Assembly (NCBI GenBank): GCA_000421325.1
Contig: ATWQ01000001.1
Span: forward strand, 62,001 to 126,000
Source of the DNA: an alpha proteobacterium SCGC AAA536-K22
GTDB lineage: Bacteria > Pseudomonadota > Alphaproteobacteria > Puniceispirillales > Marisalimonadaceae
DNA length: 64,000 bases
Reading direction: 5' to 3'
Positions within the stretch are counted from its first letter, which is position 1. Every line of letters starts with the position of its first letter. The position numbers and the translations under genes were made by a program. The notes beneath the pieces were generated by a model, which worked only from the letters and a program-made list of their open reading frames with translations, had not been told where the DNA came from and made no database searches. Of the stretch, positions 1-64,000 are shown piece after piece.

Positions 1-714
1 ATAAATAAAAATGTTCCAGATCATTTAAGAGATATCAATAAAAAATGGATTAGTTTATCGACTAGAGCAAGAATAATAGGTGTTTCCAAAGAAAGGGTAA
101 ATAAAAACGAGATTAATGATATTGAAGATTTAGCAAAACCAAAGTTTAGGGGTAAAATATGTACAAGAATTGGAAGTCACCCATATAATAGAGCATTATT
201 GGCTTCAATAGTTGCACATAAAGGTGAGATAAAAGCAAAATCATGGGCAGAAGGTTTAGTTTCAAATTTTGCAAGAAAACCAAAAGGTAATGACAGAGCA
301 CAAGCAAAAGGAATTTACTCAGGTGAGTGTGATATAGTTTTAATGAATACCTATTATTTTGCATTAATGAAATTTAATGAAAAGAAACCTGAACAAAAAA
401 ATTGGGCACGAGCTACTGAAGTAATATTCTATAACCAAGGTAACAGAGGGCAACATATTAACATTTCAGGTGCAGCTATTGCAAAATATTCAAAAAATAG
501 TGAAGAAGCTTTGAAATTTATTGAATGGCTTACTATGCCAAAAGCACAGAAAATTTATGCAAATGTTAATTTTGAATATCCAGTAAATCCTAAAGTTAAA
601 CTTGATGGTAAAATAATGGAATGGGGTACATTTAAGTCAGATAGTTTACCAATAAGTGAGATTGCTAAAAATGCAAAAAAAGCACAAATGATAATTGATC
701 AGGTGGGTTGGTGA
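1..714 (+). CDS. Fe(III) ABC transporter substrate-binding protein, C-terminal part
   Basis: Only the C-terminal part is present; the frame is open from the first base of the window and the start lies upstream. The protein would be a periplasmic ferric-iron-binding component (FbpA/FutA/AfuA family) that delivers Fe(III) to an FbpB-type permease. Seen in the sequence: near the left edge a WISLSTRARIIGVSK segment typical of this family, followed by the conserved pattern around KPKFRGKICTRIGSHPYNR, and late Tyr residues in NTYYF. An FbpB-like permease and Fur lie about 1-3 kb away on the opposite strand, which supports an iron role. A hairpin terminator follows. The family call is good; the exact metal or ligand is inferred. 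Confidence 0.85.
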   Translation: MNKNVPDHLRDINKKWISLSTRARIIGVSKERVNKNEINDIEDLAKPKFRGKICTRIGSHPYNRALLASIVAHKGEIKAKSWAEGLVSNFARKPKGNDRAQAKGIYSGECDIVLMNTYYFALMKFNEKKPEQKNWARATEVIFYNQGNRGQHINISGAAIAKYSKNSEEALKFIEWLTMPKAQKIYANVNFEYPVNPKVKLDGKIMEWGTFKSDSLPISEIAKNAKKAQMIIDQVGW

Positions 715-775
715 TTAAAAGAAATAACTAATACCAAAATAACCAACTAATAGCCAAGCTATACCTTTAATTAAA

Positions 776-808
776 AAAAACAGGAATAAAACAAGTCCTG
801 TTTTTTTT
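776..808 (+). terminator. Rho-independent terminator after the iron-binding protein gene
   Basis: AACAGGA and TCCTGTT form a perfect short stem around a ten-base loop and are followed by eight T. An A run on the 5' side means the hairpin could also stop the convergent dehydrogenase transcript. Confidence 0.75.
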
Positions 809-844
809 ATATTTATCTTTGAAATTTTAATATAATCTAGATAT

Positions 845-1585
845 TTAGACAGTCTGACCGCCATTTATCTGGATTTCCGTTCCGTTTACATATGAAAATG
901 TTTCTGAACACATTGAGTGAATAACGCCTGCTACTTCTTCAGGAGTCCCAAAACGTTTCATGGGTATTTTTTCTGTAAGCATTTTTTTACTATCTGGTGT
1001 TACCATTGAAGTTTCAATTTCACCTGGGGCAATTGCATTAACTCTTATACCCTCATGTGCCAAATCTGACGCCATTTCACGAGTTAAAGATTTTAAAGCT
1101 GCTTTAGAGGTAGCATATGCTGGTCCAGCAAATTGATGAACATTATCACTAGCAATTGACGTAACATTAATAATTACGCCTTTAGCTAATTTTAGGTTAT
1201 TAATGATTGACTGAGAAATTATTATTGGGGCAAAAAAATTAACATTAAACACTTTTCTCCAGAGGCTCAAGTCAGTATCTGCAAATCCCAATCTCTTATT
1301 ATCAGAATTTTTAGGAGAAATTGCTGCGTTATTTATTAGAGCTTTTACAGGTCTGCCATCAAGAAATTTATTTAATTCTAATAATGTTTTGTCTAAAGAG
1401 ATTTGATTTTCTAAATCTACTTGAAAATGCAATTGTTTATTATTAGACCAAGGGCATTGTGGCGCAACTTCTGAGCGTGAAAAGGTAATAACTGTCCAAC
1501 CATCATCCCAGAACTTTTTTGATGTAGCATGGCCTATACCACGACTTCCACCTGTAAGAATTATAATTTTATCATTATTTTTCAT
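845..1585 (-). CDS. Short-chain dehydrogenase/reductase (SDR), FabG-like
   Basis: A classical 246-residue SDR, the usual family size, predicted to be a cytosolic NAD(P)-dependent oxidoreductase. Visible motifs: the TGGSRGIG cofactor loop at residues 11-18, NNAAIS at 85-90, and the catalytic triad Ser143, Tyr157 and Lys161 in the YATSK context, then the usual VNAIAPGEIET. The substrate cannot be read from the sequence. It lies between a ferric-iron-binding protein gene and fur. A Fur-box-like palindrome sits a few bases upstream of the ATG, so iron control is plausible. No strong Shine-Dalgarno sequence is seen. Confidence 0.88.
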   Translation of the reverse strand: MKNNDKIIILTGGSRGIGHATSKKFWDDGWTVITFSRSEVAPQCPWSNNKQLHFQVDLENQISLDKTLLELNKFLDGRPVKALINNAAISPKNSDNKRLGFADTDLSLWRKVFNVNFFAPIIISQSIINNLKLAKGVIINVTSIASDNVHQFAGPAYATSKAALKSLTREMASDLAHEGIRVNAIAPGEIETSMVTPDSKKMLTEKIPMKRFGTPEEVAGVIHSMCSETFSYVNGTEIQINGGQTV

Positions 1586-1597
1586 TAATTAATTTCT

Positions 1598-1616
1598 GAT
1601 ATTGATAATCATTCTT
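1598..1616 (-). promoter_or_regulatory. Fur-box-like palindrome upstream of the SDR gene
   Basis: GATATTGATAATCATTCTT matches 16 of 19 positions of the classical Fur consensus GATAATGATAATCATTATC. It lies 12 bases upstream of the SDR start, in the gap between that gene and fur. The match is seen directly; function is inferred, and alphaproteobacterial Fur/Mur proteins can prefer other sites. Confidence 0.5.
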
Positions 1617-1667
1617 AACTTTAACACTAGTAGTTAACATTGCAACAATTTTTTCTTATTAGAAAGT

Positions 1668-2072
1668 TTATTTTTTTATCTTCTTTCCAAATAGTTCTAA
1701 ACGGTGATCCACCAACTCGTAACCCATATTAAGTGCTACTTGTCTTTTCATTTCTTCTAGTTCTTCGTTCTGAAATTCAATGATTTCACCACTCTCAACA
1801 TCAATTAAATGTTCATGATGTTCCCCAGCTTCTTCATATCTTGATCTACCATCTCCAATATCTAGTTTTTCAATTATACCAGCCTCTTCAAACAATTTGA
1901 TCGTTCTGTACACAGTTGCGATTGAGATTGAACGATCTTTTTCAACAGCTCTTCGATACATCTCATCCACATCAGGGTGATCAACTGAATCTTCGATTAC
2001 TTCTAGTATAATTTTTCTAGGTAATGTCATTCTCAGACCGTTTTTTATACATTTCTCATAAAGTTTGGCCAT
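1668..2072 (-). CDS. fur: Ferric uptake regulator Fur
   Basis: A 134-residue Fur-family metal-dependent repressor. The N-terminal winged helix covers roughly residues 10-80, with the recognition region SIATVYRTIKLF near 50-61. The metal-site histidines appear as HHEH at 85-88, followed by LIDVESGEIIEF. The CxxC pairs of E. coli-type Fur are absent, as is usual for alphaproteobacterial Fur/Mur; this is one of the few taxonomic hints in the window. Its neighbours, an FbpB-like permease and an SDR with a Fur-box-like site, fit an iron regulon. It may sense Mn or Fe; that cannot be decided from the sequence. Confidence 0.9.
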   Translation of the reverse strand: MAKLYEKCIKNGLRMTLPRKIILEVIEDSVDHPDVDEMYRRAVEKDRSISIATVYRTIKLFEEAGIIEKLDIGDGRSRYEEAGEHHEHLIDVESGEIIEFQNEELEEMKRQVALNMGYELVDHRLELFGKKIKK

Positions 2073-2128
2073 TCTTTTTTCCTAGAAAGATTTATACTGA
2101 TTCTAAACTAATACAAGTTTACAAAAAA

Positions 2129-3778
2129 TTACATTATTTTTTTATTTATATTTATTATTTTATTAATAAACAAAATAGGTAAAAGTCCTATAATTACTAT
2201 AAGCAGAGCTGCGCTTGATGCTCTTTCAAGCATTTCATCATTTGCATATTGATATACGTAAGTGGCTAATGTTTCAAAATTGAAAGGTCTTAATAATAAT
2301 GTTATTGGAAGTTCTTTAATAATATCTACAAAAGCCAGAATAAATGCAGTTAAAATAGATGGTCTTAATAACGGTAATATAACCTTCCTAAAACTATACC
2401 AAAACGGATTACCAAGTGATCTACTAGCTTCAAGCAAATTAGGGGGTAATCTATTTAGTCCACTATTAATTGCCCCAAATGAAACAGCATTAAATCTTGA
2501 TACATAGGCAAAAATTAATAAAAAGTAAGAACCAATTAAGATTAAATTTAGATCAATAGAAAAGATTTCTAATGATAAATTTACATATTTTTCAACAAAA
2601 GAAATAAAAAATAAAGTCCCAAGAGCTATCATTATGCCTGGAAAAGCATATCCAATACCTGCCATTGTAGATAAAAAATTAAAGCCTTTAAAATTTTGAT
2701 ATTTAATACTTACGGTTAAAATTATAGATAGTAATATTATGATTGTTGCAGTAGTGAAGCTAATAAAAAAAGAGTTTTGAGCAATCGTAAATAAATGATT
2801 AAAATTTTCAAGGTGAAAATAATTTATAGAATTCTCAATTAAAATAAGCACTGGAATCAAAAACCCAAATAATATTGGTATAACGCATATTGAAAAAATT
2901 ATAATATTTTTAGATTTAGATACTTGAATATTAAAAAAATTGTGAGTGTTGAATTTAGGATCGTTAAATTTTTGTCTTTTTCTTGCATAAAGCTCTAGTG
3001 CAAGCAAAACAATTACAAACGTAAATCCTACCAAAGCTAGCTGTGATGCTGAGGCTAGATTATTCATTCCAAGCCATAGGTTAAAAATACCCAGAGTAAT
3101 TGTTTCAACTGCAAAAAAATCTACTGTACCAAAATCAGAAACTGTTTCCATCAACACTAATGACAATCCAGCAACTATTGCAGGTTTAGCCAGAGGTAAA
3201 GAAACAAAGTAGAAAATATTTTTTCCAGACATATCAGCAAACTCAATTAAAGATGAAGGAGTAGATTTAAAAGCAACTTTGGTAATTAGATAAACATAAG
3301 GGTATAAGACAAAAGATATTACAAACACTGCTCCTCCAAGAGATCTTATTTCTGGAAAATAATAATCACTTGGTGAAGAAAAATTTAATAAATCTCTTAA
3401 TATTGTCTGAACAACACCACTATATTCAAAAAAATCAGTATAACAATACGCAACTATATATGATGGTAATGCTAGAGGCAAAAGTAGTGCCCACTCGATT
3501 ATATTTTTCATGTAAAAATTATATCGGCAAACTAACCAGGCAAGAGAAACTCCAATCACAAAGGTAATTAAACAAACACCTAACATTAACATAAATGTGT
3601 TGTATAAATAATATTTTAAACGTGAATTTATAAGATGTAGCCATAAATCATATGTGTTTTGAAAACTTGATATAATTATAGAAATAACTGGAGAGAGAAG
3701 TAAGAAAATTATAATTATACTTATGATTTTTAAATGCGAGTTTAATATTTGATTTAATAGTTTAGAGATAGCTACCAT
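2129..3778 (-). CDS. Fe(III) ABC transporter permease, fused two-domain (FbpB-like)
   Basis: A 549-residue inner-membrane protein with about twelve hydrophobic segments arranged as two tandem binding-protein-dependent permease domains. This is the architecture of FbpB/SfuB/AfuB iron permeases (usually 500-560 aa). EAA-loop-like segments are visible at DMSGKNIFYFVSLPLAKPAI in the first half and EASRSLGNPFWYSFRKVILP in the second, where the ATPase would dock. It is encoded just upstream of fur on the same strand. No ATPase subunit gene lies in the window, so that component must be elsewhere. Confidence 0.85.
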   Translation of the reverse strand: MVAISKLLNQILNSHLKIISIIIIFLLLSPVISIIISSFQNTYDLWLHLINSRLKYYLYNTFMLMLGVCLITFVIGVSLAWLVCRYNFYMKNIIEWALLLPLALPSYIVAYCYTDFFEYSGVVQTILRDLLNFSSPSDYYFPEIRSLGGAVFVISFVLYPYVYLITKVAFKSTPSSLIEFADMSGKNIFYFVSLPLAKPAIVAGLSLVLMETVSDFGTVDFFAVETITLGIFNLWLGMNNLASASQLALVGFTFVIVLLALELYARKRQKFNDPKFNTHNFFNIQVSKSKNIIIFSICVIPILFGFLIPVLILIENSINYFHLENFNHLFTIAQNSFFISFTTATIIILLSIILTVSIKYQNFKGFNFLSTMAGIGYAFPGIMIALGTLFFISFVEKYVNLSLEIFSIDLNLILIGSYFLLIFAYVSRFNAVSFGAINSGLNRLPPNLLEASRSLGNPFWYSFRKVILPLLRPSILTAFILAFVDIIKELPITLLLRPFNFETLATYVYQYANDEMLERASSAALLIVIIGLLPILFINKIININKKIM

Positions 3779-3870
3779 TTAACAATTTTTTAAATATTGA
3801 AATAATTAAGTTATTAATAGATAAACTATTTTTATTATTATTTATATTTATTTATTTAAGAAGGCAAAAG

Positions 3871-4941
3871 ATGTACAAAATTGCAGTAATTCCAGGTGAT
3901 GGAATAGGGACTGAAGTAATTGATAGTGGGGTTGAAGTTTTACAAGCTCTTTCTAAGATTGTTCCTAATCTGCCAATAGAATTTAATCATTTTGATTGGG
4001 GTGCAGAATATTATAAAGAACATGGAATAATGATGCCTGATGAAGGGGTAGACGAACTTAAAGATTATAATGCAATTTATTTTGGTTCAGCTGGAGTTCC
4101 AAACATTCCTGATCATATAACATTATGGGGATTAAGACTAAAAATATGTCAAGGACTTGATCAGTATGCAAATCTAAGACCTGTAAAGTTGCTTCCTGGT
4201 ATCTCATCTCCATTAAAAAATGTTGAAGAAAAAGATATTGATTGGAGTTTTATTAGAGAAAATTCTGAAGGAGAATATTCAGGAATTGGAGGTAGAAGTC
4301 ATAAAGGCTATTCAAACGATACTGCAATGGATGTAACTCTTTTCACAAAGCAAGGCGTTGAGAGAATACAGAGATTTGCATTTGAGATAGCACGTTCCAG
4401 ACCTAGAAAATTATTAACTTTAGTAACAAAGTCAAATGCACAAAGGCATGGCATGGTTATGTGGGACGAAATCTTTAAAGAAATCTCAGAAGACTATAGA
4501 GACGTTAATACTGATAAAATGCTTGTTGATGCAATGACTACTCGAATGGTTTTAGATCCTAAAAGTATAGATACTGTTGTTGCATCAAATTTACATGCAG
4601 ATATTTTAACTGATTTAGCTGCGTCCTTGTCAGGTTCCATGGGAATTGCACCTACTGCCAATCTAGACCCTGATAAACGTCATCCATCAATGTTTGAACC
4701 AATTCATGGTTCAGCATTTGATATAATGGGTAAAGGTATTGCTAATCCAATTGGTTCATATTGGTCAGCTGTCATGATGTTAGAAAATTTAGGAGAACTT
4801 CAGGCTGCTCAAAAGTTAATGTTTGCGATAGAAAAACTTACTGAAGAAAAAAAAGTTTTACCAAAGGATCTAGGTGGAAAAAGCACCACTAAACAAATAA
4901 CAAAAGCAATGATAGACATTATTTCTGGTAAAAATAATTAA
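3871..4941 (+). CDS. Tartrate/D-malate dehydrogenase-like beta-decarboxylating dehydrogenase
   Basis: A 356-residue member of the isocitrate/isopropylmalate dehydrogenase superfamily. It opens with IAVIPGDGIGTEV, and has YANLRPVKLLPG, which fits the tartrate dehydrogenase/decarboxylase branch better than LeuB, then the metal-binding region VDAMTTRMVLDP and the cofactor loop IHGSAFDIMGKGIANP. Predicted reaction: NAD-dependent oxidation, with or without decarboxylation, of tartrate, D-malate or a related 2-hydroxy acid. A Shine-Dalgarno-like AAGGC precedes the ATG. It is followed after 20 bases by a threonine-synthase-like gene, so the two are probably co-transcribed. Substrate specificity is inferred. 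Confidence 0.82.
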   Translation: MYKIAVIPGDGIGTEVIDSGVEVLQALSKIVPNLPIEFNHFDWGAEYYKEHGIMMPDEGVDELKDYNAIYFGSAGVPNIPDHITLWGLRLKICQGLDQYANLRPVKLLPGISSPLKNVEEKDIDWSFIRENSEGEYSGIGGRSHKGYSNDTAMDVTLFTKQGVERIQRFAFEIARSRPRKLLTLVTKSNAQRHGMVMWDEIFKEISEDYRDVNTDKMLVDAMTTRMVLDPKSIDTVVASNLHADILTDLAASLSGSMGIAPTANLDPDKRHPSMFEPIHGSAFDIMGKGIANPIGSYWSAVMMLENLGELQAAQKLMFAIEKLTEEKKVLPKDLGGKSTTKQITKAMIDIISGKNN

Positions 4942-4961
4942 TTAAATTTTGAGGTAACAAA

Positions 4962-6188
4962 ATGGATAAAAGTTATGTAAGTCACTTGGAGTGTTCAATT
5001 TCTGGCAAGCAATATGAAGCTAATAAAGTGCATGGTTTATCGGAGGCAGGAAGACCTTTATTAGTTAAATATGATTTACAAAAATTAAAAAAAGAAGTTT
5101 CACGAGATGATATTTCTAATTCCAAAATAGACGGCCTTTGGCGATATTTTCCTCTTTTACCGGTTGCAGATCCAAAGAATAGAGTAACTCTTGGTGAGAC
5201 TATAACTCCCTTAATTAAATTAGATAGATCCGTTAATTATAATAATCAGGATAAGGGATGTGTTCTTGTCAAAGATGAAGGTAGATTACCAACAGGATCC
5301 TTTAAAGCAAGAGGATTATGCATGGCTGTTTCCATGGCAAAACAATTTAAGTTAGGCCACTTAGCTATTCCAACAAATGGAAATGCAGGTGCCGCAATGG
5401 CTGCTTATGCAACTCATGCGGGCATAAAATCAACAGTTTTTTGTCCTGACGATACTCCTGATATAAACGTAAGAGAAATTCAAACACTTGGTGCTGAAAC
5501 ATATTTAGTTAACGGTCTAATTAATGATTGTGGAAAAATAGTTGGAGAAGGTAAGGACAAAGTAGGGTGGTTTGATGTGTCAACCTTAAAGGAGCCTTAT
5601 AGAATAGAAGGTAAGAAAACTATGGGACTTGAATTAGCTGAACAGCTAAATTGGGAATTACCAGATGTTATTTTTTATCCTACAGGTGGTGGAACAGGTT
5701 TAATTGGTATGTGGAAAGCTTTCTTAGAATTAAAAGAACTTGGGTGGATAAAAGGAAAATTGCCTAGGATGGTAGCTGTTCAAGCAGATGGATGTGCACC
5801 AATAGTTAAGGCCTGGCAAAGTGGTGAAGAACATGCTCCATTATGGAAAAATGCCCACACAAAAGCTGCAGGGATTAGAGTGCCGGTAGCAGTAGGGGAC
5901 TTCCTTATTATTAGAGCTGTTCGTGAAAGTAATGGATTTGCAATGTCTGTTTCAGATGAAGATATAATGGAAGCAAGAGATAGAGTGGCGGCTATTGATG
6001 GATGCTTCTTATGTCCTGAAGGTGCAGCGACAATGACTGCCTATGACAAGGCTCTATCATCTAAATTGATAACAAGTGACGATAAAGTTATTCTTTTTAA
6101 TTGTGCTACGGGTTTAAAATATCCTTTGCCAGAGGTAAGAAATACAATAGATAAAAATAAAACTATTGATTATAATACCTTTATTTAA
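4962..6188 (+). CDS. Threonine-synthase-like PLP-dependent enzyme
   Basis: A 408-residue fold-type II pyridoxal-phosphate enzyme. The PLP-binding lysine is Lys115 in RLPTGSFKARG, and the glycine-rich phosphate loop is PTGGGTG. The N-terminal LECSISGKQY segment matches the short extension found in many threonine synthases. The canonical reaction converts O-phosphohomoserine to threonine. No thrA or thrB lies nearby; the partner gene is the upstream dehydrogenase. A specialised lyase or racemase role on a hydroxy- or amino-acid pathway is therefore possible. It ends directly against the convergent fliL-like gene with no spacer. Confidence 0.78.
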   Translation: MDKSYVSHLECSISGKQYEANKVHGLSEAGRPLLVKYDLQKLKKEVSRDDISNSKIDGLWRYFPLLPVADPKNRVTLGETITPLIKLDRSVNYNNQDKGCVLVKDEGRLPTGSFKARGLCMAVSMAKQFKLGHLAIPTNGNAGAAMAAYATHAGIKSTVFCPDDTPDINVREIQTLGAETYLVNGLINDCGKIVGEGKDKVGWFDVSTLKEPYRIEGKKTMGLELAEQLNWELPDVIFYPTGGGTGLIGMWKAFLELKELGWIKGKLPRMVAVQADGCAPIVKAWQSGEEHAPLWKNAHTKAAGIRVPVAVGDFLIIRAVRESNGFAMSVSDEDIMEARDRVAAIDGCFLCPEGAATMTAYDKALSSKLITSDDKVILFNCATGLKYPLPEVRNTIDKNKTIDYNTFI

Positions 6189-6785
6189 TTACCCTCTTGT
6201 AGTAATAGCAAGCACCTTGAAATGAACACCAAAGATTATTGGATCTAATTCCTTTTCATCTAAGTAAGCATTGAATTCGTTTTTAATGTCCTCAAGTAAC
6301 TTCTTTTTTCCTTTACTTCCTTCTAATTGAAGTACAGTTTGTTTATTTACTTCCTGGAATACAATCTTTCTAAAATCAGCGTCATAATCAGTCAAATAAT
6401 CTGTTAACATTTCACCTTGATAGGATGAAAAAGCTAAATCAAAACTAATAAAGGAATTAGACCCTGGTATATTTGTCCAAAAACTTTTATTGGAGTTTTC
6501 TCCTAATCCGCCAATATCAACGTAAGTTAAACTTGGAATAATTACTTTGCCATCAGCACCAATTTCTTGCACTATGGGCTTTTCATCTGGTTCTAATCTT
6601 CCAAGTTTAATAGCTTCTTCTTTTGCTACCTCGTAAATATCAATCTTTTCTTCAACAATCTTTTCTTCTCTAATAACTTCACTACTAAAATAAAAAAATA
6701 TAAATGTAAAAATTGAAGAAAAGATCGCAATTAAGTAAACGTACAAGTTTTTTATGTTCATAATTTTATTCTTTAGATTTGCCAT
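6189..6785 (-). CDS. fliL: FliL-like flagellar basal-body-associated protein
   Basis: A 198-residue protein with one N-terminal membrane anchor at about residues 12-33 and a periplasmic remainder. The C-terminal 100 residues have the FliL pattern: a beta segment with FISFDLAFSSY, then acidic and amphipathic helices ending LLEDIKNEFNAYLDEKE and a strand VLAITTRG. FliL surrounds stator units and supports torque. An internal ATG (MNIKNLYVYL, residue 9) is an alternative start. It stands away from the other basal-body genes, in a unit with a cyclic-nucleotide-domain protein. The assignment rests on pattern and general context. Confidence 0.65.
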   Translation of the reverse strand: MANLKNKIMNIKNLYVYLIAIFSSIFTFIFFYFSSEVIREEKIVEEKIDIYEVAKEEAIKLGRLEPDEKPIVQEIGADGKVIIPSLTYVDIGGLGENSNKSFWTNIPGSNSFISFDLAFSSYQGEMLTDYLTDYDADFRKIVFQEVNKQTVLQLEGSKGKKKLLEDIKNEFNAYLDEKELDPIIFGVHFKVLAITTRG

Positions 6786-6810
6786 TTATATTTCTTTGAA
6801 CTTTAAATAT

Positions 6811-7200
6811 TTATTTACCAAGAGACTTATATAAACTTAACTCTAACCAATGCTTTTCAGCTAACGCATTAGCATCTCCAATTCTTAGCGATAAACCTCT
6901 AATTATTGCAGCTAAAACTGGGTCAGCTTTATTCATTTTCTCTTTAACTGTTTTTTCGTCAATTACTCTTATTATTGAATTAGTAACAGCCACTGCAGTG
7001 ACAGTTCTAGGAGATTCTATAATATGTCCAACTTCTCCAAAAATTTCTCCAGTATCAAGTATTCCTAATTCTAAACCATGTTTTGACTCTATTCTAACTT
7101 TACCACTATGTATTAAAAAAATATATTCAGCTGGATCGTTATGAGAATAAATAGTTTCTCCGGCTTTAAAAGTTTTTGTTTCCTGATTACTTTTTGTCAT
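6811..7200 (-). CDS. Stand-alone cyclic-nucleotide-binding-domain protein
   Basis: A 129-residue protein consisting almost entirely of one cNMP-binding beta-roll: FKAGETIYSHNDPAEYIFLIHSGKVRI at the N-terminus, the phosphate-cassette-like GEIFGEVG segment near the middle, then helices. No DNA-binding HTH follows, so it is not a CRP/FNR transcription factor by itself. The expected arginine of the cassette is replaced by surrounding residues (ESPRTVTAV keeps one Arg), so ligand binding is plausible but unproven. It lies 25 bases upstream of the fliL-like gene on the same strand, which suggests a link between nucleotide signalling and motility. Confidence 0.75.
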   Translation of the reverse strand: MTKSNQETKTFKAGETIYSHNDPAEYIFLIHSGKVRIESKHGLELGILDTGEIFGEVGHIIESPRTVTAVAVTNSIIRVIDEKTVKEKMNKADPVLAAIIRGLSLRIGDANALAEKHWLELSLYKSLGK

Positions 7201-7305
7201 AAATCTTGTCCTACTTGAAATATAAATTCTTTTTTAAACTAAACAATTTGTAAAATACGTATTTTGTGGTTAAGAATACTTATAGCAAATTATTTTAACA
7301 AATGA

Positions 7306-7318
7306 AAAGGAGGTGATC
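7306..7318 (+). promoter_or_regulatory. Exceptionally long Shine-Dalgarno sequence
   Basis: AAAGGAGGTGATC is the full complement of the conserved 16S rRNA 3' end (GATCACCTCCTTT), 13 bases without a mismatch. It ends two bases before the ATG of a 26-codon ORF, with GGAGG at normal spacing. Most genes in this window have only GGAG or AGGA. Confidence 0.75.
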
Positions 7319-7320
7319 TG

Positions 7321-7401
7321 ATGTCTAGTATTTTTTATGGAAATTGTTCTCGTAAGGTTTTAAATTTATCAGAGCTACCTTTGATAAGATTTTCCCTTTA
7401 A
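7321..7401 (+). CDS. 26-residue micro-ORF (leader peptide or small protein)
   Basis: The ORF encodes MSSIFYGNCSRKVLNLSELP followed by LIRFSL and a TAA. It has a near-perfect translation start and is followed 28 bases later by a strong terminator, so it looks like a short independent transcription unit. One Cys, and no signal or membrane segment that I can call. No following gene on the same strand is close enough for obvious attenuation. I do not recognise it. It may be a small protein or a translated regulatory RNA. Confidence 0.5.
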   Translation: MSSIFYGNCSRKVLNLSELPLIRFSL

Positions 7402-7429
7402 CAGGAAACATTTTTTCAATCAAATACGA

Positions 7430-7459
7430 AACAGGGTTTTTTAAACCCTGTTTTTTTTT
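7430..7459 (+). terminator. Strong Rho-independent terminator after the micro-ORF
   Basis: AACAGGGTTT pairs perfectly with AAACCCTGTT across a three-base loop, followed by a T run. The last codons of the convergent lysine-rich ORF are embedded in this hairpin. Confidence 0.8.
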
Positions 7460-7656
7460 ATATCATCGGCAATTATTTGTTTGAAAACATTTGTTAAAAT
7501 AGAATTCTCCTTTTTAGTTTTTCTGATTGTCTTTTTCCTAATTATTATGTCACCCTGGTCATTTAAGAAGGGTTTATCAAAATTTTCAAAATCATTTAGA
7601 ATTAAACTAATCTTCTTAATTAATTCGTTATCTTTTTCTTTTAATACATTATTCAT
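7441..7656 (-). CDS. Small lysine-rich hypothetical protein
   Basis: A 71-residue, strongly basic, probably cytosolic protein with KKTIRKTKKENS in the middle. No recognised domain or membrane segment. A weak purine-rich stretch, but no clear Shine-Dalgarno sequence, precedes the ATG. The opposite strand carries a slightly longer ORF, but that one is Phe/Leu-rich low complexity, as expected of a shadow of a lysine-rich gene, so this strand is preferred. The 3' end runs into a convergent terminator hairpin. Confidence 0.4.
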   Translation of the reverse strand: MNNVLKEKDNELIKKISLILNDFENFDKPFLNDQGDIIIRKKTIRKTKKENSILTNVFKQIIADDIKKNRV

Positions 7657-7739
7657 TAAAAATTCACTTTTCTATTTTTTTAATTGTTTAATATTACGGT
7701 AAAATTAAACAAAATTTTAAAGATGACGTTAATTATTAT

Positions 7740-7916
7740 ATGGACAAAATTTTAAACAACATAGTAGTTAAAGAAAACGAAAACAATATTGAAGAAAATT
7801 TATTCGTTAAAAATATTATTGTTAATAAAGATAAAAATCGGGTTCCAATATTACCTTATATAGCGACTGAAAGATGGTTGGAACAATTAGGAGCCAGACT
7901 GGAGACTAGTTGCTAG
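7740..7916 (+). CDS. Small hypothetical protein, 58 residues
   Basis: The ORF starts at an ATG and encodes a charged N-terminal half and a distinct C-terminal segment VPILPYIATERWLEQLGAR that looks like a folded helical patch rather than random AT-rich sequence. It overlaps the 3' end of the convergent ParA-like gene by 11 bases. The ribosome-binding site is weak. No family is recognised. Confidence 0.4.
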   Translation: MDKILNNIVVKENENNIEENLFVKNIIVNKDKNRVPILPYIATERWLEQLGARLETSC

Positions 7917-8670
7917 CTTTTTCAAATGGTAGTATATTTTTACCACCATCTTTTTGTGAATAAATTTTGTCAAGTTCACCATCCAAAACATATTTTTCAA
8001 TAAAAGAACCAAATTGTCTAAAATCAGATTGCGCATTGGTATTAGATCTATTTTCCCAATTTTCCAATTTTCCATTATAAAAATGTCTTACGCTTGCTAA
8101 GTCTCTTAAGGCAGGTCCTATTACAACGTCATGATTTTTAAGTCTCTCAGCCATTAAAGAAAAATCTTTTTGGCCAAAAGGAATTTTATTTGGGCAAACT
8201 ATCAAATGTGGGTAAGATTTTCCATATCTTGCTTTTACCTTATCCATGCTTCTTATGAAATTTTCAGTAGGGTACAAATCTGCATTACTAAGTGTAGTTG
8301 GAATTAAAACACAATAACCTTCGGCAACAAGGTTCCAAAGCCTTTGAGAACTTCCAGCAGGAGTATCAACGATTACTACATGGCCAGGTCTGAATTCATT
8401 TTGCTTAATAAACTGTTGAACTAAAGAAATATTTGTATTTTCAAAAGCAGGTGTAATTGGTAAAAATTCTACGTTAATTTCCGGATTACTATTTGTTAAA
8501 AATTCTGTTGCTGTTCTTTGAAGGTCTGTATCTATTACTGTAATATTTTGAGGAGGTATGTTATCAGCCAGAGCTCTTGCTAACATAATTGATAGAGTAC
8601 TTTTCCCTACGCCACCCTTGACATTAGCCACAAAAATTGATTTAGCTTCTTTAAGTTTAGTAGTAGCCAT
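7906..8670 (-). CDS. Orphan ParA/MinD-type P-loop ATPase
   Basis: A 254-residue cytosolic ATPase of the ParA superfamily. The deviant Walker A motif KGGVGKST is at residues 18-25 with the signature lysine, VIDTDLQRTA follows as switch I, and VVIVDTPAGSS is the Walker B/switch II region. A good Shine-Dalgarno GGAGG precedes the ATG. No parB or centromere-like repeats are nearby, so it is not a partition cassette. Orphan ParA proteins often position polar structures or chemosensory arrays, which would fit the adjacent motility genes. The neighbour 13 bases upstream is a coiled-coil protein that could be its partner. Confidence 0.82.
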   Translation of the reverse strand: MATTKLKEAKSIFVANVKGGVGKSTLSIMLARALADNIPPQNITVIDTDLQRTATEFLTNSNPEINVEFLPITPAFENTNISLVQQFIKQNEFRPGHVVIVDTPAGSSQRLWNLVAEGYCVLIPTTLSNADLYPTENFIRSMDKVKARYGKSYPHLIVCPNKIPFGQKDFSLMAERLKNHDVVIGPALRDLASVRHFYNGKLENWENRSNTNAQSDFRQFGSFIEKYVLDGELDKIYSQKDGGKNILPFEKASN

Positions 8671-8683
8671 TTATACCTCCATA

Positions 8684-9043
8684 CTAAAAACTTTTTAAAT
8701 TTTTAATCACATTAATAGTTTTTTCAAACATCTCTTTTTCTTGTGTAATTGAATCTATTTTGTCTTCAACCTTTTTCTTTTTATCAACGATTTCTTGTTC
8801 ATAATTTTTAAGTTGATCTTTTAACTTATTTTTCTCATTTTCTAAAACTTCTAACTTACTAATAATTGAATTCACTTCATTCAGATAGTAGAGAAAATTA
8901 TCATTGGGATTTATATCTTTTGTATTTGCATTTTCCTTTGTAGTTTCATCACCATTTTCTATACTATCCATAATCAAATCGTTAGGCTTAACTTTTTTCC
9001 AGTTTCCATCTCGTCTTAAAATATTTATTTCATAATTATCCAT
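8684..9043 (-). CDS. Coiled-coil hypothetical protein
   Basis: A 119-residue protein. The first 55 residues are polar; residues about 50-110 form a long lysine/glutamate-rich heptad region (SKLEVLENEKNKLKDQLKNY onward), predicted as a coiled coil. No membrane segment or known domain. It is encoded directly upstream of the ParA-like ATPase with only 13 bases between, so they are very likely co-transcribed. An adaptor or positional partner of that ATPase is the simplest guess. Confidence 0.6.
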   Translation of the reverse strand: MDNYEINILRRDGNWKKVKPNDLIMDSIENGDETTKENANTKDINPNDNFLYYLNEVNSIISKLEVLENEKNKLKDQLKNYEQEIVDKKKKVEDKIDSITQEKEMFEKTINVIKNLKSF

Positions 9044-9174
9044 AATAACAGATTAATACAAAATATAGATTTTGCCTATAAATATCTGATTTTATTAAGA
9101 AAAACTAAAATGAACACAATATATAGTATGTTAAATGTTTTATGGCGATAAAATATTGTATTTAAGTATATTAT

Positions 9175-9474
9175 TTATTGGACTTCAGTTTTGCATTTAA
9201 ATGATTTTTGACAAATATTTGATGGCTGAAAAACAGTAATATCTTTGCCTTTACCTTGTCTTTTATAAATGCATTTATAACCATCTTTTTGCCCATCTTT
9301 CATATTAATTAATGTATGTCTCAGACGACAGTTTTCGTATTTGATATATTCTTTTGATAAAGTTTTTGATTTTCCATAAATTTTTCCCTTAGAAAAAGAG
9401 TATGATGAATAAAAACATAAACTCGTTATTAACAATAAATAACCTAATAAGTTATTATATTTAAAATTTAACAT
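9175..9474 (-). CDS. Secreted small cysteine-containing hypothetical protein
   Basis: A 99-residue protein with an N-terminal hydrophobic signal-like segment (residues about 9-27, ending SFSKG) and four downstream cysteines that could form two disulfides in the periplasm (around CRLRH, YKCIY, NICQK, FKCKT). GGAG precedes the ATG at good spacing. It is the last gene of a four-gene operon behind the NHLP-like gene, the TPR/Sel1-like gene and a 61-residue gene. No family recognised. Confidence 0.55.
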   Translation of the reverse strand: MLNFKYNNLLGYLLLITSLCFYSSYSFSKGKIYGKSKTLSKEYIKYENCRLRHTLINMKDGQKDGYKCIYKRQGKGKDITVFQPSNICQKSFKCKTEVQ

Positions 9475-9491
9475 TTTAAAACTCCAACCAA

Positions 9492-9677
9492 CTATTCATC
9501 TTTTCCAGGCAAATATGCTTGACCTTGTACAGCTTTGGCACCAACATCTTTAAAAAAGAGTGCATTCTCGCTTACAAATGTTTCGATTTTTTCCTTAATA
9601 AGTTTTTCTGCTGTTTCTGTATCTTCAGCTTCAACTTCGATAAGACCGTCAATTAACCAATGAACTTTATATTTCAT
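9492..9677 (-). CDS. Small conserved-looking hypothetical protein (61 residues)
   Basis: The start is placed at MKYKVHWLIDG because GGAG sits just upstream of this ATG; a longer frame begins four codons earlier. The protein is a compact alpha/beta unit (strand KYKVHWLIDGLIEVEA, helix DTETAEKLIKEKIETF, strand AKAVQGQAYL) without signal peptide or cysteine. It follows the Sel1-like gene after 11 bases; the longer frame would overlap the Sel1-like stop. Function unknown. Confidence 0.5.
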   Translation of the reverse strand: MKYKVHWLIDGLIEVEAEDTETAEKLIKEKIETFVSENALFFKDVGAKAVQGQAYLPGKDE

Positions 9678-9688
9678 AAAAATCTCCA

Positions 9689-10324
9689 TTAATTATTAAT
9701 TTGTTTGAATAGTTTAATTGATAAAGATTGAGCTTCAAGTAAATCTTTTTCACTTAGTTCATTCAAAATTTCATTTCTTTTAGTTTTAGCTGACTTAATA
9801 CCTTGTGCTACAGCTATATTATACCATGTATAAGCATTAATCATGTCAGGCTGATCTAAATAATTTTCGTATAATTTTGCAATTTGGACAATTGCTCTTT
9901 TATCATTATTTATGGCTCTTTTTTCTAAAAAAGTTCTAAGCTTTTCTTTAATTTCGTTTATTTGTTTCTCCGTAAGATAACCATCTAATTTTTCAAGAAT
10001 TTTTTGTGACTTTTTCAACCCACCTAGTAGGGCAGACGATGCCCAAAAATAAGAATTTTCAAAATCCTGTGGTGTCAGATCTCCAGTTAAAAAAATTTTT
10101 GAGATAAGAAGTTGTGCATTAAGATTATTTTTATTTGATAAAACTTCTAACTTCTGAATACTTTCTTTAAATTTTTTTTCTTGTAAAAGTTTATAAATAA
10201 TTTGCATTTCCGTATTTTTGACTTCAGCTAATGAAAGTGAAGATTCAAGAATATAAAGAATTATCAATAAAATACTTATTGGATATTTTGTAAAACTGTA
10301 ATTACTTTTTAAAAAGTTAAACAA
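9689..10324 (-). CDS. TPR/Sel1-like repeat protein with N-terminal anchor
   Basis: A 211-residue protein. Residues about 15-35 are a hydrophobic signal or anchor (YPISILLIILYILESSLSLA). The rest is helical, with Sel1-like motifs: NAQLLISKIFLTGDL...NSYFWASSALLGG and RAIVQIAKLYEN...NAYTWYNIAVAQGIKSA. Such proteins usually act as periplasmic or envelope scaffolds. Its start lies two bases after the stop of the NHLP-like gene, so the two are translated from the same message and may be functionally linked. Confidence 0.65.
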   Translation of the reverse strand: MFNFLKSNYSFTKYPISILLIILYILESSLSLAEVKNTEMQIIYKLLQEKKFKESIQKLEVLSNKNNLNAQLLISKIFLTGDLTPQDFENSYFWASSALLGGLKKSQKILEKLDGYLTEKQINEIKEKLRTFLEKRAINNDKRAIVQIAKLYENYLDQPDMINAYTWYNIAVAQGIKSAKTKRNEILNELSEKDLLEAQSLSIKLFKQINN

Positions 10325-10326
10325 AA

Positions 10327-10725
10327 CTATCTACCTGCTAACATGACTAATTGTAACTGTACAACCCTAACCTTGAAATTTGATTTTTCTTTTTTTTCGT
10401 AAACTATGATTTTAGGCCTGTCAGAATTTGGTTTTTGAAATTCTAGAATCATATCATCTGGTAAAAAAACACCATTATCATTCAATACTTCTTTAGGATT
10501 AGATTTAAAATTATCTTTAAAGGATTTATCAATCCATATTCTAGCTAAAACCCTTCCTAAAATATCAGGTAAATATTTTTTAACATCTTCTCTGTTTTTT
10601 AAGACTAAGTCTTTATCAACTAACTCTAAGGCATTCTTAACTTCTTTTGGGTCAAATTTTATTGGTAGATTAGATTTTTTATCACTAAATTTTACTAAAT
10701 CTGTGCTTTTAGAGGTCACACTCAT
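10327..10725 (-). CDS. NHLP-leader-like (nitrile hydratase alpha-related) protein
   Basis: A 132-residue protein whose residues about 58-110 follow the nitrile-hydratase-like leader peptide pattern: RVLARIWIDKSFKDNFKSNP, EVLNDNGVFLPDDMILEF, then an IIVYE strand. NHLP proteins are known as precursors of ribosomally made modified peptides. Here the end, VVQLQLVMLAGR, is short and lacks a Cys/Ser/Thr-rich core. No cyclodehydratase, LanM or radical-SAM gene is nearby. It may therefore be a free-standing NHLP-fold protein rather than a precursor. GGAG precedes the ATG. It heads a tightly spaced four-gene operon. The family call is by recognition only. Confidence 0.5.
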   Translation of the reverse strand: MSVTSKSTDLVKFSDKKSNLPIKFDPKEVKNALELVDKDLVLKNREDVKKYLPDILGRVLARIWIDKSFKDNFKSNPKEVLNDNGVFLPDDMILEFQKPNSDRPKIIVYEKKEKSNFKVRVVQLQLVMLAGR

Positions 10726-10820
10726 TTTATTATATTCTCCAGATTCATAAAAATAATCTTAAATAATAATACGTTCAATCTTATCATATGTTTATAAAAT
10801 TTAATTTCATATAAAGTCAA

Positions 10821-10835
10821 TGGCATAAATTTTGC
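10821..10835 (+). promoter_or_regulatory. Sigma-54 promoter
   Basis: TGGCATAAATTTTGC has GG and GC at the invariant -24/-12 spacing. It lies 25 bases before the ATG of the orphan hook/basal-body protein gene. Confidence 0.8.
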
Positions 10836-10860
10836 TCTTTTACCGTATAGGAGAATTCAT

Positions 10861-11664
10861 ATGTTATCAATTTTAAAAAGTGCTTTAAACTCTAATGCTA
10901 AAGAAATGGGAATAGTTTCAAACAACATCGCAAATGCAAATAGTACAGGTTTTAAAAAAAGTAGTACTAATTTTGAACATATTTACTCAAAGCATAATTC
11001 TACAGATCCTGACAAGTTTTCTGGTCAAGGTGTAAATATTAGTGATCCTCGTTTGCAAATGAGCCAAGGCGCTTTGCAGGCCACTGGTGGTGCTTTAGAT
11101 TTAGCTGTGACAGGATTAGGCTTTTTCCCTGTGGTCCAAGGAGATCAAGTTGATAAGCCACATTTTACTAGAGATGGTTCTTTTAATATAAAAGCGAATG
11201 GTCAAGTTGTTACTAATGATGGACTAAGCGTTATGGGTTTTATAGGAGATGACAAAGGAATTTTAAAAAATTTAGTTATTCCAACAACAAAAGAAAATGC
11301 AGATCAGAGTATTTCTATAATTTCTAATATTAATGTAGGTTCAAATGGTAAGATTACTGCTATATATGGACTTGATCAAGAAGTTGATATTGGAAATTTT
11401 GTATTAGCTTCATTTGTTAATGATCCAGGTTTAAAACCAGTTGGAAATAATCGTTTCCAAAATAATGCGAAATCAGGTCTACCTAAATTTGATACTCCCA
11501 TGAGTGGTGCTTTAGGAAAAATTGAAGCTGGAAATCTAGAAAGAGCAAATGTAGACATTACTTCTGAGATGGTGACAATGCTAAAGACGCAACAAGCATT
11601 TTCAGGTGTTTCCAGACTTCTACAAACCGAAGTTGATATAACAAAAAGATTAATTGACGGTTAA
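10861..11664 (+). CDS. Flagellar hook/basal-body (FlgE/F/G-type) paralogue
   Basis: A 267-residue axial protein. The N-terminal rod motif is intact (LNSNAKEMGIVSNNIANANS, then TGFKK), a central beta domain contains GGALDLAVTGLGFFPV and FTRDGSF, and the C-terminal helix GNLERANVDITSEMVTMLKT matches the FlgE/FlgG family. It is distinct from the flgE, flgF and flgG of the main operon and stands alone under its own sigma-54 promoter. GGAG is seen upstream of the ATG. It could be a second rod or proximal-hook protein specific to this lineage. Confidence 0.85.
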   Translation: MLSILKSALNSNAKEMGIVSNNIANANSTGFKKSSTNFEHIYSKHNSTDPDKFSGQGVNISDPRLQMSQGALQATGGALDLAVTGLGFFPVVQGDQVDKPHFTRDGSFNIKANGQVVTNDGLSVMGFIGDDKGILKNLVIPTTKENADQSISIISNINVGSNGKITAIYGLDQEVDIGNFVLASFVNDPGLKPVGNNRFQNNAKSGLPKFDTPMSGALGKIEAGNLERANVDITSEMVTMLKTQQAFSGVSRLLQTEVDITKRLIDG

Positions 11665-11700
11665 TTTCATAAATTATCAAATATAAAATGTTCAAATTTT

Positions 11701-12081
11701 TTATAATACAGGTATAAAAAACTTATATTCTATTATGTCTGAAGTTAGCTCTTGTTCTAGAAATAAAATTCCGTTTTTATTAATATTTAATTTATCATTA
11801 ATAACTAATTCTAGTCTAGCTGGACGTTCATTTTTAACAGATAACTGAGTTTGTAATGAATTGAAAAAATTATTTTTCACTTGTATAGAACCTGACATGA
11901 CCGCTCTTTCAAATTTTATAGTTATTTTATTTTTAAAATCACTATCCTCACTAACAATCATCATATTACACGTGCCTCTGGCTATGTTTAAAAGGCTACA
12001 TGATAAGTAATAACACTGTATTTGATGAAGGCTATCGTAGTGTGCATCAACAGTTTTAATAAGCATTTCTAATTTTTGCAT
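11701..12081 (-). CDS. Hypothetical protein at the end of the flhA-fliA operon
   Basis: A 126-residue protein with no signal peptide. It is mixed alpha/beta with four cysteines in the first 40 residues (CYYLSCSLLNIARGTC). It begins eight bases after the fliA stop and so is almost certainly part of the flhA-flhF-flhG-fliA transcript. No family recognised. A role in flagellar number, placement or gene control is inferred from position only. Confidence 0.6.
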   Translation of the reverse strand: MQKLEMLIKTVDAHYDSLHQIQCYYLSCSLLNIARGTCNMMIVSEDSDFKNKITIKFERAVMSGSIQVKNNFFNSLQTQLSVKNERPARLELVINDKLNINKNGILFLEQELTSDIIEYKFFIPVL

Positions 12082-12088
12082 TATAGAT

Positions 12089-12793
12089 TTAAATTTCTTT
12101 TTTTAACTGTTCTCTAATTCTTTTTATTGCTGATGTCTTTATCTGTGATATTCTTCCTGTAGACACTTCCATTACTTCAGCAATTTCATAAATATTCAAT
12201 TCTTCAACGAAATATAATTGTATAATTAGTGCTTCTTTACCTTCAAGCTTTTTAAGAACTTCTTTTAAATTATTTCTTAGCTCTATATCATTTATTTGTT
12301 CTTCTGGGTTCAATTCATTAGTAACAAACCAATTAGAATAGTCATCATATGAATCATCTAAACTCTTAATTATGCTAGCTTCAAATGCATGAGACCACTC
12401 AAAATATTTTTCAGTAGATATACCAAGCTCATTTGCAACTTCATTATGAAATGGCTCACGACCCAATTTATTACGTAACATATTAGATGCTTTTTCAGAA
12501 TTTTTCTTTATTGAAATTGTTGTTCTATCTAAATTAGAACTCTTTCTGAGATAATCTAAAATTTCTCCTTTTATTCTTATACTTGCGTAAGAAGCAAATG
12601 AAGCATCTTTTTGAGGAACATAATTTTGTGCAGCTGATATTAAGCCAAGCATTCCAATTTGAATAATATCTTCTATTTCAATTATAGAGTTTACACGACC
12701 GTGAAGATGCCATGAAATTTTTTTAACTAAATTAGTATGATCCTGTACTAACTGATTAATATTTGGTTTTACTATTTTAGAATAACTATTCAT
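12089..12793 (-). CDS. fliA: Flagellar RNA polymerase sigma-28 factor FliA
   Basis: A 234-residue sigma-70-family factor of FliA size. Region 2 is visible at ISWHLHGRVNSIIEIEDIIQ and ASYASIRIKGEILDYLRKS, region 3 at KLGREPFHNEVANELGIS, and region 4 at LNIYEIAEVMEVSTGRISQI. It would transcribe late genes: the TAAA-N15-GTCGTWAT boxes before flgM, fliD and a flagellin are the likely targets. An FlgM-like anti-sigma gene is encoded 8 kb away. It follows flhG by 22 bases in the same operon. Confidence 0.92.
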   Translation of the reverse strand: MNSYSKIVKPNINQLVQDHTNLVKKISWHLHGRVNSIIEIEDIIQIGMLGLISAAQNYVPQKDASFASYASIRIKGEILDYLRKSSNLDRTTISIKKNSEKASNMLRNKLGREPFHNEVANELGISTEKYFEWSHAFEASIIKSLDDSYDDYSNWFVTNELNPEEQINDIELRNNLKEVLKKLEGKEALIIQLYFVEELNIYEIAEVMEVSTGRISQIKTSAIKRIREQLKKEI

Positions 12794-12815
12794 GTTAAAA
12801 CTTTCTAAAAGTTAT

Positions 12816-13595
12816 TTAAGCCTCAAAAAATTTAATTGTTCCAGTTTTATTTATCTCTACAGAAGGGATGTTTGTGGCTAAGGTCGAAAAAGCTTCTACA
12901 TCTGGACTTTTATTTATGTTTCCTGACATAACTGGTTTTCTAGTAATAATTGAGTTTTTAATTCTCTGCGAAGAACTAACACCCCCAATAAACTTCAAAT
13001 TAACATCTAGAAATTTTTGAGTAATAGCTCTAAATTTGTCAAAATTTAGTTTTGCTTGTATTTGAGAATGGGCCATATTTACAATAACACCAAAATTATT
13101 CATTTTATAATCTAAAAAAGCAGTTTTAATTAATCCATAGGCATCAATAAAACTGGTTGGTTCGGCAGTAACAACTAGTATAACTCTATCTGCAGACGCC
13201 ATGAAAGTTAATGAAGATGACTCAGCACCTGCGCCAACGTCAATTACCATATATTGAGGTTTGTTTTTTATATTACTAAAACTCTGTATTATTTTATGCC
13301 TTTCTAAATCACTTAGATTTAAAAGATGATTTATTGCGCTACCTCCTGAAACAAATTTTAATTTATCCTGTGTAGAGGTTATTACTTCATCTAATGTTTT
13401 ATTTCCTGAGACGAAGTCTTCTAATGAATATTTAGGATTTATTCCTAAAAGGATATGAGAATTTGCCATACCTAAATCTGCATCTAAAAGTAGTGTGTTT
13501 TTATTTTGCTTTGTTAGAGCCAAAGAAAGATTAACAGCAATAGTAGTTTTACCTACACCACCTTTTCCTGACGCAATTGCTATTGTTTTAGTCAT
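12816..13595 (-). CDS. flhG: Flagellar number regulator FlhG (MinD-like ATPase)
   Basis: A 259-residue ParA/MinD-family ATPase. The deviant Walker A is GKGGVGKTT at residues 9-17, followed by LLLDADLGMANSHILLGI, which is characteristic of FlhG/FleN/YlxH, and VIDVGAGAESSS in place of the usual Walker B. It limits flagellar number, usually with FlhF and a FleQ-type regulator. It lies between flhF (12 bases upstream) and fliA. AGGA precedes the ATG. The C-terminal amphipathic membrane helix of MinD is not obvious. Confidence 0.92.
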   Translation of the reverse strand: MTKTIAIASGKGGVGKTTIAVNLSLALTKQNKNTLLLDADLGMANSHILLGINPKYSLEDFVSGNKTLDEVITSTQDKLKFVSGGSAINHLLNLSDLERHKIIQSFSNIKNKPQYMVIDVGAGAESSSLTFMASADRVILVVTAEPTSFIDAYGLIKTAFLDYKMNNFGVIVNMAHSQIQAKLNFDKFRAITQKFLDVNLKFIGGVSSSQRIKNSIITRKPVMSGNINKSPDVEAFSTLATNIPSVEINKTGTIKFFEA

Positions 13596-13607
13596 TACTA
13601 ATTCCTA

Positions 13608-14798
13608 TTATATACTCATATCTTTCATATATTGTGCCAAAACTTCTCTTTTAGCAAAAGCTATGGATCCAATAATAGCTTTTGATCCAGATAAGATACC
13701 AATTTTACAATTTAATTCGCCTAAAATAGACAACTCTTCTGCACTTATATTGGATTCATCCAGTTTTGTGAGTCCAATAGTAGGGAAAGCATTCTTATAA
13801 AGCTTCATTAGAGATTTTATCATGTTTTTATTTGTACTTGCAGGAAGTGCTATTAAATTTGAACATTTTTTATTTAAAGTAATTTTTTCTAAATATTGAA
13901 TGTATCCTGAAGTGTTTATTAGCTCTTGAGATACATCTACTATTAGTTTTTTATGACCCTTATTAGCATCAATAAATCTAACCATATCTTCCAAAGATGA
14001 AATAGAAGAAACGTTTAAATTTAATAATCTTCCAAAATTTAAAAGTTCAGAGTGATTTGAGGATTTTGGAGCAAAATTAACAATGGACAATTTATGTTTC
14101 TCATTAGCTACAAATTTATTATCTAAAATATGTGAAGCAACTTTTGAACATAGAGTTGTCTTTCCAGAACCGCTTGGGCCATTAACAAAAATAATCTCTG
14201 AGCTTGAAATTTGATCCTCATAGGGAACCACTAATTTTTTGGCTAAATAATGATAAAAAAATAATTCTGGATCAACATCATCTTGATTGTTAATCTTTTC
14301 TTGAAACTCTGAAACGATATTTTTAGAAAAGCCTTTTTTTAACAGTTCAATAGTTATAGATTTATCGTAAGATTGATAGATTTCGTCGATATCTGAAATA
14401 ATCATATTTTTTAGTAGATTTTCTATTTTATTAGTAAATTTAGAAAATGTTTTAACATCAACATATTGAGAATTTAAATCTTTAATATTTACATCAGTAG
14501 TATTTTTCAAATGTTCGTCATCATTTTGTTTTTTTTCCTCAAGTACATTATTCAATTTCCTATTTTGAGTTCCTTGTTCTAAATTGTGATTTGAAAATAA
14601 ATGACTAAAATTAGATTTTTGTTTAATAATCTTTTTTGCATTAGATGAAGCAATATCTTCAATATTATTTGAGCCTAATATTTCAATTTTTCCATTAACT
14701 TTTTTAGTTTTTAGAATGACGGCGTCTTTTCCAAGTACTTTTGAGATTTCATCCATTGCCGATAGACTGTCCTCTGCAATTACCTTATGTTGTGTCAT
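13608..14798 (-). CDS. flhF: Flagellar placement GTPase FlhF
   Basis: A signal-recognition-particle-type GTPase. I start it at MTQHKVIAED because GGAG is six bases upstream; the longer frame opens with a TTG. This gives 396 residues. The N-terminal B domain is poorly conserved and lysine/asparagine-rich to about residue 110, followed by the helical N domain and the G domain with G1 GPSGSGKT at 207-214 and a late TKLDESN (G4). FlhF recruits the first basal-body parts, such as FliF, to the pole. With flhG it indicates a polar flagellum. Confidence 0.92.
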   Translation of the reverse strand: MTQHKVIAEDSLSAMDEISKVLGKDAVILKTKKVNGKIEILGSNNIEDIASSNAKKIIKQKSNFSHLFSNHNLEQGTQNRKLNNVLEEKKQNDDEHLKNTTDVNIKDLNSQYVDVKTFSKFTNKIENLLKNMIISDIDEIYQSYDKSITIELLKKGFSKNIVSEFQEKINNQDDVDPELFFYHYLAKKLVVPYEDQISSSEIIFVNGPSGSGKTTLCSKVASHILDNKFVANEKHKLSIVNFAPKSSNHSELLNFGRLLNLNVSSISSLEDMVRFIDANKGHKKLIVDVSQELINTSGYIQYLEKITLNKKCSNLIALPASTNKNMIKSLMKLYKNAFPTIGLTKLDESNISAEELSILGELNCKIGILSGSKAIIGSIAFAKREVLAQYMKDMSI

Positions 14799-14824
14799 CT
14801 TTTTCTCCATATTCAAACTAAGAG

Positions 14825-16945
14825 TTAATTTTTATTTTCTTCCTCAGAACCAATATTGGCTACTACTTCTATCTTTTTAGTATCAGGCAATTCTGTAAAA
14901 GATAGTACATCTAAAGTTGGGATGTGTTGTCTGAGCATATGAGATAAATCTCTTCTAATTACAGGAGCAGTAATCATAACTGCTTTTCTATTTTCACCTT
15001 GCATTTTTTCCATAATGTTATTTATGGCAGACACTATTTTTTGTATCAGACTTGCTTCAAGAATTAATCCATTTGCACCAGTTTGTTTTGCCACATTAAC
15101 TATCATTTGCTCTAAGTCTGCAGAAAAAGTAATTACTGGAAGTGGACTGTTTAACGGTGCAATTTGTTGTATTAATAATCCAGATATTGTAGGTCTAATA
15201 GCTTCAGCTAGTTCTATTGGGGTCATATTTTTGACATTCTGAGAAGCTAAGACTTCTAGTATGCGCTTCAAATCACTAATTGGCATTTTTTCAGCTAATA
15301 AAGTTTTCAGAATTGTTGTAAGTACGTTTAAGGGTATTAATTTTGGCACAGTTGAAGAGACTAATTGTGGTGAAGACTGTGATAAGTTATCTAATAATGT
15401 TTGCACATCATCCTGACCAAGTAATTCAGCAGCTTGTTTAGATAAAATTTGGTTTAGATGAGTAGCTATAACAGCTTCAGGCTCTACAACCATATAACCT
15501 AAATTTTCAGCTCTAGCTTGTTGGTGAGGTTCAATCCAAGTGGCATCCATATTAAAACTTGGATCTTTTACATCAGTACCTTCAATTTTTGTTTGGGCAT
15601 TATCTCCAGGAATTGCTAAAAGCAATTGTGGAAAAATTTTATCTTCTGCAACAATTTCTTGTCCAATCCTTATCCTATAATGGTTTGCCTCTAAGGTTAA
15701 GTCATCTCTTATTCTTACTTGAGGAATAATAAAACCTAATTCTCTTGAAATTTGTTTTCTTACTCCAGTAATTCGGGCAATTAAAGGGCCATCATTTTCG
15801 TCATCAACAAGTTGGATTAAGCCATAACCTAATTGCATTGATATGGCCGAATTATCAGCAATCTCTGATAAAGAAATATTATTTTCATCTTCAGCATTTT
15901 CTATATTTTTAACATCACTACCTTTTTCAGAGATAGTATTTTCCTTCTCATCTAGAGATTCATTATTTTTTCTTAGCATCCACCATACAAAAAAAGTTAA
16001 ACTAGAACCTATTAGGAACAAAGTATTAGGCATTCCTGGAATTAATCCTAAAAGAAATAGCACACATGCGCTAGGTAACCATGCTTGCTTGACACCTATC
16101 TGTGAACCAATCTGTTTAGAGAGATCTTGGCTAGTGGAAACTCTAGTAACAATGATTGCTGTTGCAATTGCAAGTAAAAGAGATGGAATTTGAGCAACTA
16201 ATCCGTCACCAACTGATAAAATTATATAGTTCTCAGCAGCTGTTGAAACAGGTAAGTCATGTTGTGCTATGCCTATAATAAGCCCGCCAATGATATTAAT
16301 AAGTAGTATTAAAATACCAGCAATAGCGTCACCCTTTACAAACTTAGATGCACCATCCATAGATCCATAAAAATCAGCTTCTTTAGCGATGTCATCTCTT
16401 CTTTGTTTTGCTTCTTCACTAGTTAGAAGTCCAGCATTCAAGTCAGCGTCTATGGCCATTTGTTTTCCTGGCATAGCATCAAGTGTAAATCTGGCGGAAA
16501 CTTCAGAAACTCTTCCAGCACCTTTTGTAATAACGACTAAATTTATAATTATAAGGATTGCAAACACAAAAATACCTACAACATAGTTGCCGGCAATAAC
16601 AAATTCTCCAAAAGCTTCTATAACTTTTCCTGCTGCATCAGGTCCAGTATGACCGGCACTTAATACAATCCTTGTCGAAGCAACATTTAATCCAAGCCTT
16701 AAAATAGTGGCAAATAATAAGACAGTAGGAAAACTTGAAAAATCTAGTGGTCTAAAGGTATGAATTGATACCATTAATATTAATAATGACAATAATATAT
16801 TTGTAGTAAAAAAAACATCTAGTAATATAGAAGGTAAGGGTATTACCATCATCACCATTAACATTAAGATGGCAATTGGCAAACCAAATGGCTTAAGATT
16901 TTCGATAGAAAAAATTTGGGTGCCTAATGTGTTCGTCAAATTCAT
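14825..16945 (-). CDS. flhA: Flagellar export gate protein FlhA
   Basis: I start it at MNLTNTLGTQIF (706 residues, typical for FlhA) because AGGAG lies just upstream; the frame continues 39 codons further but that stretch overlaps the promoter leader. The N-terminal half has eight membrane segments and the conserved FHIPEP-type cytoplasmic loop around ARFTLDAMPGKQMAIDADL. The C-terminal cytosolic domain, with MVVEPEAVIATHL, binds chaperone-substrate complexes. An acidic linker sits at about residues 325-355. It is the first gene of flhA-flhF-flhG-fliA-unknown, under a sigma-54 promoter. Confidence 0.95.
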   Translation of the reverse strand: MNLTNTLGTQIFSIENLKPFGLPIAILMLMVMMVIPLPSILLDVFFTTNILLSLLILMVSIHTFRPLDFSSFPTVLLFATILRLGLNVASTRIVLSAGHTGPDAAGKVIEAFGEFVIAGNYVVGIFVFAILIIINLVVITKGAGRVSEVSARFTLDAMPGKQMAIDADLNAGLLTSEEAKQRRDDIAKEADFYGSMDGASKFVKGDAIAGILILLINIIGGLIIGIAQHDLPVSTAAENYIILSVGDGLVAQIPSLLLAIATAIIVTRVSTSQDLSKQIGSQIGVKQAWLPSACVLFLLGLIPGMPNTLFLIGSSLTFFVWWMLRKNNESLDEKENTISEKGSDVKNIENAEDENNISLSEIADNSAISMQLGYGLIQLVDDENDGPLIARITGVRKQISRELGFIIPQVRIRDDLTLEANHYRIRIGQEIVAEDKIFPQLLLAIPGDNAQTKIEGTDVKDPSFNMDATWIEPHQQARAENLGYMVVEPEAVIATHLNQILSKQAAELLGQDDVQTLLDNLSQSSPQLVSSTVPKLIPLNVLTTILKTLLAEKMPISDLKRILEVLASQNVKNMTPIELAEAIRPTISGLLIQQIAPLNSPLPVITFSADLEQMIVNVAKQTGANGLILEASLIQKIVSAINNIMEKMQGENRKAVMITAPVIRRDLSHMLRQHIPTLDVLSFTELPDTKKIEVVANIGSEEENKN

Positions 16946-17040
16946 GACATCTCCTAACAATTCATACTTTATTAAAAAAATCAATAAAATCAGATATTTA
17001 ATCAATCTTTTTATTTTTAAAATATTTGGATAACTAAGAA

Positions 17041-17055
17041 GCAAGAACAATGCCA
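17041..17055 (-). promoter_or_regulatory. Sigma-54 promoter of the flhA operon
   Basis: On the minus strand this reads TGGCATTGTTCTTGC, with perfect GG/GC spacing, about 95 bases before the flhA ATG. It is back to back with the sigma-54 promoter of flgP, so one activator-binding region between them could serve both. Confidence 0.75.
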
Positions 17056-17125
17056 AATACATTCATTGATCATGAGAATATAATTAATTTACTAGTTCAT
17101 TTTCTATTTATTAAAAATCAAAGAT

Positions 17126-17140
17126 TGGCATGTTATCTGC
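17126..17140 (+). promoter_or_regulatory. Sigma-54 promoter of the flgP operon
   Basis: TGGCATGTTATCTGC shows the -24 GG and -12 GC at the standard spacing, 36 bases before the flgP ATG. Confidence 0.8.
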
Positions 17141-17176
17141 ATTAGAATTTCATATAATTATTTTTAGGAGTTTTCC

Positions 17177-17698
17177 ATGTCATTAATTAAACAAAAAAAC
17201 ATACTTGTAGGTTTTACAATCTGCTCACTATTTTTAAGTACTGGATGCCTTCAAAATCTAGCAAATTCTCATTTTTCAACAACTAATAGTTTAAGTGCAA
17301 AACAAATTAACTCTGAAAGTGACGGCATTGTAGCATTAAAAGAAGTTTTTGACAGTTCAGTTGAGAAAATTCCTACATTATCAGCTGTAGGCTATGCTGT
17401 TGTATCTAGTCAACCAGGAAGAACGGATGCACAAAAAAGATTGATGGCTATTAGATCTGCAAGAATGGCAGCAATGAGAGAATTAGCAGAACAAATACAC
17501 GGTATACAGGTTGATTCTAATACTACAGTAATAGACCTGATGGTTCAGAATGATACGTTCAGGGCCGTTGTTAAAGGTATTATAAGAGGAGCAAAAACAG
17601 TACGAATAAATCCAACAGGTGTTGATACTTATGAGACAGTTTTAGAAATTGATAAAGATATGATGTTAATGATGTTAAGAAATGCAAGAAGAACGTAG
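17177..17698 (+). CDS. flgP: Flagellar outer-membrane lipoprotein FlgP (LPP20 family)
   Basis: A 173-residue lipoprotein: signal peptide followed by lipobox LSTGC with Cys24. The remainder is an LPP20-type domain with SAVGYAVVSSQPGR, RLMAIRSARMAAMRELAEQI and a final YETVLEIDKDMM. In Vibrio and Campylobacter FlgP builds a ring or basal disk at the outer membrane around the P/L rings. GGAG precedes the ATG. It is immediately followed by flgT, which strongly supports the assignment. Such genes are best known outside Alphaproteobacteria. Confidence 0.85.
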   Translation: MSLIKQKNILVGFTICSLFLSTGCLQNLANSHFSTTNSLSAKQINSESDGIVALKEVFDSSVEKIPTLSAVGYAVVSSQPGRTDAQKRLMAIRSARMAAMRELAEQIHGIQVDSNTTVIDLMVQNDTFRAVVKGIIRGAKTVRINPTGVDTYETVLEIDKDMMLMMLRNARRT

Positions 17699-17705
17699 TT
17701 TTAAA

Positions 17706-18866
17706 ATGAATAAAAATATCTTAAAATTTGTAAAGATTTTTCAATATGTTTTATCAACGTTTATTTTGTTTATATCTAGTAATTCTTTATTAGCTAATGA
17801 AAATGCAAACTTTAAACAAGTTGAAGCTACTGGAAGAGCAGTTTTAATTGCTGGTGATCTTGAAACTTCAAGAAAAAGAGCTTTGGAAGACGCATTATAC
17901 ATTGCAGCTTTAAAAGGTGGGGCTGATATAAATGGATTTTCTGCAATTACTTCGAATACAGTTATTAATGATCAATCAATTGTGAAAGCAACTAATAGAG
18001 TTTTAGATTTTAAAATATTATCTGAAAATCAAAGTAAAGAATTTCTAAGCATTAAGATAAGTGCTGTTGTCGGCGGGAAATTGTCCAAAAAAAATTGTAA
18101 AAATAGACCGATAAATATTACCTTATTTAGAGGATCTTACAACGTTGAGTCAAGTGTACCGTCAAAGTTAGCTAGATATACACCAATATGGTACGGTCAA
18201 GTCTATGATGTGATTTCGAAACTACCAAATATAAAAGCAATAAATCACAAGAATAAATCACTTAAACAAATAATTAAATCTAATGTGAACTCATCTTTTG
18301 ATTATAATGCGCTTACAAATGGATTACCCATCATACAAGCCGGTGATTATAGTCTTGTTCCTGAATTATTGTTAACAGAGAATAATAAACAAAATAGTTT
18401 TTCTAATTATTTGTTAAGAGTTTCCTTTAAAATTTTCAAAGGACCTGAAATTAAGTTAATTACTACTAAAACTTTTGATTTACCAATCGAATACCAGTAT
18501 AAAAGCAAATTTCAGTTCATTAATAATATATCTACATCTGATATTCAATTAGTTGATCAAAATGTGCATCATCATATGCTCCTTGCCGCAACTAAATTTT
18601 TACAAGATCTAAATTGTCGGCCATTAGAGGGAAAGTTAACTGTAAACGAAGGTAGTTTAGTGGTTGATTTAGGTAGAAAACAAGGTCTTAAACAAAAACA
18701 AATTGGTTTGGTAAAAGGTATTAATATTCAAAACTCAATGCTTAATAATAGTTCGGTTATAGTGCATACTAATAAGATATATGACAATTATAGTATTTTA
18801 TTGCCATTAAATGACAATGTAAAATTAAGTAATTTAGACAATATGATTGTCGAATTTGTGGAGTAA
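17706..18866 (+). CDS. flgT: Flagellar H-ring protein FlgT
   Basis: Start set at MNKNILKFVK, eight bases after the flgP stop (a longer frame overlaps flgP), giving 386 residues. The signal peptide ends near LLANENA. The FlgT N-domain is recognisable at VEATGRAVLIAGDLETSRKR and AALKGGADINGFSAI; the middle domain is weakly conserved; the C-terminal domain has VVDLGRKQGLKQKQIGLVKG. FlgT forms the H-ring around the LP ring in sheathed or fast polar flagella and helps recruit the MotX/MotY T-ring. motX and motY are not in the window. Confidence 0.82.
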   Translation: MNKNILKFVKIFQYVLSTFILFISSNSLLANENANFKQVEATGRAVLIAGDLETSRKRALEDALYIAALKGGADINGFSAITSNTVINDQSIVKATNRVLDFKILSENQSKEFLSIKISAVVGGKLSKKNCKNRPINITLFRGSYNVESSVPSKLARYTPIWYGQVYDVISKLPNIKAINHKNKSLKQIIKSNVNSSFDYNALTNGLPIIQAGDYSLVPELLLTENNKQNSFSNYLLRVSFKIFKGPEIKLITTKTFDLPIEYQYKSKFQFINNISTSDIQLVDQNVHHHMLLAATKFLQDLNCRPLEGKLTVNEGSLVVDLGRKQGLKQKQIGLVKGINIQNSMLNNSSVIVHTNKIYDNYSILLPLNDNVKLSNLDNMIVEFVE

Positions 18867-18870
18867 TTTA

Positions 18871-19311
18871 ATGAAAAAAAATCAAATTTTTTGCTTTTAT
18901 TTATTTTTTATTTTTTTCTTTTCTAAAATATCCTTTTCAGAACCTTTCGTAGTATTAGAATACAGAGGTAACATGGAAGGAGGTAATATAACCTCTGATA
19001 ATTCATTTTTGAAAGATTTAAATTATAGCGTAAAACATGTAGTATTAAAAAATGAAACTTTGAGTGATATAATGTTAAATTATTATGGTTCAAAATCATT
19101 TAATAATAATATTTTGAGCTTAGCAATTGTTCATTTTAATAAAAAAGCTTTTGTAAGGAATAACCCTAATTATCTTTATTCAGGAAAAAGATTATATCTT
19201 CCAAGTATTAACGAAATTAAAGACTTAATTATTAAAAAAAATAATAACAAAGAAAATACTAAAAAAAGTAATTCATCAATTACATCTCAAATATATTTTT
19301 TTGGAGGTTAA
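18871..19311 (+). CDS. Periplasmic LysM-like protein of the flgP-flgT operon
   Basis: Start set at MKKNQIFCFY with GGAG upstream (146 residues). A signal peptide ends around ISFSEP. Residues about 55-115 form a LysM/FimV-like unit: VKHVVLKNETLSDIMLNYYG, then NPNYLYSGKRLYLPS. The tail is Lys/Asn-rich. It starts five bases after flgT, overlapping no gene, and is followed by flgA. The setting suggests a peptidoglycan-binding helper of the FlgP/FlgT rings, analogous in position to FlgO but not clearly homologous. Confidence 0.65.
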   Translation: MKKNQIFCFYLFFIFFFSKISFSEPFVVLEYRGNMEGGNITSDNSFLKDLNYSVKHVVLKNETLSDIMLNYYGSKSFNNNILSLAIVHFNKKAFVRNNPNYLYSGKRLYLPSINEIKDLIIKKNNNKENTKKSNSSITSQIYFFGG

Positions 19312-19314
19312 TTA

Positions 19315-20067
19315 ATGTTTAAGATATTTTCTAAATATTTGCTTACTGTTTTGGCGGTTATTTTATTGAGTAATCCTACAATAGCTATAACCGGAAAAGA
19401 TATTTCAGAAAAAGTCTCAGAATGGCTTGTTTCAGAAGGAGTAAATGGTAAACCTGTTTTTTCAAAAACAAGCGTGTATAAGGATTGTAAAAATAATCTT
19501 GAAATTAAAAAACTGTATAAAAATTATAAAACAATAAAAGTAAATTGTTCGGATAAAAATGGTTATCAGTTATTAATAAGAATTAAAACTCCTAATAAAA
19601 AATCTGAAAACAAGAATTTATTAAATACAAAAATTAAACATAATAAAATATTTAAAAAGAAAAAAGAAAAAGTTAAAACAAATAGAATTTTTAAAGTTTT
19701 AAGATTAAAGAGATCCCTTGAAAAAAATGCTATTATAGAGTTGGATGATATTGAGTTAGTAGAACTATCGAATTCTTCTCAAAAATCATTTTTTTCTCAT
19801 AAAAAGGAATTAGTTGGAAGAAAATTGAAAAAAAATTTAAAAACGGGTCAATTATTGCACCCTAGACATTTATATAAAAAATTTGAAGTAAGTAGCGGAG
19901 ATGTCATTTCAATTGTTTCAAATATAGGGAATGCCTCGGTTACTGTGTCAGGAGAGGCGCAGGGTTCTGGAAATTTAGGTGACTTGATAAGAGTGAAAAA
20001 TTTAAGAAGTGGGAAAATAATTAGAGGCTATATAAAAAAAAATAAAATAATTAAGATATTCCGCTAA
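19315..20067 (+). CDS. flgA: P-ring assembly chaperone FlgA
   Basis: A 250-residue periplasmic protein with a signal peptide ending near NPTIA. The C-terminal SAF-type domain is clear: KRSLEKNAIIELDDIELVEL, ELVGRKLKKNLKTGQLLHPR, then VSSGDVISIVSNIGNASVTV and a closing GDLIRVKNLRSGKIIRGYIK. FlgA chaperones FlgI for P-ring formation. A lysine-rich linker at about residues 95-125 is longer than usual. It begins three bases after the LysM-like gene. Confidence 0.9.
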   Translation: MFKIFSKYLLTVLAVILLSNPTIAITGKDISEKVSEWLVSEGVNGKPVFSKTSVYKDCKNNLEIKKLYKNYKTIKVNCSDKNGYQLLIRIKTPNKKSENKNLLNTKIKHNKIFKKKKEKVKTNRIFKVLRLKRSLEKNAIIELDDIELVELSNSSQKSFFSHKKELVGRKLKKNLKTGQLLHPRHLYKKFEVSSGDVISIVSNIGNASVTVSGEAQGSGNLGDLIRVKNLRSGKIIRGYIKKNKIIKIFR

Positions 20068-20091
20068 AATAATTAAACTAGTTGTCGTTAT
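20065..20091 (+). promoter_or_regulatory. Sigma-28 promoter of flgM
   Basis: TAAA, 15 bases, then GTCGTTAT: the same arrangement as before fliD and one flagellin gene. It starts in the last codons of flgA and ends 22 bases before the flgM ATG, allowing extra late transcription of flgM. Confidence 0.75.
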
Positions 20092-20113
20092 AAATACTGT
20101 GGAGATAAATAAA

Positions 20114-20410
20114 ATGGATAAGATAACAAATAATATCATAAATAATCTTCCTAAGAAAGAGATTAAAGAGAACAACAAGTTTATGATTGACTTGGCAAAC
20201 TCATCAACTTCAGTTGATAAAGTTATGTCTTCAAATGTTGTGGATATAAAAGACACTAAGAAATTAGTTGCTGAAATGTCTAAATCAGCACCCATTGATG
20301 TTGATAAAGTTGCAAAGATTAAAGAGGCAATTTCATCTGGTAAGTATCCACTTGATTTAGACAAATTATCTGATGCTCTTATGCAAGCATATAGAGAAAT
20401 GAAATCTTAG
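20114..20410 (+). CDS. flgM: Anti-sigma-28 factor FlgM
   Basis: Start at MDKITNNIINN with GGAG upstream (98 residues, normal for FlgM); a GTG five codons earlier overlaps that Shine-Dalgarno. The N-terminal half is disordered and polar. The C-terminal sigma-binding half contains SAPIDVDKVAKIKEAISSGK and YPLDLDKLSDALM, the FlgM signature. It holds FliA inactive until it is exported through the finished hook. The sigma-28 box in front gives the usual feedback. It precedes a flgN-like gene. Confidence 0.9.
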   Translation: MDKITNNIINNLPKKEIKENNKFMIDLANSSTSVDKVMSSNVVDIKDTKKLVAEMSKSAPIDVDKVAKIKEAISSGKYPLDLDKLSDALMQAYREMKS

Positions 20411-20426
20411 GTTTTTTGTAGTTATT

Positions 20427-20702
20427 ATGATTGATAAATTAAATAAGTTAGATTTAAATTTAAATAGATTAGAAGAATTAGATAAAAATAAATTTTCTTC
20501 TAACAATTTTAAAGATATTAATCAACAACTGGAAGAGATTGTAAGTCAAATATTGTCATCAATAAATATTGACTCAGAAAAAACACTTAGCACAGACGAA
20601 CAAGTTTTTTTAGAAAACATATTAAGTAAAATAGAAAAACTTGAAACCAAAATTTTACCTAAAGCAAATCTTTTAAACTCTTTTTCACAATCTATCACTT
20701 AA
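20427..20702 (+). CDS. flgN: Probable FlgN-type export chaperone
   Basis: A 91-residue acidic helical protein with two or three long amphipathic helices. The sequence itself shows no diagnostic motif. The call rests on size, helical character and position immediately after flgM, where flgN is found in most proteobacteria. FlgN would escort FlgK and FlgL, both very large here. It is shorter than E. coli FlgN (about 140 residues), and no good ribosome-binding site is seen, so translational coupling to flgM is possible. Confidence 0.55.
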   Translation: MIDKLNKLDLNLNRLEELDKNKFSSNNFKDINQQLEEIVSQILSSINIDSEKTLSTDEQVFLENILSKIEKLETKILPKANLLNSFSQSIT

Positions 20703-20754
20703 ATATTTAAATTATATATAGTAATTTTGCATAAAATAATGAATATATATAGAT

Positions 20755-21171
20755 ATGTTTATAGATTACTTATTATCCAATTTTGAAATATTTATATTCT
20801 TTTCTATCTGCTTACTAGTACTAGGTTTTTTCCTGTTATTTTTCTTTCAAAATTTAAAATTCGAAAATAACAAAGACACAATAACTGAACATGCTAATAT
20901 TCTTCATAAGACTAATAAAGAAATTAAAGAATATCTCATTGTTGTAGGTAATCTCCTGGAAAACCAGAAAAAAGAAATTTTAAGTATTTCAGATAAAATA
21001 GGCTTTATTGAAAGAGAAATTAGTAGGTTAGGAGATATAAAAGGATCAGAAGATATGTTAAGTATAGCTATTGAAATGGCTCGCAATGGTAATGATAGGG
21101 AAGAAATAAAAAATAAAACTGGATTAAGAGAAGATGAGGTTGAAGCTATATATACTTATTATAAAAAATAA
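20755..21171 (+). CDS. DUF2802-like membrane-anchored coiled-coil protein
   Basis: A 138-residue protein with one N-terminal membrane helix (residues about 11-33), a central coiled coil (KTNKEIKEYLIVVGNLLENQ), and a C-terminal HTH-like unit (EDMLSIAIEMARNGNDREEI, TGLREDEVEAIYTYYKK). This is the layout of DUF2802 proteins, often found in flagellar clusters of polar-flagellated bacteria with unknown function. It closes the flgP-to-flgN run and is convergent with the next gene. Confidence 0.65.
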   Translation: MFIDYLLSNFEIFIFFSICLLVLGFFLLFFFQNLKFENNKDTITEHANILHKTNKEIKEYLIVVGNLLENQKKEILSISDKIGFIEREISRLGDIKGSEDMLSIAIEMARNGNDREEIKNKTGLREDEVEAIYTYYKK

Positions 21172-21174
21172 ATT

Positions 21175-21627
21175 TTATACTTCATCCTTCTTTTCCAAAT
21201 CTTCAAGCAAAATAGCTTTACTTCCTTCTATCATTTTCTTGGCATCCTCATCAGTTACATCGATTTGAATGCCTGATGGGAAACGAACACCGTTAACTTC
21301 AGTAGTTTCCTTTATTTGAACTCTTACCCATTCAACTGGAATATTTGTAGGTTTTTTGGAACGTTTTATAATTTTTTCAACTATGTTGCTATTATCATTT
21401 GTTTCTTTAGTAGGAATGTTATCATTTGCACTATTTTCATCAATAAGAGCCTGAATTCTTTGGTTTAGAACTGAAACTCTAGCTGCCAGACAGGCAATTT
21501 TGAATATTAAATCGTTATCTCGATTAGATGCTTGTTTTATTTTAACCGCAATTTCTTCAAGCGTTAATTCCTCAAACTCGTCCAAGAGTTCTTCTTTTTT
21601 ATCAATAATTTTTTCAGAAAAATTCAT
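21175..21627 (-). CDS. Hypothetical protein in the flagellar cluster
   Basis: A 150-residue acidic cytosolic protein. The N-terminal 75 residues are helical, a polar low-complexity linker follows (NSNIVEKIIKRSKKPTN), and a small C-terminal beta unit contains EWVRVQIKETTEVNGVRFPS and a DVTDEDAKKMI turn. No known family. It is transcribed against its neighbours, between the flgM region and flgB, which suggests an accessory role or an unrelated insertion. Confidence 0.5.
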   Translation of the reverse strand: MNFSEKIIDKKEELLDEFEELTLEEIAVKIKQASNRDNDLIFKIACLAARVSVLNQRIQALIDENSANDNIPTKETNDNSNIVEKIIKRSKKPTNIPVEWVRVQIKETTEVNGVRFPSGIQIDVTDEDAKKMIEGSKAILLEDLEKKDEV

Positions 21628-21717
21628 AATATGATCCTACACCTATAATTAATTACGGCAATTAAAAAAATATTAAAGTTTTAATACAAAATAATTTAAT
21701 TTTATCACTAATTGAAT

Positions 21718-21732
21718 TGGCATCCTATTTGC
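21718..21732 (+). promoter_or_regulatory. Sigma-54 promoter of the flgBCDEF operon
   Basis: TGGCATCCTATTTGC, with canonical GG/GC spacing, lies 41 bases upstream of the flgB ATG. Confidence 0.85.
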
Positions 21733-21773
21733 AAATATAGCTTCAAATAAAGTAACTATAAGAGTTTTTAGTA

Positions 21774-22160
21774 ATGGATACAATTAAAGATCAACTATCT
21801 TTTTATTCATCAGCCTTACAACTAAGAGGTAAGCGAAATAACATTTTAGCTTCCAATATTGCTAACGCAGCAACTCCTAATTATAAGGCAAGAGACATTA
21901 GTTTTGAAGATGAAATTAAAAAATTTGATAGAAATGGTCCTGTAGTAACTTCACATGCTAACCACATAGTTCAAAATTCAGGTAAATCAATTAATGAGGC
22001 CTCATATAGAGAGCCACTAATTACATCATTAGATGGAAATACAGTCGAGCTAGCTGTGGAACAAATGCAATTTGCAGAAAATTCAATGAGATATTCCTCT
22101 ACAGTAAATTTTCTAAACGGGAAAATTAACAAAATTATGTCGGCAATTAGGGGTGAATGA
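21774..22160 (+). CDS. flgB: Flagellar rod protein FlgB
   Basis: A 128-residue proximal rod protein. It has the N-terminal axial motif LQLRGKRNNILASNIANAAT with TPNYKARDISF, a short variable middle, and a C-terminal helix VELAVEQMQFAENSMRYSST. Normal length. The first gene after a sigma-54 promoter; its stop overlaps the flgC start, indicating translational coupling. Confidence 0.93.
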   Translation: MDTIKDQLSFYSSALQLRGKRNNILASNIANAATPNYKARDISFEDEIKKFDRNGPVVTSHANHIVQNSGKSINEASYREPLITSLDGNTVELAVEQMQFAENSMRYSSTVNFLNGKINKIMSAIRGE

Positions 22161-22573
22161 TGGACATTAAATCAGTTTACGATATTGCAGGTAGAGCAAT
22201 GGCTGCACAGTTGGTAAGATTAAACACTGTAGCTTCAAATCTTGCTAATGCGGGTTCTACCACTGGTGATCCAAAGACAACTTATAAGCCTTTAAAACCA
22301 ATTTTCGAAACTCAATATAGTGATCTAGTTAAAAAAAATGGTGTTGCAACAGTTGATGCTGTTGAAGTTAAAGAAATTGGAAGAGAGCCTATTAAATCTT
22401 ACATGCCGGCACATCCAGCAGCAGATGAGGCTGGATATATTTATAAAGCAGCAGTAAATGTCGACGAAGAAATGGTAGATATGATGGAGGCATCCAGACA
22501 ATACCAAAATAACGTAGAAGTTATAACAACTTTAAGAGCTCTAACAATGCGAACACTTAATATAGGGAAGTAA
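22157..22573 (+). CDS. flgC: Flagellar rod protein FlgC
   Basis: A proximal rod protein of 137-138 residues. N-terminal RLNTVASNLANAGSTTGDP and C-terminal VDEEMVDMMEASRQYQNNVE match FlgC. Two adjacent ATG codons at 22157 and 22160 are possible starts; both overlap the flgB stop. Its size and sequence are ordinary, in contrast with the enlarged extracellular parts downstream. Confidence 0.93.
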   Translation: MMDIKSVYDIAGRAMAAQLVRLNTVASNLANAGSTTGDPKTTYKPLKPIFETQYSDLVKKNGVATVDAVEVKEIGREPIKSYMPAHPAADEAGYIYKAAVNVDEEMVDMMEASRQYQNNVEVITTLRALTMRTLNIGK

Positions 22574-22579
22574 AATATT

Positions 22580-23272
22580 ATGTCTGAAATAAATTCATCC
22601 AATCAATCATTAACAAACATTTTAGATAAGCTAGGTATAAATTCAGCTAAAGAAAAATTTACCCCAAAAGAAACTAAAGATCAGCTTGGACAAGAAGATT
22701 TTCTTAAATTGATGACTACTCAATTACAAAATCAGGATCCTTTTGCACCTGTCGATAACGCAGATTTCATAGCTCAGATGGCACAATTTTCTACAGTGAC
22801 TGGTATTACTTCAATGGACGAAACTATGAAGTCTGTAAGCCAGCAACTTTCTGAAATGAGGATTGCTTCAACAACCCAATTAATGGGCCATTCTGTATTA
22901 GTACCTGGAAAATATGCCAGACCAGATAAAGAAGGTATTATAAGTGGCGTTGTAGACTTACCTAATACAGCTTCAAACCTAAACATTATTTTTGAAAATA
23001 GTGATGGTGAAGTCTTGCATCAAGATACACTCGGTATGCAAAAATCTGGGTTAGTTGGTTTTGAATGGAAAGATTTGCCTGAAGAAATTAAAACTTCCGG
23101 CTCTCCAATAACAATTAGAGCATTTACAGGTAACACAGGTGATACAGGTGAGCTATCCACACAAGTTTACGCAAGTGTATCTGGAACTTCAAAAACTGAA
23201 AATGGAGTAATGTTGGAAGTTGAAGATTATGGATCGATTGACCCCTCACAAGTTGTCAGATTTAAGAATTAA
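22580..23272 (+). CDS. flgD: Hook assembly scaffold FlgD
   Basis: A 230-residue hook-cap protein. The conserved N-terminal FlgD box is intact: LGQEDFLKLMTTQLQNQDPF, then NADFIAQMAQFSTV. The C-terminal Ig/FlgD-Tudor-type beta region follows, with a glycine/threonine-rich loop GNTGDTGELSTQVYA. Normal length. It lies six bases after flgC and 30 bases before the very large flgE. Confidence 0.93.
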   Translation: MSEINSSNQSLTNILDKLGINSAKEKFTPKETKDQLGQEDFLKLMTTQLQNQDPFAPVDNADFIAQMAQFSTVTGITSMDETMKSVSQQLSEMRIASTTQLMGHSVLVPGKYARPDKEGIISGVVDLPNTASNLNIIFENSDGEVLHQDTLGMQKSGLVGFEWKDLPEEIKTSGSPITIRAFTGNTGDTGELSTQVYASVSGTSKTENGVMLEVEDYGSIDPSQVVRFKN

Positions 23273-23302
23273 ATAATTATAATATACTAGGAGAAATTAG
23301 AG

Positions 23303-26300
23303 ATGTCATTTTATACCGCTCTTACAGGACTAAACGGATCACAAGCAGATATTTCAGCGACTTCAAACAATATCGCAAACGTTGCGACTACAGGTTATAA
23401 AAGAAGTAAAGCAGAATTTGGTGATATCTTTGCTACATCTCCTTTGCAGAACAGTTCATCTTCTATTGGTTCTGGTACTATTTTGAAGGGTATTAAACAG
23501 CAATTCACTCAAGGTAACGTTTCTTCATCTCTTAATGCTTTGGATATGGCTATTTCTGGACAAGGGTTCTTTGCTCTGAAGCCATCATTGACTACTAATC
23601 AAACTGTTTACACAAGAAACGGATCTTTCTCAGTAAATAATGATAGATATGTTGTTGACTCTGCTGGACAGTTTGTTCTTGCACTTCCTGTTTCTGATGA
23701 TGGATCTGTCCAAGGTGGTGAAATTGTAGACGCAAAACCACTGAAATTAGAACTAGAAGCTGGTGAGGCTAAAAAAACTGACAATCTAGAGTTAGCCGTA
23801 AATTTACCGGCATCTTCAACTGTTTTTTCTTCAGCTGATGATTTTGATCCTGCAAATCCAGCAACATTTAACTCATCAACATCTGTTACTATTTTTGATA
23901 ATTTAGGTAATCCAGTGATAGCAACAGCCTATTTTATTAAAACTCAAGCAGCTCAAGGTAATGAGGCAACACATAAATATCAGACTAAATTTATTGTTGA
24001 TGGAAGAGAAGTTGAACCGTCCTTAACTGAAGCTATATCACCTACTGGTCAAACACTAGTTGTCGACAGATTTGGACAAATTATTCCTATGAATGAAAAA
24101 CCTCAGATTATATCAGTAGCTCAAACTCAGCCATTGTTTTTCTTAGATGATTTGTCTAATAAAACGGTCTCTAAAGCCGCAACAGTTACTTCTACTGTTC
24201 TTGAGGATGCTGCATTTACAGCAACAGCACCATCTATTACAGTCGTAACTGACCCACTGCAATATAATACTACATATGAATCTAACCCAACATTAAATAA
24301 GTCTACTTACTGGGGAAAAGATTTTCTTACAGTTCGTGTTGACGATACAACTGGCAGTGCTGGTTTTAAGAGTATAGATATTAGGCCAGGAACATACACG
24401 GCTGCAACATTAGCGTCTGAAGTTCAAAGGGCTATTAATGCTGGTCTTGGGGACGATCAAAAATTATCAATAGATCCAGTTACAGATGGCAGTTTTTCTA
24501 TTCAGTTCAACCAATTAGATAACAATGATGAAATTCAAACCTTAACGGCTATAAATGTTGATATGATGCAAGATAGTTTTGTAACAGAGAGCCTTTTTTC
24601 TTCTACAAACGGAATAGAGAATGTTGCGTCTCCAAATTTTACTCGCGAAGAATTTTTAGCACATGCGCAACTAAAAATTAACGATGCACTTAATAGAGCG
24701 GCTGTGTCAGCTGACGGAAATACAAATAATTCATCCACTTATGGAGTAAATTCGTCATTGTTTGCAAGAGCAACTGGTCTAAAATTATCTGGAGCGATAA
24801 AGGAAACTGAGGTTTTAAGTTTTAATTACAAGCAACCTACTAGTGATTTGACTGATGAAAACAATATAACTACAGAAGAAAAATTTTTACTTCATAGTTA
24901 TTACAATTCTTCTCCAGAATTAAAAGTTTTTGACAAAGCTATCGATGTGACTGCAGTAAGTGGTAATACAATGGTACAAGATTCTAGTGGCACACTTAAA
25001 GTTTATATAAACGATTCAACAAATACTATAAGTTCTACAAGTTTCCCTACTGAAGTTTATCTTGCAGGTGAGTTTGATACTACTACGTCTACTGTTAATA
25101 ACTTAAAATATAATGGTGCAAAATTTTCAGTTTCCAGCGCTGGAACAGATGCAAATGGAAACGAATTTTTAAATCTAAAATCAGATTCAACAACAGCCAT
25201 TAATATCGCAGACACTAAAATAAAAGTTTTACATACAGAGTCAAAAGATGTTTCTGCCTATTTTGAAGGTGGGACTGGTATTTTTTCTGGACAAACTGAA
25301 CACTTTGGTAGCAATAGAATAGTTTTAAAAGAACTTAATAAGCATGCATATTTAAACAATAATGTTATGCAGCCAAATACATTATTAAATGATGCGTCAG
25401 TAGATGCCTCAACACCTGCTGACAATGGTAACCTAACTGTCGATACAACTGTAGGTTTTCCATCAAGTGGTACATTAATTATTGGGACTGAGGAAATAAC
25501 ATACACAGGCAAAACTGCAACCACATTTACTGGGATTGATCGTGCTGCAAATAGCACTACTGCTGCTATACATTCAGATGACGCTACAATTACGCTAAAA
25601 ACATTTACAGATGGAATTTTTAGCAGTTTTACTGATGTATTAAGAAACACAACACTTACTAACGCTTCAAAGTTAGTTTATGAGAAAACTGGAGAGGGTA
25701 CTAGCGGTGGGACTACAATAAAGGTTGACGGAGGAACTCATGGATTACAAGATGGTGACTCAATTGTAGGAGTTGGTGTGCCTACGGGTGCAAGAATAGG
25801 ATCTATTAATCATGATACATCAACTGTTACTCTTGCAAGCGGATCTTTATCAGCAGCCTTAACAGCAGGTACATCTAAAGTTACATTTATAGCAGATAAA
25901 CATACAACTGGTTCAGCTAGTAATAGTAGTAATCAATTAACAGTAGCCGATGTAACTGGAATTACCGCTGGTGATGCAGTCTTTGGAACAAATATAGCTG
26001 CTAATACAACGGTAAGTTCAATATCTGGAAGTGTTGTAACTTTATCAAACGCTACATCAGGAATCATTTATAGTGGTACTGAAATTACTTTTGTTGATGC
26101 AAAAGTGGGAACTGGTGCAGCAACGGCATCAGTAGCAAATGGTGCCACTGCAATGACAACAAGTGCAAATGTTTCAGCTAACTTAGCCGTAGGAATGATT
26201 GTAGAGGGTGCTGGGATTGCAGAAGGGACAACTATAGCAGGTTTATCTGGAACCTCTGTTACATTGAGTACTAACACAACTGCGCTCTTAAGTAATACAG

Positions 26301-28387
26301 CTGTAACATTTTTGCCAGTTGAATCAGATACTTTAACAGTAGGTTCTACATCTGGATTTACTGATGCAACGGCAGCTGCTCCTGGAAAAGTAAAAATAGG
26401 AGATGAAATCATTTCTTATACAGGTAAAACTGCTACAACTTTAACTGGAGTTACAAGAGGTATTGATAACTCAACAATTTCATCACATCTAGCTACTGCA
26501 ACTGTAAGTCTTTTAGATAGTGTTACAAATCTTGGTTTACAAAAAAGGTCAACCGATGTTAGTGGTGCACAAATTGCAGCAACAGCAACTTCAATAACAG
26601 TAGATTCTACTGATGGATTTGAAGATAACGGTTATATAAGAATAAATGATGAAGTCATAGCCTATACAGGCAAAACAGCAACTACATTTACAGGTCTTAC
26701 GAGAGGTGTAAGTGGAACAACAGCATCAACACATGAAATTGATAATCAAATAATACAGGAAATAAAAATTACTGACGACTGGGTAGACGAGAATGATCCT
26801 GCATTAAAAATAGCATATGATATATCTGGTCAAAATTTTACATTACAAGGAATACCATCTAAAATTGGTACTTCAACAGCAAGTAAGATGTTTTCTTTTT
26901 CAGCTTTTGGGCCAGGAGAAGGCAACAATGCGAATGCAATAGGTTTAAAGACACAGAGTAATAAAGCTTCATCAAACATTGGTGGAGGAGCGGTATTAAA
27001 AGCTGAATCAGTTTTATTTACAGGTGATCAGATTGCTGCAGATACCCAGCGAGCATATGGTGTAGAAGTTTCTTATAATAACTTAACTCGTAAGTTTAGC
27101 ATTGCCAGTGGATCAACCGGTGAAAATATCCCAGCCAACTCTGCTGTTGGTGTAGGTGACGGAGGTCAGGCCTCATCTAATATTGAAATTGGAAGACTTG
27201 CAATAGTAGATGGAGTTGCAACAGCGTCTGCTGCTGGAATCGGGGGTACGAGTGCTCTTTTAGGAATTAATGCGACTAGTGCTATTACAACTGTAACTGC
27301 AGATACCTCAGGAAAAGGCTTGCAGTCTTCAGCAGCTGTTTTAAATGGTAAAACCTCCAACGAGGATCTTTCAGAAGATTTCTTTTTATCTGATGCCGCG
27401 GAAGAAACGATTTTTGTTGTAAATGCGAATGACATTACTGCTGCTATTAAGGTACCTGAGGGCGTTTATAATGGAACATCTTTAGCAACTGCGTTACAGT
27501 CAAGAATTAATCAAATGGAAGATAGTTCTGGTAATACAGTAAACGGTGTAACAGTAGCTTACGACACTACCGGTAATTCTTTTTCATTTACTACAGGAAC
27601 TACTGGATTAAATAGTAAAATATTCGTATCAGGAAGTTCACGAATGGGACTTGACGACTTAGAATTAGTAACAGGAACAACACCCTCATTTGTTGATATG
27701 GCTACTGCTACAGCAAGTTCTGCAACTGGACAATCTTTATATGTTAATGATGCTGGAACTACAACTACATTAGCACCAGAAAATTCATGGACTGCTACTA
27801 CAGATGGTACTTTTGCTAAAGTATTCTTAAGACCTGGTGAGCTAACATTTGATACTCAAGGTAACCTAGTTAGTCCTATTCAAAAAGTAGGATATAAAGG
27901 TGACTTTGCTGCAGACGCTGCCGCAGGTACGAATGCATTATCAATAGACTTAGATCTAAACTTTGACGGATCAACCCAGTTTGCTTCAGATTTTAATGTT
28001 AGATCTGTTACACAAGATGGACAAACTGTGGGTAAACTTGATGGATTGGATATTGCTGCTAACGGATTAGTTAGTGCTAACTACACTAACGGTCTTAATA
28101 TTGCTTTAGGAAGATTAGTTATGGTTAACTTTAACAACCAAAATGGATTAAAACAAATTGGTAACGCAACTTATGTTGAAACTTCGGTTTCAGGTGTGGC
28201 TGCAGTTGGAGAGGCGGGTGCTGATGGATATGGAACGATATTATCTGGTTCATTAGAAAGATCTAACGTTGATATTACTGAAGAGCTTGTTAACTTAATT
28301 ACTGCTCAAAGAAACTTCCAAGCAAACGCAAAAACAATTGAAACGAATACAAGTCTAACTCAAGCAATAATTCAAATTAGGTCATAA
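23303..28387 (+). CDS. flgE: Giant flagellar hook protein FlgE (1694 residues)
   Basis: The hook subunit, about four times the usual 400-450 residues. N-terminal axial motif: SATSNNIANVATTGYKRSKA; C-terminal: GSLERSNVDITEELVNLITA with QRNFQANAKTIET. A hook domain with GQGFFAL and YTRNGSFSV is near residues 90-110. The interior carries tandem modules at about 710-1150. One type, with IGxEEITYTGKTATTFTGI and a following His, occurs three times. A second, built around GxGIxxGTxI-loop-VTLS, occurs three times. These resemble repeats of phage tail/fibre proteins. AGGAG precedes the ATG, and the frame is intact throughout. Confidence 0.93.
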   Translation: MSFYTALTGLNGSQADISATSNNIANVATTGYKRSKAEFGDIFATSPLQNSSSSIGSGTILKGIKQQFTQGNVSSSLNALDMAISGQGFFALKPSLTTNQTVYTRNGSFSVNNDRYVVDSAGQFVLALPVSDDGSVQGGEIVDAKPLKLELEAGEAKKTDNLELAVNLPASSTVFSSADDFDPANPATFNSSTSVTIFDNLGNPVIATAYFIKTQAAQGNEATHKYQTKFIVDGREVEPSLTEAISPTGQTLVVDRFGQIIPMNEKPQIISVAQTQPLFFLDDLSNKTVSKAATVTSTVLEDAAFTATAPSITVVTDPLQYNTTYESNPTLNKSTYWGKDFLTVRVDDTTGSAGFKSIDIRPGTYTAATLASEVQRAINAGLGDDQKLSIDPVTDGSFSIQFNQLDNNDEIQTLTAINVDMMQDSFVTESLFSSTNGIENVASPNFTREEFLAHAQLKINDALNRAAVSADGNTNNSSTYGVNSSLFARATGLKLSGAIKETEVLSFNYKQPTSDLTDENNITTEEKFLLHSYYNSSPELKVFDKAIDVTAVSGNTMVQDSSGTLKVYINDSTNTISSTSFPTEVYLAGEFDTTTSTVNNLKYNGAKFSVSSAGTDANGNEFLNLKSDSTTAINIADTKIKVLHTESKDVSAYFEGGTGIFSGQTEHFGSNRIVLKELNKHAYLNNNVMQPNTLLNDASVDASTPADNGNLTVDTTVGFPSSGTLIIGTEEITYTGKTATTFTGIDRAANSTTAAIHSDDATITLKTFTDGIFSSFTDVLRNTTLTNASKLVYEKTGEGTSGGTTIKVDGGTHGLQDGDSIVGVGVPTGARIGSINHDTSTVTLASGSLSAALTAGTSKVTFIADKHTTGSASNSSNQLTVADVTGITAGDAVFGTNIAANTTVSSISGSVVTLSNATSGIIYSGTEITFVDAKVGTGAATASVANGATAMTTSANVSANLAVGMIVEGAGIAEGTTIAGLSGTSVTLSTNTTALLSNTAVTFLPVESDTLTVGSTSGFTDATAAAPGKVKIGDEIISYTGKTATTLTGVTRGIDNSTISSHLATATVSLLDSVTNLGLQKRSTDVSGAQIAATATSITVDSTDGFEDNGYIRINDEVIAYTGKTATTFTGLTRGVSGTTASTHEIDNQIIQEIKITDDWVDENDPALKIAYDISGQNFTLQGIPSKIGTSTASKMFSFSAFGPGEGNNANAIGLKTQSNKASSNIGGGAVLKAESVLFTGDQIAADTQRAYGVEVSYNNLTRKFSIASGSTGENIPANSAVGVGDGGQASSNIEIGRLAIVDGVATASAAGIGGTSALLGINATSAITTVTADTSGKGLQSSAAVLNGKTSNEDLSEDFFLSDAAEETIFVVNANDITAAIKVPEGVYNGTSLATALQSRINQMEDSSGNTVNGVTVAYDTTGNSFSFTTGTTGLNSKIFVSGSSRMGLDDLELVTGTTPSFVDMATATASSATGQSLYVNDAGTTTTLAPENSWTATTDGTFAKVFLRPGELTFDTQGNLVSPIQKVGYKGDFAADAAAGTNALSIDLDLNFDGSTQFASDFNVRSVTQDGQTVGKLDGLDIAANGLVSANYTNGLNIALGRLVMVNFNNQNGLKQIGNATYVETSVSGVAAVGEAGADGYGTILSGSLERSNVDITEELVNLITAQRNFQANAKTIETNTSLTQAIIQIRS
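25432..25600 (+). repeat. FlgE module type Y, copy 1
   Basis: Encodes LTVDTTVGFPSSGTLIIGTE, ITYTGKTATTFTGIDRA and a terminal IHS. The same order recurs in two further copies about 0.9-1.1 kb downstream. Similarity is clear in protein and partly visible in DNA around the YTGKT codons. Confidence 0.75.
25697..26325 (+). repeat. FlgE module type X, three tandem copies
   Basis: Three consecutive units of roughly 60-70 codons. Each has a DGDSIVGVGVPTGARIGSI-like turn (AGDAVFGTNIAANTTVSSIS in the second, VGMIVEGAGIAEGTTIAGLS in the third), followed by VTLASG, VTLSNA or VTLSTN, and a closing VTFI/ITFV/VTFL strand. They lie between type Y copies 1 and 2. Confidence 0.75.
26326..26755 (+). repeat. 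FlgE module type Y, copies 2 and 3
   Basis: Copy 2 encodes LTVGSTSGFTDATAA, IGDEIISYTGKTATTLTGVT and SSHLATATV. Copy 3 encodes ITVDSTDGFEDNGYIRINDE, IAYTGKTATTFTGLTRGV and STHEIDNQI. Both align with copy 1 from the GF turn to the His. Confidence 0.75.
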
Positions 28388-28413
28388 TTGATAAATAAAT
28401 AAGAGGAAAAATT

Positions 28414-29166
28414 ATGGATCGAAGTATATACACAGCTCTTAATAGTATGAATATTTTAAGAGATAACCAATCAGTTACCGCTCAAAACTTAGCAAACATA
28501 AGTGTGACGGGGTTTCAAAAAGATATTCAAATTAATTTTTCTTCAGTGTATTTAGACCGTGATCAGGGAATAGACCCGAGGGTTTTAGCTCTTCAAGAAC
28601 CTGGGGGATATGATAGTACTCCAGGACCAATGCAACAAACAGGTGCACCGTTAGACTTGGCTGTTGATGGTGCAGGATATTTTATTGTTAAACCTGCTGG
28701 TGGTGAGGTTGCGATGTCTCGAAGAGGTGATTTTACAGTTTCTGCTGATGGAACTTTAAGGGATGGTACAGGAACTCAACCCCTGAGTGTGGACTTGGAA
28801 CCAATTACAGTTCCACCACATAGAAAAATTTCAGTATCAGGTGATGGAATAATTGAAATTGAACCATTAAATGCTCCCCTTGGTCAAAAAGTAAGGGTCG
28901 CACAACTGGCTACAACTTATGGTTCTGAAGTTCCATTAGCCAAAACAATTGACGGTTTCGTTAGACCTGTAGATGGATCTATTCCTGCAACCGACAATAG
29001 AACACTTCTATTGAGTGGATTTTTAGAGGGTTCAAACGTAAAATCAGTAGATGAATTAGTTGCAGGTATAGACCAGTCAAGAGCTTACGAGATTAATGTA
29101 AAATTTGTTACTACAGCAAAAGAAATTGACGAAGCTACAGCATCTTTAATGAGAATGCCTAGTTAA
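28414..29166 (+). CDS. flgF: Flagellar rod protein FlgF
   Basis: A 250-residue proximal rod protein of normal length. N-terminal MDRSIYTALNSMNILRDNQS and QNLANISVTGFQKD, central LDLAVDGAGYFIV and MSRRGDFTV, and C-terminal GSNVKSVDELVAGIDQSRAY fit FlgF. GAGGAA precedes the ATG. It is probably the last gene of the flgB transcript, since flgG has its own sigma-54 promoter. Confidence 0.9.
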   Translation: MDRSIYTALNSMNILRDNQSVTAQNLANISVTGFQKDIQINFSSVYLDRDQGIDPRVLALQEPGGYDSTPGPMQQTGAPLDLAVDGAGYFIVKPAGGEVAMSRRGDFTVSADGTLRDGTGTQPLSVDLEPITVPPHRKISVSGDGIIEIEPLNAPLGQKVRVAQLATTYGSEVPLAKTIDGFVRPVDGSIPATDNRTLLLSGFLEGSNVKSVDELVAGIDQSRAYEINVKFVTTAKEIDEATASLMRMPS

Positions 29167-29182
29167 TACTCCTCCATAAAAT

Positions 29183-29197
29183 TGGCATATGTATTGC
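29183..29197 (+). promoter_or_regulatory. Sigma-54 promoter of the flgGHIJKL run
   Basis: TGGCATATGTATTGC, with standard GG/GC spacing, lies between flgF and flgG, 34 bases before the flgG ATG. Confidence 0.85.
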
Positions 29198-29231
29198 ATT
29201 ATACTTCTATATTAATAATTAGGAGTTTAAT

Positions 29232-30017
29232 ATGTCTAACGCGATGCACGTTGCTAAAACTGGTTTAAATGCTCAAAATAGTAGAATGCAGGTTATTGCT
29301 AACAATTTAGCAAACGTAAATACTACAGGTTTTAAAAGAGATAGAGCAAATTTTGAAACACTTTTATATCAGGTTATAAAAGCATCTGGTGCACAAACTT
29401 CTGGAGAAACAAAAACAAACTCAGCATTTTCTGTAGGAACAGGTGTTCGTATTATTAATGCTGATAAATTATTTTCTCAAGGAAATATAGTATCATCTGA
29501 TAATGCGTTGGATGTATCGATAGATGGATCTGGATTTTTTCAAGTTTTAATGCCAGATGGTAGAGTTGGTTATACAAGAAATGGTGCCTTTGGTCGAAAT
29601 GCTGAAGGTCTTATTACAACTGCATCAGGATATGTAATTCAACCTGAAGTTGCTATACCGGAGGGCGTAACAAGTATTAATATTTCAGCTGACGGTATTG
29701 TTTCTGTTCAAAATCCTGGAGAAGTAGAGGCAGAAGAGGTTGGACAGTTTCAATTAGCTGACTTTCCTAACTCAAGAGGTTTACAACCAATAGGACAGTC
29801 AATGTTAGTAGAGACGCCAGCAAGTGGTGTTCCTGTTATAGCAAATCCATTTGAAAATGGTTTTGGTAGTTTAGTCCAAGGTGCACTCGAAAGCTCTAAT
29901 GTTAATGTAGTTCAAGAATTAGTTGATATGATTGAAACACAAAGAGCATATGAGGTTAATTCAAAAGCAATATCAGGTGTTGATGATATGCTTAGATTTA
30001 TAAGTCAAAATCTATAA
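29232..30017 (+). CDS. flgG: Flagellar distal rod protein FlgG
   Basis: A 261-residue protein, the standard FlgG length. Seen: AKTGLNAQNSRMQVIANNLA, NTTGFKRDRANFETLLYQ, ALDVSIDGSGFFQV, YTRNGAFGRN and the C-terminal GALESSNVNVVQELVDMIET with QRAYEVNSK. AGGAG precedes the ATG. It starts a second transcript of the axial operon. Confidence 0.95.
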   Translation: MSNAMHVAKTGLNAQNSRMQVIANNLANVNTTGFKRDRANFETLLYQVIKASGAQTSGETKTNSAFSVGTGVRIINADKLFSQGNIVSSDNALDVSIDGSGFFQVLMPDGRVGYTRNGAFGRNAEGLITTASGYVIQPEVAIPEGVTSINISADGIVSVQNPGEVEAEEVGQFQLADFPNSRGLQPIGQSMLVETPASGVPVIANPFENGFGSLVQGALESSNVNVVQELVDMIETQRAYEVNSKAISGVDDMLRFISQNL

Positions 30018-30029
30018 TTAGAGGTTAAG

Positions 30030-30692
30030 ATGAAAAAATTAATTATTATTGCCTCTATATTTTTGGTCAATGGTTGCTCTACTTATGTAGAAGAAGTAAA
30101 TAATAAACAGTTTAAACCACTTACACCGTCATTTGAAGAGTTTAATAGAGAAGAGCCTACAAATGGTGCGATCTTTAGCACCAGCTCTACTGGTCTTTTT
30201 TCATCCGACAGAAGAGCAAAAAAGGTTGGTGATATTTTATCAGTTACTTTAAGTGAGACATTTTCATCGAGTAAAGGTGCAACTAATTCTTCAGCCAAAG
30301 CAGACACCATTGGAGCTGAAGTAGGTCCAACTGGAATAATGAGAAATTTTGCTGGTTTGGGAGGAAGTGCCTCTAAAACTAATTCTTTTTCAGGCTCAAT
30401 GGCAACGAGTCAATCAAATAGTCTTAAGGGCACTATATCTGCGACAGTTGTAAGAGTTTTTCCTAATGGTAATTTAGAAATAAAAGGACAAAAAAAATTA
30501 AGAATAACTGAGGGTACAGAATATATCAGATTAAGTGGTATAATTAGACCGCAGGATATTTCTACGTCTAATACAGTATCATCTACTAAAATAGCTGAAG
30601 CACAAATTGAATATGTAGGGGCAGGAATACTCGATAGTGCTTCTAAACCAGGTTGGGGTAGTGCTTTATTTAGAGCAATTTCACCATTTTAG
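30030..30692 (+). CDS. flgH: Flagellar L-ring lipoprotein FlgH
   Basis: A 220-residue outer-membrane lipoprotein. The signal peptide ends in VNGCS with Cys16 as the acylation site. The conserved FlgH features are [20 protein letters not shown], then the beta-rich [20 protein letters not shown] and [20 protein letters not shown], with [19 protein letters not shown] near the end. It forms the L-ring bushing and indicates a diderm envelope. Eleven bases separate it from flgI. Confidence 0.93.
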
Positions 30693-30702
30693 GATATTAC
30701 GC

Positions 30703-31827
30703 ATGAAACATTTAAAAAAAATCATATTATTTAATTTCTTGTTTTTATTAATTGCTAACACAGTAATGGCAGATAGATTAAAAGATATGGTTAGTTTTGC
30801 AGGAATTAGAACTAACCAACTAATGGGCTATGGAATTGTTGTAGGGCTTGACGGAACTGGTGATTCTTCATTAGGTGTCACCCTTCAAAGTATGCAGTCT
30901 ACTATATCTCAATTTGGCATGAACATTGATACTGGTAGTTTAAGTGGTAAAAATGCAGCGGCTGTAATGATTACTGCTGACTTAGATCCTTTTGTTAAAG
31001 TTGGTCAGAAAATCGGAGTTACTGTTTCATCTATGGGAAAAGCAAAAAGCTTGAGAGGTGGAACTCTTTTAATGACACCTTTAAAAGGTGCAGATGGTCA
31101 AACTTATGCAATTGCACAAGGAAACCTTGCAGTGGGTGGTTTTGGTGTTGAAGGTGCAGATGGCTCATCAATGTCAGTTAATATTCCTACTGTTGGAACT
31201 ATTTCAAATGGTGCAACAGTTGAAAGAATGGTTGAGGCACCATTTATAAATTCAAATAATTTCGTAATGAACCTTCACCAAGGCGATTTTACTACGGCTA
31301 ATCGTATTACAGAAGAAATTAACAAAGTATTTGGCCCTGATGTTGCGAAAGCTTTAGATCACACTTCTGTATCAGTTAGGGCTCCTAAAGATCCATCCCA
31401 AAAAGTAAGTTTTATGAGTTTACTTGAAAACATAGAAGTTGATCCAGCTGCACCAATTGCAAAAGTAGTTGTGAATGCAAGAACAGGAACAATTGTAATA
31501 GGTGGCGACGTAAGAGTTACCCCTGCAGCAGTAAGTCACGGTAGTTTAACAGTTAAAGTAAATGAAGACACTAATACAACACCTGGTCAAACTCTATATG
31601 ATGATGCTGGAAATATAACTACAACAACTGCAGCTAATGAAGAAAAAGATACAGAAATAGAGGCAGGTGCAGAAACAGCATCGGCATTTGTTTTTGATGC
31701 GGGAACATCTCTAGCTGACGTTGTAGATGCAATCAATGCCATAGGAACAACAAGTGCTGACTTAGTAGCAATCTTAGAGGCTCTAAGGGCTGCTGGCGCT
31801 TTAAGAGCTCAAATGATTATTATTTAA
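30703..31827 (+). CDS. flgI: Flagellar P-ring protein FlgI
   Basis: Start set at [10 protein letters not shown] with a weak AGGAT upstream; a longer frame overlaps flgH. This gives 374 residues, typical for FlgI. The signal peptide ends near TVMA. Conserved segments: [31 protein letters not shown], and [20 protein letters not shown]. The C-terminal VSQP-type loop is replaced by an acidic, threonine-rich segment, and the ending is [19 protein letters not shown]. It is secreted by Sec and chaperoned by FlgA. Confidence 0.93.
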
Positions 31828-31838
31828 AGGTAGAGTTA

Positions 31839-32171
31839 ATGGGAGATTCCATTTCAAAAGTAAATCAGATTAATTTTTTAGTTACTAAGGTTTCTCAAGA
31901 TCAAAACACTTCGTTACTAAAAGATAAGAATAATCAAGATTTAAGAAATGTGGCTGAGCAGTTCGAATCTATTTTTGTACATCAAATGTTAAAACAGGCA
32001 AGGCAAAGTAGGTTAGCAGAGGGTGTGTTTAGTTCTGAGGCTCAAGATACGTTTAATAATATGCTCGACGTAGAATATTCTCAAATTTTATCTAAGAAAA
32101 ATAATTTTGGTATAGCTGAAGCACTCATTAAACAGTTTCAACCACATTTTCAAGCTAAGGAAGAAAAGTAA
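31839..32171 (+). CDS. flgJ: Rod-binding protein FlgJ, scaffold domain only
   Basis: A 110-residue protein matching only the N-terminal rod-scaffold domain of FlgJ: NVAEQFESIFVHQMLKQARQ and DTFNNMLDVEYSQILSKK. The muramidase domain of enterobacterial FlgJ is absent, as is usual in Alphaproteobacteria, so a separate lytic enzyme must open the peptidoglycan. The flgK ATG follows the stop directly. Confidence 0.85.
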   Translation: MGDSISKVNQINFLVTKVSQDQNTSLLKDKNNQDLRNVAEQFESIFVHQMLKQARQSRLAEGVFSSEAQDTFNNMLDVEYSQILSKKNNFGIAEALIKQFQPHFQAKEEK

Positions 32172-35100
32172 ATGGCTTCCTTATTTGAGATTGGTAAAAC
32201 AGGGGTACAAGCTTACAGACAAGCATTATCTGTAACAGGCCAGAATATTGCTAATATAAATACTGAAGGATATAATAAAAGAAGTGCAGATATAAATGAA
32301 GTTGCTGGTGTATCTGGAGGCCCAACTAATGTTTCTGACAGCTCTGGGTTAGGAGTTAGAGTTACAAATGTAAGACGTTCTTTTGACGCTTATTTATCTG
32401 ATAAAACAAGGTCGTCTCAATCTGATTATGAAATGTTAAACGACTTTGTTTCAAAGTTAAGTGATTTAGAAAATATGTTATTGCCTTCTGGCAGTGATTT
32501 AGGGGTTTTCATAGGAAGGTTTTTTGATTCACTTCAGGAAATTGCGAGCAATCCAGATAGTGTTTCAGCTAGGACCATAGCCTTAGAGTCAGGCAAAGCC
32601 CTAGCTTCTTCTTTTAATAGTTATGATGATCAACTTAAAAATTTTAAATCTGGAGCACTACGTCAAATTGATGTAAAAAATACTGAAGTAAATTTATATA
32701 TAAATCAACTTGTACAAGTTAATAAGTTAATCGCCACAAGTGGATCAAAAGATGCATCAAATGACGTTTTAGATGCAAGAGATAAGTTATTAAAAGATTT
32801 ATCAAAGCTTATGAATTTTACAGTGGATTATTCTGATACGGGAGAAGCTATAGTTAGACTTGGAGACTCTGGAAATGGAGCATATCTAGTCAACAGAAAT
32901 AAAGGTGCAATAGTGTCATCCGCTTCAGATGGAAAAAACGTTTCACTAGTTGTTAATAATAATGGAGTAAAGACAACAGGTATATTTTCGTCAGGTATAC
33001 TAAGTGGAATATCACAATTTTATAGCTTAGTTGACTCAGTTAGTAGCGAAATCAGTAGTCTTGCAGAACAATTTTCCAATGAGATTAACAACGTACAGAC
33101 ATCTGGAATTGACTTAAATGGTAACTTGGGAAAGTCAATGTTTTCAGTTAATTCCATGGCGCCAAAAGCTAATTCTAATAATATAGGAACCTTAAACTTT
33201 AATATGATAGAAGGTAATCCAAGCAAGATAGCCCAAGAAAAAATTTTAGTAAGTTATTCTCAAGCAAACAATAATTGGCAAATAAGAAATTCAAATGGTC
33301 TTTCATTTGCTTATGGAAACAAAATTAATTTTGATGGATACCAGGTTGAAGTTTTAGGACAGCCAAAGAATGGAGATGGATTTGAAATTTCTCCTACATT
33401 GACAAAAGCTGGTGCAATGAAGTTTAATTTAAAAAGTGCTGAAGATTTTGCAGCAGCATCTCAGAATTTAGTTTCAAACAATTCGTCTAATGTCGGTAAT
33501 GTTGACCTAAATGTTATTGGCTCAGTTGTTCCCCCAAAAATAAATTTTCCAGAAAAAGTTGAAGATGTCTTTACTTCTAGTAGCAATCCTTTGGTTGCTA
33601 CTACTTTTCTAAAAGATGGTCCGGTAACAACAATTCCATCGTCAACTAAATCAATTAACTTAAGCTCATTAGGAAATCAGTCCTCTGGTACATTTACAAT
33701 TTCAGATGCCGACATTAAAGGTTTTTCCTCTTTTAATATCAAATTAGATAATACCAATGAAATTACTATTAACTCTGCATCCACTGATCCAGGAGACGGT
33801 ATAAAATCAGTAAAAGAATTTGCTGATCTATTAAATTCCGGCTTGATGTTAGACGGTAAAAGTCAACATGATTTTAAAAATTATGGCTTATTTGCCTCAG
33901 GTTCTAATGGATACCTTACAATAGCATCATCTGTATCAGATATTTCAAGTTCATCTATTTTATCAAAAGGTAATTCCTACACTCCTACAATATCAAATAT
34001 TACTGCTGCGTCGTCATTAGCAAGCAATATTCAGGTTTTTACAAGAGATGGAAGGCATGTGTCTGGAACATCATTAAATACAGCTGAAATAGCTTCGTTA
34101 ATTAAATCAGATAATGGTTTTTTAGAGTCGGCTGAATACAGAAATGATTATTTAAACAACAATTATAGAGGTATCAATTTATCTCGAAAAACTGTCAGTG
34201 GAGATTTTGTTAGAAACTTTGGCTCTAATATAAGTTATAATGAACAAGCAACAGACATGGATGGATTATTAACCTCAAAGACTGTTACTACGGGGTCTAT
34301 TTCTTTAGACGGTCTTAGAAAATATTCTAAAGAGTTAAATTCAAATATTTCAATTGCATGCGAAAAAGACGAGTCTGGTAGATCGTTCACTATTGCAGGT
34401 TATGATTTAGATGGACTTTATCAAACAGAAACTATTACAGGCGGAAATGCAACTACAGTAACTGGTTCTAAAATTTTTAGAAAAGTTTCTAATGTAAGTA
34501 TTGATGGAAATTCTGCTGGGAAAATAACTATTGGGACAGAAGCTGTCAGTAGTACACTAAAAATAACTAATGATGATAATGTAGTTAAAACTACAAACAT
34601 CCCCGTAGGTTCAAGTGCATATTATTTAGCTAATAAACTTAAAACTGAGTTAGCCGGTTCAGGTGTAAATTTGTCAGCTAGCACTAGTGTAATGTTAGGA
34701 CCATTAGATGAAGGTGTGAGTGGTGCATTTACTTTTGACTTAAAGGGTAAAAATACAGATTCAGTTTCCATAAATACAAGTGTGTCTGCGACAGATTTGT
34801 CTCTGCTTGCCAAAAGTATTAACGAGTACAGTTCTCAAACAGGTTTGACAGCAAATGTGACAGGTGATTTTAAAAGAATTATTATAACTTCAGAAGATGG
34901 TCACAACATCAACTTTAATAATGTTACTGCTCCTTCAGATTTTTATTTAGAAACTATAGGTCAGGATTTTACTAATTTAAATATTCAAACAAACCCAAAA
35001 TTATTGATAGATGTTAGTAATTCAAAAAAATCATCAGCAAATATTAAAGGGGAGATAAAATTTGTATCTAGTGAAAATTTTACTGTTCAAACTGATTCAG

Positions 35101-38100
35101 GTGTAGTTAGGTCATCTGTAGCAGATTCACTAAAAAATGGATATATAGATGTTCAAAGAAGTAAGACTGGTGAAATTGTTACAATTACCCCAGAAGTATT
35201 TAACAATCTTGATAATAGCTTAGGTTCGCCAGATGGTAAAAAAGCTACTGTTGGTTTATCCAAATATGGATTAGATATAAATCAAAAATATTACAAGTTG
35301 TACATTAGGGACGGTAATAGTTTATTTGAAAGCGCAAACCCAGGCGTAGCAGGAACTTTGTCTCTTGATGGAAAATTAAAAGATGCAAATAATTTAAATG
35401 CTATTGTAAGTATCTATTCTACTGCCAGTGAAACAGGTAACACATTTACAGTTACAGGAACTAATTTAGCTGGAACAATCATTACAGAAGCTATTACAGG
35501 AGGTTCGACTGGTGAAAGAGTTTATGGCTCTACTGTTTTTCAAACCATAACATCCATAACAACTTCAGCCACAGCAAGTGGTAATATTAAAATAGGTACT
35601 TATGGATATAATGCCATAAATGACGACGATAGTTTAGTAGAATGGACTTCTTTTTCATCAGGATCAATTTCAATGGATGGCGTGTTATCCACAGCGGATT
35701 ATCTTGGAGCTAAAATTAAAATTAAAAGTCAACAAGATACAACCGGCACAAGTTTTGTTGTCGCTGGTTTGGGTTTAAATAATGAGGTTATAACAGAGAC
35801 TATAACTGGATCTAATGGGGGTATAGTAACCACATCAAATATTTTTAAAACGGTGACGTCGATAAATTCTTCAGGGACTAGCAATGGTAACATCCGAATA
35901 GGTACCGAAGCAGCAGATGGAGATTGGAATACTACCATAGATGCAAACGCATTAAATATTGATACTCAAAAAGATATATCTTCGGCGCTTTTAAGCTCAC
36001 TTAGATCAGAAACCCCAACTTCTCAGTTAAAAGGTATTGTCCTAAATTCTCTACCAAGCGAAGGTCAGTCTGTTGATTTGAGTTTTGAAGGACAGGTTTA
36101 TTCACTGAAAATGGTTTTAGGTGAATTATTTGTTGAAGGACCAGAAGAAAACAGAATTAAAGCACGATTTAATGGTACATCAGAAAATATATCAAATTTA
36201 ATTGCCACCTCCCAAACTGGAACTGCAGCTACATCTCTAATTATTAATGGTTTAAATTCTGTGGCGGCAGATTCTAATGGGCTTGTCGAGCTCATGAATC
36301 CATCAGGGGCAGGTGTGATTTCTAGAGATGGGGCACTGAAAGATAGCACATCTTTAAATTCTAGAATAACAATTAAAAATCGTGATAACGATGATAATAC
36401 TGCTTTTAAATACACTATTACTGGTACTGATCAAGACGGTAATGTAATAACTGATGTAATTACTGGTGTTAATGGTGACAATGCAGTTAATACAGGAACT
36501 AAAGTTTTTAAAACAGTTACTGAAGTGAAAGTTGATGGTGACTCAGGCGAAATTGAAGTTGGAACCATACCTGCATTTGCTTCATCCTCAGGAACAAGAG
36601 TTTCAATAACTTCAACAGGAAATGAAAGTGAAAACACTTTCACTATTGTAGGGACAGATACTGATGGACTAAGTAAAACTGAAACTATAGCTGGACCTAC
36701 TTCAGGTAAAACTGTTTCATCGTTAGGTTTGTTCAAAACAATTACATCAATTACTCCAACCTCTAATACGGTTGGCAATGTTGAAATAGGAACATCGCCA
36801 GGATATGAACTAATAGCAACAGCTGAAGGAACCATTGAAGGAGCTCAATTTAAAATAGTACCAACAACAACAAATGTTAATAATTCTCAATCTTTTGGTT
36901 TAAAAACAGCAACTACAACAGTGCTAGGAAACTTTGTTGCACAACCACTAGCCAATTCAGAAGGTGTTAATAGGCACGCTTTAGGAATTGAGGTGACTGA
37001 GAATGACGTAGTGTCGAATTATTCAATTAAATTTAATAATAGTAATATTCCTGTTTTTTATGATAGCACAGGTACAGTAGTTAGTGCGTCTCCGCCGACT
37101 GGTATAACCCTCTCCTGGAGTGAATCGTCTGGCACAACTGACGATGATTCAATCTATAACTCTAATATGTCTGCAGGAGTTGCTATTATTACAAGTGGTA
37201 TCTTGTCTACTACTGACGATGACAGCCTTTTTACAAGTAAATCAGCAACAGCAGGAGACTTGGTCTTAGATGGACCTCTTGAAAGTTCTAAGGCTTTAAA
37301 TGGAAAAGTAACGATATTTTGCAATGGAAATGAGACAAGTAACTCTTTTGTTGTAAGCGGTTATGATCTTTCGGGTGTTTACAAAACTGATACAATTTCG
37401 GGGGTAAATAATACAATAGCCACAGGGAGCATTTCCTTCAGTGAGATTATATCTATTTCGGCTGCAAGTAGTACTGCAAGCACAATTAAAGTCGGAACAC
37501 AGGCTACTCAAGTTACAATGGACCCTCAAGTTATTACAATTACACCGGCTGGCTCTGATGTAGGAGAAAAATATACAATTACTGGTTTAGATCAGTTTGG
37601 TAAAAGTCAAACTGAAGTTATAACAGCTCAAGCAGCTGGAACTAAAGTTATAGGTGAAAAAGTTTTCACACAGATCACATCAATCGTTCCAGCAAGCGCA
37701 TCTGCCTCGACAGTAAAAGTAGGAACTCAAAAAGTTGGTCGATTATCAATAAGTCATACTATTGATAAGCTTGACTTTAAAGTTGACGGTAACCCCCGTG
37801 CTAATAATATTTTTGGCTTTAAAACTGAAAATATTAGAGCTGTTGTAGATAATGATGGTCTTAAAGTATCGTCATTTTCAGGTGTTCCAGTAAAGGTTGA
37901 TATTCCAAGCAACTCTATACAAAACTCAGTTGCAGAAAAAATAAGTTTAGATAATTTGCCGCCAGAAGATTTAATAACTATTGTAGTGGGTACTGGAGCA
38001 AGAAAAATAAGTGCAGAATTCGATCATTATGCTGAAAATGACAACGTGGAGACAGCTTCAATACCAGAGTTGACTATTAAAGTTGACGCTACAAACAATA

Positions 38101-38573
38101 ATAAGGTTGAGATTTTTGATAAGAAATCAGGTCATTCAATTGCGTCAAGAATTTTAGATGTTAATAGGGTATTTGATGTAAATAATACTAAATTTCAATT
38201 CTCTGAAGCTACTGTTGTCAACAACAGTTTTGAGTTTTCAAGTAATAAAGATGGTTTTGGAGACAATAGAAATATTATAAATCTTTTAAATCTTCAAGGA
38301 TCAGATAAATCAGGAGGAAATAAAGGTAATTTCCAAGAAATATTTAATACTACAGTTGCCAAGGTTGGTTCAAACGTTCAAGCAAGTCAGTTATCACTAG
38401 ATTCAGCATCAAGTACTTTAGATGCTGCAGAGGCAAGTCAAAGTGAGTTTGCGGGTGTTAACTTGGATGAAGAGGCCGCTCATCTGCTCGAGTTTCAACA
38501 AGCATACCAAGCTTCGGCACGAATTTTGCAGACTGCTAAAGAAATGTTTCAATCTTTAATAGAGGTTGTATAA
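32172..38573 (+). CDS. flgK: Giant hook-associated protein FlgK (2133 residues)
   Basis: The hook-filament junction protein, three to four times the usual 500-700 residues. N-terminal: YRQALSVTGQNIANINTEGY with NKRSADI; the D1 helices run to about residue 330. The C-terminal DEEAAHLLEFQQAYQASARI with LQTAKEMFQSLIEVV is canonical. Residues about 700-1860 hold around seven copies of a module with the signature GTDxxG, TETITG, FKTVTSI and a final IGT. Another shared unit (FDLKGKNTDSVSIN onward) lies near residue 850. The single frame is intact over 6.4 kb. It probably shares the flgG transcript. Confidence 0.93.
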   Translation: MASLFEIGKTGVQAYRQALSVTGQNIANINTEGYNKRSADINEVAGVSGGPTNVSDSSGLGVRVTNVRRSFDAYLSDKTRSSQSDYEMLNDFVSKLSDLENMLLPSGSDLGVFIGRFFDSLQEIASNPDSVSARTIALESGKALASSFNSYDDQLKNFKSGALRQIDVKNTEVNLYINQLVQVNKLIATSGSKDASNDVLDARDKLLKDLSKLMNFTVDYSDTGEAIVRLGDSGNGAYLVNRNKGAIVSSASDGKNVSLVVNNNGVKTTGIFSSGILSGISQFYSLVDSVSSEISSLAEQFSNEINNVQTSGIDLNGNLGKSMFSVNSMAPKANSNNIGTLNFNMIEGNPSKIAQEKILVSYSQANNNWQIRNSNGLSFAYGNKINFDGYQVEVLGQPKNGDGFEISPTLTKAGAMKFNLKSAEDFAAASQNLVSNNSSNVGNVDLNVIGSVVPPKINFPEKVEDVFTSSSNPLVATTFLKDGPVTTIPSSTKSINLSSLGNQSSGTFTISDADIKGFSSFNIKLDNTNEITINSASTDPGDGIKSVKEFADLLNSGLMLDGKSQHDFKNYGLFASGSNGYLTIASSVSDISSSSILSKGNSYTPTISNITAASSLASNIQVFTRDGRHVSGTSLNTAEIASLIKSDNGFLESAEYRNDYLNNNYRGINLSRKTVSGDFVRNFGSNISYNEQATDMDGLLTSKTVTTGSISLDGLRKYSKELNSNISIACEKDESGRSFTIAGYDLDGLYQTETITGGNATTVTGSKIFRKVSNVSIDGNSAGKITIGTEAVSSTLKITNDDNVVKTTNIPVGSSAYYLANKLKTELAGSGVNLSASTSVMLGPLDEGVSGAFTFDLKGKNTDSVSINTSVSATDLSLLAKSINEYSSQTGLTANVTGDFKRIIITSEDGHNINFNNVTAPSDFYLETIGQDFTNLNIQTNPKLLIDVSNSKKSSANIKGEIKFVSSENFTVQTDSGVVRSSVADSLKNGYIDVQRSKTGEIVTITPEVFNNLDNSLGSPDGKKATVGLSKYGLDINQKYYKLYIRDGNSLFESANPGVAGTLSLDGKLKDANNLNAIVSIYSTASETGNTFTVTGTNLAGTIITEAITGGSTGERVYGSTVFQTITSITTSATASGNIKIGTYGYNAINDDDSLVEWTSFSSGSISMDGVLSTADYLGAKIKIKSQQDTTGTSFVVAGLGLNNEVITETITGSNGGIVTTSNIFKTVTSINSSGTSNGNIRIGTEAADGDWNTTIDANALNIDTQKDISSALLSSLRSETPTSQLKGIVLNSLPSEGQSVDLSFEGQVYSLKMVLGELFVEGPEENRIKARFNGTSENISNLIATSQTGTAATSLIINGLNSVAADSNGLVELMNPSGAGVISRDGALKDSTSLNSRITIKNRDNDDNTAFKYTITGTDQDGNVITDVITGVNGDNAVNTGTKVFKTVTEVKVDGDSGEIEVGTIPAFASSSGTRVSITSTGNESENTFTIVGTDTDGLSKTETIAGPTSGKTVSSLGLFKTITSITPTSNTVGNVEIGTSPGYELIATAEGTIEGAQFKIVPTTTNVNNSQSFGLKTATTTVLGNFVAQPLANSEGVNRHALGIEVTENDVVSNYSIKFNNSNIPVFYDSTGTVVSASPPTGITLSWSESSGTTDDDSIYNSNMSAGVAIITSGILSTTDDDSLFTSKSATAGDLVLDGPLESSKALNGKVTIFCNGNETSNSFVVSGYDLSGVYKTDTISGVNNTIATGSISFSEIISISAASSTASTIKVGTQATQVTMDPQVITITPAGSDVGEKYTITGLDQFGKSQTEVITAQAAGTKVIGEKVFTQITSIVPASASASTVKVGTQKVGRLSISHTIDKLDFKVDGNPRANNIFGFKTENIRAVVDNDGLKVSSFSGVPVKVDIPSNSIQNSVAEKISLDNLPPEDLITIVVGTGARKISAEFDHYAENDNVETASIPELTIKVDATNNNKVEIFDKKSGHSIASRILDVNRVFDVNNTKFQFSEATVVNNSFEFSSNKDGFGDNRNIINLLNLQGSDKSGGNKGNFQEIFNTTVAKVGSNVQASQLSLDSASSTLDAAEASQSEFAGVNLDEEAAHLLEFQQAYQASARILQTAKEMFQSLIEVV
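34275..34550 (+). repeat. FlgK decoration module copy A
   Basis: Encodes GSISLDGLRKYSKELN, SGRSFTIAGYDLDGLYQTET, ITGG, GSKIFRKVSNVSIDG and KITIGTEA. First copy of the module family shared with FliD and two flagellins. Confidence 0.75.
35350..35920 (+). repeat. FlgK decoration modules B and C
   Basis: B encodes TLSLDGKLKDANNLN, TGNTFTVTGTNLAGTIITEA, FQTITSIT and IKIGT. C follows almost at once with SISMDGVLSTADYLGAKI, SFVVAGLGLNNEVITETITG, FKTVTSIN and IRIGTEA. Confidence 0.75.
36308..36810 (+). repeat. FlgK decoration modules D and E
   Basis: D encodes VISRDGALKDSTSLNSRI, YTITGTDQDGNVITDVITG, KVFKTVTEV and EVGT. E follows within a few codons: NTFTIVGTDTDGLSKTETIA, LFKTITSITPTSN and VEIGT. 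Confidence 0.75.
37245..37740 (+). repeat. FlgK decoration modules F and G
   Basis: F encodes DLVLDGPLESSKALNGKV, SFVVSGYDLSGVYKTDTISG and IKVGTQA; its FKTVTSI position is degenerate (FSEIISISA). G encodes KYTITGLDQFGKSQTEVITA, KVFTQITSIVPASAS and VKVGTQ. Confidence 0.75.
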
Positions 38574-38593
38574 AATTTAAAGTGGTTAACTAA

Positions 38594-39874
38594 ATGCAAA
38601 TAAGTTCAAAATTATTTAATCAACAACAATTAAAACAGTTTTCATCTACAACTGAAGAACTTCAGGATCTTCAAAATAAAATCGCCACAGGTGAAAATAT
38701 TTTAAGAGCATCAGATGATCCTGTTGGTTCAGTTGAATTATCAGGTTTGAATGTTGTAAAAAAACAAATTGAACAATATGAAAGAAATGTTAACTCCGCT
38801 AATGATAGATTAACGCTGTTGGATAAAAACTTAGAAAATTTATCAAATATCATGGTAAGAGCTCAAGAATTATTAATACAGGCTTCCAGTGACGTTTTAG
38901 GCGCGTCAGACAGAGAGTCTATAGCTCTTGAAATAGACGAGATGAAAGAAGAAATATTGAGTGTTGCTAATGCTCAAGACAGTAATGGAAGTTATTTATT
39001 TAGTGGTTATAAAACTAGCATAATTCCATTTGTTAAAGATATCGCAGGCAGTATAAATTATAAAGGCGACAGGGGTATAGCTTCTTTATCAATATCTGAA
39101 TCACGCGTCATGGAAACCACGCTTGATGGAGGCACATTATTTCAAGCAGTTAAGGGACCCACAGGAGAAAATGTATCTGTATTTCAGATGTTAGAAGATA
39201 TTAGTTATTCTATTAGAACTGCATCAGGCGGAGTGAACTCTGTCAAAGCAACTGGAGTGGCTGAGCTCACCTTTGAAAACAAAAATCCTGGAACTTGGTC
39301 TTTTGATCTTACAGGTAACTTAGGAACAGCAACAATTACAACTGAAATCACAGGTGAAGATCCTTCTGAATTTGTGAAACAAATAAATTTAAGTTCTACC
39401 GGTGTTACTGCAACTATTAATGACGATGGAAAGACAATAAAACTATCTGACTCGGTTAATGGGCCTATGGAGATAAAAAACTTATCCGTATACGGTATTA
39501 ATTCAGCCCAAAAAAATCCTTCATCATTTTTTCAAGTCCAACCAATAGACGGATCAGGAAATAGTATAGGTACTATGCAAAAATTATTTGATAATAATCA
39601 ACTACCTTCAAAACAATTAGATAATGTAGCCTCAACACAAGTTCACATATCTAACAATAGGGGGGAAATTGGTGCTCGAACAAATTCTCTTACAAGGCAA
39701 ACAGAACTACTAGCAAATAGAAGATTAGGTGTTGAAAAGGACGTTAGTGATTTAAAAGATGCCGATTTAGCTGCTTTAGTTACTAATCTTCAAAGTATGT
39801 TAACATCTATGCAAGCAAGTCAACAATCTTTCGTTAAAATTTCACAATTAAACTTATTTGATTATTTAAGATAA
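38594..39874 (+). CDS. flgL: Hook-associated protein FlgL
   Basis: A 426-residue protein, somewhat larger than typical (300-400). The N-terminal flagellin-like helices include LQDLQNKIATGENILRASDD and the C-terminal LAALVTNLQSMLTSMQASQQ. An inserted beta unit at about residues 215-300 (WSFDLTGNLGTATITTEITG) resembles a unit also found in FlgK and flagellin 2. It does not carry the FKTVTSI module. It ends the axial operon and is convergent with the next gene. Confidence 0.9.
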   Translation: MQISSKLFNQQQLKQFSSTTEELQDLQNKIATGENILRASDDPVGSVELSGLNVVKKQIEQYERNVNSANDRLTLLDKNLENLSNIMVRAQELLIQASSDVLGASDRESIALEIDEMKEEILSVANAQDSNGSYLFSGYKTSIIPFVKDIAGSINYKGDRGIASLSISESRVMETTLDGGTLFQAVKGPTGENVSVFQMLEDISYSIRTASGGVNSVKATGVAELTFENKNPGTWSFDLTGNLGTATITTEITGEDPSEFVKQINLSSTGVTATINDDGKTIKLSDSVNGPMEIKNLSVYGINSAQKNPSSFFQVQPIDGSGNSIGTMQKLFDNNQLPSKQLDNVASTQVHISNNRGEIGARTNSLTRQTELLANRRLGVEKDVSDLKDADLAALVTNLQSMLTSMQASQQSFVKISQLNLFDYLR

Positions 39875-39882
39875 TTTAACTA

Positions 39883-40365
39883 TTAGAATAATTCAGTCTC
39901 TTCGTTAAACACTTCACCAATCCAGTCGATATCTTCAACATCAGTTATTAACCACCCTGGGGTGGCTTTAGGTAAAGCTTCATTTCTAATACTAAATACG
40001 GTAGCTTTAAAAATTTTGAAACATTTATCTGAACTATAGTCTTTTATTTTTTCCGGATTAAATGCAGATGAAAACATACCAGATAGCTTTCTTTCACTTC
40101 CGCTAGCTTCAAAATTAACCCTATAATGAATATAATCGTCTATGTAAGTAACAGCCTCTTCACCTGCATTAATATCAGATAAAAATTGAAGAATTTTTTC
40201 AGCTATATCCATAACTTCTTCAAATTTTACTTCATTATATCTTTCTGATATGGCGTTTGAATATTTTCTAGAAACTGCCGCTATAGAATTATTTGTTGAT
40301 AAGAATTCTTTGCTTGTTTGTGCAGCAAATATACCAAAGATCCATTCAGGACAGAATTTTGACAT
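39883..40365 (-). CDS. Hypothetical protein between flgL and fliS
   Basis: A 160-residue, probably cytosolic, mainly helical protein with one Trp-containing N-terminus (CPEWIFGIFAAQ) and an acidic C-terminus (DVEDIDWIGEVFNEETELF). No recognised domain or signal. It lies downstream of a fliS-like gene on the same strand and ends eight bases from the convergent flgL. A secretion-chaperone or assembly role is only inferred from location. Confidence 0.55.
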   Translation of the reverse strand: MSKFCPEWIFGIFAAQTSKEFLSTNNSIAAVSRKYSNAISERYNEVKFEEVMDIAEKILQFLSDINAGEEAVTYIDDYIHYRVNFEASGSERKLSGMFSSAFNPEKIKDYSSDKCFKIFKATVFSIRNEALPKATPGWLITDVEDIDWIGEVFNEETELF

Positions 40366-40440
40366 TTAATCACCTATTAATTTAAAATATCAATTATATA
40401 TAAGATAAATAAACTTTTTATTTAGTAAATCAATAGTATT

Positions 40441-40824
40441 TTATTTAATTTGTTTCCAACCGTCTAAAATTTCATCGATTGGCGGTATTGCGTCATATAC
40501 TAGTTTTGAATTTCTTTTAGTAAATCCCTTCATTATGCCATCTTTACAAAACTCATAGATATTATAAAGATTTTCAGCAATTTCTTTACCGTCTTCAAAG
40601 TTTAAACTAGATTGTAGAATATAAATTGCTGTTAGTGATTTTGAAAAGCTATTTGATTTAATAGATGAAACGACTGGTTCATTATCAATTGAATATGCCA
40701 AAGTCTCCATATTCTTTTTTAAATCTTTTAACACTTCTTCTATTATCTTATGGGGATTTAAACTAGATGTTTTTGCAGATATATCGTCGCTAATATATTT
40801 CTTCATTGACGCACTGTAGTTCAT
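40441..40824 (-). CDS. fliS: FliS-type flagellin chaperone, copy 1
   Basis: Start set at the ATG of MNYSASMKKY (127 residues); the longer frame begins with TTG. The FliS pattern is visible: a Tyr near the N-terminus, LNPHKIIEEVLKDLKKNMET, then the conserved region SFSKSLTAIYILQSSLNFED with GKEIAENLYNIYEFC. FliS binds the C-terminus of flagellin and prevents early polymerisation. A second fliS lies beside the flagellin genes. Two copies may serve different flagellins. Confidence 0.75.
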   Translation of the reverse strand: MNYSASMKKYISDDISAKTSSLNPHKIIEEVLKDLKKNMETLAYSIDNEPVVSSIKSNSFSKSLTAIYILQSSLNFEDGKEIAENLYNIYEFCKDGIMKGFTKRNSKLVYDAIPPIDEILDGWKQIK

Positions 40825-40907
40825 TTTAATACCCAAAATAAAAAAGTTAATTAAATGTCTACATAATACTACGGTGATTTTCTTTTATTGTTTAGGCCTT
40901 ATTAAAA

Positions 40908-42620
40908 TTAATGTTTTTCTATTTGATTAATTTCCTCAGAAATATCTAAATACGCTTTTAAAACATCATTTTCTGAAATAATACCAACCATATGATTTGT
41001 TTTTTTATTTACTATGGGAATACTCTCGCCAACAAAATTTGATAATTTTTTGATAACTGAAAGTAAACTTGAATTTGGATCAATAATTAGAGGTTTTTTT
41101 TCAGCGTAATCAATTAAATTTAGGCCTTTTCTATTGACTAAATTTAATAAACTAATCTTACCAATATAAGTATTCTCTTTTGTTACTATGTATCCTTCAG
41201 TAGTTTTCTCACTTGTTAGTAATTTAATAGCCTTCTCAATAGATGTTTTCGAACTGAGTTTAGTAAATTTTTTTTCTACGTAATTTTCTATTAATACCTC
41301 ATTTAAAAGTATTTGTTCCCGACCTTTTGTAATGGCAACACCTCTTGAAATAAGTTGTTTATCAAATAAACTATTGCCAAATGTTCTGCTTGTAATGAAT
41401 GAACAAATTACGATTGGAAATGTAGCTGCAATTGCATATTCATATGATCCTGTAAGCTCTAAAACCAGTATTATTGCTGTAATTGGAGCACCAATCACTG
41501 AGCTCGAAACAGCAGCCATACCTGAAACAGCAAGAACAGACAGTAAATCATGGTTGATTGATGTCATTGGTAATTGAAATATTATAGCGCCTAAAACACC
41601 TCCTAAAAAAAGAGCTGGTGAAAATGTGCCTCCAAAAAAGCCAAACCCTATACAAATACTAGTTAAAACTAGTTTACCAATTAATAGAGCTAATAGATAA
41701 ACAAGATTTTGCTCGTTTGTTATGATAGAGATAAGTGTCTCCGTGCCCAAACCAAGTACCTCACCAAATATCATTCCACATAGACCACATGCAAATCCAG
41801 CAATTATTGGAGCTTGCCAACTTTGTAATTTTAATTTTGGTGGAAGACTTCCAAGGTAAATCATTAATTTCATAAAAATTATTGCCACTACTGCAGCAAG
41901 AGGACCTATTAAGGCTAAGCTTGTTAAAATATCACTCATTTCAAATGGTATTGCAGTTAATAATAGGGGAGGGCTGACTATACCTATTTCGGTAGCAGAG
42001 TAATTAGCTACCATAGATGCAATTGCAAGTGCAGCCACGGCTTTCATAGAAAAATGTCTTAAAACTGTTTCGTGTGCGAATATAATGCCAGCAAGAGGGG
42101 CCCCAAACCCTGCCGAAATAGCAGCAGCTACTCCACTTCCAATAATAATATCATGAGGAATTTTAGGAATGAATGTTTGACGTCTAATAAAGGATGATAC
42201 TGTAGCTCCAAAATGAACCAAGGGACCATAAATTCCAACTGACGCACCACCACTAATTGATATAAATGATGCTAATGTAGATCCAAAGCCACCTTTTAGA
42301 TCCAGGATACCTGCTTTATGATGGGCAGCATAAATTGTGTCTGCAGGTCCAAACCACCTTGGCAATTTTAGATAATACATTAATAAACCAACCAAGATTG
42401 AGCTTGGTACACATATGATTAAGGGTATTAAATTTAGTGAAACTCCCCCGACATCAAATGAAAGTATGAAATTATTATTGTTGAAGATAAATTCGTATAT
42501 ATTTTTTGCGCTTATAATAAATAACTGAGCTACAAATGACACAATAGTACCAATAATGGCTGCAATTATTAATAATGATAGACTATCTTTTATTGTCTTG
42601 ATGCTCGTTTTTTTTAACAT
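40908..42620 (-). CDS. CLC-family chloride channel/transporter with C-terminal CBS pair
   Basis: A 570-residue inner-membrane protein with about ten to twelve membrane segments, then two CBS domains from about residue 440. Family motifs: GGASVGIYGPLVHFG in the place of GREGPxV, and GFGFFGGTFSPALFLGG matching GxFxP. Relative to E. coli ClcA the gating glutamate (148) is Tyr and the proton glutamate (203) is Thr (IFAHETVL). This suggests a chloride channel or uncoupled transporter rather than a 2Cl/H antiporter. Its presence inside a flagellar cluster is unexplained; osmotic control is possible. Confidence 0.88.
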   Translation of the reverse strand: MLKKTSIKTIKDSLSLLIIAAIIGTIVSFVAQLFIISAKNIYEFIFNNNNFILSFDVGGVSLNLIPLIICVPSSILVGLLMYYLKLPRWFGPADTIYAAHHKAGILDLKGGFGSTLASFISISGGASVGIYGPLVHFGATVSSFIRRQTFIPKIPHDIIIGSGVAAAISAGFGAPLAGIIFAHETVLRHFSMKAVAALAIASMVANYSATEIGIVSPPLLLTAIPFEMSDILTSLALIGPLAAVVAIIFMKLMIYLGSLPPKLKLQSWQAPIIAGFACGLCGMIFGEVLGLGTETLISIITNEQNLVYLLALLIGKLVLTSICIGFGFFGGTFSPALFLGGVLGAIIFQLPMTSINHDLLSVLAVSGMAAVSSSVIGAPITAIILVLELTGSYEYAIAATFPIVICSFITSRTFGNSLFDKQLISRGVAITKGREQILLNEVLIENYVEKKFTKLSSKTSIEKAIKLLTSEKTTEGYIVTKENTYIGKISLLNLVNRKGLNLIDYAEKKPLIIDPNSSLLSVIKKLSNFVGESIPIVNKKTNHMVGIISENDVLKAYLDISEEINQIEKH

Positions 42621-42715
42621 TATTAGCCCCGATTTAAAATTACTACATAAATTTTTGTAAATGTCATTTGAATTTAATAATTATTTAGGCAAATTTAAAT
42701 GTATTAGATTTAATA

Positions 42716-42730
42716 AGGCATAAAGATTGC
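42716..42730 (+). promoter_or_regulatory. Sigma-54 promoter of fliD
   Basis: AGGCATAAAGATTGC has the correct GG/GC spacing but A instead of T at the first position. It overlaps a sigma-28-like box by ten bases. Confidence 0.6.
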
Positions 42731-42747
42731 ATACTTAAAGTCGTTAT
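42721..42747 (+). promoter_or_regulatory. Sigma-28 promoter of fliD
   Basis: TAAA, 15 bases, GTCGTTAT, the same as the flgM box. It ends 34 bases before the ATG and overlaps the sigma-54 box, so the two polymerases could not bind at once. Confidence 0.7.
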
Positions 42748-42781
42748 AAGTTCATGAATTATAATTATTTAGGTTTTTTAG

Positions 42782-45397
42782 ATGACTGTAGATTATCTCA
42801 GTGCAATCAATCAAGGCGGTAGTGGTTTAAATATAACTCAAATCGTAGATAGTCTTGTGGAGGCTGAACAAGCACCTCAAGAAAACCAAATTCAAACTAA
42901 AATTGATGCAAGAAACACTGCCATATCTGCAATTGGCGAAATAAAAAGTGCATTATCCAAACTTTCAACCTCTTTAACAACGCTCACAGGTAATACATCC
43001 TTAAAAGTTAATTCAACAAGTTCGGCCATTAGTGCAACTATATCTGATCCATCTACTGCTGTTGCAATAAATTCTACAATTAGTATTTCAACATTGGCAA
43101 AAGGACAAACTTTAGCGTTTGAAGACTATGCATCAAATACGTCTCTTGTAGGTGCTGGCAGTCTTGTGCTTGAAAGAGGAGACTGGTCTTCTGGTAGTTT
43201 TGTTGCGAGCCCGACAGTGACTTCTAATTCATTAACCGTAACGGCGACAGATACGCTTGAATCATTAAAAGATAAAATTAATGCATTAAACTATGGAGTA
43301 ACTGCAAGTGTCTTAGGTGCAGGTGACGATACATATACTCTTGTACTGAAGTCACAAGATGGAAAAGAAAACGCTCTAAGAGTAACAGCTACCGAAAGTC
43401 CATCTGGATCTGGCTTGTCGACTATAGATAATACAACTACAAATGGTTCTAAACAGAAACTTGCCGGAACAGACGCTGCTTTTACTGTTGACGGAATTTC
43501 ATTAACCAGGTCTTCAAATACCATAAAAGATCTTTTCAGTGGATATAATGTAAATTTACTTGCATCAACAACAGTTAATAGTGTTGACACACCTGCAAGT
43601 TTAACTGGATCAGTAGATAACAGTACAGCTACTACAAACCTTCAATCTTTTATAACAGCTGTGAACGACGCAAGAACGCTATTAAATGATAAAACTTTTC
43701 GAGGTTCATCAACTCAAGGCGCAGGAGATTTGTCAGATGATCCTGTAATTAAAAGTATCCAAAATCAATTAAAGTCTCTTACTTCTACTCAATTAACTGG
43801 ATTTGGAGCAAATGGTGTTTATTTATCAAATCTTGGAGTAAGGACTGAAAAAGATGGTCTTCTTAGTTTAAACACTACAACACTTGAAAATGAGTTAAAA
43901 AATAATCCAACATCTTTAGATGCAATATTTAACTCTATGTATTCATCTTCATCTAGTCTTCTAACAGCTAGTGGAGCAGCTACTTCTGCTCCTGTTGCGG
44001 GGTCATATGCTTTTGCTATGACAGCTTATGTTTCGGGTGCTTTTACAGGGCTAGCTAGTAGTGATACGTCACCGCAAGTAACGGCATCTGATAATACTAT
44101 TCAAGTAACAGTTGATGGAACCCAATCAGGATCAGTAAGTGTTCCAGCCGCTCACTATACTTCAGAGGCGGCACTTGCTACCGCAATTCAAACAGTTATA
44201 AATGCAGATAGTACATTGAGTGCAGCAGGAAAATCTGTTGTTGTAACTCACTCAAATGGTAGTTATTCTGTTACTTCTGGCTCAATTGGTTCGTCATCGT
44301 CAATGGTTGTAAACGCTATTGGTAGTAACTTAGATGGTTTTCTTAAGTTTGTAGGAACAACTGATGCTGATAATATTGGTACAACTCAATCAGGAACTGG
44401 AAGCACAGCCTTAACATTAAATGGTGCTTCTGTAACGACAACTGATCCTGACGGTTTAGTTGATGCTGAAACAATAAATGGTTCGGGCACATTTGTAATT
44501 GATGGAAACCAATCCAGCGCTGCTTCGAGCAGCTTAAATTCTTTTGTAACAATAAACAGTGCTAACAATTTGTCTTCTGTTTCTTTTACAATTACAGGTA
44601 CTGACATTAATGGCACTTCGCAAAATGAAATAATAACAGGTCCAACTGGAGGGACAACCGTAACTGGGTCAAAAATCTTTAAGACAGTTACGCAGATTGA
44701 AGCAAATGGTGCTGCTGCAGCTGTAAATGTAGGCACTAAATCAGCTTATGTTGATCTGACTGGTAAAAGACCTTCAATTGTAAGCGCTAGTGGTGATGAA
44801 AGTGGTAAGACATTTACAGTTGTTGGAACTGATATGGCTGGTAATGCTCAAACAGAAGTTATTACAGGGCCTGCCGCTAACGCCACAGTTCTTGGCTCTA
44901 AGACGTTTCAAACTATATCATCCATAACACCATCCGCCAATACAACAGGTTCTATTACTATGGGGTTTACAGGAGTTGGAATAACAACTACTGGGGTTAC
45001 TGGATCAGCTACTCTTGACAGTGTTGCAATGGTTGCTGATGTTGCTAATAACACCTTTACAATTTCATCAGGTAATGCTGCCGGGTTGAAAGTGAAATAT
45101 TCAGGTTTAGGTGCAGACGCAACTATCTATTATGGGCAAAGTCTTATTGAAAAATTAACTACATTTTTAACCGACACCCTTAATACTTCAAGTGGACAAT
45201 TATCTACAAGAGAAACAACAATTAATAAAGAAGTCACTGATCAATCAGCATTATTAGTTGACTTGAATGCTCAAATGAAATCTTTAAGAGAGCGATATAT
45301 ACAGCAGTTTACTAGCATGGAACAGGCTGTAACAAGTCTAAAGTCTACTGGTGAGTATTTAACTAATCTCTTAGATGCTATGAACAAGGATGATTAG
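42782..45397 (+). CDS. fliD: Enlarged filament cap protein FliD (871 residues)
   Basis: The filament cap and flagellin-folding protein, about twice the normal 450-500 residues. N-terminal: SGLNITQIVDSLVEAEQAPQ; C-terminal: LLVDLNAQMKSLRERYIQQF with TSMEQAVTSLKSTGEYL. Residues about 587-735 contain two copies of the GTDxxG/ITG/FKT(V/I) module also present in FlgK and two flagellins. It is a single gene with both a sigma-54 and a sigma-28 type promoter in front. The next intact gene is 650 bases away. Confidence 0.93.
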   Translation: MTVDYLSAINQGGSGLNITQIVDSLVEAEQAPQENQIQTKIDARNTAISAIGEIKSALSKLSTSLTTLTGNTSLKVNSTSSAISATISDPSTAVAINSTISISTLAKGQTLAFEDYASNTSLVGAGSLVLERGDWSSGSFVASPTVTSNSLTVTATDTLESLKDKINALNYGVTASVLGAGDDTYTLVLKSQDGKENALRVTATESPSGSGLSTIDNTTTNGSKQKLAGTDAAFTVDGISLTRSSNTIKDLFSGYNVNLLASTTVNSVDTPASLTGSVDNSTATTNLQSFITAVNDARTLLNDKTFRGSSTQGAGDLSDDPVIKSIQNQLKSLTSTQLTGFGANGVYLSNLGVRTEKDGLLSLNTTTLENELKNNPTSLDAIFNSMYSSSSSLLTASGAATSAPVAGSYAFAMTAYVSGAFTGLASSDTSPQVTASDNTIQVTVDGTQSGSVSVPAAHYTSEAALATAIQTVINADSTLSAAGKSVVVTHSNGSYSVTSGSIGSSSSMVVNAIGSNLDGFLKFVGTTDADNIGTTQSGTGSTALTLNGASVTTTDPDGLVDAETINGSGTFVIDGNQSSAASSSLNSFVTINSANNLSSVSFTITGTDINGTSQNEIITGPTGGTTVTGSKIFKTVTQIEANGAAAAVNVGTKSAYVDLTGKRPSIVSASGDESGKTFTVVGTDMAGNAQTEVITGPAANATVLGSKTFQTISSITPSANTTGSITMGFTGVGITTTGVTGSATLDSVAMVADVANNTFTISSGNAAGLKVKYSGLGADATIYYGQSLIEKLTTFLTDTLNTSSGQLSTRETTINKEVTDQSALLVDLNAQMKSLRERYIQQFTSMEQAVTSLKSTGEYLTNLLDAMNKDD
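44540..44985 (+). repeat. FliD decoration modules, two copies
   Basis: Copy 1 encodes VSFTITGTDINGTSQNEIIT, TVTGSKIFKTVTQI and VNVGT. Copy 2 encodes KTFTVVGTDMAGNAQTEVIT, TVLGSKTFQTISSI and ITMGF. They are more like each other and FlgK copies than like any other part of FliD. Confidence 0.8.
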
Positions 45398-45449
45398 GTA
45401 GGTAATTTAAGAGTAAGCTGTTTAAATTTAAAAAACTTAAATTTTTATT

Positions 45450-45836
45450 TTATTTATATATGGGACCTAAAATCCATCCCACTAATGATTTTCGAATACC
45501 TTTAGTTACTGATCTAACTCTATTATCCTGGCGGAGCCTTTTACCTTGGTCAACATGCCATCCATATTCGTTATCTTTATGGTATTCACTATATTGCAGG
45601 GGTTCTAAAGCATCTATATCTAGATAATATTTTTGTTCTTTGTATATGTGCAAACATAAATTTAAAAAGGTATCAAGTATATTTTTATCAGTAATAAGAT
45701 TCACTTTTGATTTTCTTGTAGCTATAGCTTTGCCACTACTTATTAGTCCTTCATTTAAATTACCGACGGATTTAAAACATTGCTATACTAGAGGGTCTTT
45801 TAAATTTAATTCTGAATATATATTACCATATCTCAT
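45450..45836 (-). pseudogene. Decayed 2OG-Fe(II) oxygenase-like gene
   Basis: Reading on the minus strand from an ATG at 45836, the frame encodes MRYGNIYSELNLKDPLV, then one TAG, then continues for more than 100 codons to a TAA. The interior has LEPLQYSEYHKDNEYGWHVD, resembling the HxD segment of prolyl-4-hydroxylase/PKHD-type dioxygenases. The distal His and C-terminal half of the fold are missing: the frame ends soon after RQDNRV. Only the part after a GTG (84 codons) is open. An internal stop plus a missing C-terminus indicate a pseudogene. The family call rests on one motif. Confidence 0.5.
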
Positions 45837-46049
45837 ATCTAAACCTTTTGTTTGAATTAGATATAATTCAAACAATAGCTATGCAAAAAAGCTAAATACA
45901 GAAAGTAAAAGTTATGAATTATTAAATTCTAAAATTATATAAAAAATAAATCAAATTAAATTAAATAAATGGTCTAGAAAATGCACTTATAAAATTATGT
46001 ATTAATAATTTTAAATTTAATTAAGAGAGTTTCTAAAATAAATATAACT
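45837..46049. other. AT-rich intergenic stretch, nothing recognised
   Basis: Very AT-rich, without an ORF, hairpin, sigma-54 or sigma-28 box that I can support. With the adjacent pseudogene it forms a 650-base gap without an intact gene after fliD. Confidence 0.6.
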
Positions 46050-46370
46050 ATGCAACATTTGATAGAGGAAAATAAAATATATACGACTAAAAATGTTAAA
46101 TCATTTCAAAGTTTAATTGATCATTTATTACAGTTTTTAGAAAATAGACAGTTCAAAGAAGCAGAAAAGATTGCTTTGATAATAATAAAAAAATACCCTC
46201 AGCATCAATTTACTTGGAAATGTCTTGGCGCGATTTTGCAACAAACTGGTAGATTGTCACAAGCTATAACTGCTACACAAAAAGCTATAATATTATCAAA
46301 AAAAGATCATGAAGCTTACTATAATTTAGGTTTAATGTTTCAAGAAATAGGAAAAAAACAAAGAGGCTGA
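46050..46370 (+). CDS. TPR-SGNH protein, N-terminal fragment before a frameshift
   Basis: 106 codons encoding the first TPR units (HQFTWKCLGAILQQTGRLSQ, HEAYYNLGLMFQEIGKK). The frame ends at a TGA just after a run of seven A (46352-46358). One additional A would give GKKNKEAEKCYKNAI and continue without a stop into the large ORF downstream. The two parts are therefore one gene broken by a one-base deletion, a slippage site, or a sequencing error in a homopolymer. No strong ribosome-binding site is seen. Confidence 0.65.
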   Translation: MQHLIEENKIYTTKNVKSFQSLIDHLLQFLENRQFKEAEKIALIIIKKYPQHQFTWKCLGAILQQTGRLSQAITATQKAIILSKKDHEAYYNLGLMFQEIGKKQRG

Positions 46371-46542
46371 AAAATGTTATAAAAATGCTATTACCTTAAA
46401 CCCTAATTTTATTGTTGCTCATATTAACTTAGGAAATGTTTTCAGAGCTTTAGGTAAAAAAAATGAGGCAGAAACAAGTTATAGGAGAGCTATATTTTTA
46501 AGTCCTAATTGCATTGATGCATACAATAATCTTGGAATTACT

Positions 46543-47949
46543 TTGCGAGAACTAGGCAGATTAGAAGAATCTGAAATAATCCTTAAAAAAGCTATTTTTT
46601 TAAATCCAAATTTCTCTGAAGGTTACTGTAATTTAGGAGAAACTTTAAAAATTTTAGGTAAGTTAGCAGAAGCAGAAATATGTCTTAAACAAGCAATCAC
46701 CTTAGATCCAACTTATGTTAATGCATTGAACAATTTGGGGGTTATTTTACAAAAATTAGGTAAATTAAAAGAATCTGAAAGGGTTTTAAGAACGACCATA
46801 AGTTTACAACCTAATCTTCCTGAAGCCCATTATAATATTGGTAACACTCTAAAAAAGAATAGAAAATTAGAAGAAGCTGAATTAAGTTTTAAGCAGGCAT
46901 TAATTCATGATCCTAATTATGCTGAAGCATATAATAATCTGGGAAACTTACTCTTAAAACTAGGTAAGTTTGAAGATGCAGAGACAAATTTAAGAATAGC
47001 TATATTAAAAAGGGAAAATTTTGAAGAAGCTATAATTAATCTTTCATTATTATTAGACTATAAAAATGATTTAGACGAATCAACCAAATTATTAGAGAGT
47101 ATTTTGAAAATAGGTTCTAGTAAGTATACCTTGAAAGCAGCAGTTAATCTTGCAATATTTAGTTTTTTAGAATGTGAATTCTCATCATGTAAAAAACTTT
47201 TAAAATCTTCTTCTAATATTAATAAAATAGCATCTTTTGGATTTAAAAATGAAAAGATTTATCATAGCTTTCTTCTCAAAATTATAAATTCTTCTAAAAC
47301 TTTTAATACTAATAGCATTAGTTTATTTGATTGCCAGAAGTTTTATATAATTGGAGATAGTCATTCTTTAGTTAATCATAATCAATCTATATCGATTTTA
47401 GAAAAAAACTTTGTTTGTCATGCATTATTAATCAAAGGCTGCATGCAATGGCATTTAGGTAATAATGTTATAAATAAGTATAAAATTAAATTTGAAGCTC
47501 TTTTTCGATCAATTCCAAAGTATAGCAACATTTTGTTATCAATTGGTGAGATTGATTGCAGGTTGAATAGTGGTATTTTAAAATATAAAGAAAAACATAA
47601 ACTTAAAAACACCAAAGAATTAATAACGAAAACAATAGATAATTATTTTAAATATATTAATAATTTAAATCTAAAATTCGGACATAATATTATTATCCAA
47701 GGAGTGCCGTGCCCAAACATAAATAATATTTCAAAAAAAGATCTGTTTGAATTAATAAATGTTATCAAAATTTTTAATAGTGTATTGAAAACAATGTCAT
47801 TTGAAAAAGGTTATGGTTTTCTTGATTTACAAAAATTAACTGATAGAGGTGATGGCTTTTCTAATGAAATTTGGCATTTGGACGCAATACATATATCTCC
47901 CCAAGGAATGCAGAAAGCATGGAGCGAATACAAGATAAAACTATGCTAG
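46543..47949 (+). CDS. TPR-SGNH protein, main part (possible flagellin-modification enzyme)
   Basis: The frame is open from 46360, directly after the A run; the first start-like codon used here is a TTG inside a TPR, so it is not a natural start. The numbering from this start shows TPR units to about residue 190 (AEICLKQAITLDPTYVNALN and similar), a helical linker, then an SGNH-hydrolase-like domain: GDSHS at 271-275, GEIDCR at 335-340, HLDAIHISPQG near 446. SGNH enzymes act as esterases or acetyltransferases on glycans. Its position between fliD and flagellin genes suggests modification of flagellin or surface polysaccharide. Confidence 0.7.
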   Translation: MRELGRLEESEIILKKAIFLNPNFSEGYCNLGETLKILGKLAEAEICLKQAITLDPTYVNALNNLGVILQKLGKLKESERVLRTTISLQPNLPEAHYNIGNTLKKNRKLEEAELSFKQALIHDPNYAEAYNNLGNLLLKLGKFEDAETNLRIAILKRENFEEAIINLSLLLDYKNDLDESTKLLESILKIGSSKYTLKAAVNLAIFSFLECEFSSCKKLLKSSSNINKIASFGFKNEKIYHSFLLKIINSSKTFNTNSISLFDCQKFYIIGDSHSLVNHNQSISILEKNFVCHALLIKGCMQWHLGNNVINKYKIKFEALFRSIPKYSNILLSIGEIDCRLNSGILKYKEKHKLKNTKELITKTIDNYFKYINNLNLKFGHNIIIQGVPCPNINNISKKDLFELINVIKIFNSVLKTMSFEKGYGFLDLQKLTDRGDGFSNEIWHLDAIHISPQGMQKAWSEYKIKLC

Positions 47950-48018
47950 TTTTGTGTTTAATATTGAACTTTCATAAAACTAATTGGTACCAAACAATAT
48001 ATTTGATTAAAAAAAAGC

Positions 48019-48044
48019 TAAACATATTTAGACAAAGTCGTATT
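48019..48044 (+). promoter_or_regulatory. Possible sigma-28 promoter of flagellin 1
   Basis: TAAA, 14 bases, GTCGTATT: one base shorter in spacing than the flgM and fliD boxes. It lies 84 bases before the ATG. No sigma-54 box is seen upstream of this gene. Confidence 0.45.
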
Positions 48045-48128
48045 AGATGATGAACATTTTCGTTTTAGTCTAATAACACATTTGAAGATGTTCCTAAAAA
48101 CTATTTTATATTATGGAGACATCTTATT

Positions 48129-51100
48129 ATGAACAGTATAAATACAAATATGAGCGCCCTTCAAGCTCAAGCTAATATGAAGGAACAAAATGATTCAATG
48201 AATGATGCAATGGCAAGGTTATCATCAGGATTAAGAATTAATTCAGCTGCAGACGACGCTGCTGGATCAGCTATTGCATCAAAAATGGAAGCTCAAGTTA
48301 GAAGTTTGGACGTAGCAATTAGGAATTCATATGATGCTATTTCAATGACTCAAACCGCTGAAGGTGCTCTTGGCGAAATGGAAAATATTCTACAAAGAGT
48401 TAGAGAATTATCAGTACAAGCAGCTAATAGTACATTATCAGTTACTGATAGATCAATGATACAGTCTGAGGTAGACGCTCTTGTTAAAGAAATTGATGCT
48501 ATTGCATCAAATACTCATTTTAATAATGTTAAATTATTAGATGGTTCAAATTCAGAAGTTTCCTTTCAAATCGGTATAAAGGCTACCGACTCTCTAAAAG
48601 TGAGCTTACAGAATTCAGACTCAACTTCATTAGGTCTTTCAGGATCTACAGGTGTTGCATCTTTAACAAGTTCTAGAATGGAAAAAACTACTTATAACAC
48701 TGCTAGCATTGCAGCTAGTGATGTTAAAATTAATGGTTTTGATGCATTTGCTTCAGCATTCGCAGAAAACCTATCAGCAACAACTACCAATACAGCAAAA
48801 ACTATAGCTGATAAAATTAATTTAAACACTGGCGTTCATGGAGCAAATGCAAACGCATTTAACACATTTACTTCTGATGCAATGGGAACCTTTAACATGG
48901 AGGCTGCTTTCACAATAAATGGTGAATCTGTTTCTCTTGCTAACTCATATTCTGATCTTGTATCAAATATAAACGAAGCTGTTTCTGGTGTTAATGCTGC
49001 TCTTAATGCAGATAATTCTATAACACTGAGTAATACTACTGGTGCGGATATTGTTATTAATGGTGGAGCTACTGTAGGTTTTACGTCTTCAGCACAAACT
49101 TTCACAGGATTTATTGAACTTAATAATCTTGACGGATCTGAGGTAACTATTGAAGCTGGTTCTGTTAAAAACGGATATACTGGTGGTGCTGGTACACTTG
49201 CAGACCTTCAAGGTCTAGGTTTTAATGAATTTAGTACTGGTGGTGTTTTAGAAACTGATACAGTAAGTGGTACAGCTTTAACAGCAAATGAGTTGAAAAT
49301 AAATGATATATTTATTGGAGAATCAACAACAGGTGCTGCCAATAATATTGCTGCTGCTATTAATGAAAAAACCGCGGAACATGGTGTGACTGCAGATGCA
49401 GAAAACGAAATTGAATTAACTTTTAATTACAATGCAGGTCCATCAACATCTACTGATTTTAAAATTAATGGCCAGGCTATTGATCTAACTAGTGCATCAA
49501 GTGCTGCAAATGTTGTTACTGCAGTAAATGCAGCAAACGTTGGAGATATAAGAGCTTCTGCTAATTCTGACGGAACTGTTAAACTTTCTAGCGACAGTGG
49601 TGTTGATATTGTTGTAGCGAATTCTGACAATGACATGCTCATATCTGCTAAAGATATCCATGGAAATTCTCTTGTAGATGGGTTTTCTAATGGAGTATTT
49701 GACTTAGATGGTCTTGTTGCTGCACATACTGTCACTACAGTAGCTTCTCAGGAAATCGATGTTTCTGCAAGTTCATTGTTAAATGAAGTTGTTAACTCAA
49801 GAGCTGTTATAACATATAATGCAGCCGCAGAGTATGCTGACTCAACATCTGAGGGTATCGTTGTAAGAGGTACAGATTCAACTGGTACTGCTATTTCAGA
49901 AACTATACTTCATAAGAATGGTACAGCAGCAATTGGTGATCAAATATTTGGAACAACAATTTTCCATACAGTTACTTCAGTGACAAATACTTCAACTACA
50001 CCTCTTGCAGGTGGGACAATAGATATTGGTTTAGCTGGAAGTGAAGTGAAGAGTAACTTACATTCTGTTACTTCAGCAGAATCTGCTGGAGCTATATCTT
50101 TAAATGGTTCTCTTGCCAGCTCTGATATTAATGGTTTCATTAAAATCACACAAGCTCAAAACGTAACCCAAACTTTTGCAGTTGAAGGTGTTGGATTTAA
50201 TGGTGAAGCTCTTACTGAGACTATTACAGTAGGTGCAGCCACAAATACTACTGCAACAAGTAAAGAGTTATATAGATCTGTTACTTCTATTACTGCAGGT
50301 GGTACAACTGCTGCTACTTTAGATATAGGTGTAACTACAGTAAGTGAAAAGGCATTGCACTCAGTTGCAGCTGCTACTGCTGCAGGTACTTTAACATTGG
50401 TATCTGGAGGTCAGGAAACTTATAAAGAAAATCTCGGTGGAGCTAAAATTATCATTGACGGTAAAGGTGGTAACTATAGTAGCACTGCTGCGGTTAAGTT
50501 TACAGTTACTGGTACAGATCAATTCGGTGCCACACAAACTGAAGACATTACTCTTGATAAGGTAACCGGAAATGTTCATGGTTCTAAAATCTTTAACTCT
50601 GTAACAAGTATCGTAACTGATAAAGTTTTACAAGCTGCAGGTGTAGATATCGGTATAGTTAAAACCGGAGATAGACTTGAATCTAAAGGTAACATGACAT
50701 TATCAAACGGTGACAATAGTCCAATTAAAATTGAGGCTGTAGGTGATGATGATACAGATGGAATAAAATCAGGTGGAGTTTCTGATACAATTCTTCAAAA
50801 GTTAGGTGTTAAAAATCAAAGTCAGTCTTTTGAAGTATCAGGCCAAGGTGTGTCTGTTTCAACAGAAGCTCAGGCTAATTCCTCTCTTGCTAAAATTGAT
50901 AGTGCTTTAGACCAACTATCCTTATTCAGATCATCATTTGGTGCTGTTGAGAATAGAATCGACGCGTCTATCAATAATGCTACTACTTTGAAGATTAACA
51001 CTGAAGCTGCAAAATCAAGAATACAAGATGCTGATTTTGCTGCAGAGACATCAAAAATGACTAAGAGTCAAATTTTGTCTCAAGCTGCTACTTCAATGTT

Positions 51101-51152
51101 AGCTCAGGCTAATGCTTCAAAGCAAAACTTGTTAGCTCTTCTTCAAGGATAA
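48129..51152 (+). CDS. Giant flagellin 1 (1007 residues)
   Basis: A filament subunit with standard ends: MNSINTNMSALQAQANMKEQ and LSSGLRINSAADDAAGSAIA at the N-terminus; ARIQDADFAAETS-like SRIQDADFAAETSKMTKSQI and MLAQANASKQNLLALLQG at the C-terminus. Between them lie about 800 residues. These include two flagellin-IN-type units (ASDVKINGFDAFASAF and TANELKINDIFIGES) and three decoration modules at about 557-849. GGAG precedes the ATG and a strong terminator follows, so it is monocistronic. The export chaperone is presumably one of the two FliS proteins. Confidence 0.95.
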   Translation: MNSINTNMSALQAQANMKEQNDSMNDAMARLSSGLRINSAADDAAGSAIASKMEAQVRSLDVAIRNSYDAISMTQTAEGALGEMENILQRVRELSVQAANSTLSVTDRSMIQSEVDALVKEIDAIASNTHFNNVKLLDGSNSEVSFQIGIKATDSLKVSLQNSDSTSLGLSGSTGVASLTSSRMEKTTYNTASIAASDVKINGFDAFASAFAENLSATTTNTAKTIADKINLNTGVHGANANAFNTFTSDAMGTFNMEAAFTINGESVSLANSYSDLVSNINEAVSGVNAALNADNSITLSNTTGADIVINGGATVGFTSSAQTFTGFIELNNLDGSEVTIEAGSVKNGYTGGAGTLADLQGLGFNEFSTGGVLETDTVSGTALTANELKINDIFIGESTTGAANNIAAAINEKTAEHGVTADAENEIELTFNYNAGPSTSTDFKINGQAIDLTSASSAANVVTAVNAANVGDIRASANSDGTVKLSSDSGVDIVVANSDNDMLISAKDIHGNSLVDGFSNGVFDLDGLVAAHTVTTVASQEIDVSASSLLNEVVNSRAVITYNAAAEYADSTSEGIVVRGTDSTGTAISETILHKNGTAAIGDQIFGTTIFHTVTSVTNTSTTPLAGGTIDIGLAGSEVKSNLHSVTSAESAGAISLNGSLASSDINGFIKITQAQNVTQTFAVEGVGFNGEALTETITVGAATNTTATSKELYRSVTSITAGGTTAATLDIGVTTVSEKALHSVAAATAAGTLTLVSGGQETYKENLGGAKIIIDGKGGNYSSTAAVKFTVTGTDQFGATQTEDITLDKVTGNVHGSKIFNSVTSIVTDKVLQAAGVDIGIVKTGDRLESKGNMTLSNGDNSPIKIEAVGDDDTDGIKSGGVSDTILQKLGVKNQSQSFEVSGQGVSVSTEAQANSSLAKIDSALDQLSLFRSSFGAVENRIDASINNATTLKINTEAAKSRIQDADFAAETSKMTKSQILSQAATSMLAQANASKQNLLALLQG
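49797..50675 (+). repeat. Flagellin 1 decoration modules, three copies
   Basis: Copy 1: GIVVRGTDSTGTAISETI, TIFHTVTSVTN, IDIG. Copy 2: AISLNGSLASSDINGFIKI, FAVEGVGFNGEALTETIT, YRSVTSITAGG, LDIG. Copy 3: KFTVTGTDQFGATQTEDIT, GSKIFNSVTSIV, VDIG. All align to the FlgK/FliD module. Confidence 0.72.
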
Positions 51153-51171
51153 TTTGGAGATAATAAGAGAG

Positions 51172-51200
51172 AAGGCCACCTCAGGGTGGCCTTTTTTTTT
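51172..51200 (+). terminator. Rho-independent terminator of flagellin 1
   Basis: AAGGCCACC, loop TCAG, GGTGGCCTT, then a run of T. It is GC-rich against an AT-rich background and lies between convergent flagellin genes. Confidence 0.9.
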
Positions 51201-51214
51201 ATGAGAAAATTAAA

Positions 51215-53428
51215 TTAGTTTTGTAATAGTTGTAGTACATTCTGCTGTGCTTTTCCTGCCTGAGCTATCATAGCCATAGCAGACTGTTGCAAAATTTGGG
51301 CTTTGGTTAATCTAGCTGATTCTTTTGCGAAATCAGCATCTTGAATTCTTCCTCTGGAGGCATTTGTATTTAAAGCAACGTTTGATAGATTATCTATCGC
51401 TTTTTCCATTCTACTCATTAAAGCACCTAATTTAGCTCTTTCTTTGTGAATTCTATCCAAAGATCTATCTAAAACACGTAATGCGTCTACAGACGATTGT
51501 CTTGTTTTCACGTTTACAGCAGATAATTTATCTAGTGAAGCTGCCCCTGGGGAAGCTTCAAATAAACCTTTGCCATCTTCACCAACAACAGTGAAACTAT
51601 TACTTGACGACATTTCTAACTGACCAGTAACTATTACTGAATCAGCTGCTTTTACACCGATAGTAATCGCACCTGTGGTTGCAGCTGAAGATGCAACAGT
51701 ATGAATTGTTCTAAATATTTGTCTTCCAGTCACAGTAGCGTTTGCTGTTGGACCTGTAATAATTTCAGTTAGAGAAGCTCCATCCATTCCAGTTCCAGTT
51801 ACAGTAAAAGTTTTTCCACTTTCGTCACTTGCTGAACTAGTTATAGTTACAAGAGCTGCCTGATTAACAATCGTATTTAAAACACCAACTTTTACATTTG
51901 CATCTGCATCAACAGCTGACGGTTTAACAGATGTAACAGTAGCAAAAATATTTGTTGACTGTGCAGTAGCAGCGCCAGCAAAAACTGGAATGGTTTCTTC
52001 AAGTGCATCACCATTTAGGTCAGTACCAGTAATCTTAAAAGTTCCATCAGTGGCTGCATCGGATGTTATAGTTATAAAAGAGTTATGAACGGTAGCTGTA
52101 TTAATCATCGTCATTGTTTGTGTGCCAGTAAACCCTGCTGCAATAGTTTGGGATGCAACAATAGCGTCATCATCAGTTGCTTTACTAAGAGGCCCCGAAG
52201 AGTTAAACGCAGTTGGGGTTGTTGTTCCAATCCTTCCACCAATTGTAATTACACCACCAGGTGTCCCTGTGTAAATCCCATCAACGTCAGTGGTTGTCGC
52301 ATTTGTGTCACCAAGCAAGACGGCATTTCCAGCAACTGCTTCATCATTATCCAAACTAGTTACCATTAATGTTCTTCTAGATCCTGTTGTAGTAGTGTCG
52401 CCGTCAAAATTAACTGTGCCCAACTTTATGTCATAACCTTCATTCTGAACCATTATTATAGATGATTTATCAGTTGAAAGAGTTGCTGTAATGCCAGTAG
52501 TAGTTGTATAATTATTTATAGAATCTCTTAAATTAGATAAAACAGAACTAGCCTTATTATTACTTAGTGTAATATTTGCAGCGATAGTTGTTGCAGTTGC
52601 ATTTTTACCTTGAATACTAAATGACAAACTAGTCTGACCATTATAGGCATCGTCTAATGATTTAGCCTCTAGTTTTAATTGTGTTGATGCAATAGCACTA
52701 ACACCTGTAGCATTAAATACGGCATTAACTGAAGTAGCAATATCTCTAACATTTGACCCAGCAGCAGCTGTAACACCTGAGCTTCCCAATATTCCGTGTA
52801 TTGTAAATGTTTCAGCTTGGACTAAATTTGTTTCAGTTGTGTCGGCGACTGCATAAGCGTTTAATGCTAAGTTATCATTTTTGCCTGACGTATCTGTTCC
52901 ATCTGACTTAGCTTTATATGCTCCCAGTGAATCTAATCTCATTGATGAAATTGACAGTGAAGCAAATTCTCTTTCGTGAGTTCCAATTTGAAAACGTCTA
53001 TCGGCAAAAGAGCCGTCTAAAACGGCTATTTCATTAAATGTCGTATCTCTTGTTACTCTATCTAATTCAGCCAACATCTGAATAACTTCCGCATCCAGGT
53101 AAGATCTTTCTTCAGCATTCATAACATCAGAAGCTGATTGTATTGCCAATTCACGAATTCTTTGGAGTATTGCAGAGGACTCATCTAAAGCGCCCTCTGT
53201 AACTTGGGCCATTGAAATAACATCGCCAGCATTTCTAACAGATTGTTCTAATCCTTTAATTTGTGCGGTCATTCGATCTGCAATTGCAGCTCCAGCTGCA
53301 TCGTCACCTGCGTGATTTATTCGTTTACCCGATGATAAACGTTCCATAGCCTGAGTCATATCACGTTCAGTGATTGTCATCTTATTAAGCGCAAACATTG
53401 CTGCACTGTTAGAATTTACTGTTGGCAT
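51215..53428 (-). CDS. Large flagellin 2 (737 residues)
   Basis: Start set at MPTVNSNSAAMFALNKM with GGAG upstream; the longer frame starts at a TTG. N-terminal helices include AMERLSSGKRINHAGDDAAG; the C-terminal end is RGRIQDADFAKESARLTKAQ with AQAGKAQQNVLQLLQN. The interior has the LSFSIQGKN unit shared with FlgK and FlgL and two decoration modules at about 433-593. Unlike the other two flagellins it has a sigma-54 promoter, so it may be made earlier and lie nearest the hook. It is convergent with flagellin 1. Confidence 0.94.
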   Translation of the reverse strand: MPTVNSNSAAMFALNKMTITERDMTQAMERLSSGKRINHAGDDAAGAAIADRMTAQIKGLEQSVRNAGDVISMAQVTEGALDESSAILQRIRELAIQSASDVMNAEERSYLDAEVIQMLAELDRVTRDTTFNEIAVLDGSFADRRFQIGTHEREFASLSISSMRLDSLGAYKAKSDGTDTSGKNDNLALNAYAVADTTETNLVQAETFTIHGILGSSGVTAAAGSNVRDIATSVNAVFNATGVSAIASTQLKLEAKSLDDAYNGQTSLSFSIQGKNATATTIAANITLSNNKASSVLSNLRDSINNYTTTTGITATLSTDKSSIIMVQNEGYDIKLGTVNFDGDTTTTGSRRTLMVTSLDNDEAVAGNAVLLGDTNATTTDVDGIYTGTPGGVITIGGRIGTTTPTAFNSSGPLSKATDDDAIVASQTIAAGFTGTQTMTMINTATVHNSFITITSDAATDGTFKITGTDLNGDALEETIPVFAGAATAQSTNIFATVTSVKPSAVDADANVKVGVLNTIVNQAALVTITSSASDESGKTFTVTGTGMDGASLTEIITGPTANATVTGRQIFRTIHTVASSAATTGAITIGVKAADSVIVTGQLEMSSSNSFTVVGEDGKGLFEASPGAASLDKLSAVNVKTRQSSVDALRVLDRSLDRIHKERAKLGALMSRMEKAIDNLSNVALNTNASRGRIQDADFAKESARLTKAQILQQSAMAMIAQAGKAQQNVLQLLQN
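51650..52130 (-). repeat. Flagellin 2 decoration modules, two copies
   Basis: In the reading direction, copy 1 encodes GTFKITGTDLNGDALEETI, NIFATVTSVKPSA and VKVG. Copy 2 encodes KTFTVTGTGMDGASLTEIIT, TVTGRQIFRTIHTV and ITIG. Copy 2 is close to FliD copy 2. Confidence 0.75.
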
Positions 53429-53461
53429 GTTGATCTCCAAATTATTTCTCAGGAAATTACT

Positions 53462-53476
53462 GCAATTGCTATGCCA
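53462..53476 (-). promoter_or_regulatory. Sigma-54 promoter of flagellin 2
   Basis: On the minus strand TGGCATAGCAATTGC, with correct GG/GC spacing, 33 bases before the ATG. Confidence 0.82.
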
Positions 53477-53493
53477 ATTTGAGAGATTTTTAG

Positions 53494-53850
53494 TTAGGCG
53501 TATTTTTCAAAAGACTTTTTCAATTGTGTTAAAGTTAGTGGAATAGCGCTAATCATATTGTATCTAGTAGATATTTCATTATGGAAATAAGACGGAGACA
53601 ATGAGGCACGAGACCTTATAAAGCTTTCTGTTAGTGAACCATTACTGGCTGATTGATTGTTTACATATACATGTCTAATGAAATTTGGTGGAGTATTATT
53701 AAGAGGTCTTTTCGTAACTCCAGGCTCAGAAACAATCCTATCTTTTGTTGGCATGCTGTTTGCAAAGAAACTACTAGTCTCACCTTTTAACGGTTGAGAT
53801 GCATAAACCCCAGTAATGCTATAGGGATTTTGAAAATTGTTAACATTCAT
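53494..53850 (-). CDS. Hypothetical protein upstream of flagellin 2
   Basis: Start set at MNVNNFQNPYSITG (118 residues); a TTG six codons earlier is the alternative. The protein is polar, Ser/Asn/Pro-rich, with an N-terminal segment NNFQNPYSITGVYAS that could be disordered and a C-terminal helix LTLTQLKKSFEKYA. No FlaG or FlaF signature. It is transcribed toward flagellin 2, from the region shared with fliS copy 2. Function unknown. Confidence 0.5.
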   Translation of the reverse strand: MNVNNFQNPYSITGVYASQPLKGETSSFFANSMPTKDRIVSEPGVTKRPLNNTPPNFIRHVYVNNQSASNGSLTESFIRSRASLSPSYFHNEISTRYNMISAIPLTLTQLKKSFEKYA

Positions 53851-53922
53851 TGTGTCAATTAAACACAAAAAACAAGATAAATCAAATTTTTGACACTAAA
53901 TTATTATAATTGAATTTTTATT

Positions 53923-54369
53923 ATGACAAATAACGAATACATAAAAGCTTATAAAAAGACACAACAATCGACCAATACGGTTACATCTTCTCATGAAATA
54001 GTTAGAACTTTAATGAAAGAGTTAGTTAACTCAATGCAAAAGCTTGTGTTAGATATACAAGATGACAGAGCAAGAAAAGCAGATAAATTTACAGTTGATA
54101 CTGGGCAACATGACAAAATCATTCAAAAAAAATCTAAAAACTTGAGTAAATCCCTATCTATTATATACGGCCTTCAAACCAGCCTAGATTTTGATAAGGC
54201 ATTAGAAATCGCTAATAATTTGTTTCAATTATATGAATATTGTCGTCAAGAAATAATTAAAGGATTTACTCAAAAAATTGAAAAAGGTATTATTAAAGCC
54301 ATTGATATAATAAAGCAAATAATGGAAGGGTGGGAAGAAATACCATCATTTGAGAGAAAAGATGGATAG
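53923..54369 (+). CDS. fliS: FliS-type flagellin chaperone, copy 2
   Basis: A 148-residue protein of FliS type: YIKAYKKTQQSTNTVTSSHE with VRTLMKELVNSMQKLV, then NLSKSLSIIYGLQTSLDFDK and LEIANNLFQLYEYCRQEI. These last segments parallel those of the first FliS (SKSLTAIYILQSSLNFED). It overlaps the start of the following fliT-like gene by eight bases and lies between flagellins 2 and 3. Confidence 0.8.
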   Translation: MTNNEYIKAYKKTQQSTNTVTSSHEIVRTLMKELVNSMQKLVLDIQDDRARKADKFTVDTGQHDKIIQKKSKNLSKSLSIIYGLQTSLDFDKALEIANNLFQLYEYCRQEIIKGFTQKIEKGIIKAIDIIKQIMEGWEEIPSFERKDG

Positions 54370-54655
54370 TATTAACTCTGATTTAGATTTATTAGAAAAT
54401 CTATCTAAAAAAATTTCTGATTTATTGTATAAAAATGAATTTTCTAAAATATCTGACATAGATATACAAAGAAAAGCCTTGATTAAAAAAATTAAAGAAA
54501 GCCAGTTAAAGAAAAATAATATCAAGGTAAGAATAAGTAAATTACTAGAAAATAATAATTCTATGGTTAGATCCACAGAAAAAAAATTATATAAATTATC
54601 CAAAGACCACAACGATTTTAATAAAAGATTAAAAGCTTATTCCTTCAATAAGTAA
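54362..54655 (+). CDS. fliT: Probable FliT-type export chaperone
   Basis: Start set at MDSINSDLDL inside the end of fliS (97 residues). The protein is all helical and lysine-rich, with two long amphipathic helices, like FliT or similar small type III export chaperones. No diagnostic motif is visible; the call depends on size and on the overlap with fliS, where fliT normally sits. FliT would bind FliD. Confidence 0.6.
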   Translation: MDSINSDLDLLENLSKKISDLLYKNEFSKISDIDIQRKALIKKIKESQLKKNNIKVRISKLLENNNSMVRSTEKKLYKLSKDHNDFNKRLKAYSFNK

Positions 54656-54705
54656 TTGAATTTAATAATTATTTAATATTAATTGAATCTTTTTTAAAAA
54701 AAAAT

Positions 54706-54732
54706 TAAACAAATATTTTTTTCAGTCGTAAT
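54706..54732 (+). promoter_or_regulatory. Sigma-28 promoter of flagellin 3
   Basis: TAAA, 15 bases, GTCGTAAT. Spacing is identical to the flgM and fliD boxes. It ends 41 bases before the ATG. Confidence 0.7.
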
Positions 54733-54773
54733 TACTGCTGTAATTTTAATATAATTCGTGGAGGGATTATTTA

Positions 54774-56783
54774 ATGCTCAACATTGGTAATTTAACGGCT
54801 TCTCAATTCATTCAAAGAAATATGTCTAATCAAATAAAAGAAATAACTGAAAGCACGCAAAGGTTATCTTCTGGGAAAAGAGTAAACAGTGCTTCGGATG
54901 ATCCATCGTCAATTGGACCAATTTCGAGGTTAAATGCCCAAGTGCTATCACTTGGAGAGGCTATATCTAATGGAGCTGAAGGAAAAATATTAACTCAAAC
55001 AGCAGATAGTGGCTTAAGTTCAATTAATAATTTACTAGCCCGTATTCGTGAACTTGCCATTCAGGGTGGGAGCACAACCTTAACAACAGCTGACAGAAAT
55101 ACATTACAAGTCGAAATAGATGCTTATTTAACTGAGATTGATTCCTTAACAAAGCTGATAAACTTTAATACAATTAAACTTTTAGACGGATCTTCCGATA
55201 ATGTGAGTTTTTTAGTTGGAGAAAATAAAGATGATAATATTTCTATCAATCTAGTTAAATCTGATAGCACTGCTTTAGGTTTGTCCGGCGCCTCTGGTGT
55301 AAAAGAGTTTACCAGTGGCAGAGTAACGGGATTTACTTACAATAGTAGTAATCTTGCAGCGAGTGATATAAAAATTAATTCACAAAACGCTTTGGCAGCA
55401 ACTTTAACTGATAACTTATCATCAGGAAACAATACGGCGAGAGCTTTAGTTACAGCTATTAATGCTAACTCAAACAATCATGGAGCCACGGCCACAGGTT
55501 TTAATAAACTAACCTCAGCTGCAAAAAGCCCCCTAACTATGAGTAATACTTTTACCGTCAATACTAATGTAATATCTATTCAAACCAGCCTTGAAAATTT
55601 AGTAACAGAAATTAACCAAGAAGCTGCAGGTGTTACAGCTACCCTTAATTCAGATAACACAATTACTTTATCAAATACTACTGGAAACGACATAGTGATT
55701 GGAGGAAATGCTCCAACAGACGCTGGTTTCACTGCGGGAACTTATTTAGGTTATTTAAAACTTGCTAATGTTGATGGCACCTTTGTTAAAATAGAGGCAA
55801 TGACTAAAGCTAATGGATATGCATCAAATAGTGGAAATATCGATGATTTAGCTAGATTTGGATTTAACGAAGTTGACTCAAGTACAGTCATTAGATCTGA
55901 CTTAGTTTCAACTAACGCTTTAACATCATCTCACGACATAAAAATAAATGATGTTGATATTGGTGCTTCAGACAGTGCCTCTGCAGCAGCTAAAGCTATT
56001 GCAATTAATGCTGTTTCCTCATCGACAAACGTGACAGCGTCTGGAAACAATATCGTAACACTCGACATTAATGTTGGTGAAGCCTCATCAGCCGGTTCAA
56101 ATATTAGCATTAATGGAATTGCCATCAATTTTTCTAGCGTAACTAACACTACTGAAACTATAACAGCAATTAATAATGTATTATCTCTAGGTTCAGACAT
56201 TATTGCGTCTGCTAATTCTGATGGTGACGTTGAATTAACAAGTGCTAGTGGAGCAGATATAATAATAACTCATGCTGGGACAGCAGGGGTGTTTATAGAT
56301 GCTCACACCGATGCGACGGGAGCTACAATTTCTGTAGCAGGTGGAGGAAGTTCAGTAACATTCAAAGGTCAAATTTTATTAACTCATACTGCAGGAGATG
56401 TCATAAAAATATCTGGAGATGATATTGGAGAACTTGGTTTTCAAGCTCAGGCATCAAGTAGTGCATCAACACCAGGATCTATTATTTCGGTTTCAACTTC
56501 GTCAAATGCCACATCAGCTTTAACTTCAATAGATACAGCCATTGACACTATAGCTAACACAAGAGCAAAATTTGGGGCTAGTGAAAATACTATTGACCAT
56601 AGATTAAGTTTTCTTCTAAATGCTAAAACGAATTCAACCTCAAGATTGTCTAAAATAGAAGATGCTGATTTTGCGCTGGAGACAGCTAGATTAACTAAGG
56701 CTCAAATTATGTCAAAAGCTGCTTCATCAATGCTTGCCCAAGCTAACGCAAATGGCGAAGTTTTTTTAAGGTTAATTAATTAA
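54774..56783 (+). CDS. Divergent flagellin 3 (669 residues)
   Basis: A flagellin with a variant N-terminus (MLNIGNLTASQFIQRNMSNQ, LSSGKRVNSASDDPSSIGPI) and a C-terminus that ends ANANGEVFLRLIN rather than the usual QSVLSLL type. Internal flagellin-IN-like units occur at ASDIKINSQNALAATLTDNL and SSHDIKINDVDIGASDSASA. They are related to flagellin 1, but the FKTVTSI decoration module is absent. GGAGG precedes the ATG. Its end overlaps the convergent activator gene by four bases. It may form a different part of the filament. Confidence 0.93.
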   Translation: MLNIGNLTASQFIQRNMSNQIKEITESTQRLSSGKRVNSASDDPSSIGPISRLNAQVLSLGEAISNGAEGKILTQTADSGLSSINNLLARIRELAIQGGSTTLTTADRNTLQVEIDAYLTEIDSLTKLINFNTIKLLDGSSDNVSFLVGENKDDNISINLVKSDSTALGLSGASGVKEFTSGRVTGFTYNSSNLAASDIKINSQNALAATLTDNLSSGNNTARALVTAINANSNNHGATATGFNKLTSAAKSPLTMSNTFTVNTNVISIQTSLENLVTEINQEAAGVTATLNSDNTITLSNTTGNDIVIGGNAPTDAGFTAGTYLGYLKLANVDGTFVKIEAMTKANGYASNSGNIDDLARFGFNEVDSSTVIRSDLVSTNALTSSHDIKINDVDIGASDSASAAAKAIAINAVSSSTNVTASGNNIVTLDINVGEASSAGSNISINGIAINFSSVTNTTETITAINNVLSLGSDIIASANSDGDVELTSASGADIIITHAGTAGVFIDAHTDATGATISVAGGGSSVTFKGQILLTHTAGDVIKISGDDIGELGFQAQASSSASTPGSIISVSTSSNATSALTSIDTAIDTIANTRAKFGASENTIDHRLSFLLNAKTNSTSRLSKIEDADFALETARLTKAQIMSKAASSMLAQANANGEVFLRLIN

Positions 56784-57922
56784 GAAATATTCTGATTAAC
56801 ATTTATTGAATATTTTTTCATTTTTTCAATTAATGTTGTTCGTCTCAACTTCAATTTATCGGCAGCTAAGGCTACTTTATTATTTGTTTTTTCTAAGGCT
56901 TCTTCTATTAAAACAATTTCTACGTCTTGAAGGTGTCGTCTTAAGTCAATTTCATCATAAAAGGAAAACCAATTTTTATAGTTTTTGGGATGAGGTAAAT
57001 AATCTTCAGGGCTACTAACTAGATCATTGTCATCAATATTAGTAATTCCACTTAAGTCTGCAGTCATTTCCCATAGGGCATCCTGTTCCTCTGCAACTGA
57101 AGGGACCTTTAACCTAAGAAGGTTTTCATAAACATTAGAACTAGTAATTTCTTTCCCAGGGAAAATGATACAAGCTCTCTCAATTACATTTTTTAATTCA
57201 CGTACATTTCCAGGCCAATTGTGTTTGGTAAGAGCCGTGATTGCGTCAGGTGTAAAGATTGGTCTTACAGCATCCTCTAGATTTAAACTCGCTAAAAGTT
57301 TTTCTTGAAGGCTTGGAATGTCAGTTCTTCTTTCAGCAAGAGAGGGTACATTAATTGGCAGCACATTTATCCTAAAAAATAAGTCAGCTCTGAACTCACC
57401 GCTTTCAACTTTTTTGTCTAAATCTCTATGAGTGGCGCAGATTAATCTTAAATCTATTTTAATATCTTCTGCACCTCCAACGCGTTGTATAGATCGACTT
57501 TCAATAGCTCTTAAAAGTTTAGCTTGAAGTGGTAAAGGCATATCACCAATTTCGTCGAGAAATAGAGACCCGCCACTTGATTGTTCAAATCTACCTTTTC
57601 TTTGTTTGTCAGCACCTGTAAAAGATCCTTTTTCATGACCAAAAAGTTCAGATTCCAACAATTCAGATGGAATTGCTGCACAATTGACTGTAACTAAAGC
57701 TCCTTTTTTTTTCGAACACTTGTGAATAGCTTGTGCGACGATATCTTTACCAGTTCCTGTTTCTCCTAATATCAATGCAGTGCTATCTGTTTGAGAAACC
57801 ATTGCAATTAAATTTTTCATTGATTTAGTTTCGGGACTATCCCCGTCAATCAAATCATTAAGTTTATCTAATATAGATGTGCCTTGGGCAGACTGACTTG
57901 ATAATTTATCAACTACATTCAT
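56780..57922 (-). CDS. Sigma-54-dependent activator without receiver domain
   Basis: A 380-residue enhancer-binding protein. The AAA+ domain starts almost at the N-terminus: Walker A GETGTGKD at 53-60, sigma-54 contact loop GSFTGA at 99-104, Walker B LFLDEIGD, arginine-finger region FRADLFFRINVLPINVPS. A Fis-type HTH (KTNNKVALAADKLKLRRTTL) ends the protein. The first 35 residues are too short for a receiver, so control must come from a partner. It resembles FlrC/FlbD/FleR-type flagellar regulators. It is divergent from the second activator across a 190-base gap. Confidence 0.88.
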   Translation of the reverse strand: MNVVDKLSSQSAQGTSILDKLNDLIDGDSPETKSMKNLIAMVSQTDSTALILGETGTGKDIVAQAIHKCSKKKGALVTVNCAAIPSELLESELFGHEKGSFTGADKQRKGRFEQSSGGSLFLDEIGDMPLPLQAKLLRAIESRSIQRVGGAEDIKIDLRLICATHRDLDKKVESGEFRADLFFRINVLPINVPSLAERRTDIPSLQEKLLASLNLEDAVRPIFTPDAITALTKHNWPGNVRELKNVIERACIIFPGKEITSSNVYENLLRLKVPSVAEEQDALWEMTADLSGITNIDDNDLVSSPEDYLPHPKNYKNWFSFYDEIDLRRHLQDVEIVLIEEALEKTNNKVALAADKLKLRRTTLIEKMKKYSINVNQNIS

Positions 57923-58064
57923 TTAAAAATCCGTCAAATAATTGAATTACATATTATTATTTATGTCATAATAATGACATTCTTGCCAATAAATCAATCC
58001 TGTATTTAAAAAAATATTCTACATCAACATAGAATTAGCCATAAAAAATAACAAAAATTTAGAT

Positions 58065-58079
58065 TGGCAAGCTTCTTGC
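58065..58079 (+). promoter_or_regulatory. Sigma-54 promoter of the activator-fliEFGHI operon
   Basis: TGGCAAGCTTCTTGC, with standard GG/GC spacing, lies 32 bases before the chosen ATG. It excludes the longer upstream start that would overlap it. Confidence 0.8.
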
Positions 58080-58111
58080 TTCTTAAAATTCGTCAATTTG
58101 AGGAGTTTTTA

Positions 58112-59308
58112 ATGAGCCAAGTAATTGTTATAAAAAATAGTCTTACAATAGCTAATAATTTATGTGACATTCTTGAAAAAAGAGATGTAACAGTTATTAA
58201 GGCAGGTAGTGAAAATTCTAAGCCTGATTTTTTTGGTATTGATCTAGTAGGGTACCAAGCTGATACAGTCGTATGCTCAGATATTTTTGAAAAAGAAATT
58301 GGTGGATCCTCAAAATTAGTTTCAGTTGCTAGGCAAGCTAAATTATCAAAAATAATTATTATAGGTAATGACAGCAAAATTAACGGTATTGAAATTAAAG
58401 ATGAATTAGGCGGGGCTGTAAAAAGAATTACAGTTTCAGATTACACTGACCAATATTCACTAGAATTAATATTTAATATATGTTGTCCAAATATATCATT
58501 TTCTGCTGGAGATACAAAAACCTATGAACTTTTATCACTAGCTAGAAGAGTAGCAAGTACTGATGTGACAGTTTTTATTAATGGTCCAACTGGTTCAGGA
58601 AAAGAAGTATTAGCCAATTATTTACATGAAAATTCAAACAGGAAAGAAGAACCATTTGTTGCAGTTAATTGTGCCGCCATTCCAGAAAATATGTTAGAGG
58701 CAATTCTGTTTGGACATGAAAAGGGCGCCTTTACAGGTGCTTCAAATGCTAACAAAGGAATTTTCAGAGCTGCAGATAAAGGTACGTTACTTTTAGATGA
58801 AATCTCTGAAATGCCGTTATCATTACAGGCAAAATTATTAAGAGTCTTACAAGAAAGAAAAGTAACACCAGTTGGTGGACAAAGGGATATTGATGTTGAT
58901 GTTAGAGTCTTAGCAACGTCAAATAGAGATATGGCCTATGAAGTAAATCAATCTAGGTTTAGAGAAGATTTATATTACAGACTCAATGTGTTTCCACTTC
59001 AAACACGTAATTTATCTTCAAGGAAAGATGATATTATCCCGATTTCTTTGAAGATTTTAGACAAACACAATAAAGAAAGTAAAACAATGCCCTACATAAC
59101 AAGTGATGCGAGAGAGTTGTTATTAAATCATAATTGGCCTGGAAATGTTAGAGAGTTAGAAAATACTCTTCAAAGGGCATTAGTGTTGTGCAAAGACAAT
59201 ATCATAGATGGTTCGTCAATAATGATAGATAAATCACTTTCTAGTATTAATGAAAATTCTTCAGTGGATTCATTTGCAGATCAATTAGCTTTTGCAAAAG
59301 CAACTTAA
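58112..59308 (+). CDS. Sigma-54 activator lacking a DNA-binding domain (FlbD/FleQ/FlgR-like)
   Basis: Start set at MSQVIVIKNSL with GAGGAG upstream (398 residues). Residues 1-120 are a receiver-like or FleQ-type regulatory domain without an obvious phospho-aspartate setting. The AAA+ domain has Walker A GPTGSGKE at 158-165, GAFTGA at 205-210, Walker B LLLDE at 226-230 and YYRLNVFPL. After NWPGNVRELENTLQRALVLC the protein ends within about 40 residues, with no Fis HTH. Helicobacter FlgR shows a similar loss. It is itself under sigma-54 control and heads the fliEFGHI operon. Confidence 0.87.
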   Translation: MSQVIVIKNSLTIANNLCDILEKRDVTVIKAGSENSKPDFFGIDLVGYQADTVVCSDIFEKEIGGSSKLVSVARQAKLSKIIIIGNDSKINGIEIKDELGGAVKRITVSDYTDQYSLELIFNICCPNISFSAGDTKTYELLSLARRVASTDVTVFINGPTGSGKEVLANYLHENSNRKEEPFVAVNCAAIPENMLEAILFGHEKGAFTGASNANKGIFRAADKGTLLLDEISEMPLSLQAKLLRVLQERKVTPVGGQRDIDVDVRVLATSNRDMAYEVNQSRFREDLYYRLNVFPLQTRNLSSRKDDIIPISLKILDKHNKESKTMPYITSDARELLLNHNWPGNVRELENTLQRALVLCKDNIIDGSSIMIDKSLSSINENSSVDSFADQLAFAKAT

Positions 59309-59320
59309 AAGGAAAAAAGA

Positions 59321-59635
59321 ATGCAGATTTCAAATCCAAACATAGGTAGTTCAAGTCTTCTTAGAGAAAATATTCTTGAAAAAGCAAATCAGGCATTTTC
59401 TGGAGGTGAAAAGTCTGAGGATTTTTCAAAGAAAATCAATGACGCTATTAATTCTGTAGCAGACAGTCAGAATAAAGCTTCAAAAATAACTAAAGATTAT
59501 GAGTTAGGAAAAGAAACCGATTTAACCAAAGTTATTATGCAACAACAAATATCAAGTATTGCATTTCAAATGACATTGAACGTTAGAAATAAAGTTTTGA
59601 GTTCTTATAAAGATATTATGAATATGCCCGTTTAA
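59321..59635 (+). CDS. fliE: MS-ring/rod junction protein FliE
   Basis: A 104-residue protein of normal size. The C-terminal helices KETDLTKVIMQQQISSIAFQ and MTLNVRNKVLSSYKDIMNMP match FliE. AGGA precedes the ATG. It lies 12 bases after the activator gene and 23 bases before fliF. Confidence 0.9.
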   Translation: MQISNPNIGSSSLLRENILEKANQAFSGGEKSEDFSKKINDAINSVADSQNKASKITKDYELGKETDLTKVIMQQQISSIAFQMTLNVRNKVLSSYKDIMNMPV

Positions 59636-59658
59636 ATTAATTTGATTAGGAAAAGAAA

Positions 59659-61374
59659 ATGGCAGAAGCAACAACTGGAAATAATTTAACTGGAATAAAC
59701 CAAGGTACTGGTATTGTAAGTAGAATTTCTTCATCAATTTCAAATGTTAGAAAAATGACTTCTGATCCTGCAGTTCAAAAATCAATACCATTAATTTTTG
59801 GAGTAATTGTTGCTTTCATAGGATTAATAGTTTTCTTTACAATGCAAAAATCAGATATGACGACACTGTTCGCTTCACTTCCAGAAAGTGAAAAGGCAAA
59901 TGTAATTCAAACATTAAAACAAAACGGCGTTGATGTATCATTAAATCCATCAACTGGTGAAGTTATTGTACCAGTAAAGGATTATCATGAATCTAGAATG
60001 TTGCTTGCAGGCGAAGGACTACCTTCTTCTGTTCCAGATGGTTACGATACTTTAGGTGACATGCCAATGGGCACCAGTAGGTCAGTAGAGGCAATTAAAA
60101 TAAAACAATCTCTGGAAGCAGAATTAGCAAGATCTGTAAATCATATTTCAGGTATAAGTTCCGCAAGAGTTCATTTAGCTATTCCTGAAAAAACAGTTTT
60201 TGCACGAGAAATAGCACTGCCTTCAGCTTCAGTATTCGTTAAATTATCTAACGGGAAATCTCTTGGAAGACAGCAAGTACAATCGATAGTGCATTTAGTT
60301 GCTTCCTCAGTTCCCAACTTGCCTTCAGAAAACATAACTGTAGTAGATCAATTTGGTGAACTATTATCCAAGCCATCTAGTGATGTTGCTTCATCTGCAT
60401 CAAATGAACAAATGTCTCAGACAATGAGATTAGGTGAAATATATAGGTCAAGAATTATTTCGTTATTAACACCAATTGTGGGCGCAGGAAATTTGAAAGC
60501 TGAAATTAATGTAGACATGAATTTTACCAAAAGGGAAATAACAGAAGAATCTGTAGACCCAAAAGGAAATGCTCTCAGAAGTGAACAAACATCTTTAGAT
60601 GAAAGTGCAAATCCAGAAGCAAGAGGTATACCCGGAGCGTTGTCAAACGCACCTCCTTTAGCACCAGATTTAAAAACAAAAGTTCCAGAAGGTAAAGTAG
60701 TAGGTAGTAGTCTAAAGCAGAGAAGTCAGACATCTGTGAAAAATTATGAAGTTAGTAGAAAAGTTGAGACAACAACTGCTCAATATGGAGAGATTAAAAA
60801 AATCAAGGCTGCTGTAATAATTAGAGAAAAGAAAATAGTTACACCTGAAGGATTGGTAACTTTTGAAAAGTTCAGTGACGAAAAATTGCTAGAAATAAAA
60901 TCATTGGTTCAAGAGGCTCTTGGCTTTGATGAAGTAAGAGGAGATAGTGTAACAGTAACAAGTAGTCCATTTGTCGACATTCTTGAGGCTGATGTAATTC
61001 CTTGGTATGAGAATGAGTCAATAAAAGAACTTGCACAACAATTAGCAACTGTTTTAATTTTAGCAATAGTTATATTTGGAGCACTTCATCCTCTCTTAAA
61101 AAGGGTACTTGTTCCGGCTGGATACACATCGGGACCAGGGGCAATGGCTGCTGATGAAATTGACGATGCCGATGAGAAGATAGAGGTTCAAGAAGGTGAG
61201 TCACTGGAAGACATTAAAGCAAAGTTAAAACCTAAAAAGTCTGCTATTTCTGCAGAAATGCTAGATACAGCAAATACTTATGATGATAAAGTTGCTGTAA
61301 TTAGAATGATTGTTGGAGATGAAGCAGGTCGTGTTTCAAGCGTGTTCAAGGGTATGATGGAACAAGATTCTTAG
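59659..61374 (+). CDS. fliF: Flagellar MS-ring protein FliF
   Basis: A 571-residue inner-membrane ring protein, standard length. Membrane helices lie near residues 46-65 (SIPLIFGVIVAFIGLIVFFT) and about 455-475 (LATVLILAIVIFGALHP). The ring-building motif region includes DMPMGTSRSVEAIKIKQSLE and RVHLAIPEKTVFAREIALPS. The cytosolic C-terminus DDKVAVIRMIVGDEAGRVSS binds FliG. Between the helices is a periplasmic region with a Pro-rich loop. Confidence 0.95.
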   Translation: MAEATTGNNLTGINQGTGIVSRISSSISNVRKMTSDPAVQKSIPLIFGVIVAFIGLIVFFTMQKSDMTTLFASLPESEKANVIQTLKQNGVDVSLNPSTGEVIVPVKDYHESRMLLAGEGLPSSVPDGYDTLGDMPMGTSRSVEAIKIKQSLEAELARSVNHISGISSARVHLAIPEKTVFAREIALPSASVFVKLSNGKSLGRQQVQSIVHLVASSVPNLPSENITVVDQFGELLSKPSSDVASSASNEQMSQTMRLGEIYRSRIISLLTPIVGAGNLKAEINVDMNFTKREITEESVDPKGNALRSEQTSLDESANPEARGIPGALSNAPPLAPDLKTKVPEGKVVGSSLKQRSQTSVKNYEVSRKVETTTAQYGEIKKIKAAVIIREKKIVTPEGLVTFEKFSDEKLLEIKSLVQEALGFDEVRGDSVTVTSSPFVDILEADVIPWYENESIKELAQQLATVLILAIVIFGALHPLLKRVLVPAGYTSGPGAMAADEIDDADEKIEVQEGESLEDIKAKLKPKKSAISAEMLDTANTYDDKVAVIRMIVGDEAGRVSSVFKGMMEQDS

Positions 61375-61401
61375 ACTAAGTTAAGAAAGTAGGGTAACAA
61401 A

Positions 61402-62439
61402 ATGGCAGAAGCAGCAAAAAAACCTAATGCAAATGAAATTTATCAAGGGTTAACAGGCACTCAAAAATGTGCGATTTTGATGATGTTAATCGGTGAAGAT
61501 GAAGCAGCAGAGATAATGGGAAACTTATCTCCAAAAGAAGTACAAGTCCTTGGATCAGCAATGTACTCAGTTCAAGGTTTAGGTCAGGATACTGTTAACT
61601 TAGTTCTAGATGAATTTCTTGCAATTATTAAAGCCCAAACAAGTTTAGGTATTTCTGGTGGTACCTATATCAAGAACGTACTCACCAAGTCTTTGGGGGA
61701 TGATAAGGCTCAAACTGTGTTGGGTAAAATTACGCCATCAGATAGTAATAAAGCTATTGAAATTTTAGATTGGCTTGATGCGAGATCAGTAGCCGACTTA
61801 ATTATTGATGAGCACCCCCAGATTGTAGCATTGATTATTTCTTATTTAGAACCTGCAACAGCATCAGATGTCCTGATTTTTATGCCAGAGGAGCGTCAAG
61901 CTGATATTATAAGAAGAATAGCAACTTTAGAAACAGTTCAACCAGAAGCATTGAAGGAGTTAGATAGGGTAATGCAGAAAGTTTTCTCATCAAATGCTAG
62001 TTTGCGAGCAAGTAAAGTTGGTGGTGTTCCAGCTGCTGCAAAAATCATGAACTTCATAAGTGGTGACGGCGAAGCAAAAATTATGAAGGAGATCCTGAAA
62101 GAGGATAAACAATTAATGTTGTCAATTCAAGATAGCATGTTTGTATTCGAAACATTATTACTTTCAGATGATAAATCACTTCAAACGCTACTACGTGCTG
62201 TTGAAGATGACTTAATTATTCTTGCATTAAAAGGTGCTGATGAAGAGTTAAGAAAAAAACTATTTGCGTGTATGTCTCAACGTGCTGCAGCAAATATTCA
62301 AGATGAAATGGAAGCTCTTGGACCAGTACGATTAACGGAAGTGCAAGAAGCTCAAAAGCAAATCATTGCCGTTGCAAGACGTATGTCTGATGAAGGATCG
62401 ATAGTCCTCGCAGGTCGTGGCGGTGATGATTTTGTATAA
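61402..62439 (+). CDS. fliG: Flagellar motor switch protein FliG
   Basis: A 345-residue protein of normal length. The middle-domain EHPQ motif is present in IIDEHPQIVALIISYLEP. The C-terminal torque helix contains the alternating charged residues around LKGADEELRKKLFACMSQRA and VRLTEVQEAQKQIIAVAR. It bridges the FliF ring and the stators. A short purine-rich leader and 27 bases separate it from fliF. Confidence 0.95.
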   Translation: MAEAAKKPNANEIYQGLTGTQKCAILMMLIGEDEAAEIMGNLSPKEVQVLGSAMYSVQGLGQDTVNLVLDEFLAIIKAQTSLGISGGTYIKNVLTKSLGDDKAQTVLGKITPSDSNKAIEILDWLDARSVADLIIDEHPQIVALIISYLEPATASDVLIFMPEERQADIIRRIATLETVQPEALKELDRVMQKVFSSNASLRASKVGGVPAAAKIMNFISGDGEAKIMKEILKEDKQLMLSIQDSMFVFETLLLSDDKSLQTLLRAVEDDLIILALKGADEELRKKLFACMSQRAAANIQDEMEALGPVRLTEVQEAQKQIIAVARRMSDEGSIVLAGRGGDDFV

Positions 62440-62453
62440 ATTGAGATAATATT

Positions 62454-63518
62454 ATGAATTTAAAAGAGAACTTTGATCAAGAAAATGTTGTTTCTAAAAA
62501 CATTGTCCCCTTAGGTAACAATGAAATTAAATCAATTTTAAAGACTCAATCGGAAGCAGTTTTTCAAGATAAAAATTTAACTAATAATTCTAATTTTATA
62601 AAAAAATCTTTAATAGACATTGCTTTGGATTTCAAATCAAAAGAAGGCAACAAAGAAAACTTAGAAAATACAGAAAACAAAAAAGAAGAGGGTGCTGAAC
62701 CTCTAAAAAATCAGAATATAGATGAAATATCACCTGAAGATTCTAGTCAAAAAGAAAAAACTGCTAAAGGCGACACAATTAATGAAATAGATAAAACAGA
62801 TGAATTAGATAATTTATCGGATCAATCTTCAAGTGAGCCTAAATTGATTGATCAAAATAATGATCAACTCAACACAACTTCAAATGATTTAAATATTGAA
62901 AATAATCAATCAGATAATATAACAGAAATAAGTTCCGAAATTGATACTGAGAATGTGAATAGTGAAAATCAAGATCAGATAGAAGAAAATGAAATAATCT
63001 CAGATACTGATACTAAAATTGACGAGACACAGCAAGCACTTGACTCAGTTAGAGATGCAGTTTCTCAATCATTAAATCAGAGCAATAATAACAATGAAAA
63101 AATTGCAAATGAAAGTAAAGAAATTCCAAATGATATTTCTGAAATTATTTCAAACGATTTTGACCAATTTAAGAATATTTTTTCATCTTTATCAAATTTA
63201 GGAGAGGAAGCAATATATGAAGTGATACAAAATAAAATAATTGACATATCCTACGAACTTGCAGGCTACCAAATAGATAAAATGCCTGAAAAATATGAAA
63301 AAAAAATTAAGTCGCTTCTTAAAAATATAAACTGTTTTGAAGATAAAATAAAAATTGAATTAAATGATAAGGATTTTGAAGCTCTTGCAAAGATAGAAAA
63401 TTTGTTCGATAGCCAAGACAAATCGATATTTGTATCTAATCAAGATCTCTCTAGGGGCGACATTATTTTAAACTGTGACGGCATGCATTATTCAGAGAAA
63501 AGCAAGAAGAGCGTTTAA
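62454..63518 (+). CDS. fliH: FliH-type export-ATPase regulator with long acidic N-terminus
   Basis: A 354-residue protein, longer than typical FliH (200-250). Residues about 55-220 are an Asp/Glu/Asn/Ser-rich, low-complexity, probably disordered region. The C-terminal part (LGEEAIYEVIQNKIIDISYE, then IKIELNDKDFEALAKIENLF, LSRGDIILNCDG) follows the FliH/HrpE fold. The assignment relies on this end and on the position between fliG and fliI. It would bind FliI and the FliN ring. Confidence 0.75.
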   Translation: MNLKENFDQENVVSKNIVPLGNNEIKSILKTQSEAVFQDKNLTNNSNFIKKSLIDIALDFKSKEGNKENLENTENKKEEGAEPLKNQNIDEISPEDSSQKEKTAKGDTINEIDKTDELDNLSDQSSSEPKLIDQNNDQLNTTSNDLNIENNQSDNITEISSEIDTENVNSENQDQIEENEIISDTDTKIDETQQALDSVRDAVSQSLNQSNNNNEKIANESKEIPNDISEIISNDFDQFKNIFSSLSNLGEEAIYEVIQNKIIDISYELAGYQIDKMPEKYEKKIKSLLKNINCFEDKIKIELNDKDFEALAKIENLFDSQDKSIFVSNQDLSRGDIILNCDGMHYSEKSKKSV

Positions 63519-63541
63519 GCTAAAACTTATGGACAAATTCA

Positions 63542-64000
63542 ATGAACTTTGAAGCAAAATTAATACAAAATATTTCTCAGATCAAAAGACCTAAATCTAT
63601 TATTAGTTCTGGTAGAGTGAATCGTTTTGATGGAAATGTTATTTTTTGTGATCCTTTCCCAGTACCTATAGGAAGTTTATGCCTTGTTAAAGATCAAATT
63701 GGCAAACAAATTCTAGCTGAAGTCATTCGATTTGATCAAAATCATAATATGCTAGCAATTTTAGAGCCCAGTTCTCATATTGTTGCAGGATGTGAGGTTT
63801 CTTTACATGACGACGGAAGATATATAGACGTTGATGAAACATTGTTAGGCAGGGTAACTGATGCGTTCGGTAAACCTCTTGATGAAAAACCATTAGAAAA
63901 AATTAATAATAAATGGCCATTGATGGGTAAAGTTATGAACCCTCTAAAAAGAAGTTTAATTAAAAAACCTTTAGATGTGGGAGTTAGAGTTATCAATTCC
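63542..64000 (+). CDS. fliI: Flagellar export ATPase FliI, N-terminal part
   Basis: 153 codons are present and the gene runs off the right edge. Begins MNFEAKLIQNISQIKRPKSI. The conserved FliI/F1-beta-like pieces are visible: LLGRVTDAFGKPLDEKP and KPLDVGVRVINS. The Walker A motif lies outside. It is separated from fliH by 23 bases. Confidence 0.9.
   Translation, partial: MNFEAKLIQNISQIKRPKSIISSGRVNRFDGNVIFCDPFPVPIGSLCLVKDQIGKQILAEVIRFDQNHNMLAILEPSSHIVAGCEVSLHDDGRYIDVDETLLGRVTDAFGKPLDEKPLEKINNKWPLMGKVMNPLKRSLIKKPLDVGVRVINS

Follow-up and report, generated by a model that had tools for sequence, protein, structure and literature searches.

The closest described systems to the locus reported here are the hypervariable D2 and D3 regions of flagellins, which are variable, at times duplicated, inserts between conserved helical ends, and the giant flagellins, which exceed 1000 aa (PMC6248924, PMC7018530). 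These outer regions are extremely diverse, and the words phage, FliD and FlgK are absent from the main text of one of these accounts (PMC6248924). On phage capsids, T4-type Hoc-like domains are displayed and bind mucus (PMC11853027, PMC6867891). The window analysed here, a stretch of 64,000 nucleotides from the alphaproteobacterium SCGC AAA536-K22 (contig ATWQ01000001.1; window position equals contig coordinate minus 62000), encodes flagellar proteins that resemble these flagellins in having inserts between conserved helical ends. They differ in that a single module is repeated across FlgK, FliD and the flagellins, making it common to junction, cap and filament proteins, and in that this module has relatives in phages, which therefore become a concrete pool of relatives for one flagellar module.

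Profile searches found 14 homologous module copies in the window, each of approximately 70-100 residues: seven in FlgK, two in FliD, three in flagellin 1 and two in flagellin 2, the same counts as in the preliminary description made by reading the sequence. Those of FlgK (32172..38573, + strand; 2133 aa; TIGR02492 flgK_ends, E 5.4e-72) sit, according to Pfam boundaries, after the FlgK_D1 helical domain and before the C-terminal region. They comprise the single, long K1 (34296..34541), the long K2 (35355..35603) and K3 (35664..35909), and two pairs in which a short copy follows a long one, K4 (36318..36569) with K5 (36582..36797), and K6 (37257..37505) with K7 (37530..37733), all on the + strand. 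The FliD cap protein (42782..45397, + strand; 871 aa; Pfam FliD_C) carries one such pair, the long D1 (44489..44740, +) and the short D2 (44765..44971, +), flanked on both sides by FliD_C-matching stretches; the start of 44540 first given for FliD was slightly late. Flagellin 1 (48129..51152, + strand; 1007 aa) contains F1a (49761..50036), F1b (50094..50336) and F1c (50394..50660), all on the + strand, and flagellin 2 (51215..53440, - strand; 741 aa) contains F2a (51878..52105, -) followed by the short F2b (51650..51859, -), in both cases between Flagellin_N and Flagellin_C. Hence in all four carriers the modules fall, by Pfam, between conserved N- and C-terminal parts, and would therefore be expected to be displayed on the filament, junction and cap. 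By eye, four tandem pairs combine a long and a short copy (K4-K5, K6-K7, D1-D2 and F2a-F2b), and the SLDG segment is absent from four copies, each the second member of such a pair.

Leave-one-protein-out profiles regained all 14 copies at 19.5 to 70.5 bits (E 4e-4 to 5e-20 at Z = 10,000), the lowest being F1a, the first copy of flagellin 1 and the weakest of the 14, whereas shuffled proteins, 2,400 across the four leave-one-out models, reached 11.7 bits at most. The carrier proteins are, by eye, rich in T, S and G, as would be expected if the copies were alike through low complexity, without common ancestry. However, this recovery, the lack of a significant match in FlgL and flagellin 3, and the finding that two other central segments, one of FliD and one of FlgK, used as non-module controls, had no viral relatives, led to the rejection of such a Thr/Gly/Ser likeness, which can practically be dismissed; the homology on which the preliminary description depended stands. 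FlgE likewise gave no significant match to the module profile, and there was no further copy in the rest of the host's own genome at E <= 0.001. As this genome-wide negative covers any rod proteins in the approximately 80% complete genome, it agrees with the module's reported absence from FlgL, flagellin 3 and the rod proteins.

The modules match no Pfam model, and the PHROG hits that reach into them are weak, at E 0.34 across a part of K2 and E 0.21 across F1a. Some whole-flagellin models of NCBIfam extend over F2a in flagellin 2 at scores below their cut-offs, but none represents the module itself, and nothing in Rfam reached the gathering score in 32000-54000. Flagellin_IN (PF07196) is likewise a motif of axial proteins, matching flagellin 2 at 211-257 (above its cut-off) and FlgL at 237-281 (below it), but neither matches nor overlaps any module region. 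No description of the module was found in the open-access papers searched.

Three scans of viral contigs yielded 18, 120 (80 of them kept) and 53 relatives, giving 151 loci, with identities of up to 62%. As judged by sequence, the flagellar and phage copies are homologous, their profiles aligning in a single comparison with 99.2% probability (E 7.9e-20). Flagellar ends were found in none of 152 viral module loci (the HTVC023P record included), nor in 51 viral loci with the FlgE module described below, and the possibility that the viral hits were misfiled flagellar contigs was rejected; a tblastn search of phages with the whole of FliD returned nothing at E <= 1e-3. The commonest phage carrier is an ORF of 160-260 aa (137 of 155 carriers). 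Among 140 small carrier ORFs, a homologue of the major head protein precedes 108 at short range, the ORF lying a median of 924 bp downstream of it, and 29 of the 32 small carriers lacking this neighbour begin no more than 1.3 kb from where the available DNA ends. Of the four head proteins used as seeds, three match phrog_371, and the other is annotated as the capsid protein of HTVC023P, the only named carrier phage in culture, whose host is Pelagibacter. The second gene after this capsid gene, gp42, was matched weakly by a flagellar query (the FliD pair, E 0.02), and strongly by a phage query (E 9e-21); a further query found HTVC023P at E 0.2. The shared module points to a possible role for the unnamed phage ORF near the head-protein gene, and by its gene order this ORF is a putative component of virions. 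Phages are therefore a plausible source of flagellar surface domains, because the same domain occurs in phage proteins encoded near a capsid gene.

The larger viral carriers include L050 (881 aa), which matches the tail-protein family phrog_376, and L034 (721 aa) and L137 (578 aa), which match phrog_5107 (annotated lysis, amidase), these being families of the carrier protein rather than of the module. Neighbouring genes of L034 match tail and tail-fibre PHROGs, the upstream neighbour of L147 weakly matches a baseplate PHROG and not a head family, and a VCBS_repeat match in the phage ORF L046 (E 0.0073, just over the cut-off) lies outside the module. The link to marine phage tail or fibre proteins, as first proposed, was real as regards phages, but the commonest carrier is not a tail fibre. 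The match in phage DSL-LC04 shares the reading frame of the gene that follows the annotated cement protein, and an identification of the phage ORF as a cement protein through this phage was withdrawn.

The FlgE hook protein (23303..28387, + strand; 1694 aa), which is without the main module, contains three copies of a different one (25424..25597, 26321..26512 and 26582..26758, + strand) that is likewise common to phages. It could be that flagella more generally obtain outer domains from phage virions. In this SAR116 family, two unrelated modules, both shared with phages, would then have been acquired independently, the first by FlgK, FliD and the flagellins and the second by FlgE, and most of the outer flagellar axis would wear a phage-like coat able to bind the environmental ligands that phage particles bind; this generalisation is doubtful.

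Judged by its relatives, the host belongs to the SAR116 cluster. Module matches were present in 48 of 136 genomes of its order, 47 of them in the window's own family, and, besides its own genome, in 3 of 385 genomes of a class-wide sample and 3 of 398 of a phylum-wide sample; one class-wide hit (L150) adjoins a phage head-protein gene. Only one matching genome of the order, G135, falls outside the family; it contains two FliD genes, and since the module-bearing one is split and on a different contig from the other, mis-binning is possible. Hence, among the genomes sampled, the flagellar module is nearly restricted to one SAR116 family. In 35 SAR116-type loci, chosen around module hits, every module-bearing ORF best matches FlgK, FliD, flagellin 1 or flagellin 2. 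In other alphaproteobacteria a 9,496-aa frame contains two copies and a BNR-repeat protein contains one, and the module therefore occurs beyond phages and flagella. Among 111 copies of relatives, the nearest match of each of the 14 window copies was in the same flagellar protein, and the arrangement therefore looks old. The proposed spread by module shuffling is borne out in its extent, which takes in several subunits and two insertion sites in FliD, and this spread, too, looks old.

Trees were built from a module alignment of 82 columns, and were unrooted and weakly supported. In the first, which omitted short matches and after thinning kept 40 viral modules and 61 from L053-L068, the flagellar label needs five changes, of which starred branches force at least two, and the second-of-pair flagellar copies group on the viral side. 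This hinted at several origins of the flagellar copies, a possibility set aside with the second tree, from which 14 of 119 rows were dropped as long or odd (4 flagellar, 6 viral and 4 other), and in which the label needs two changes and a single clade is compatible with the AU test (p 0.386).

The predicted structures of both the flagellar and phage modules are all-beta. AlphaFold gave the FliD pair, D1 and D2, a pLDDT of 88.4 and pTM of 0.75 (23 of 27 listed pairs used in the alignment), consistent with the common fold anticipated for the module, beyond Thr/Gly/Ser likeness. The best of five models of the phage ORF, based on an alignment of 25 hand-picked viral ORFs, had a pLDDT of 84.6 and pTM of 0.82, the five spreading widely (mean pLDDT 64.6-84.6). 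Five BFVD hits passed E <= 1e-3, the strongest at 4.7e-10, and all three that carry a name are phage proteins. The matches of both predicted models to solved structures are weak and generic. Foldseek found none in the PDB at E <= 0.001 for the flagellar pair (weak top hit, E 0.039) or the phage model, and a second look gave best Z values of 5.8 for the pair (3j4u_H, 86 aligned at rmsd 3.4), a value that unrelated jelly rolls share, and 7.4 for the phage model (XepA). Profile searches by sequence found no module relative among solved structures.

The reading preferred here, with moderate confidence, is that a virion-surface domain was recruited to flagellar outer regions, multiplied, and is probably used for multivalent binding. 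Recruitment itself is very probable: on one or a few occasions, a beta domain of phage virion proteins would have entered the outer parts of FlgK, FliD and two flagellins in a forebear of one SAR116 family. Its copies would have increased by tandem duplication, in many cases as a long and short pair, with copying between flagellar genes before the split of the lineages examined, since when copies would mostly have been inherited in place. The reverse, in which an old surface domain passed from bacteria to phages, or a shared origin, in which a third pool such as giant adhesins supplied both, is unlikely. The unrooted, poorly resolved tree and the copies in the 9,496-aa frame and BNR-repeat protein would allow it, but the viral modules are varied (40 left after thinning at 0.80 similarity) and precede, by eye, differing C-terminal parts, and flagellar use is confined, among the genomes sampled, to one family and one possibly mis-binned genome; transfer from phage to flagellum is the direction we infer. 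If displayed on filament, junction and cap, the recruited modules may bind, weakly and multivalently, an extracellular ligand such as polysaccharide on particles or cells, and the same binding service would be expected on the phage head. This step is the most likely mechanism, yet on its own is tentative.

Other functions must be weighed against binding. The modules might instead form a structural sheath, contacting their neighbours to stiffen or thicken the filament, with the cap and junction copies keeping its surface continuous. By analogy, neighbour contacts are also made by the outer domains of flagellins in some bacteria, for which dimers and networks are reported (PMC8931119, PMC10256154), and by capsid cement proteins, that of BPP-1 dimerising via beta-sheet augmentation (PMC3863775). 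This same cement protein tops the second look with the flagellar pair, but at a Z value no better than those of unrelated jelly rolls. Furthermore, each flagellum has few FlgK and FliD subunits, but these two proteins carry 9 of the 14 modules, which a filament sheath would not need, leaving this function rather unlikely. A decoy or phage-interaction surface, with which the flagellar domain interferes with or attracts phages displaying the same domain, would suit the presence of that domain in phage genes near the head-protein gene, the more rapid divergence of modules than of the protein core, seen in 13 of 14 comparisons and also a point against the preferred reading, and the existence of flagellotropic phages (PMC10399903). 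However, it is improbable, as module dN is below dS in 14 of 14 comparisons (with dS near saturation), copies keep to their protein of residence, and there is no sign that carrier phages infect SAR116, the host of HTVC023P being Pelagibacter. A domain common to flagella and phages makes a direct test of binding possible.

The preferred reading, of recruitment for multivalent binding, invites comparison with two types of capsid protein. The cement protein Bbp16 of BPP-1 (3j4u) is a beta-sandwich, as the all-beta module may be, and the phage module gene is close downstream of a head-protein gene. However, the structural Z is only 5.8, the phage ORF has an extra C-terminal part, and no cement protein is among the solved-chain matches of two module profiles. 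The Hoc-type domains are Ig-like, whereas neither the flagellar proteins nor the scanned phage ORFs have an Ig-like Pfam match; the likeness would rather be in the proposed arrangement, of many weak binding domains carried on one particle.

A flagellar gene cluster in the window encodes four proteins that share a module of approximately 70-100 residues, present in fourteen copies: FlgK (32172-38573, copies K1-K7), FliD (42782-45397, D1-D2), flagellin 1 (48129-51152, F1a-F1c) and flagellin 2 (51215-53440, minus strand, F2a-F2b). The copies were delimited by eye, then aligned. Profiles trained without one protein, and then run against it, recovered all fourteen at 19.5 to 70.5 bits, compared with a top score of 11.7 bits among 2,400 shuffled proteins. 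The 14-row alignment matched exactly these copies across the available genome of the organism, which is about 80% complete (E <= 0.001), and no significant match was found in FlgL (38594-39874), FlgE (23303-28387) or flagellin 3 (54774-56783, assigned by translation and blastp). Pairwise identity among the copies is 22-55%, and likeness between proteins can equal that within them: D2 of FliD is 55% identical to F2b of flagellin 2, and 50% to K2 of FlgK. Judged by eye, the N-terminal SLDG strand is missing from four copies, all of which come second in tandem pairs.

The modules occupy residues 709-1854 of FlgK, flanked by FlgK_D1 (96-324) and a C-terminal Flg_bbr_C match (2092-2130); residues 542-845 of flagellin 1 and 440-598 of flagellin 2, both flanked by Flagellin_N and Flagellin_C; and residues 570-731 of FliD, where a first FliD_C stretch ends at approximately 388 and a second follows the pair. 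In known flagella, these module-holding regions form the outer surface. There is a second insertion site in the FliD of bacterial locus L067, in which the module (163-241) follows FliD_N (15-110) and precedes an unbroken FliD_C (335-635); in genome G031 too, the module precedes an unbroken FliD_C. Among the matches listed in the order-wide scan, FliD lacks a module match in some genomes of the family, such as G074 and G076 (660 aa). Between FliD and flagellin 1 (46543-47949) lies a protein whose sequence, by eye, suggests TPR repeats followed by a hydrolase-like region at the C-terminus.

Searching genome contigs with the FliD pair identified 16 loci at 44 to 80% identity, 13 of them titled SAR116, and the window's organism is therefore probably a member of this group. 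Across the 35 loci fetched around module matches (L015-L033 and L053-L068), every module-bearing ORF best matched FlgK, FliD, flagellin 1 or flagellin 2, with extra partial copies in the FlgK of some relatives. Within the order, 48 of 136 genomes had a module match: 34 from the window's genus, including its own genome, 13 from a further three genera in this family, and one from another family. Eleven family genomes, many of them incomplete, were listed without a match; among genomes at least 90% complete, 6/43 had one. Excluding the organism's own genome, samples of the class and phylum gave matches in 3/385 (once each; E 9e-13, 2e-12 and 5e-4) and 3/398 genomes respectively, the latter comprising one genome whose 9,496-aa frame contains the module twice (E 4e-17) and two with matches at E 2e-4 and 5e-4. 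The class-wide match L150 is a 237-aa ORF whose neighbour is a head protein of phage type (phrog_371, E 9e-13), and L151 is a BNR-repeat protein with the module; a PHROG scan gave no match for L152, L154 and L155. The 9,496-aa open frame, from genome G787 (L153 and L156), holds two copies of the main module, and is perhaps a giant adhesin. Genome G135, from another family of the order, has a module-bearing second FliD and a shorter FliD (contigs C110 and C11), reflecting either mis-binned contigs or transfer.

When single modules served as queries against viral contigs, three scans returned 18, 120 (80 kept) and 53 relatives, with identities of up to 62%. The resulting set of 152 loci, including the record of the cultured Pelagibacter phage HTVC023P, was recovered in full by the module profile, as expected given that modules were used to find them; it contains many near copies, with thinning leaving 40 module sequences. 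No flagellar ends were detected in these loci (blastp, E 1e-3), and two other outer segments used as controls, from FliD and FlgK, had no relative in this viral collection. Most of the 155 carrier ORFs (137) were of 160-260 aa, with six of 261-500 aa, nine longer and three cut. A head-protein homologue lay upstream on the same strand in 108/140 small carriers, at 196-3133 bp (median 924 bp), and 29 of the other 32 start less than 1.3 kb from where the available sequence ends. This head-protein identity is based on three proteins that match phrog_371, from L071 (E 7e-22), L048 (1e-7) and L129 (2e-8), together with the annotated HTVC023P capsid gene, which gp42, the named carrier in this phage, follows as the second gene. 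The match to gp42 had an E value of 0.02 with a flagellar query, versus 9e-21 with a phage query; the main text of a pelagiphage genome study (PMC9599517) does not mention decoration, cement or gp42. The sole PHROG match of the upstream neighbour in L147 was a weak one to a baseplate family. Three larger carriers were scanned against PHROGs: L050 matched a tail protein (phrog_376, E 4e-92), and L034 and L137 matched phrog_5107 (annotated lysis, amidase), with genes neighbouring L034 matching tail and tail-fibre families. Identification of the phage ORF as a cement protein through phage DSL-LC04 was dropped, because the match falls in the gene after the annotated cement protein.

A profile-profile alignment joined the flagellar and phage modules over 81 columns with 99.2% probability. 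Our reading is that a virion domain was the source of the module in the flagellar outer regions. This direction is favoured because the phage carriers are varied, whereas the flagellar ones belong to one bacterial family among the sampled genomes. In a poorly-supported tree of 119 rows and 82 columns, the labels were strongly clustered (five flagellar and six viral changes, against approximately 36 and 34 in shuffles), with the second-of-pair flagellar copies placed on the viral side. Removing 14 rows left two changes of the flagellar label, and a single flagellar clade was not rejected (AU p 0.386); hence one capture, followed by copying among flagellar genes, is allowed. The best match of all 14 window copies to 111 copies in L053-L068 sits in the same protein (47-96% identity), with other flagellar proteins (38-59%) and 157 viral copies (40-58%) about equally distant. 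Therefore the sequence comparisons suggest the copying predates these lineages. Nine comparisons of FlgK or FliD gave a module dN of 0.14-0.19; FlgK reached 0.36 against L067 and 0.55 against L068, and the three flagellin comparisons yielded 0.29-0.41. Module dN exceeded core dN in 13/14 comparisons and was below dS in all 14, although the ratios are rough, as dS values lie close to or beyond saturation and in four FlgK comparisons the core spans just 74/404 residues. Between L065:5896-8547 and the window's FliD, the modules are 80% conserved and the core 68%, whereas in the four remaining FliD comparisons the core is the more conserved part; recombination is a possible cause.

A small beta domain repeated many times along filament, junction and cap would suit multivalent binding. 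The main rival explanation is that the copies form a sheath; a role as a phage decoy is less likely. Searches of an open-access literature collection revealed no description of such a module shared by flagella and phages. FlgE contains three copies (25424-25597, 26321-26512 and 26582-26758) of a second module of approximately 60 residues, without detectable relation to the main one. With a 357-aa query spanning these copies, relatives were detected in 51 viral loci (identity over short segments reached 65%), of which a three-copy profile recovered 46; FlgE also matches a virion structural protein (phrog_4406, E 5.6e-18), and a weak fourth copy lies in a 463-aa frame outside the window.

AlphaFold predicted all-beta folds for both the FliD pair (pLDDT 88.4, pTM 0.75; five models 84.9-88.4) and the phage ORF (pLDDT 84.6, pTM 0.82; five models 64.6-84.6). 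Foldseek matched the FliD pair to five predicted structures of viral proteins (E <= 1e-3; lowest 4.7e-10), the three named ones each coming from uncultured Caudovirales phages; against solved structures, neither the pair nor the phage ORF had a match at 1e-3. In a structural second look, the top entry for the flagellar pair was the cement protein of BPP-1 (Z 5.8, level with other jelly rolls) and that for the phage ORF was XepA (Z 7.4), values that may reflect no more than a similar strand layout. The BPP-1 protein has a jelly-roll fold (PMC3863775), and the XepA paper itself compares the two (PMC6834076). Two viral ORFs (L048:5470-6501 and L239:576-1523) contain two tandem modules, resembling the pairs of a long and a short copy in the flagellar proteins.
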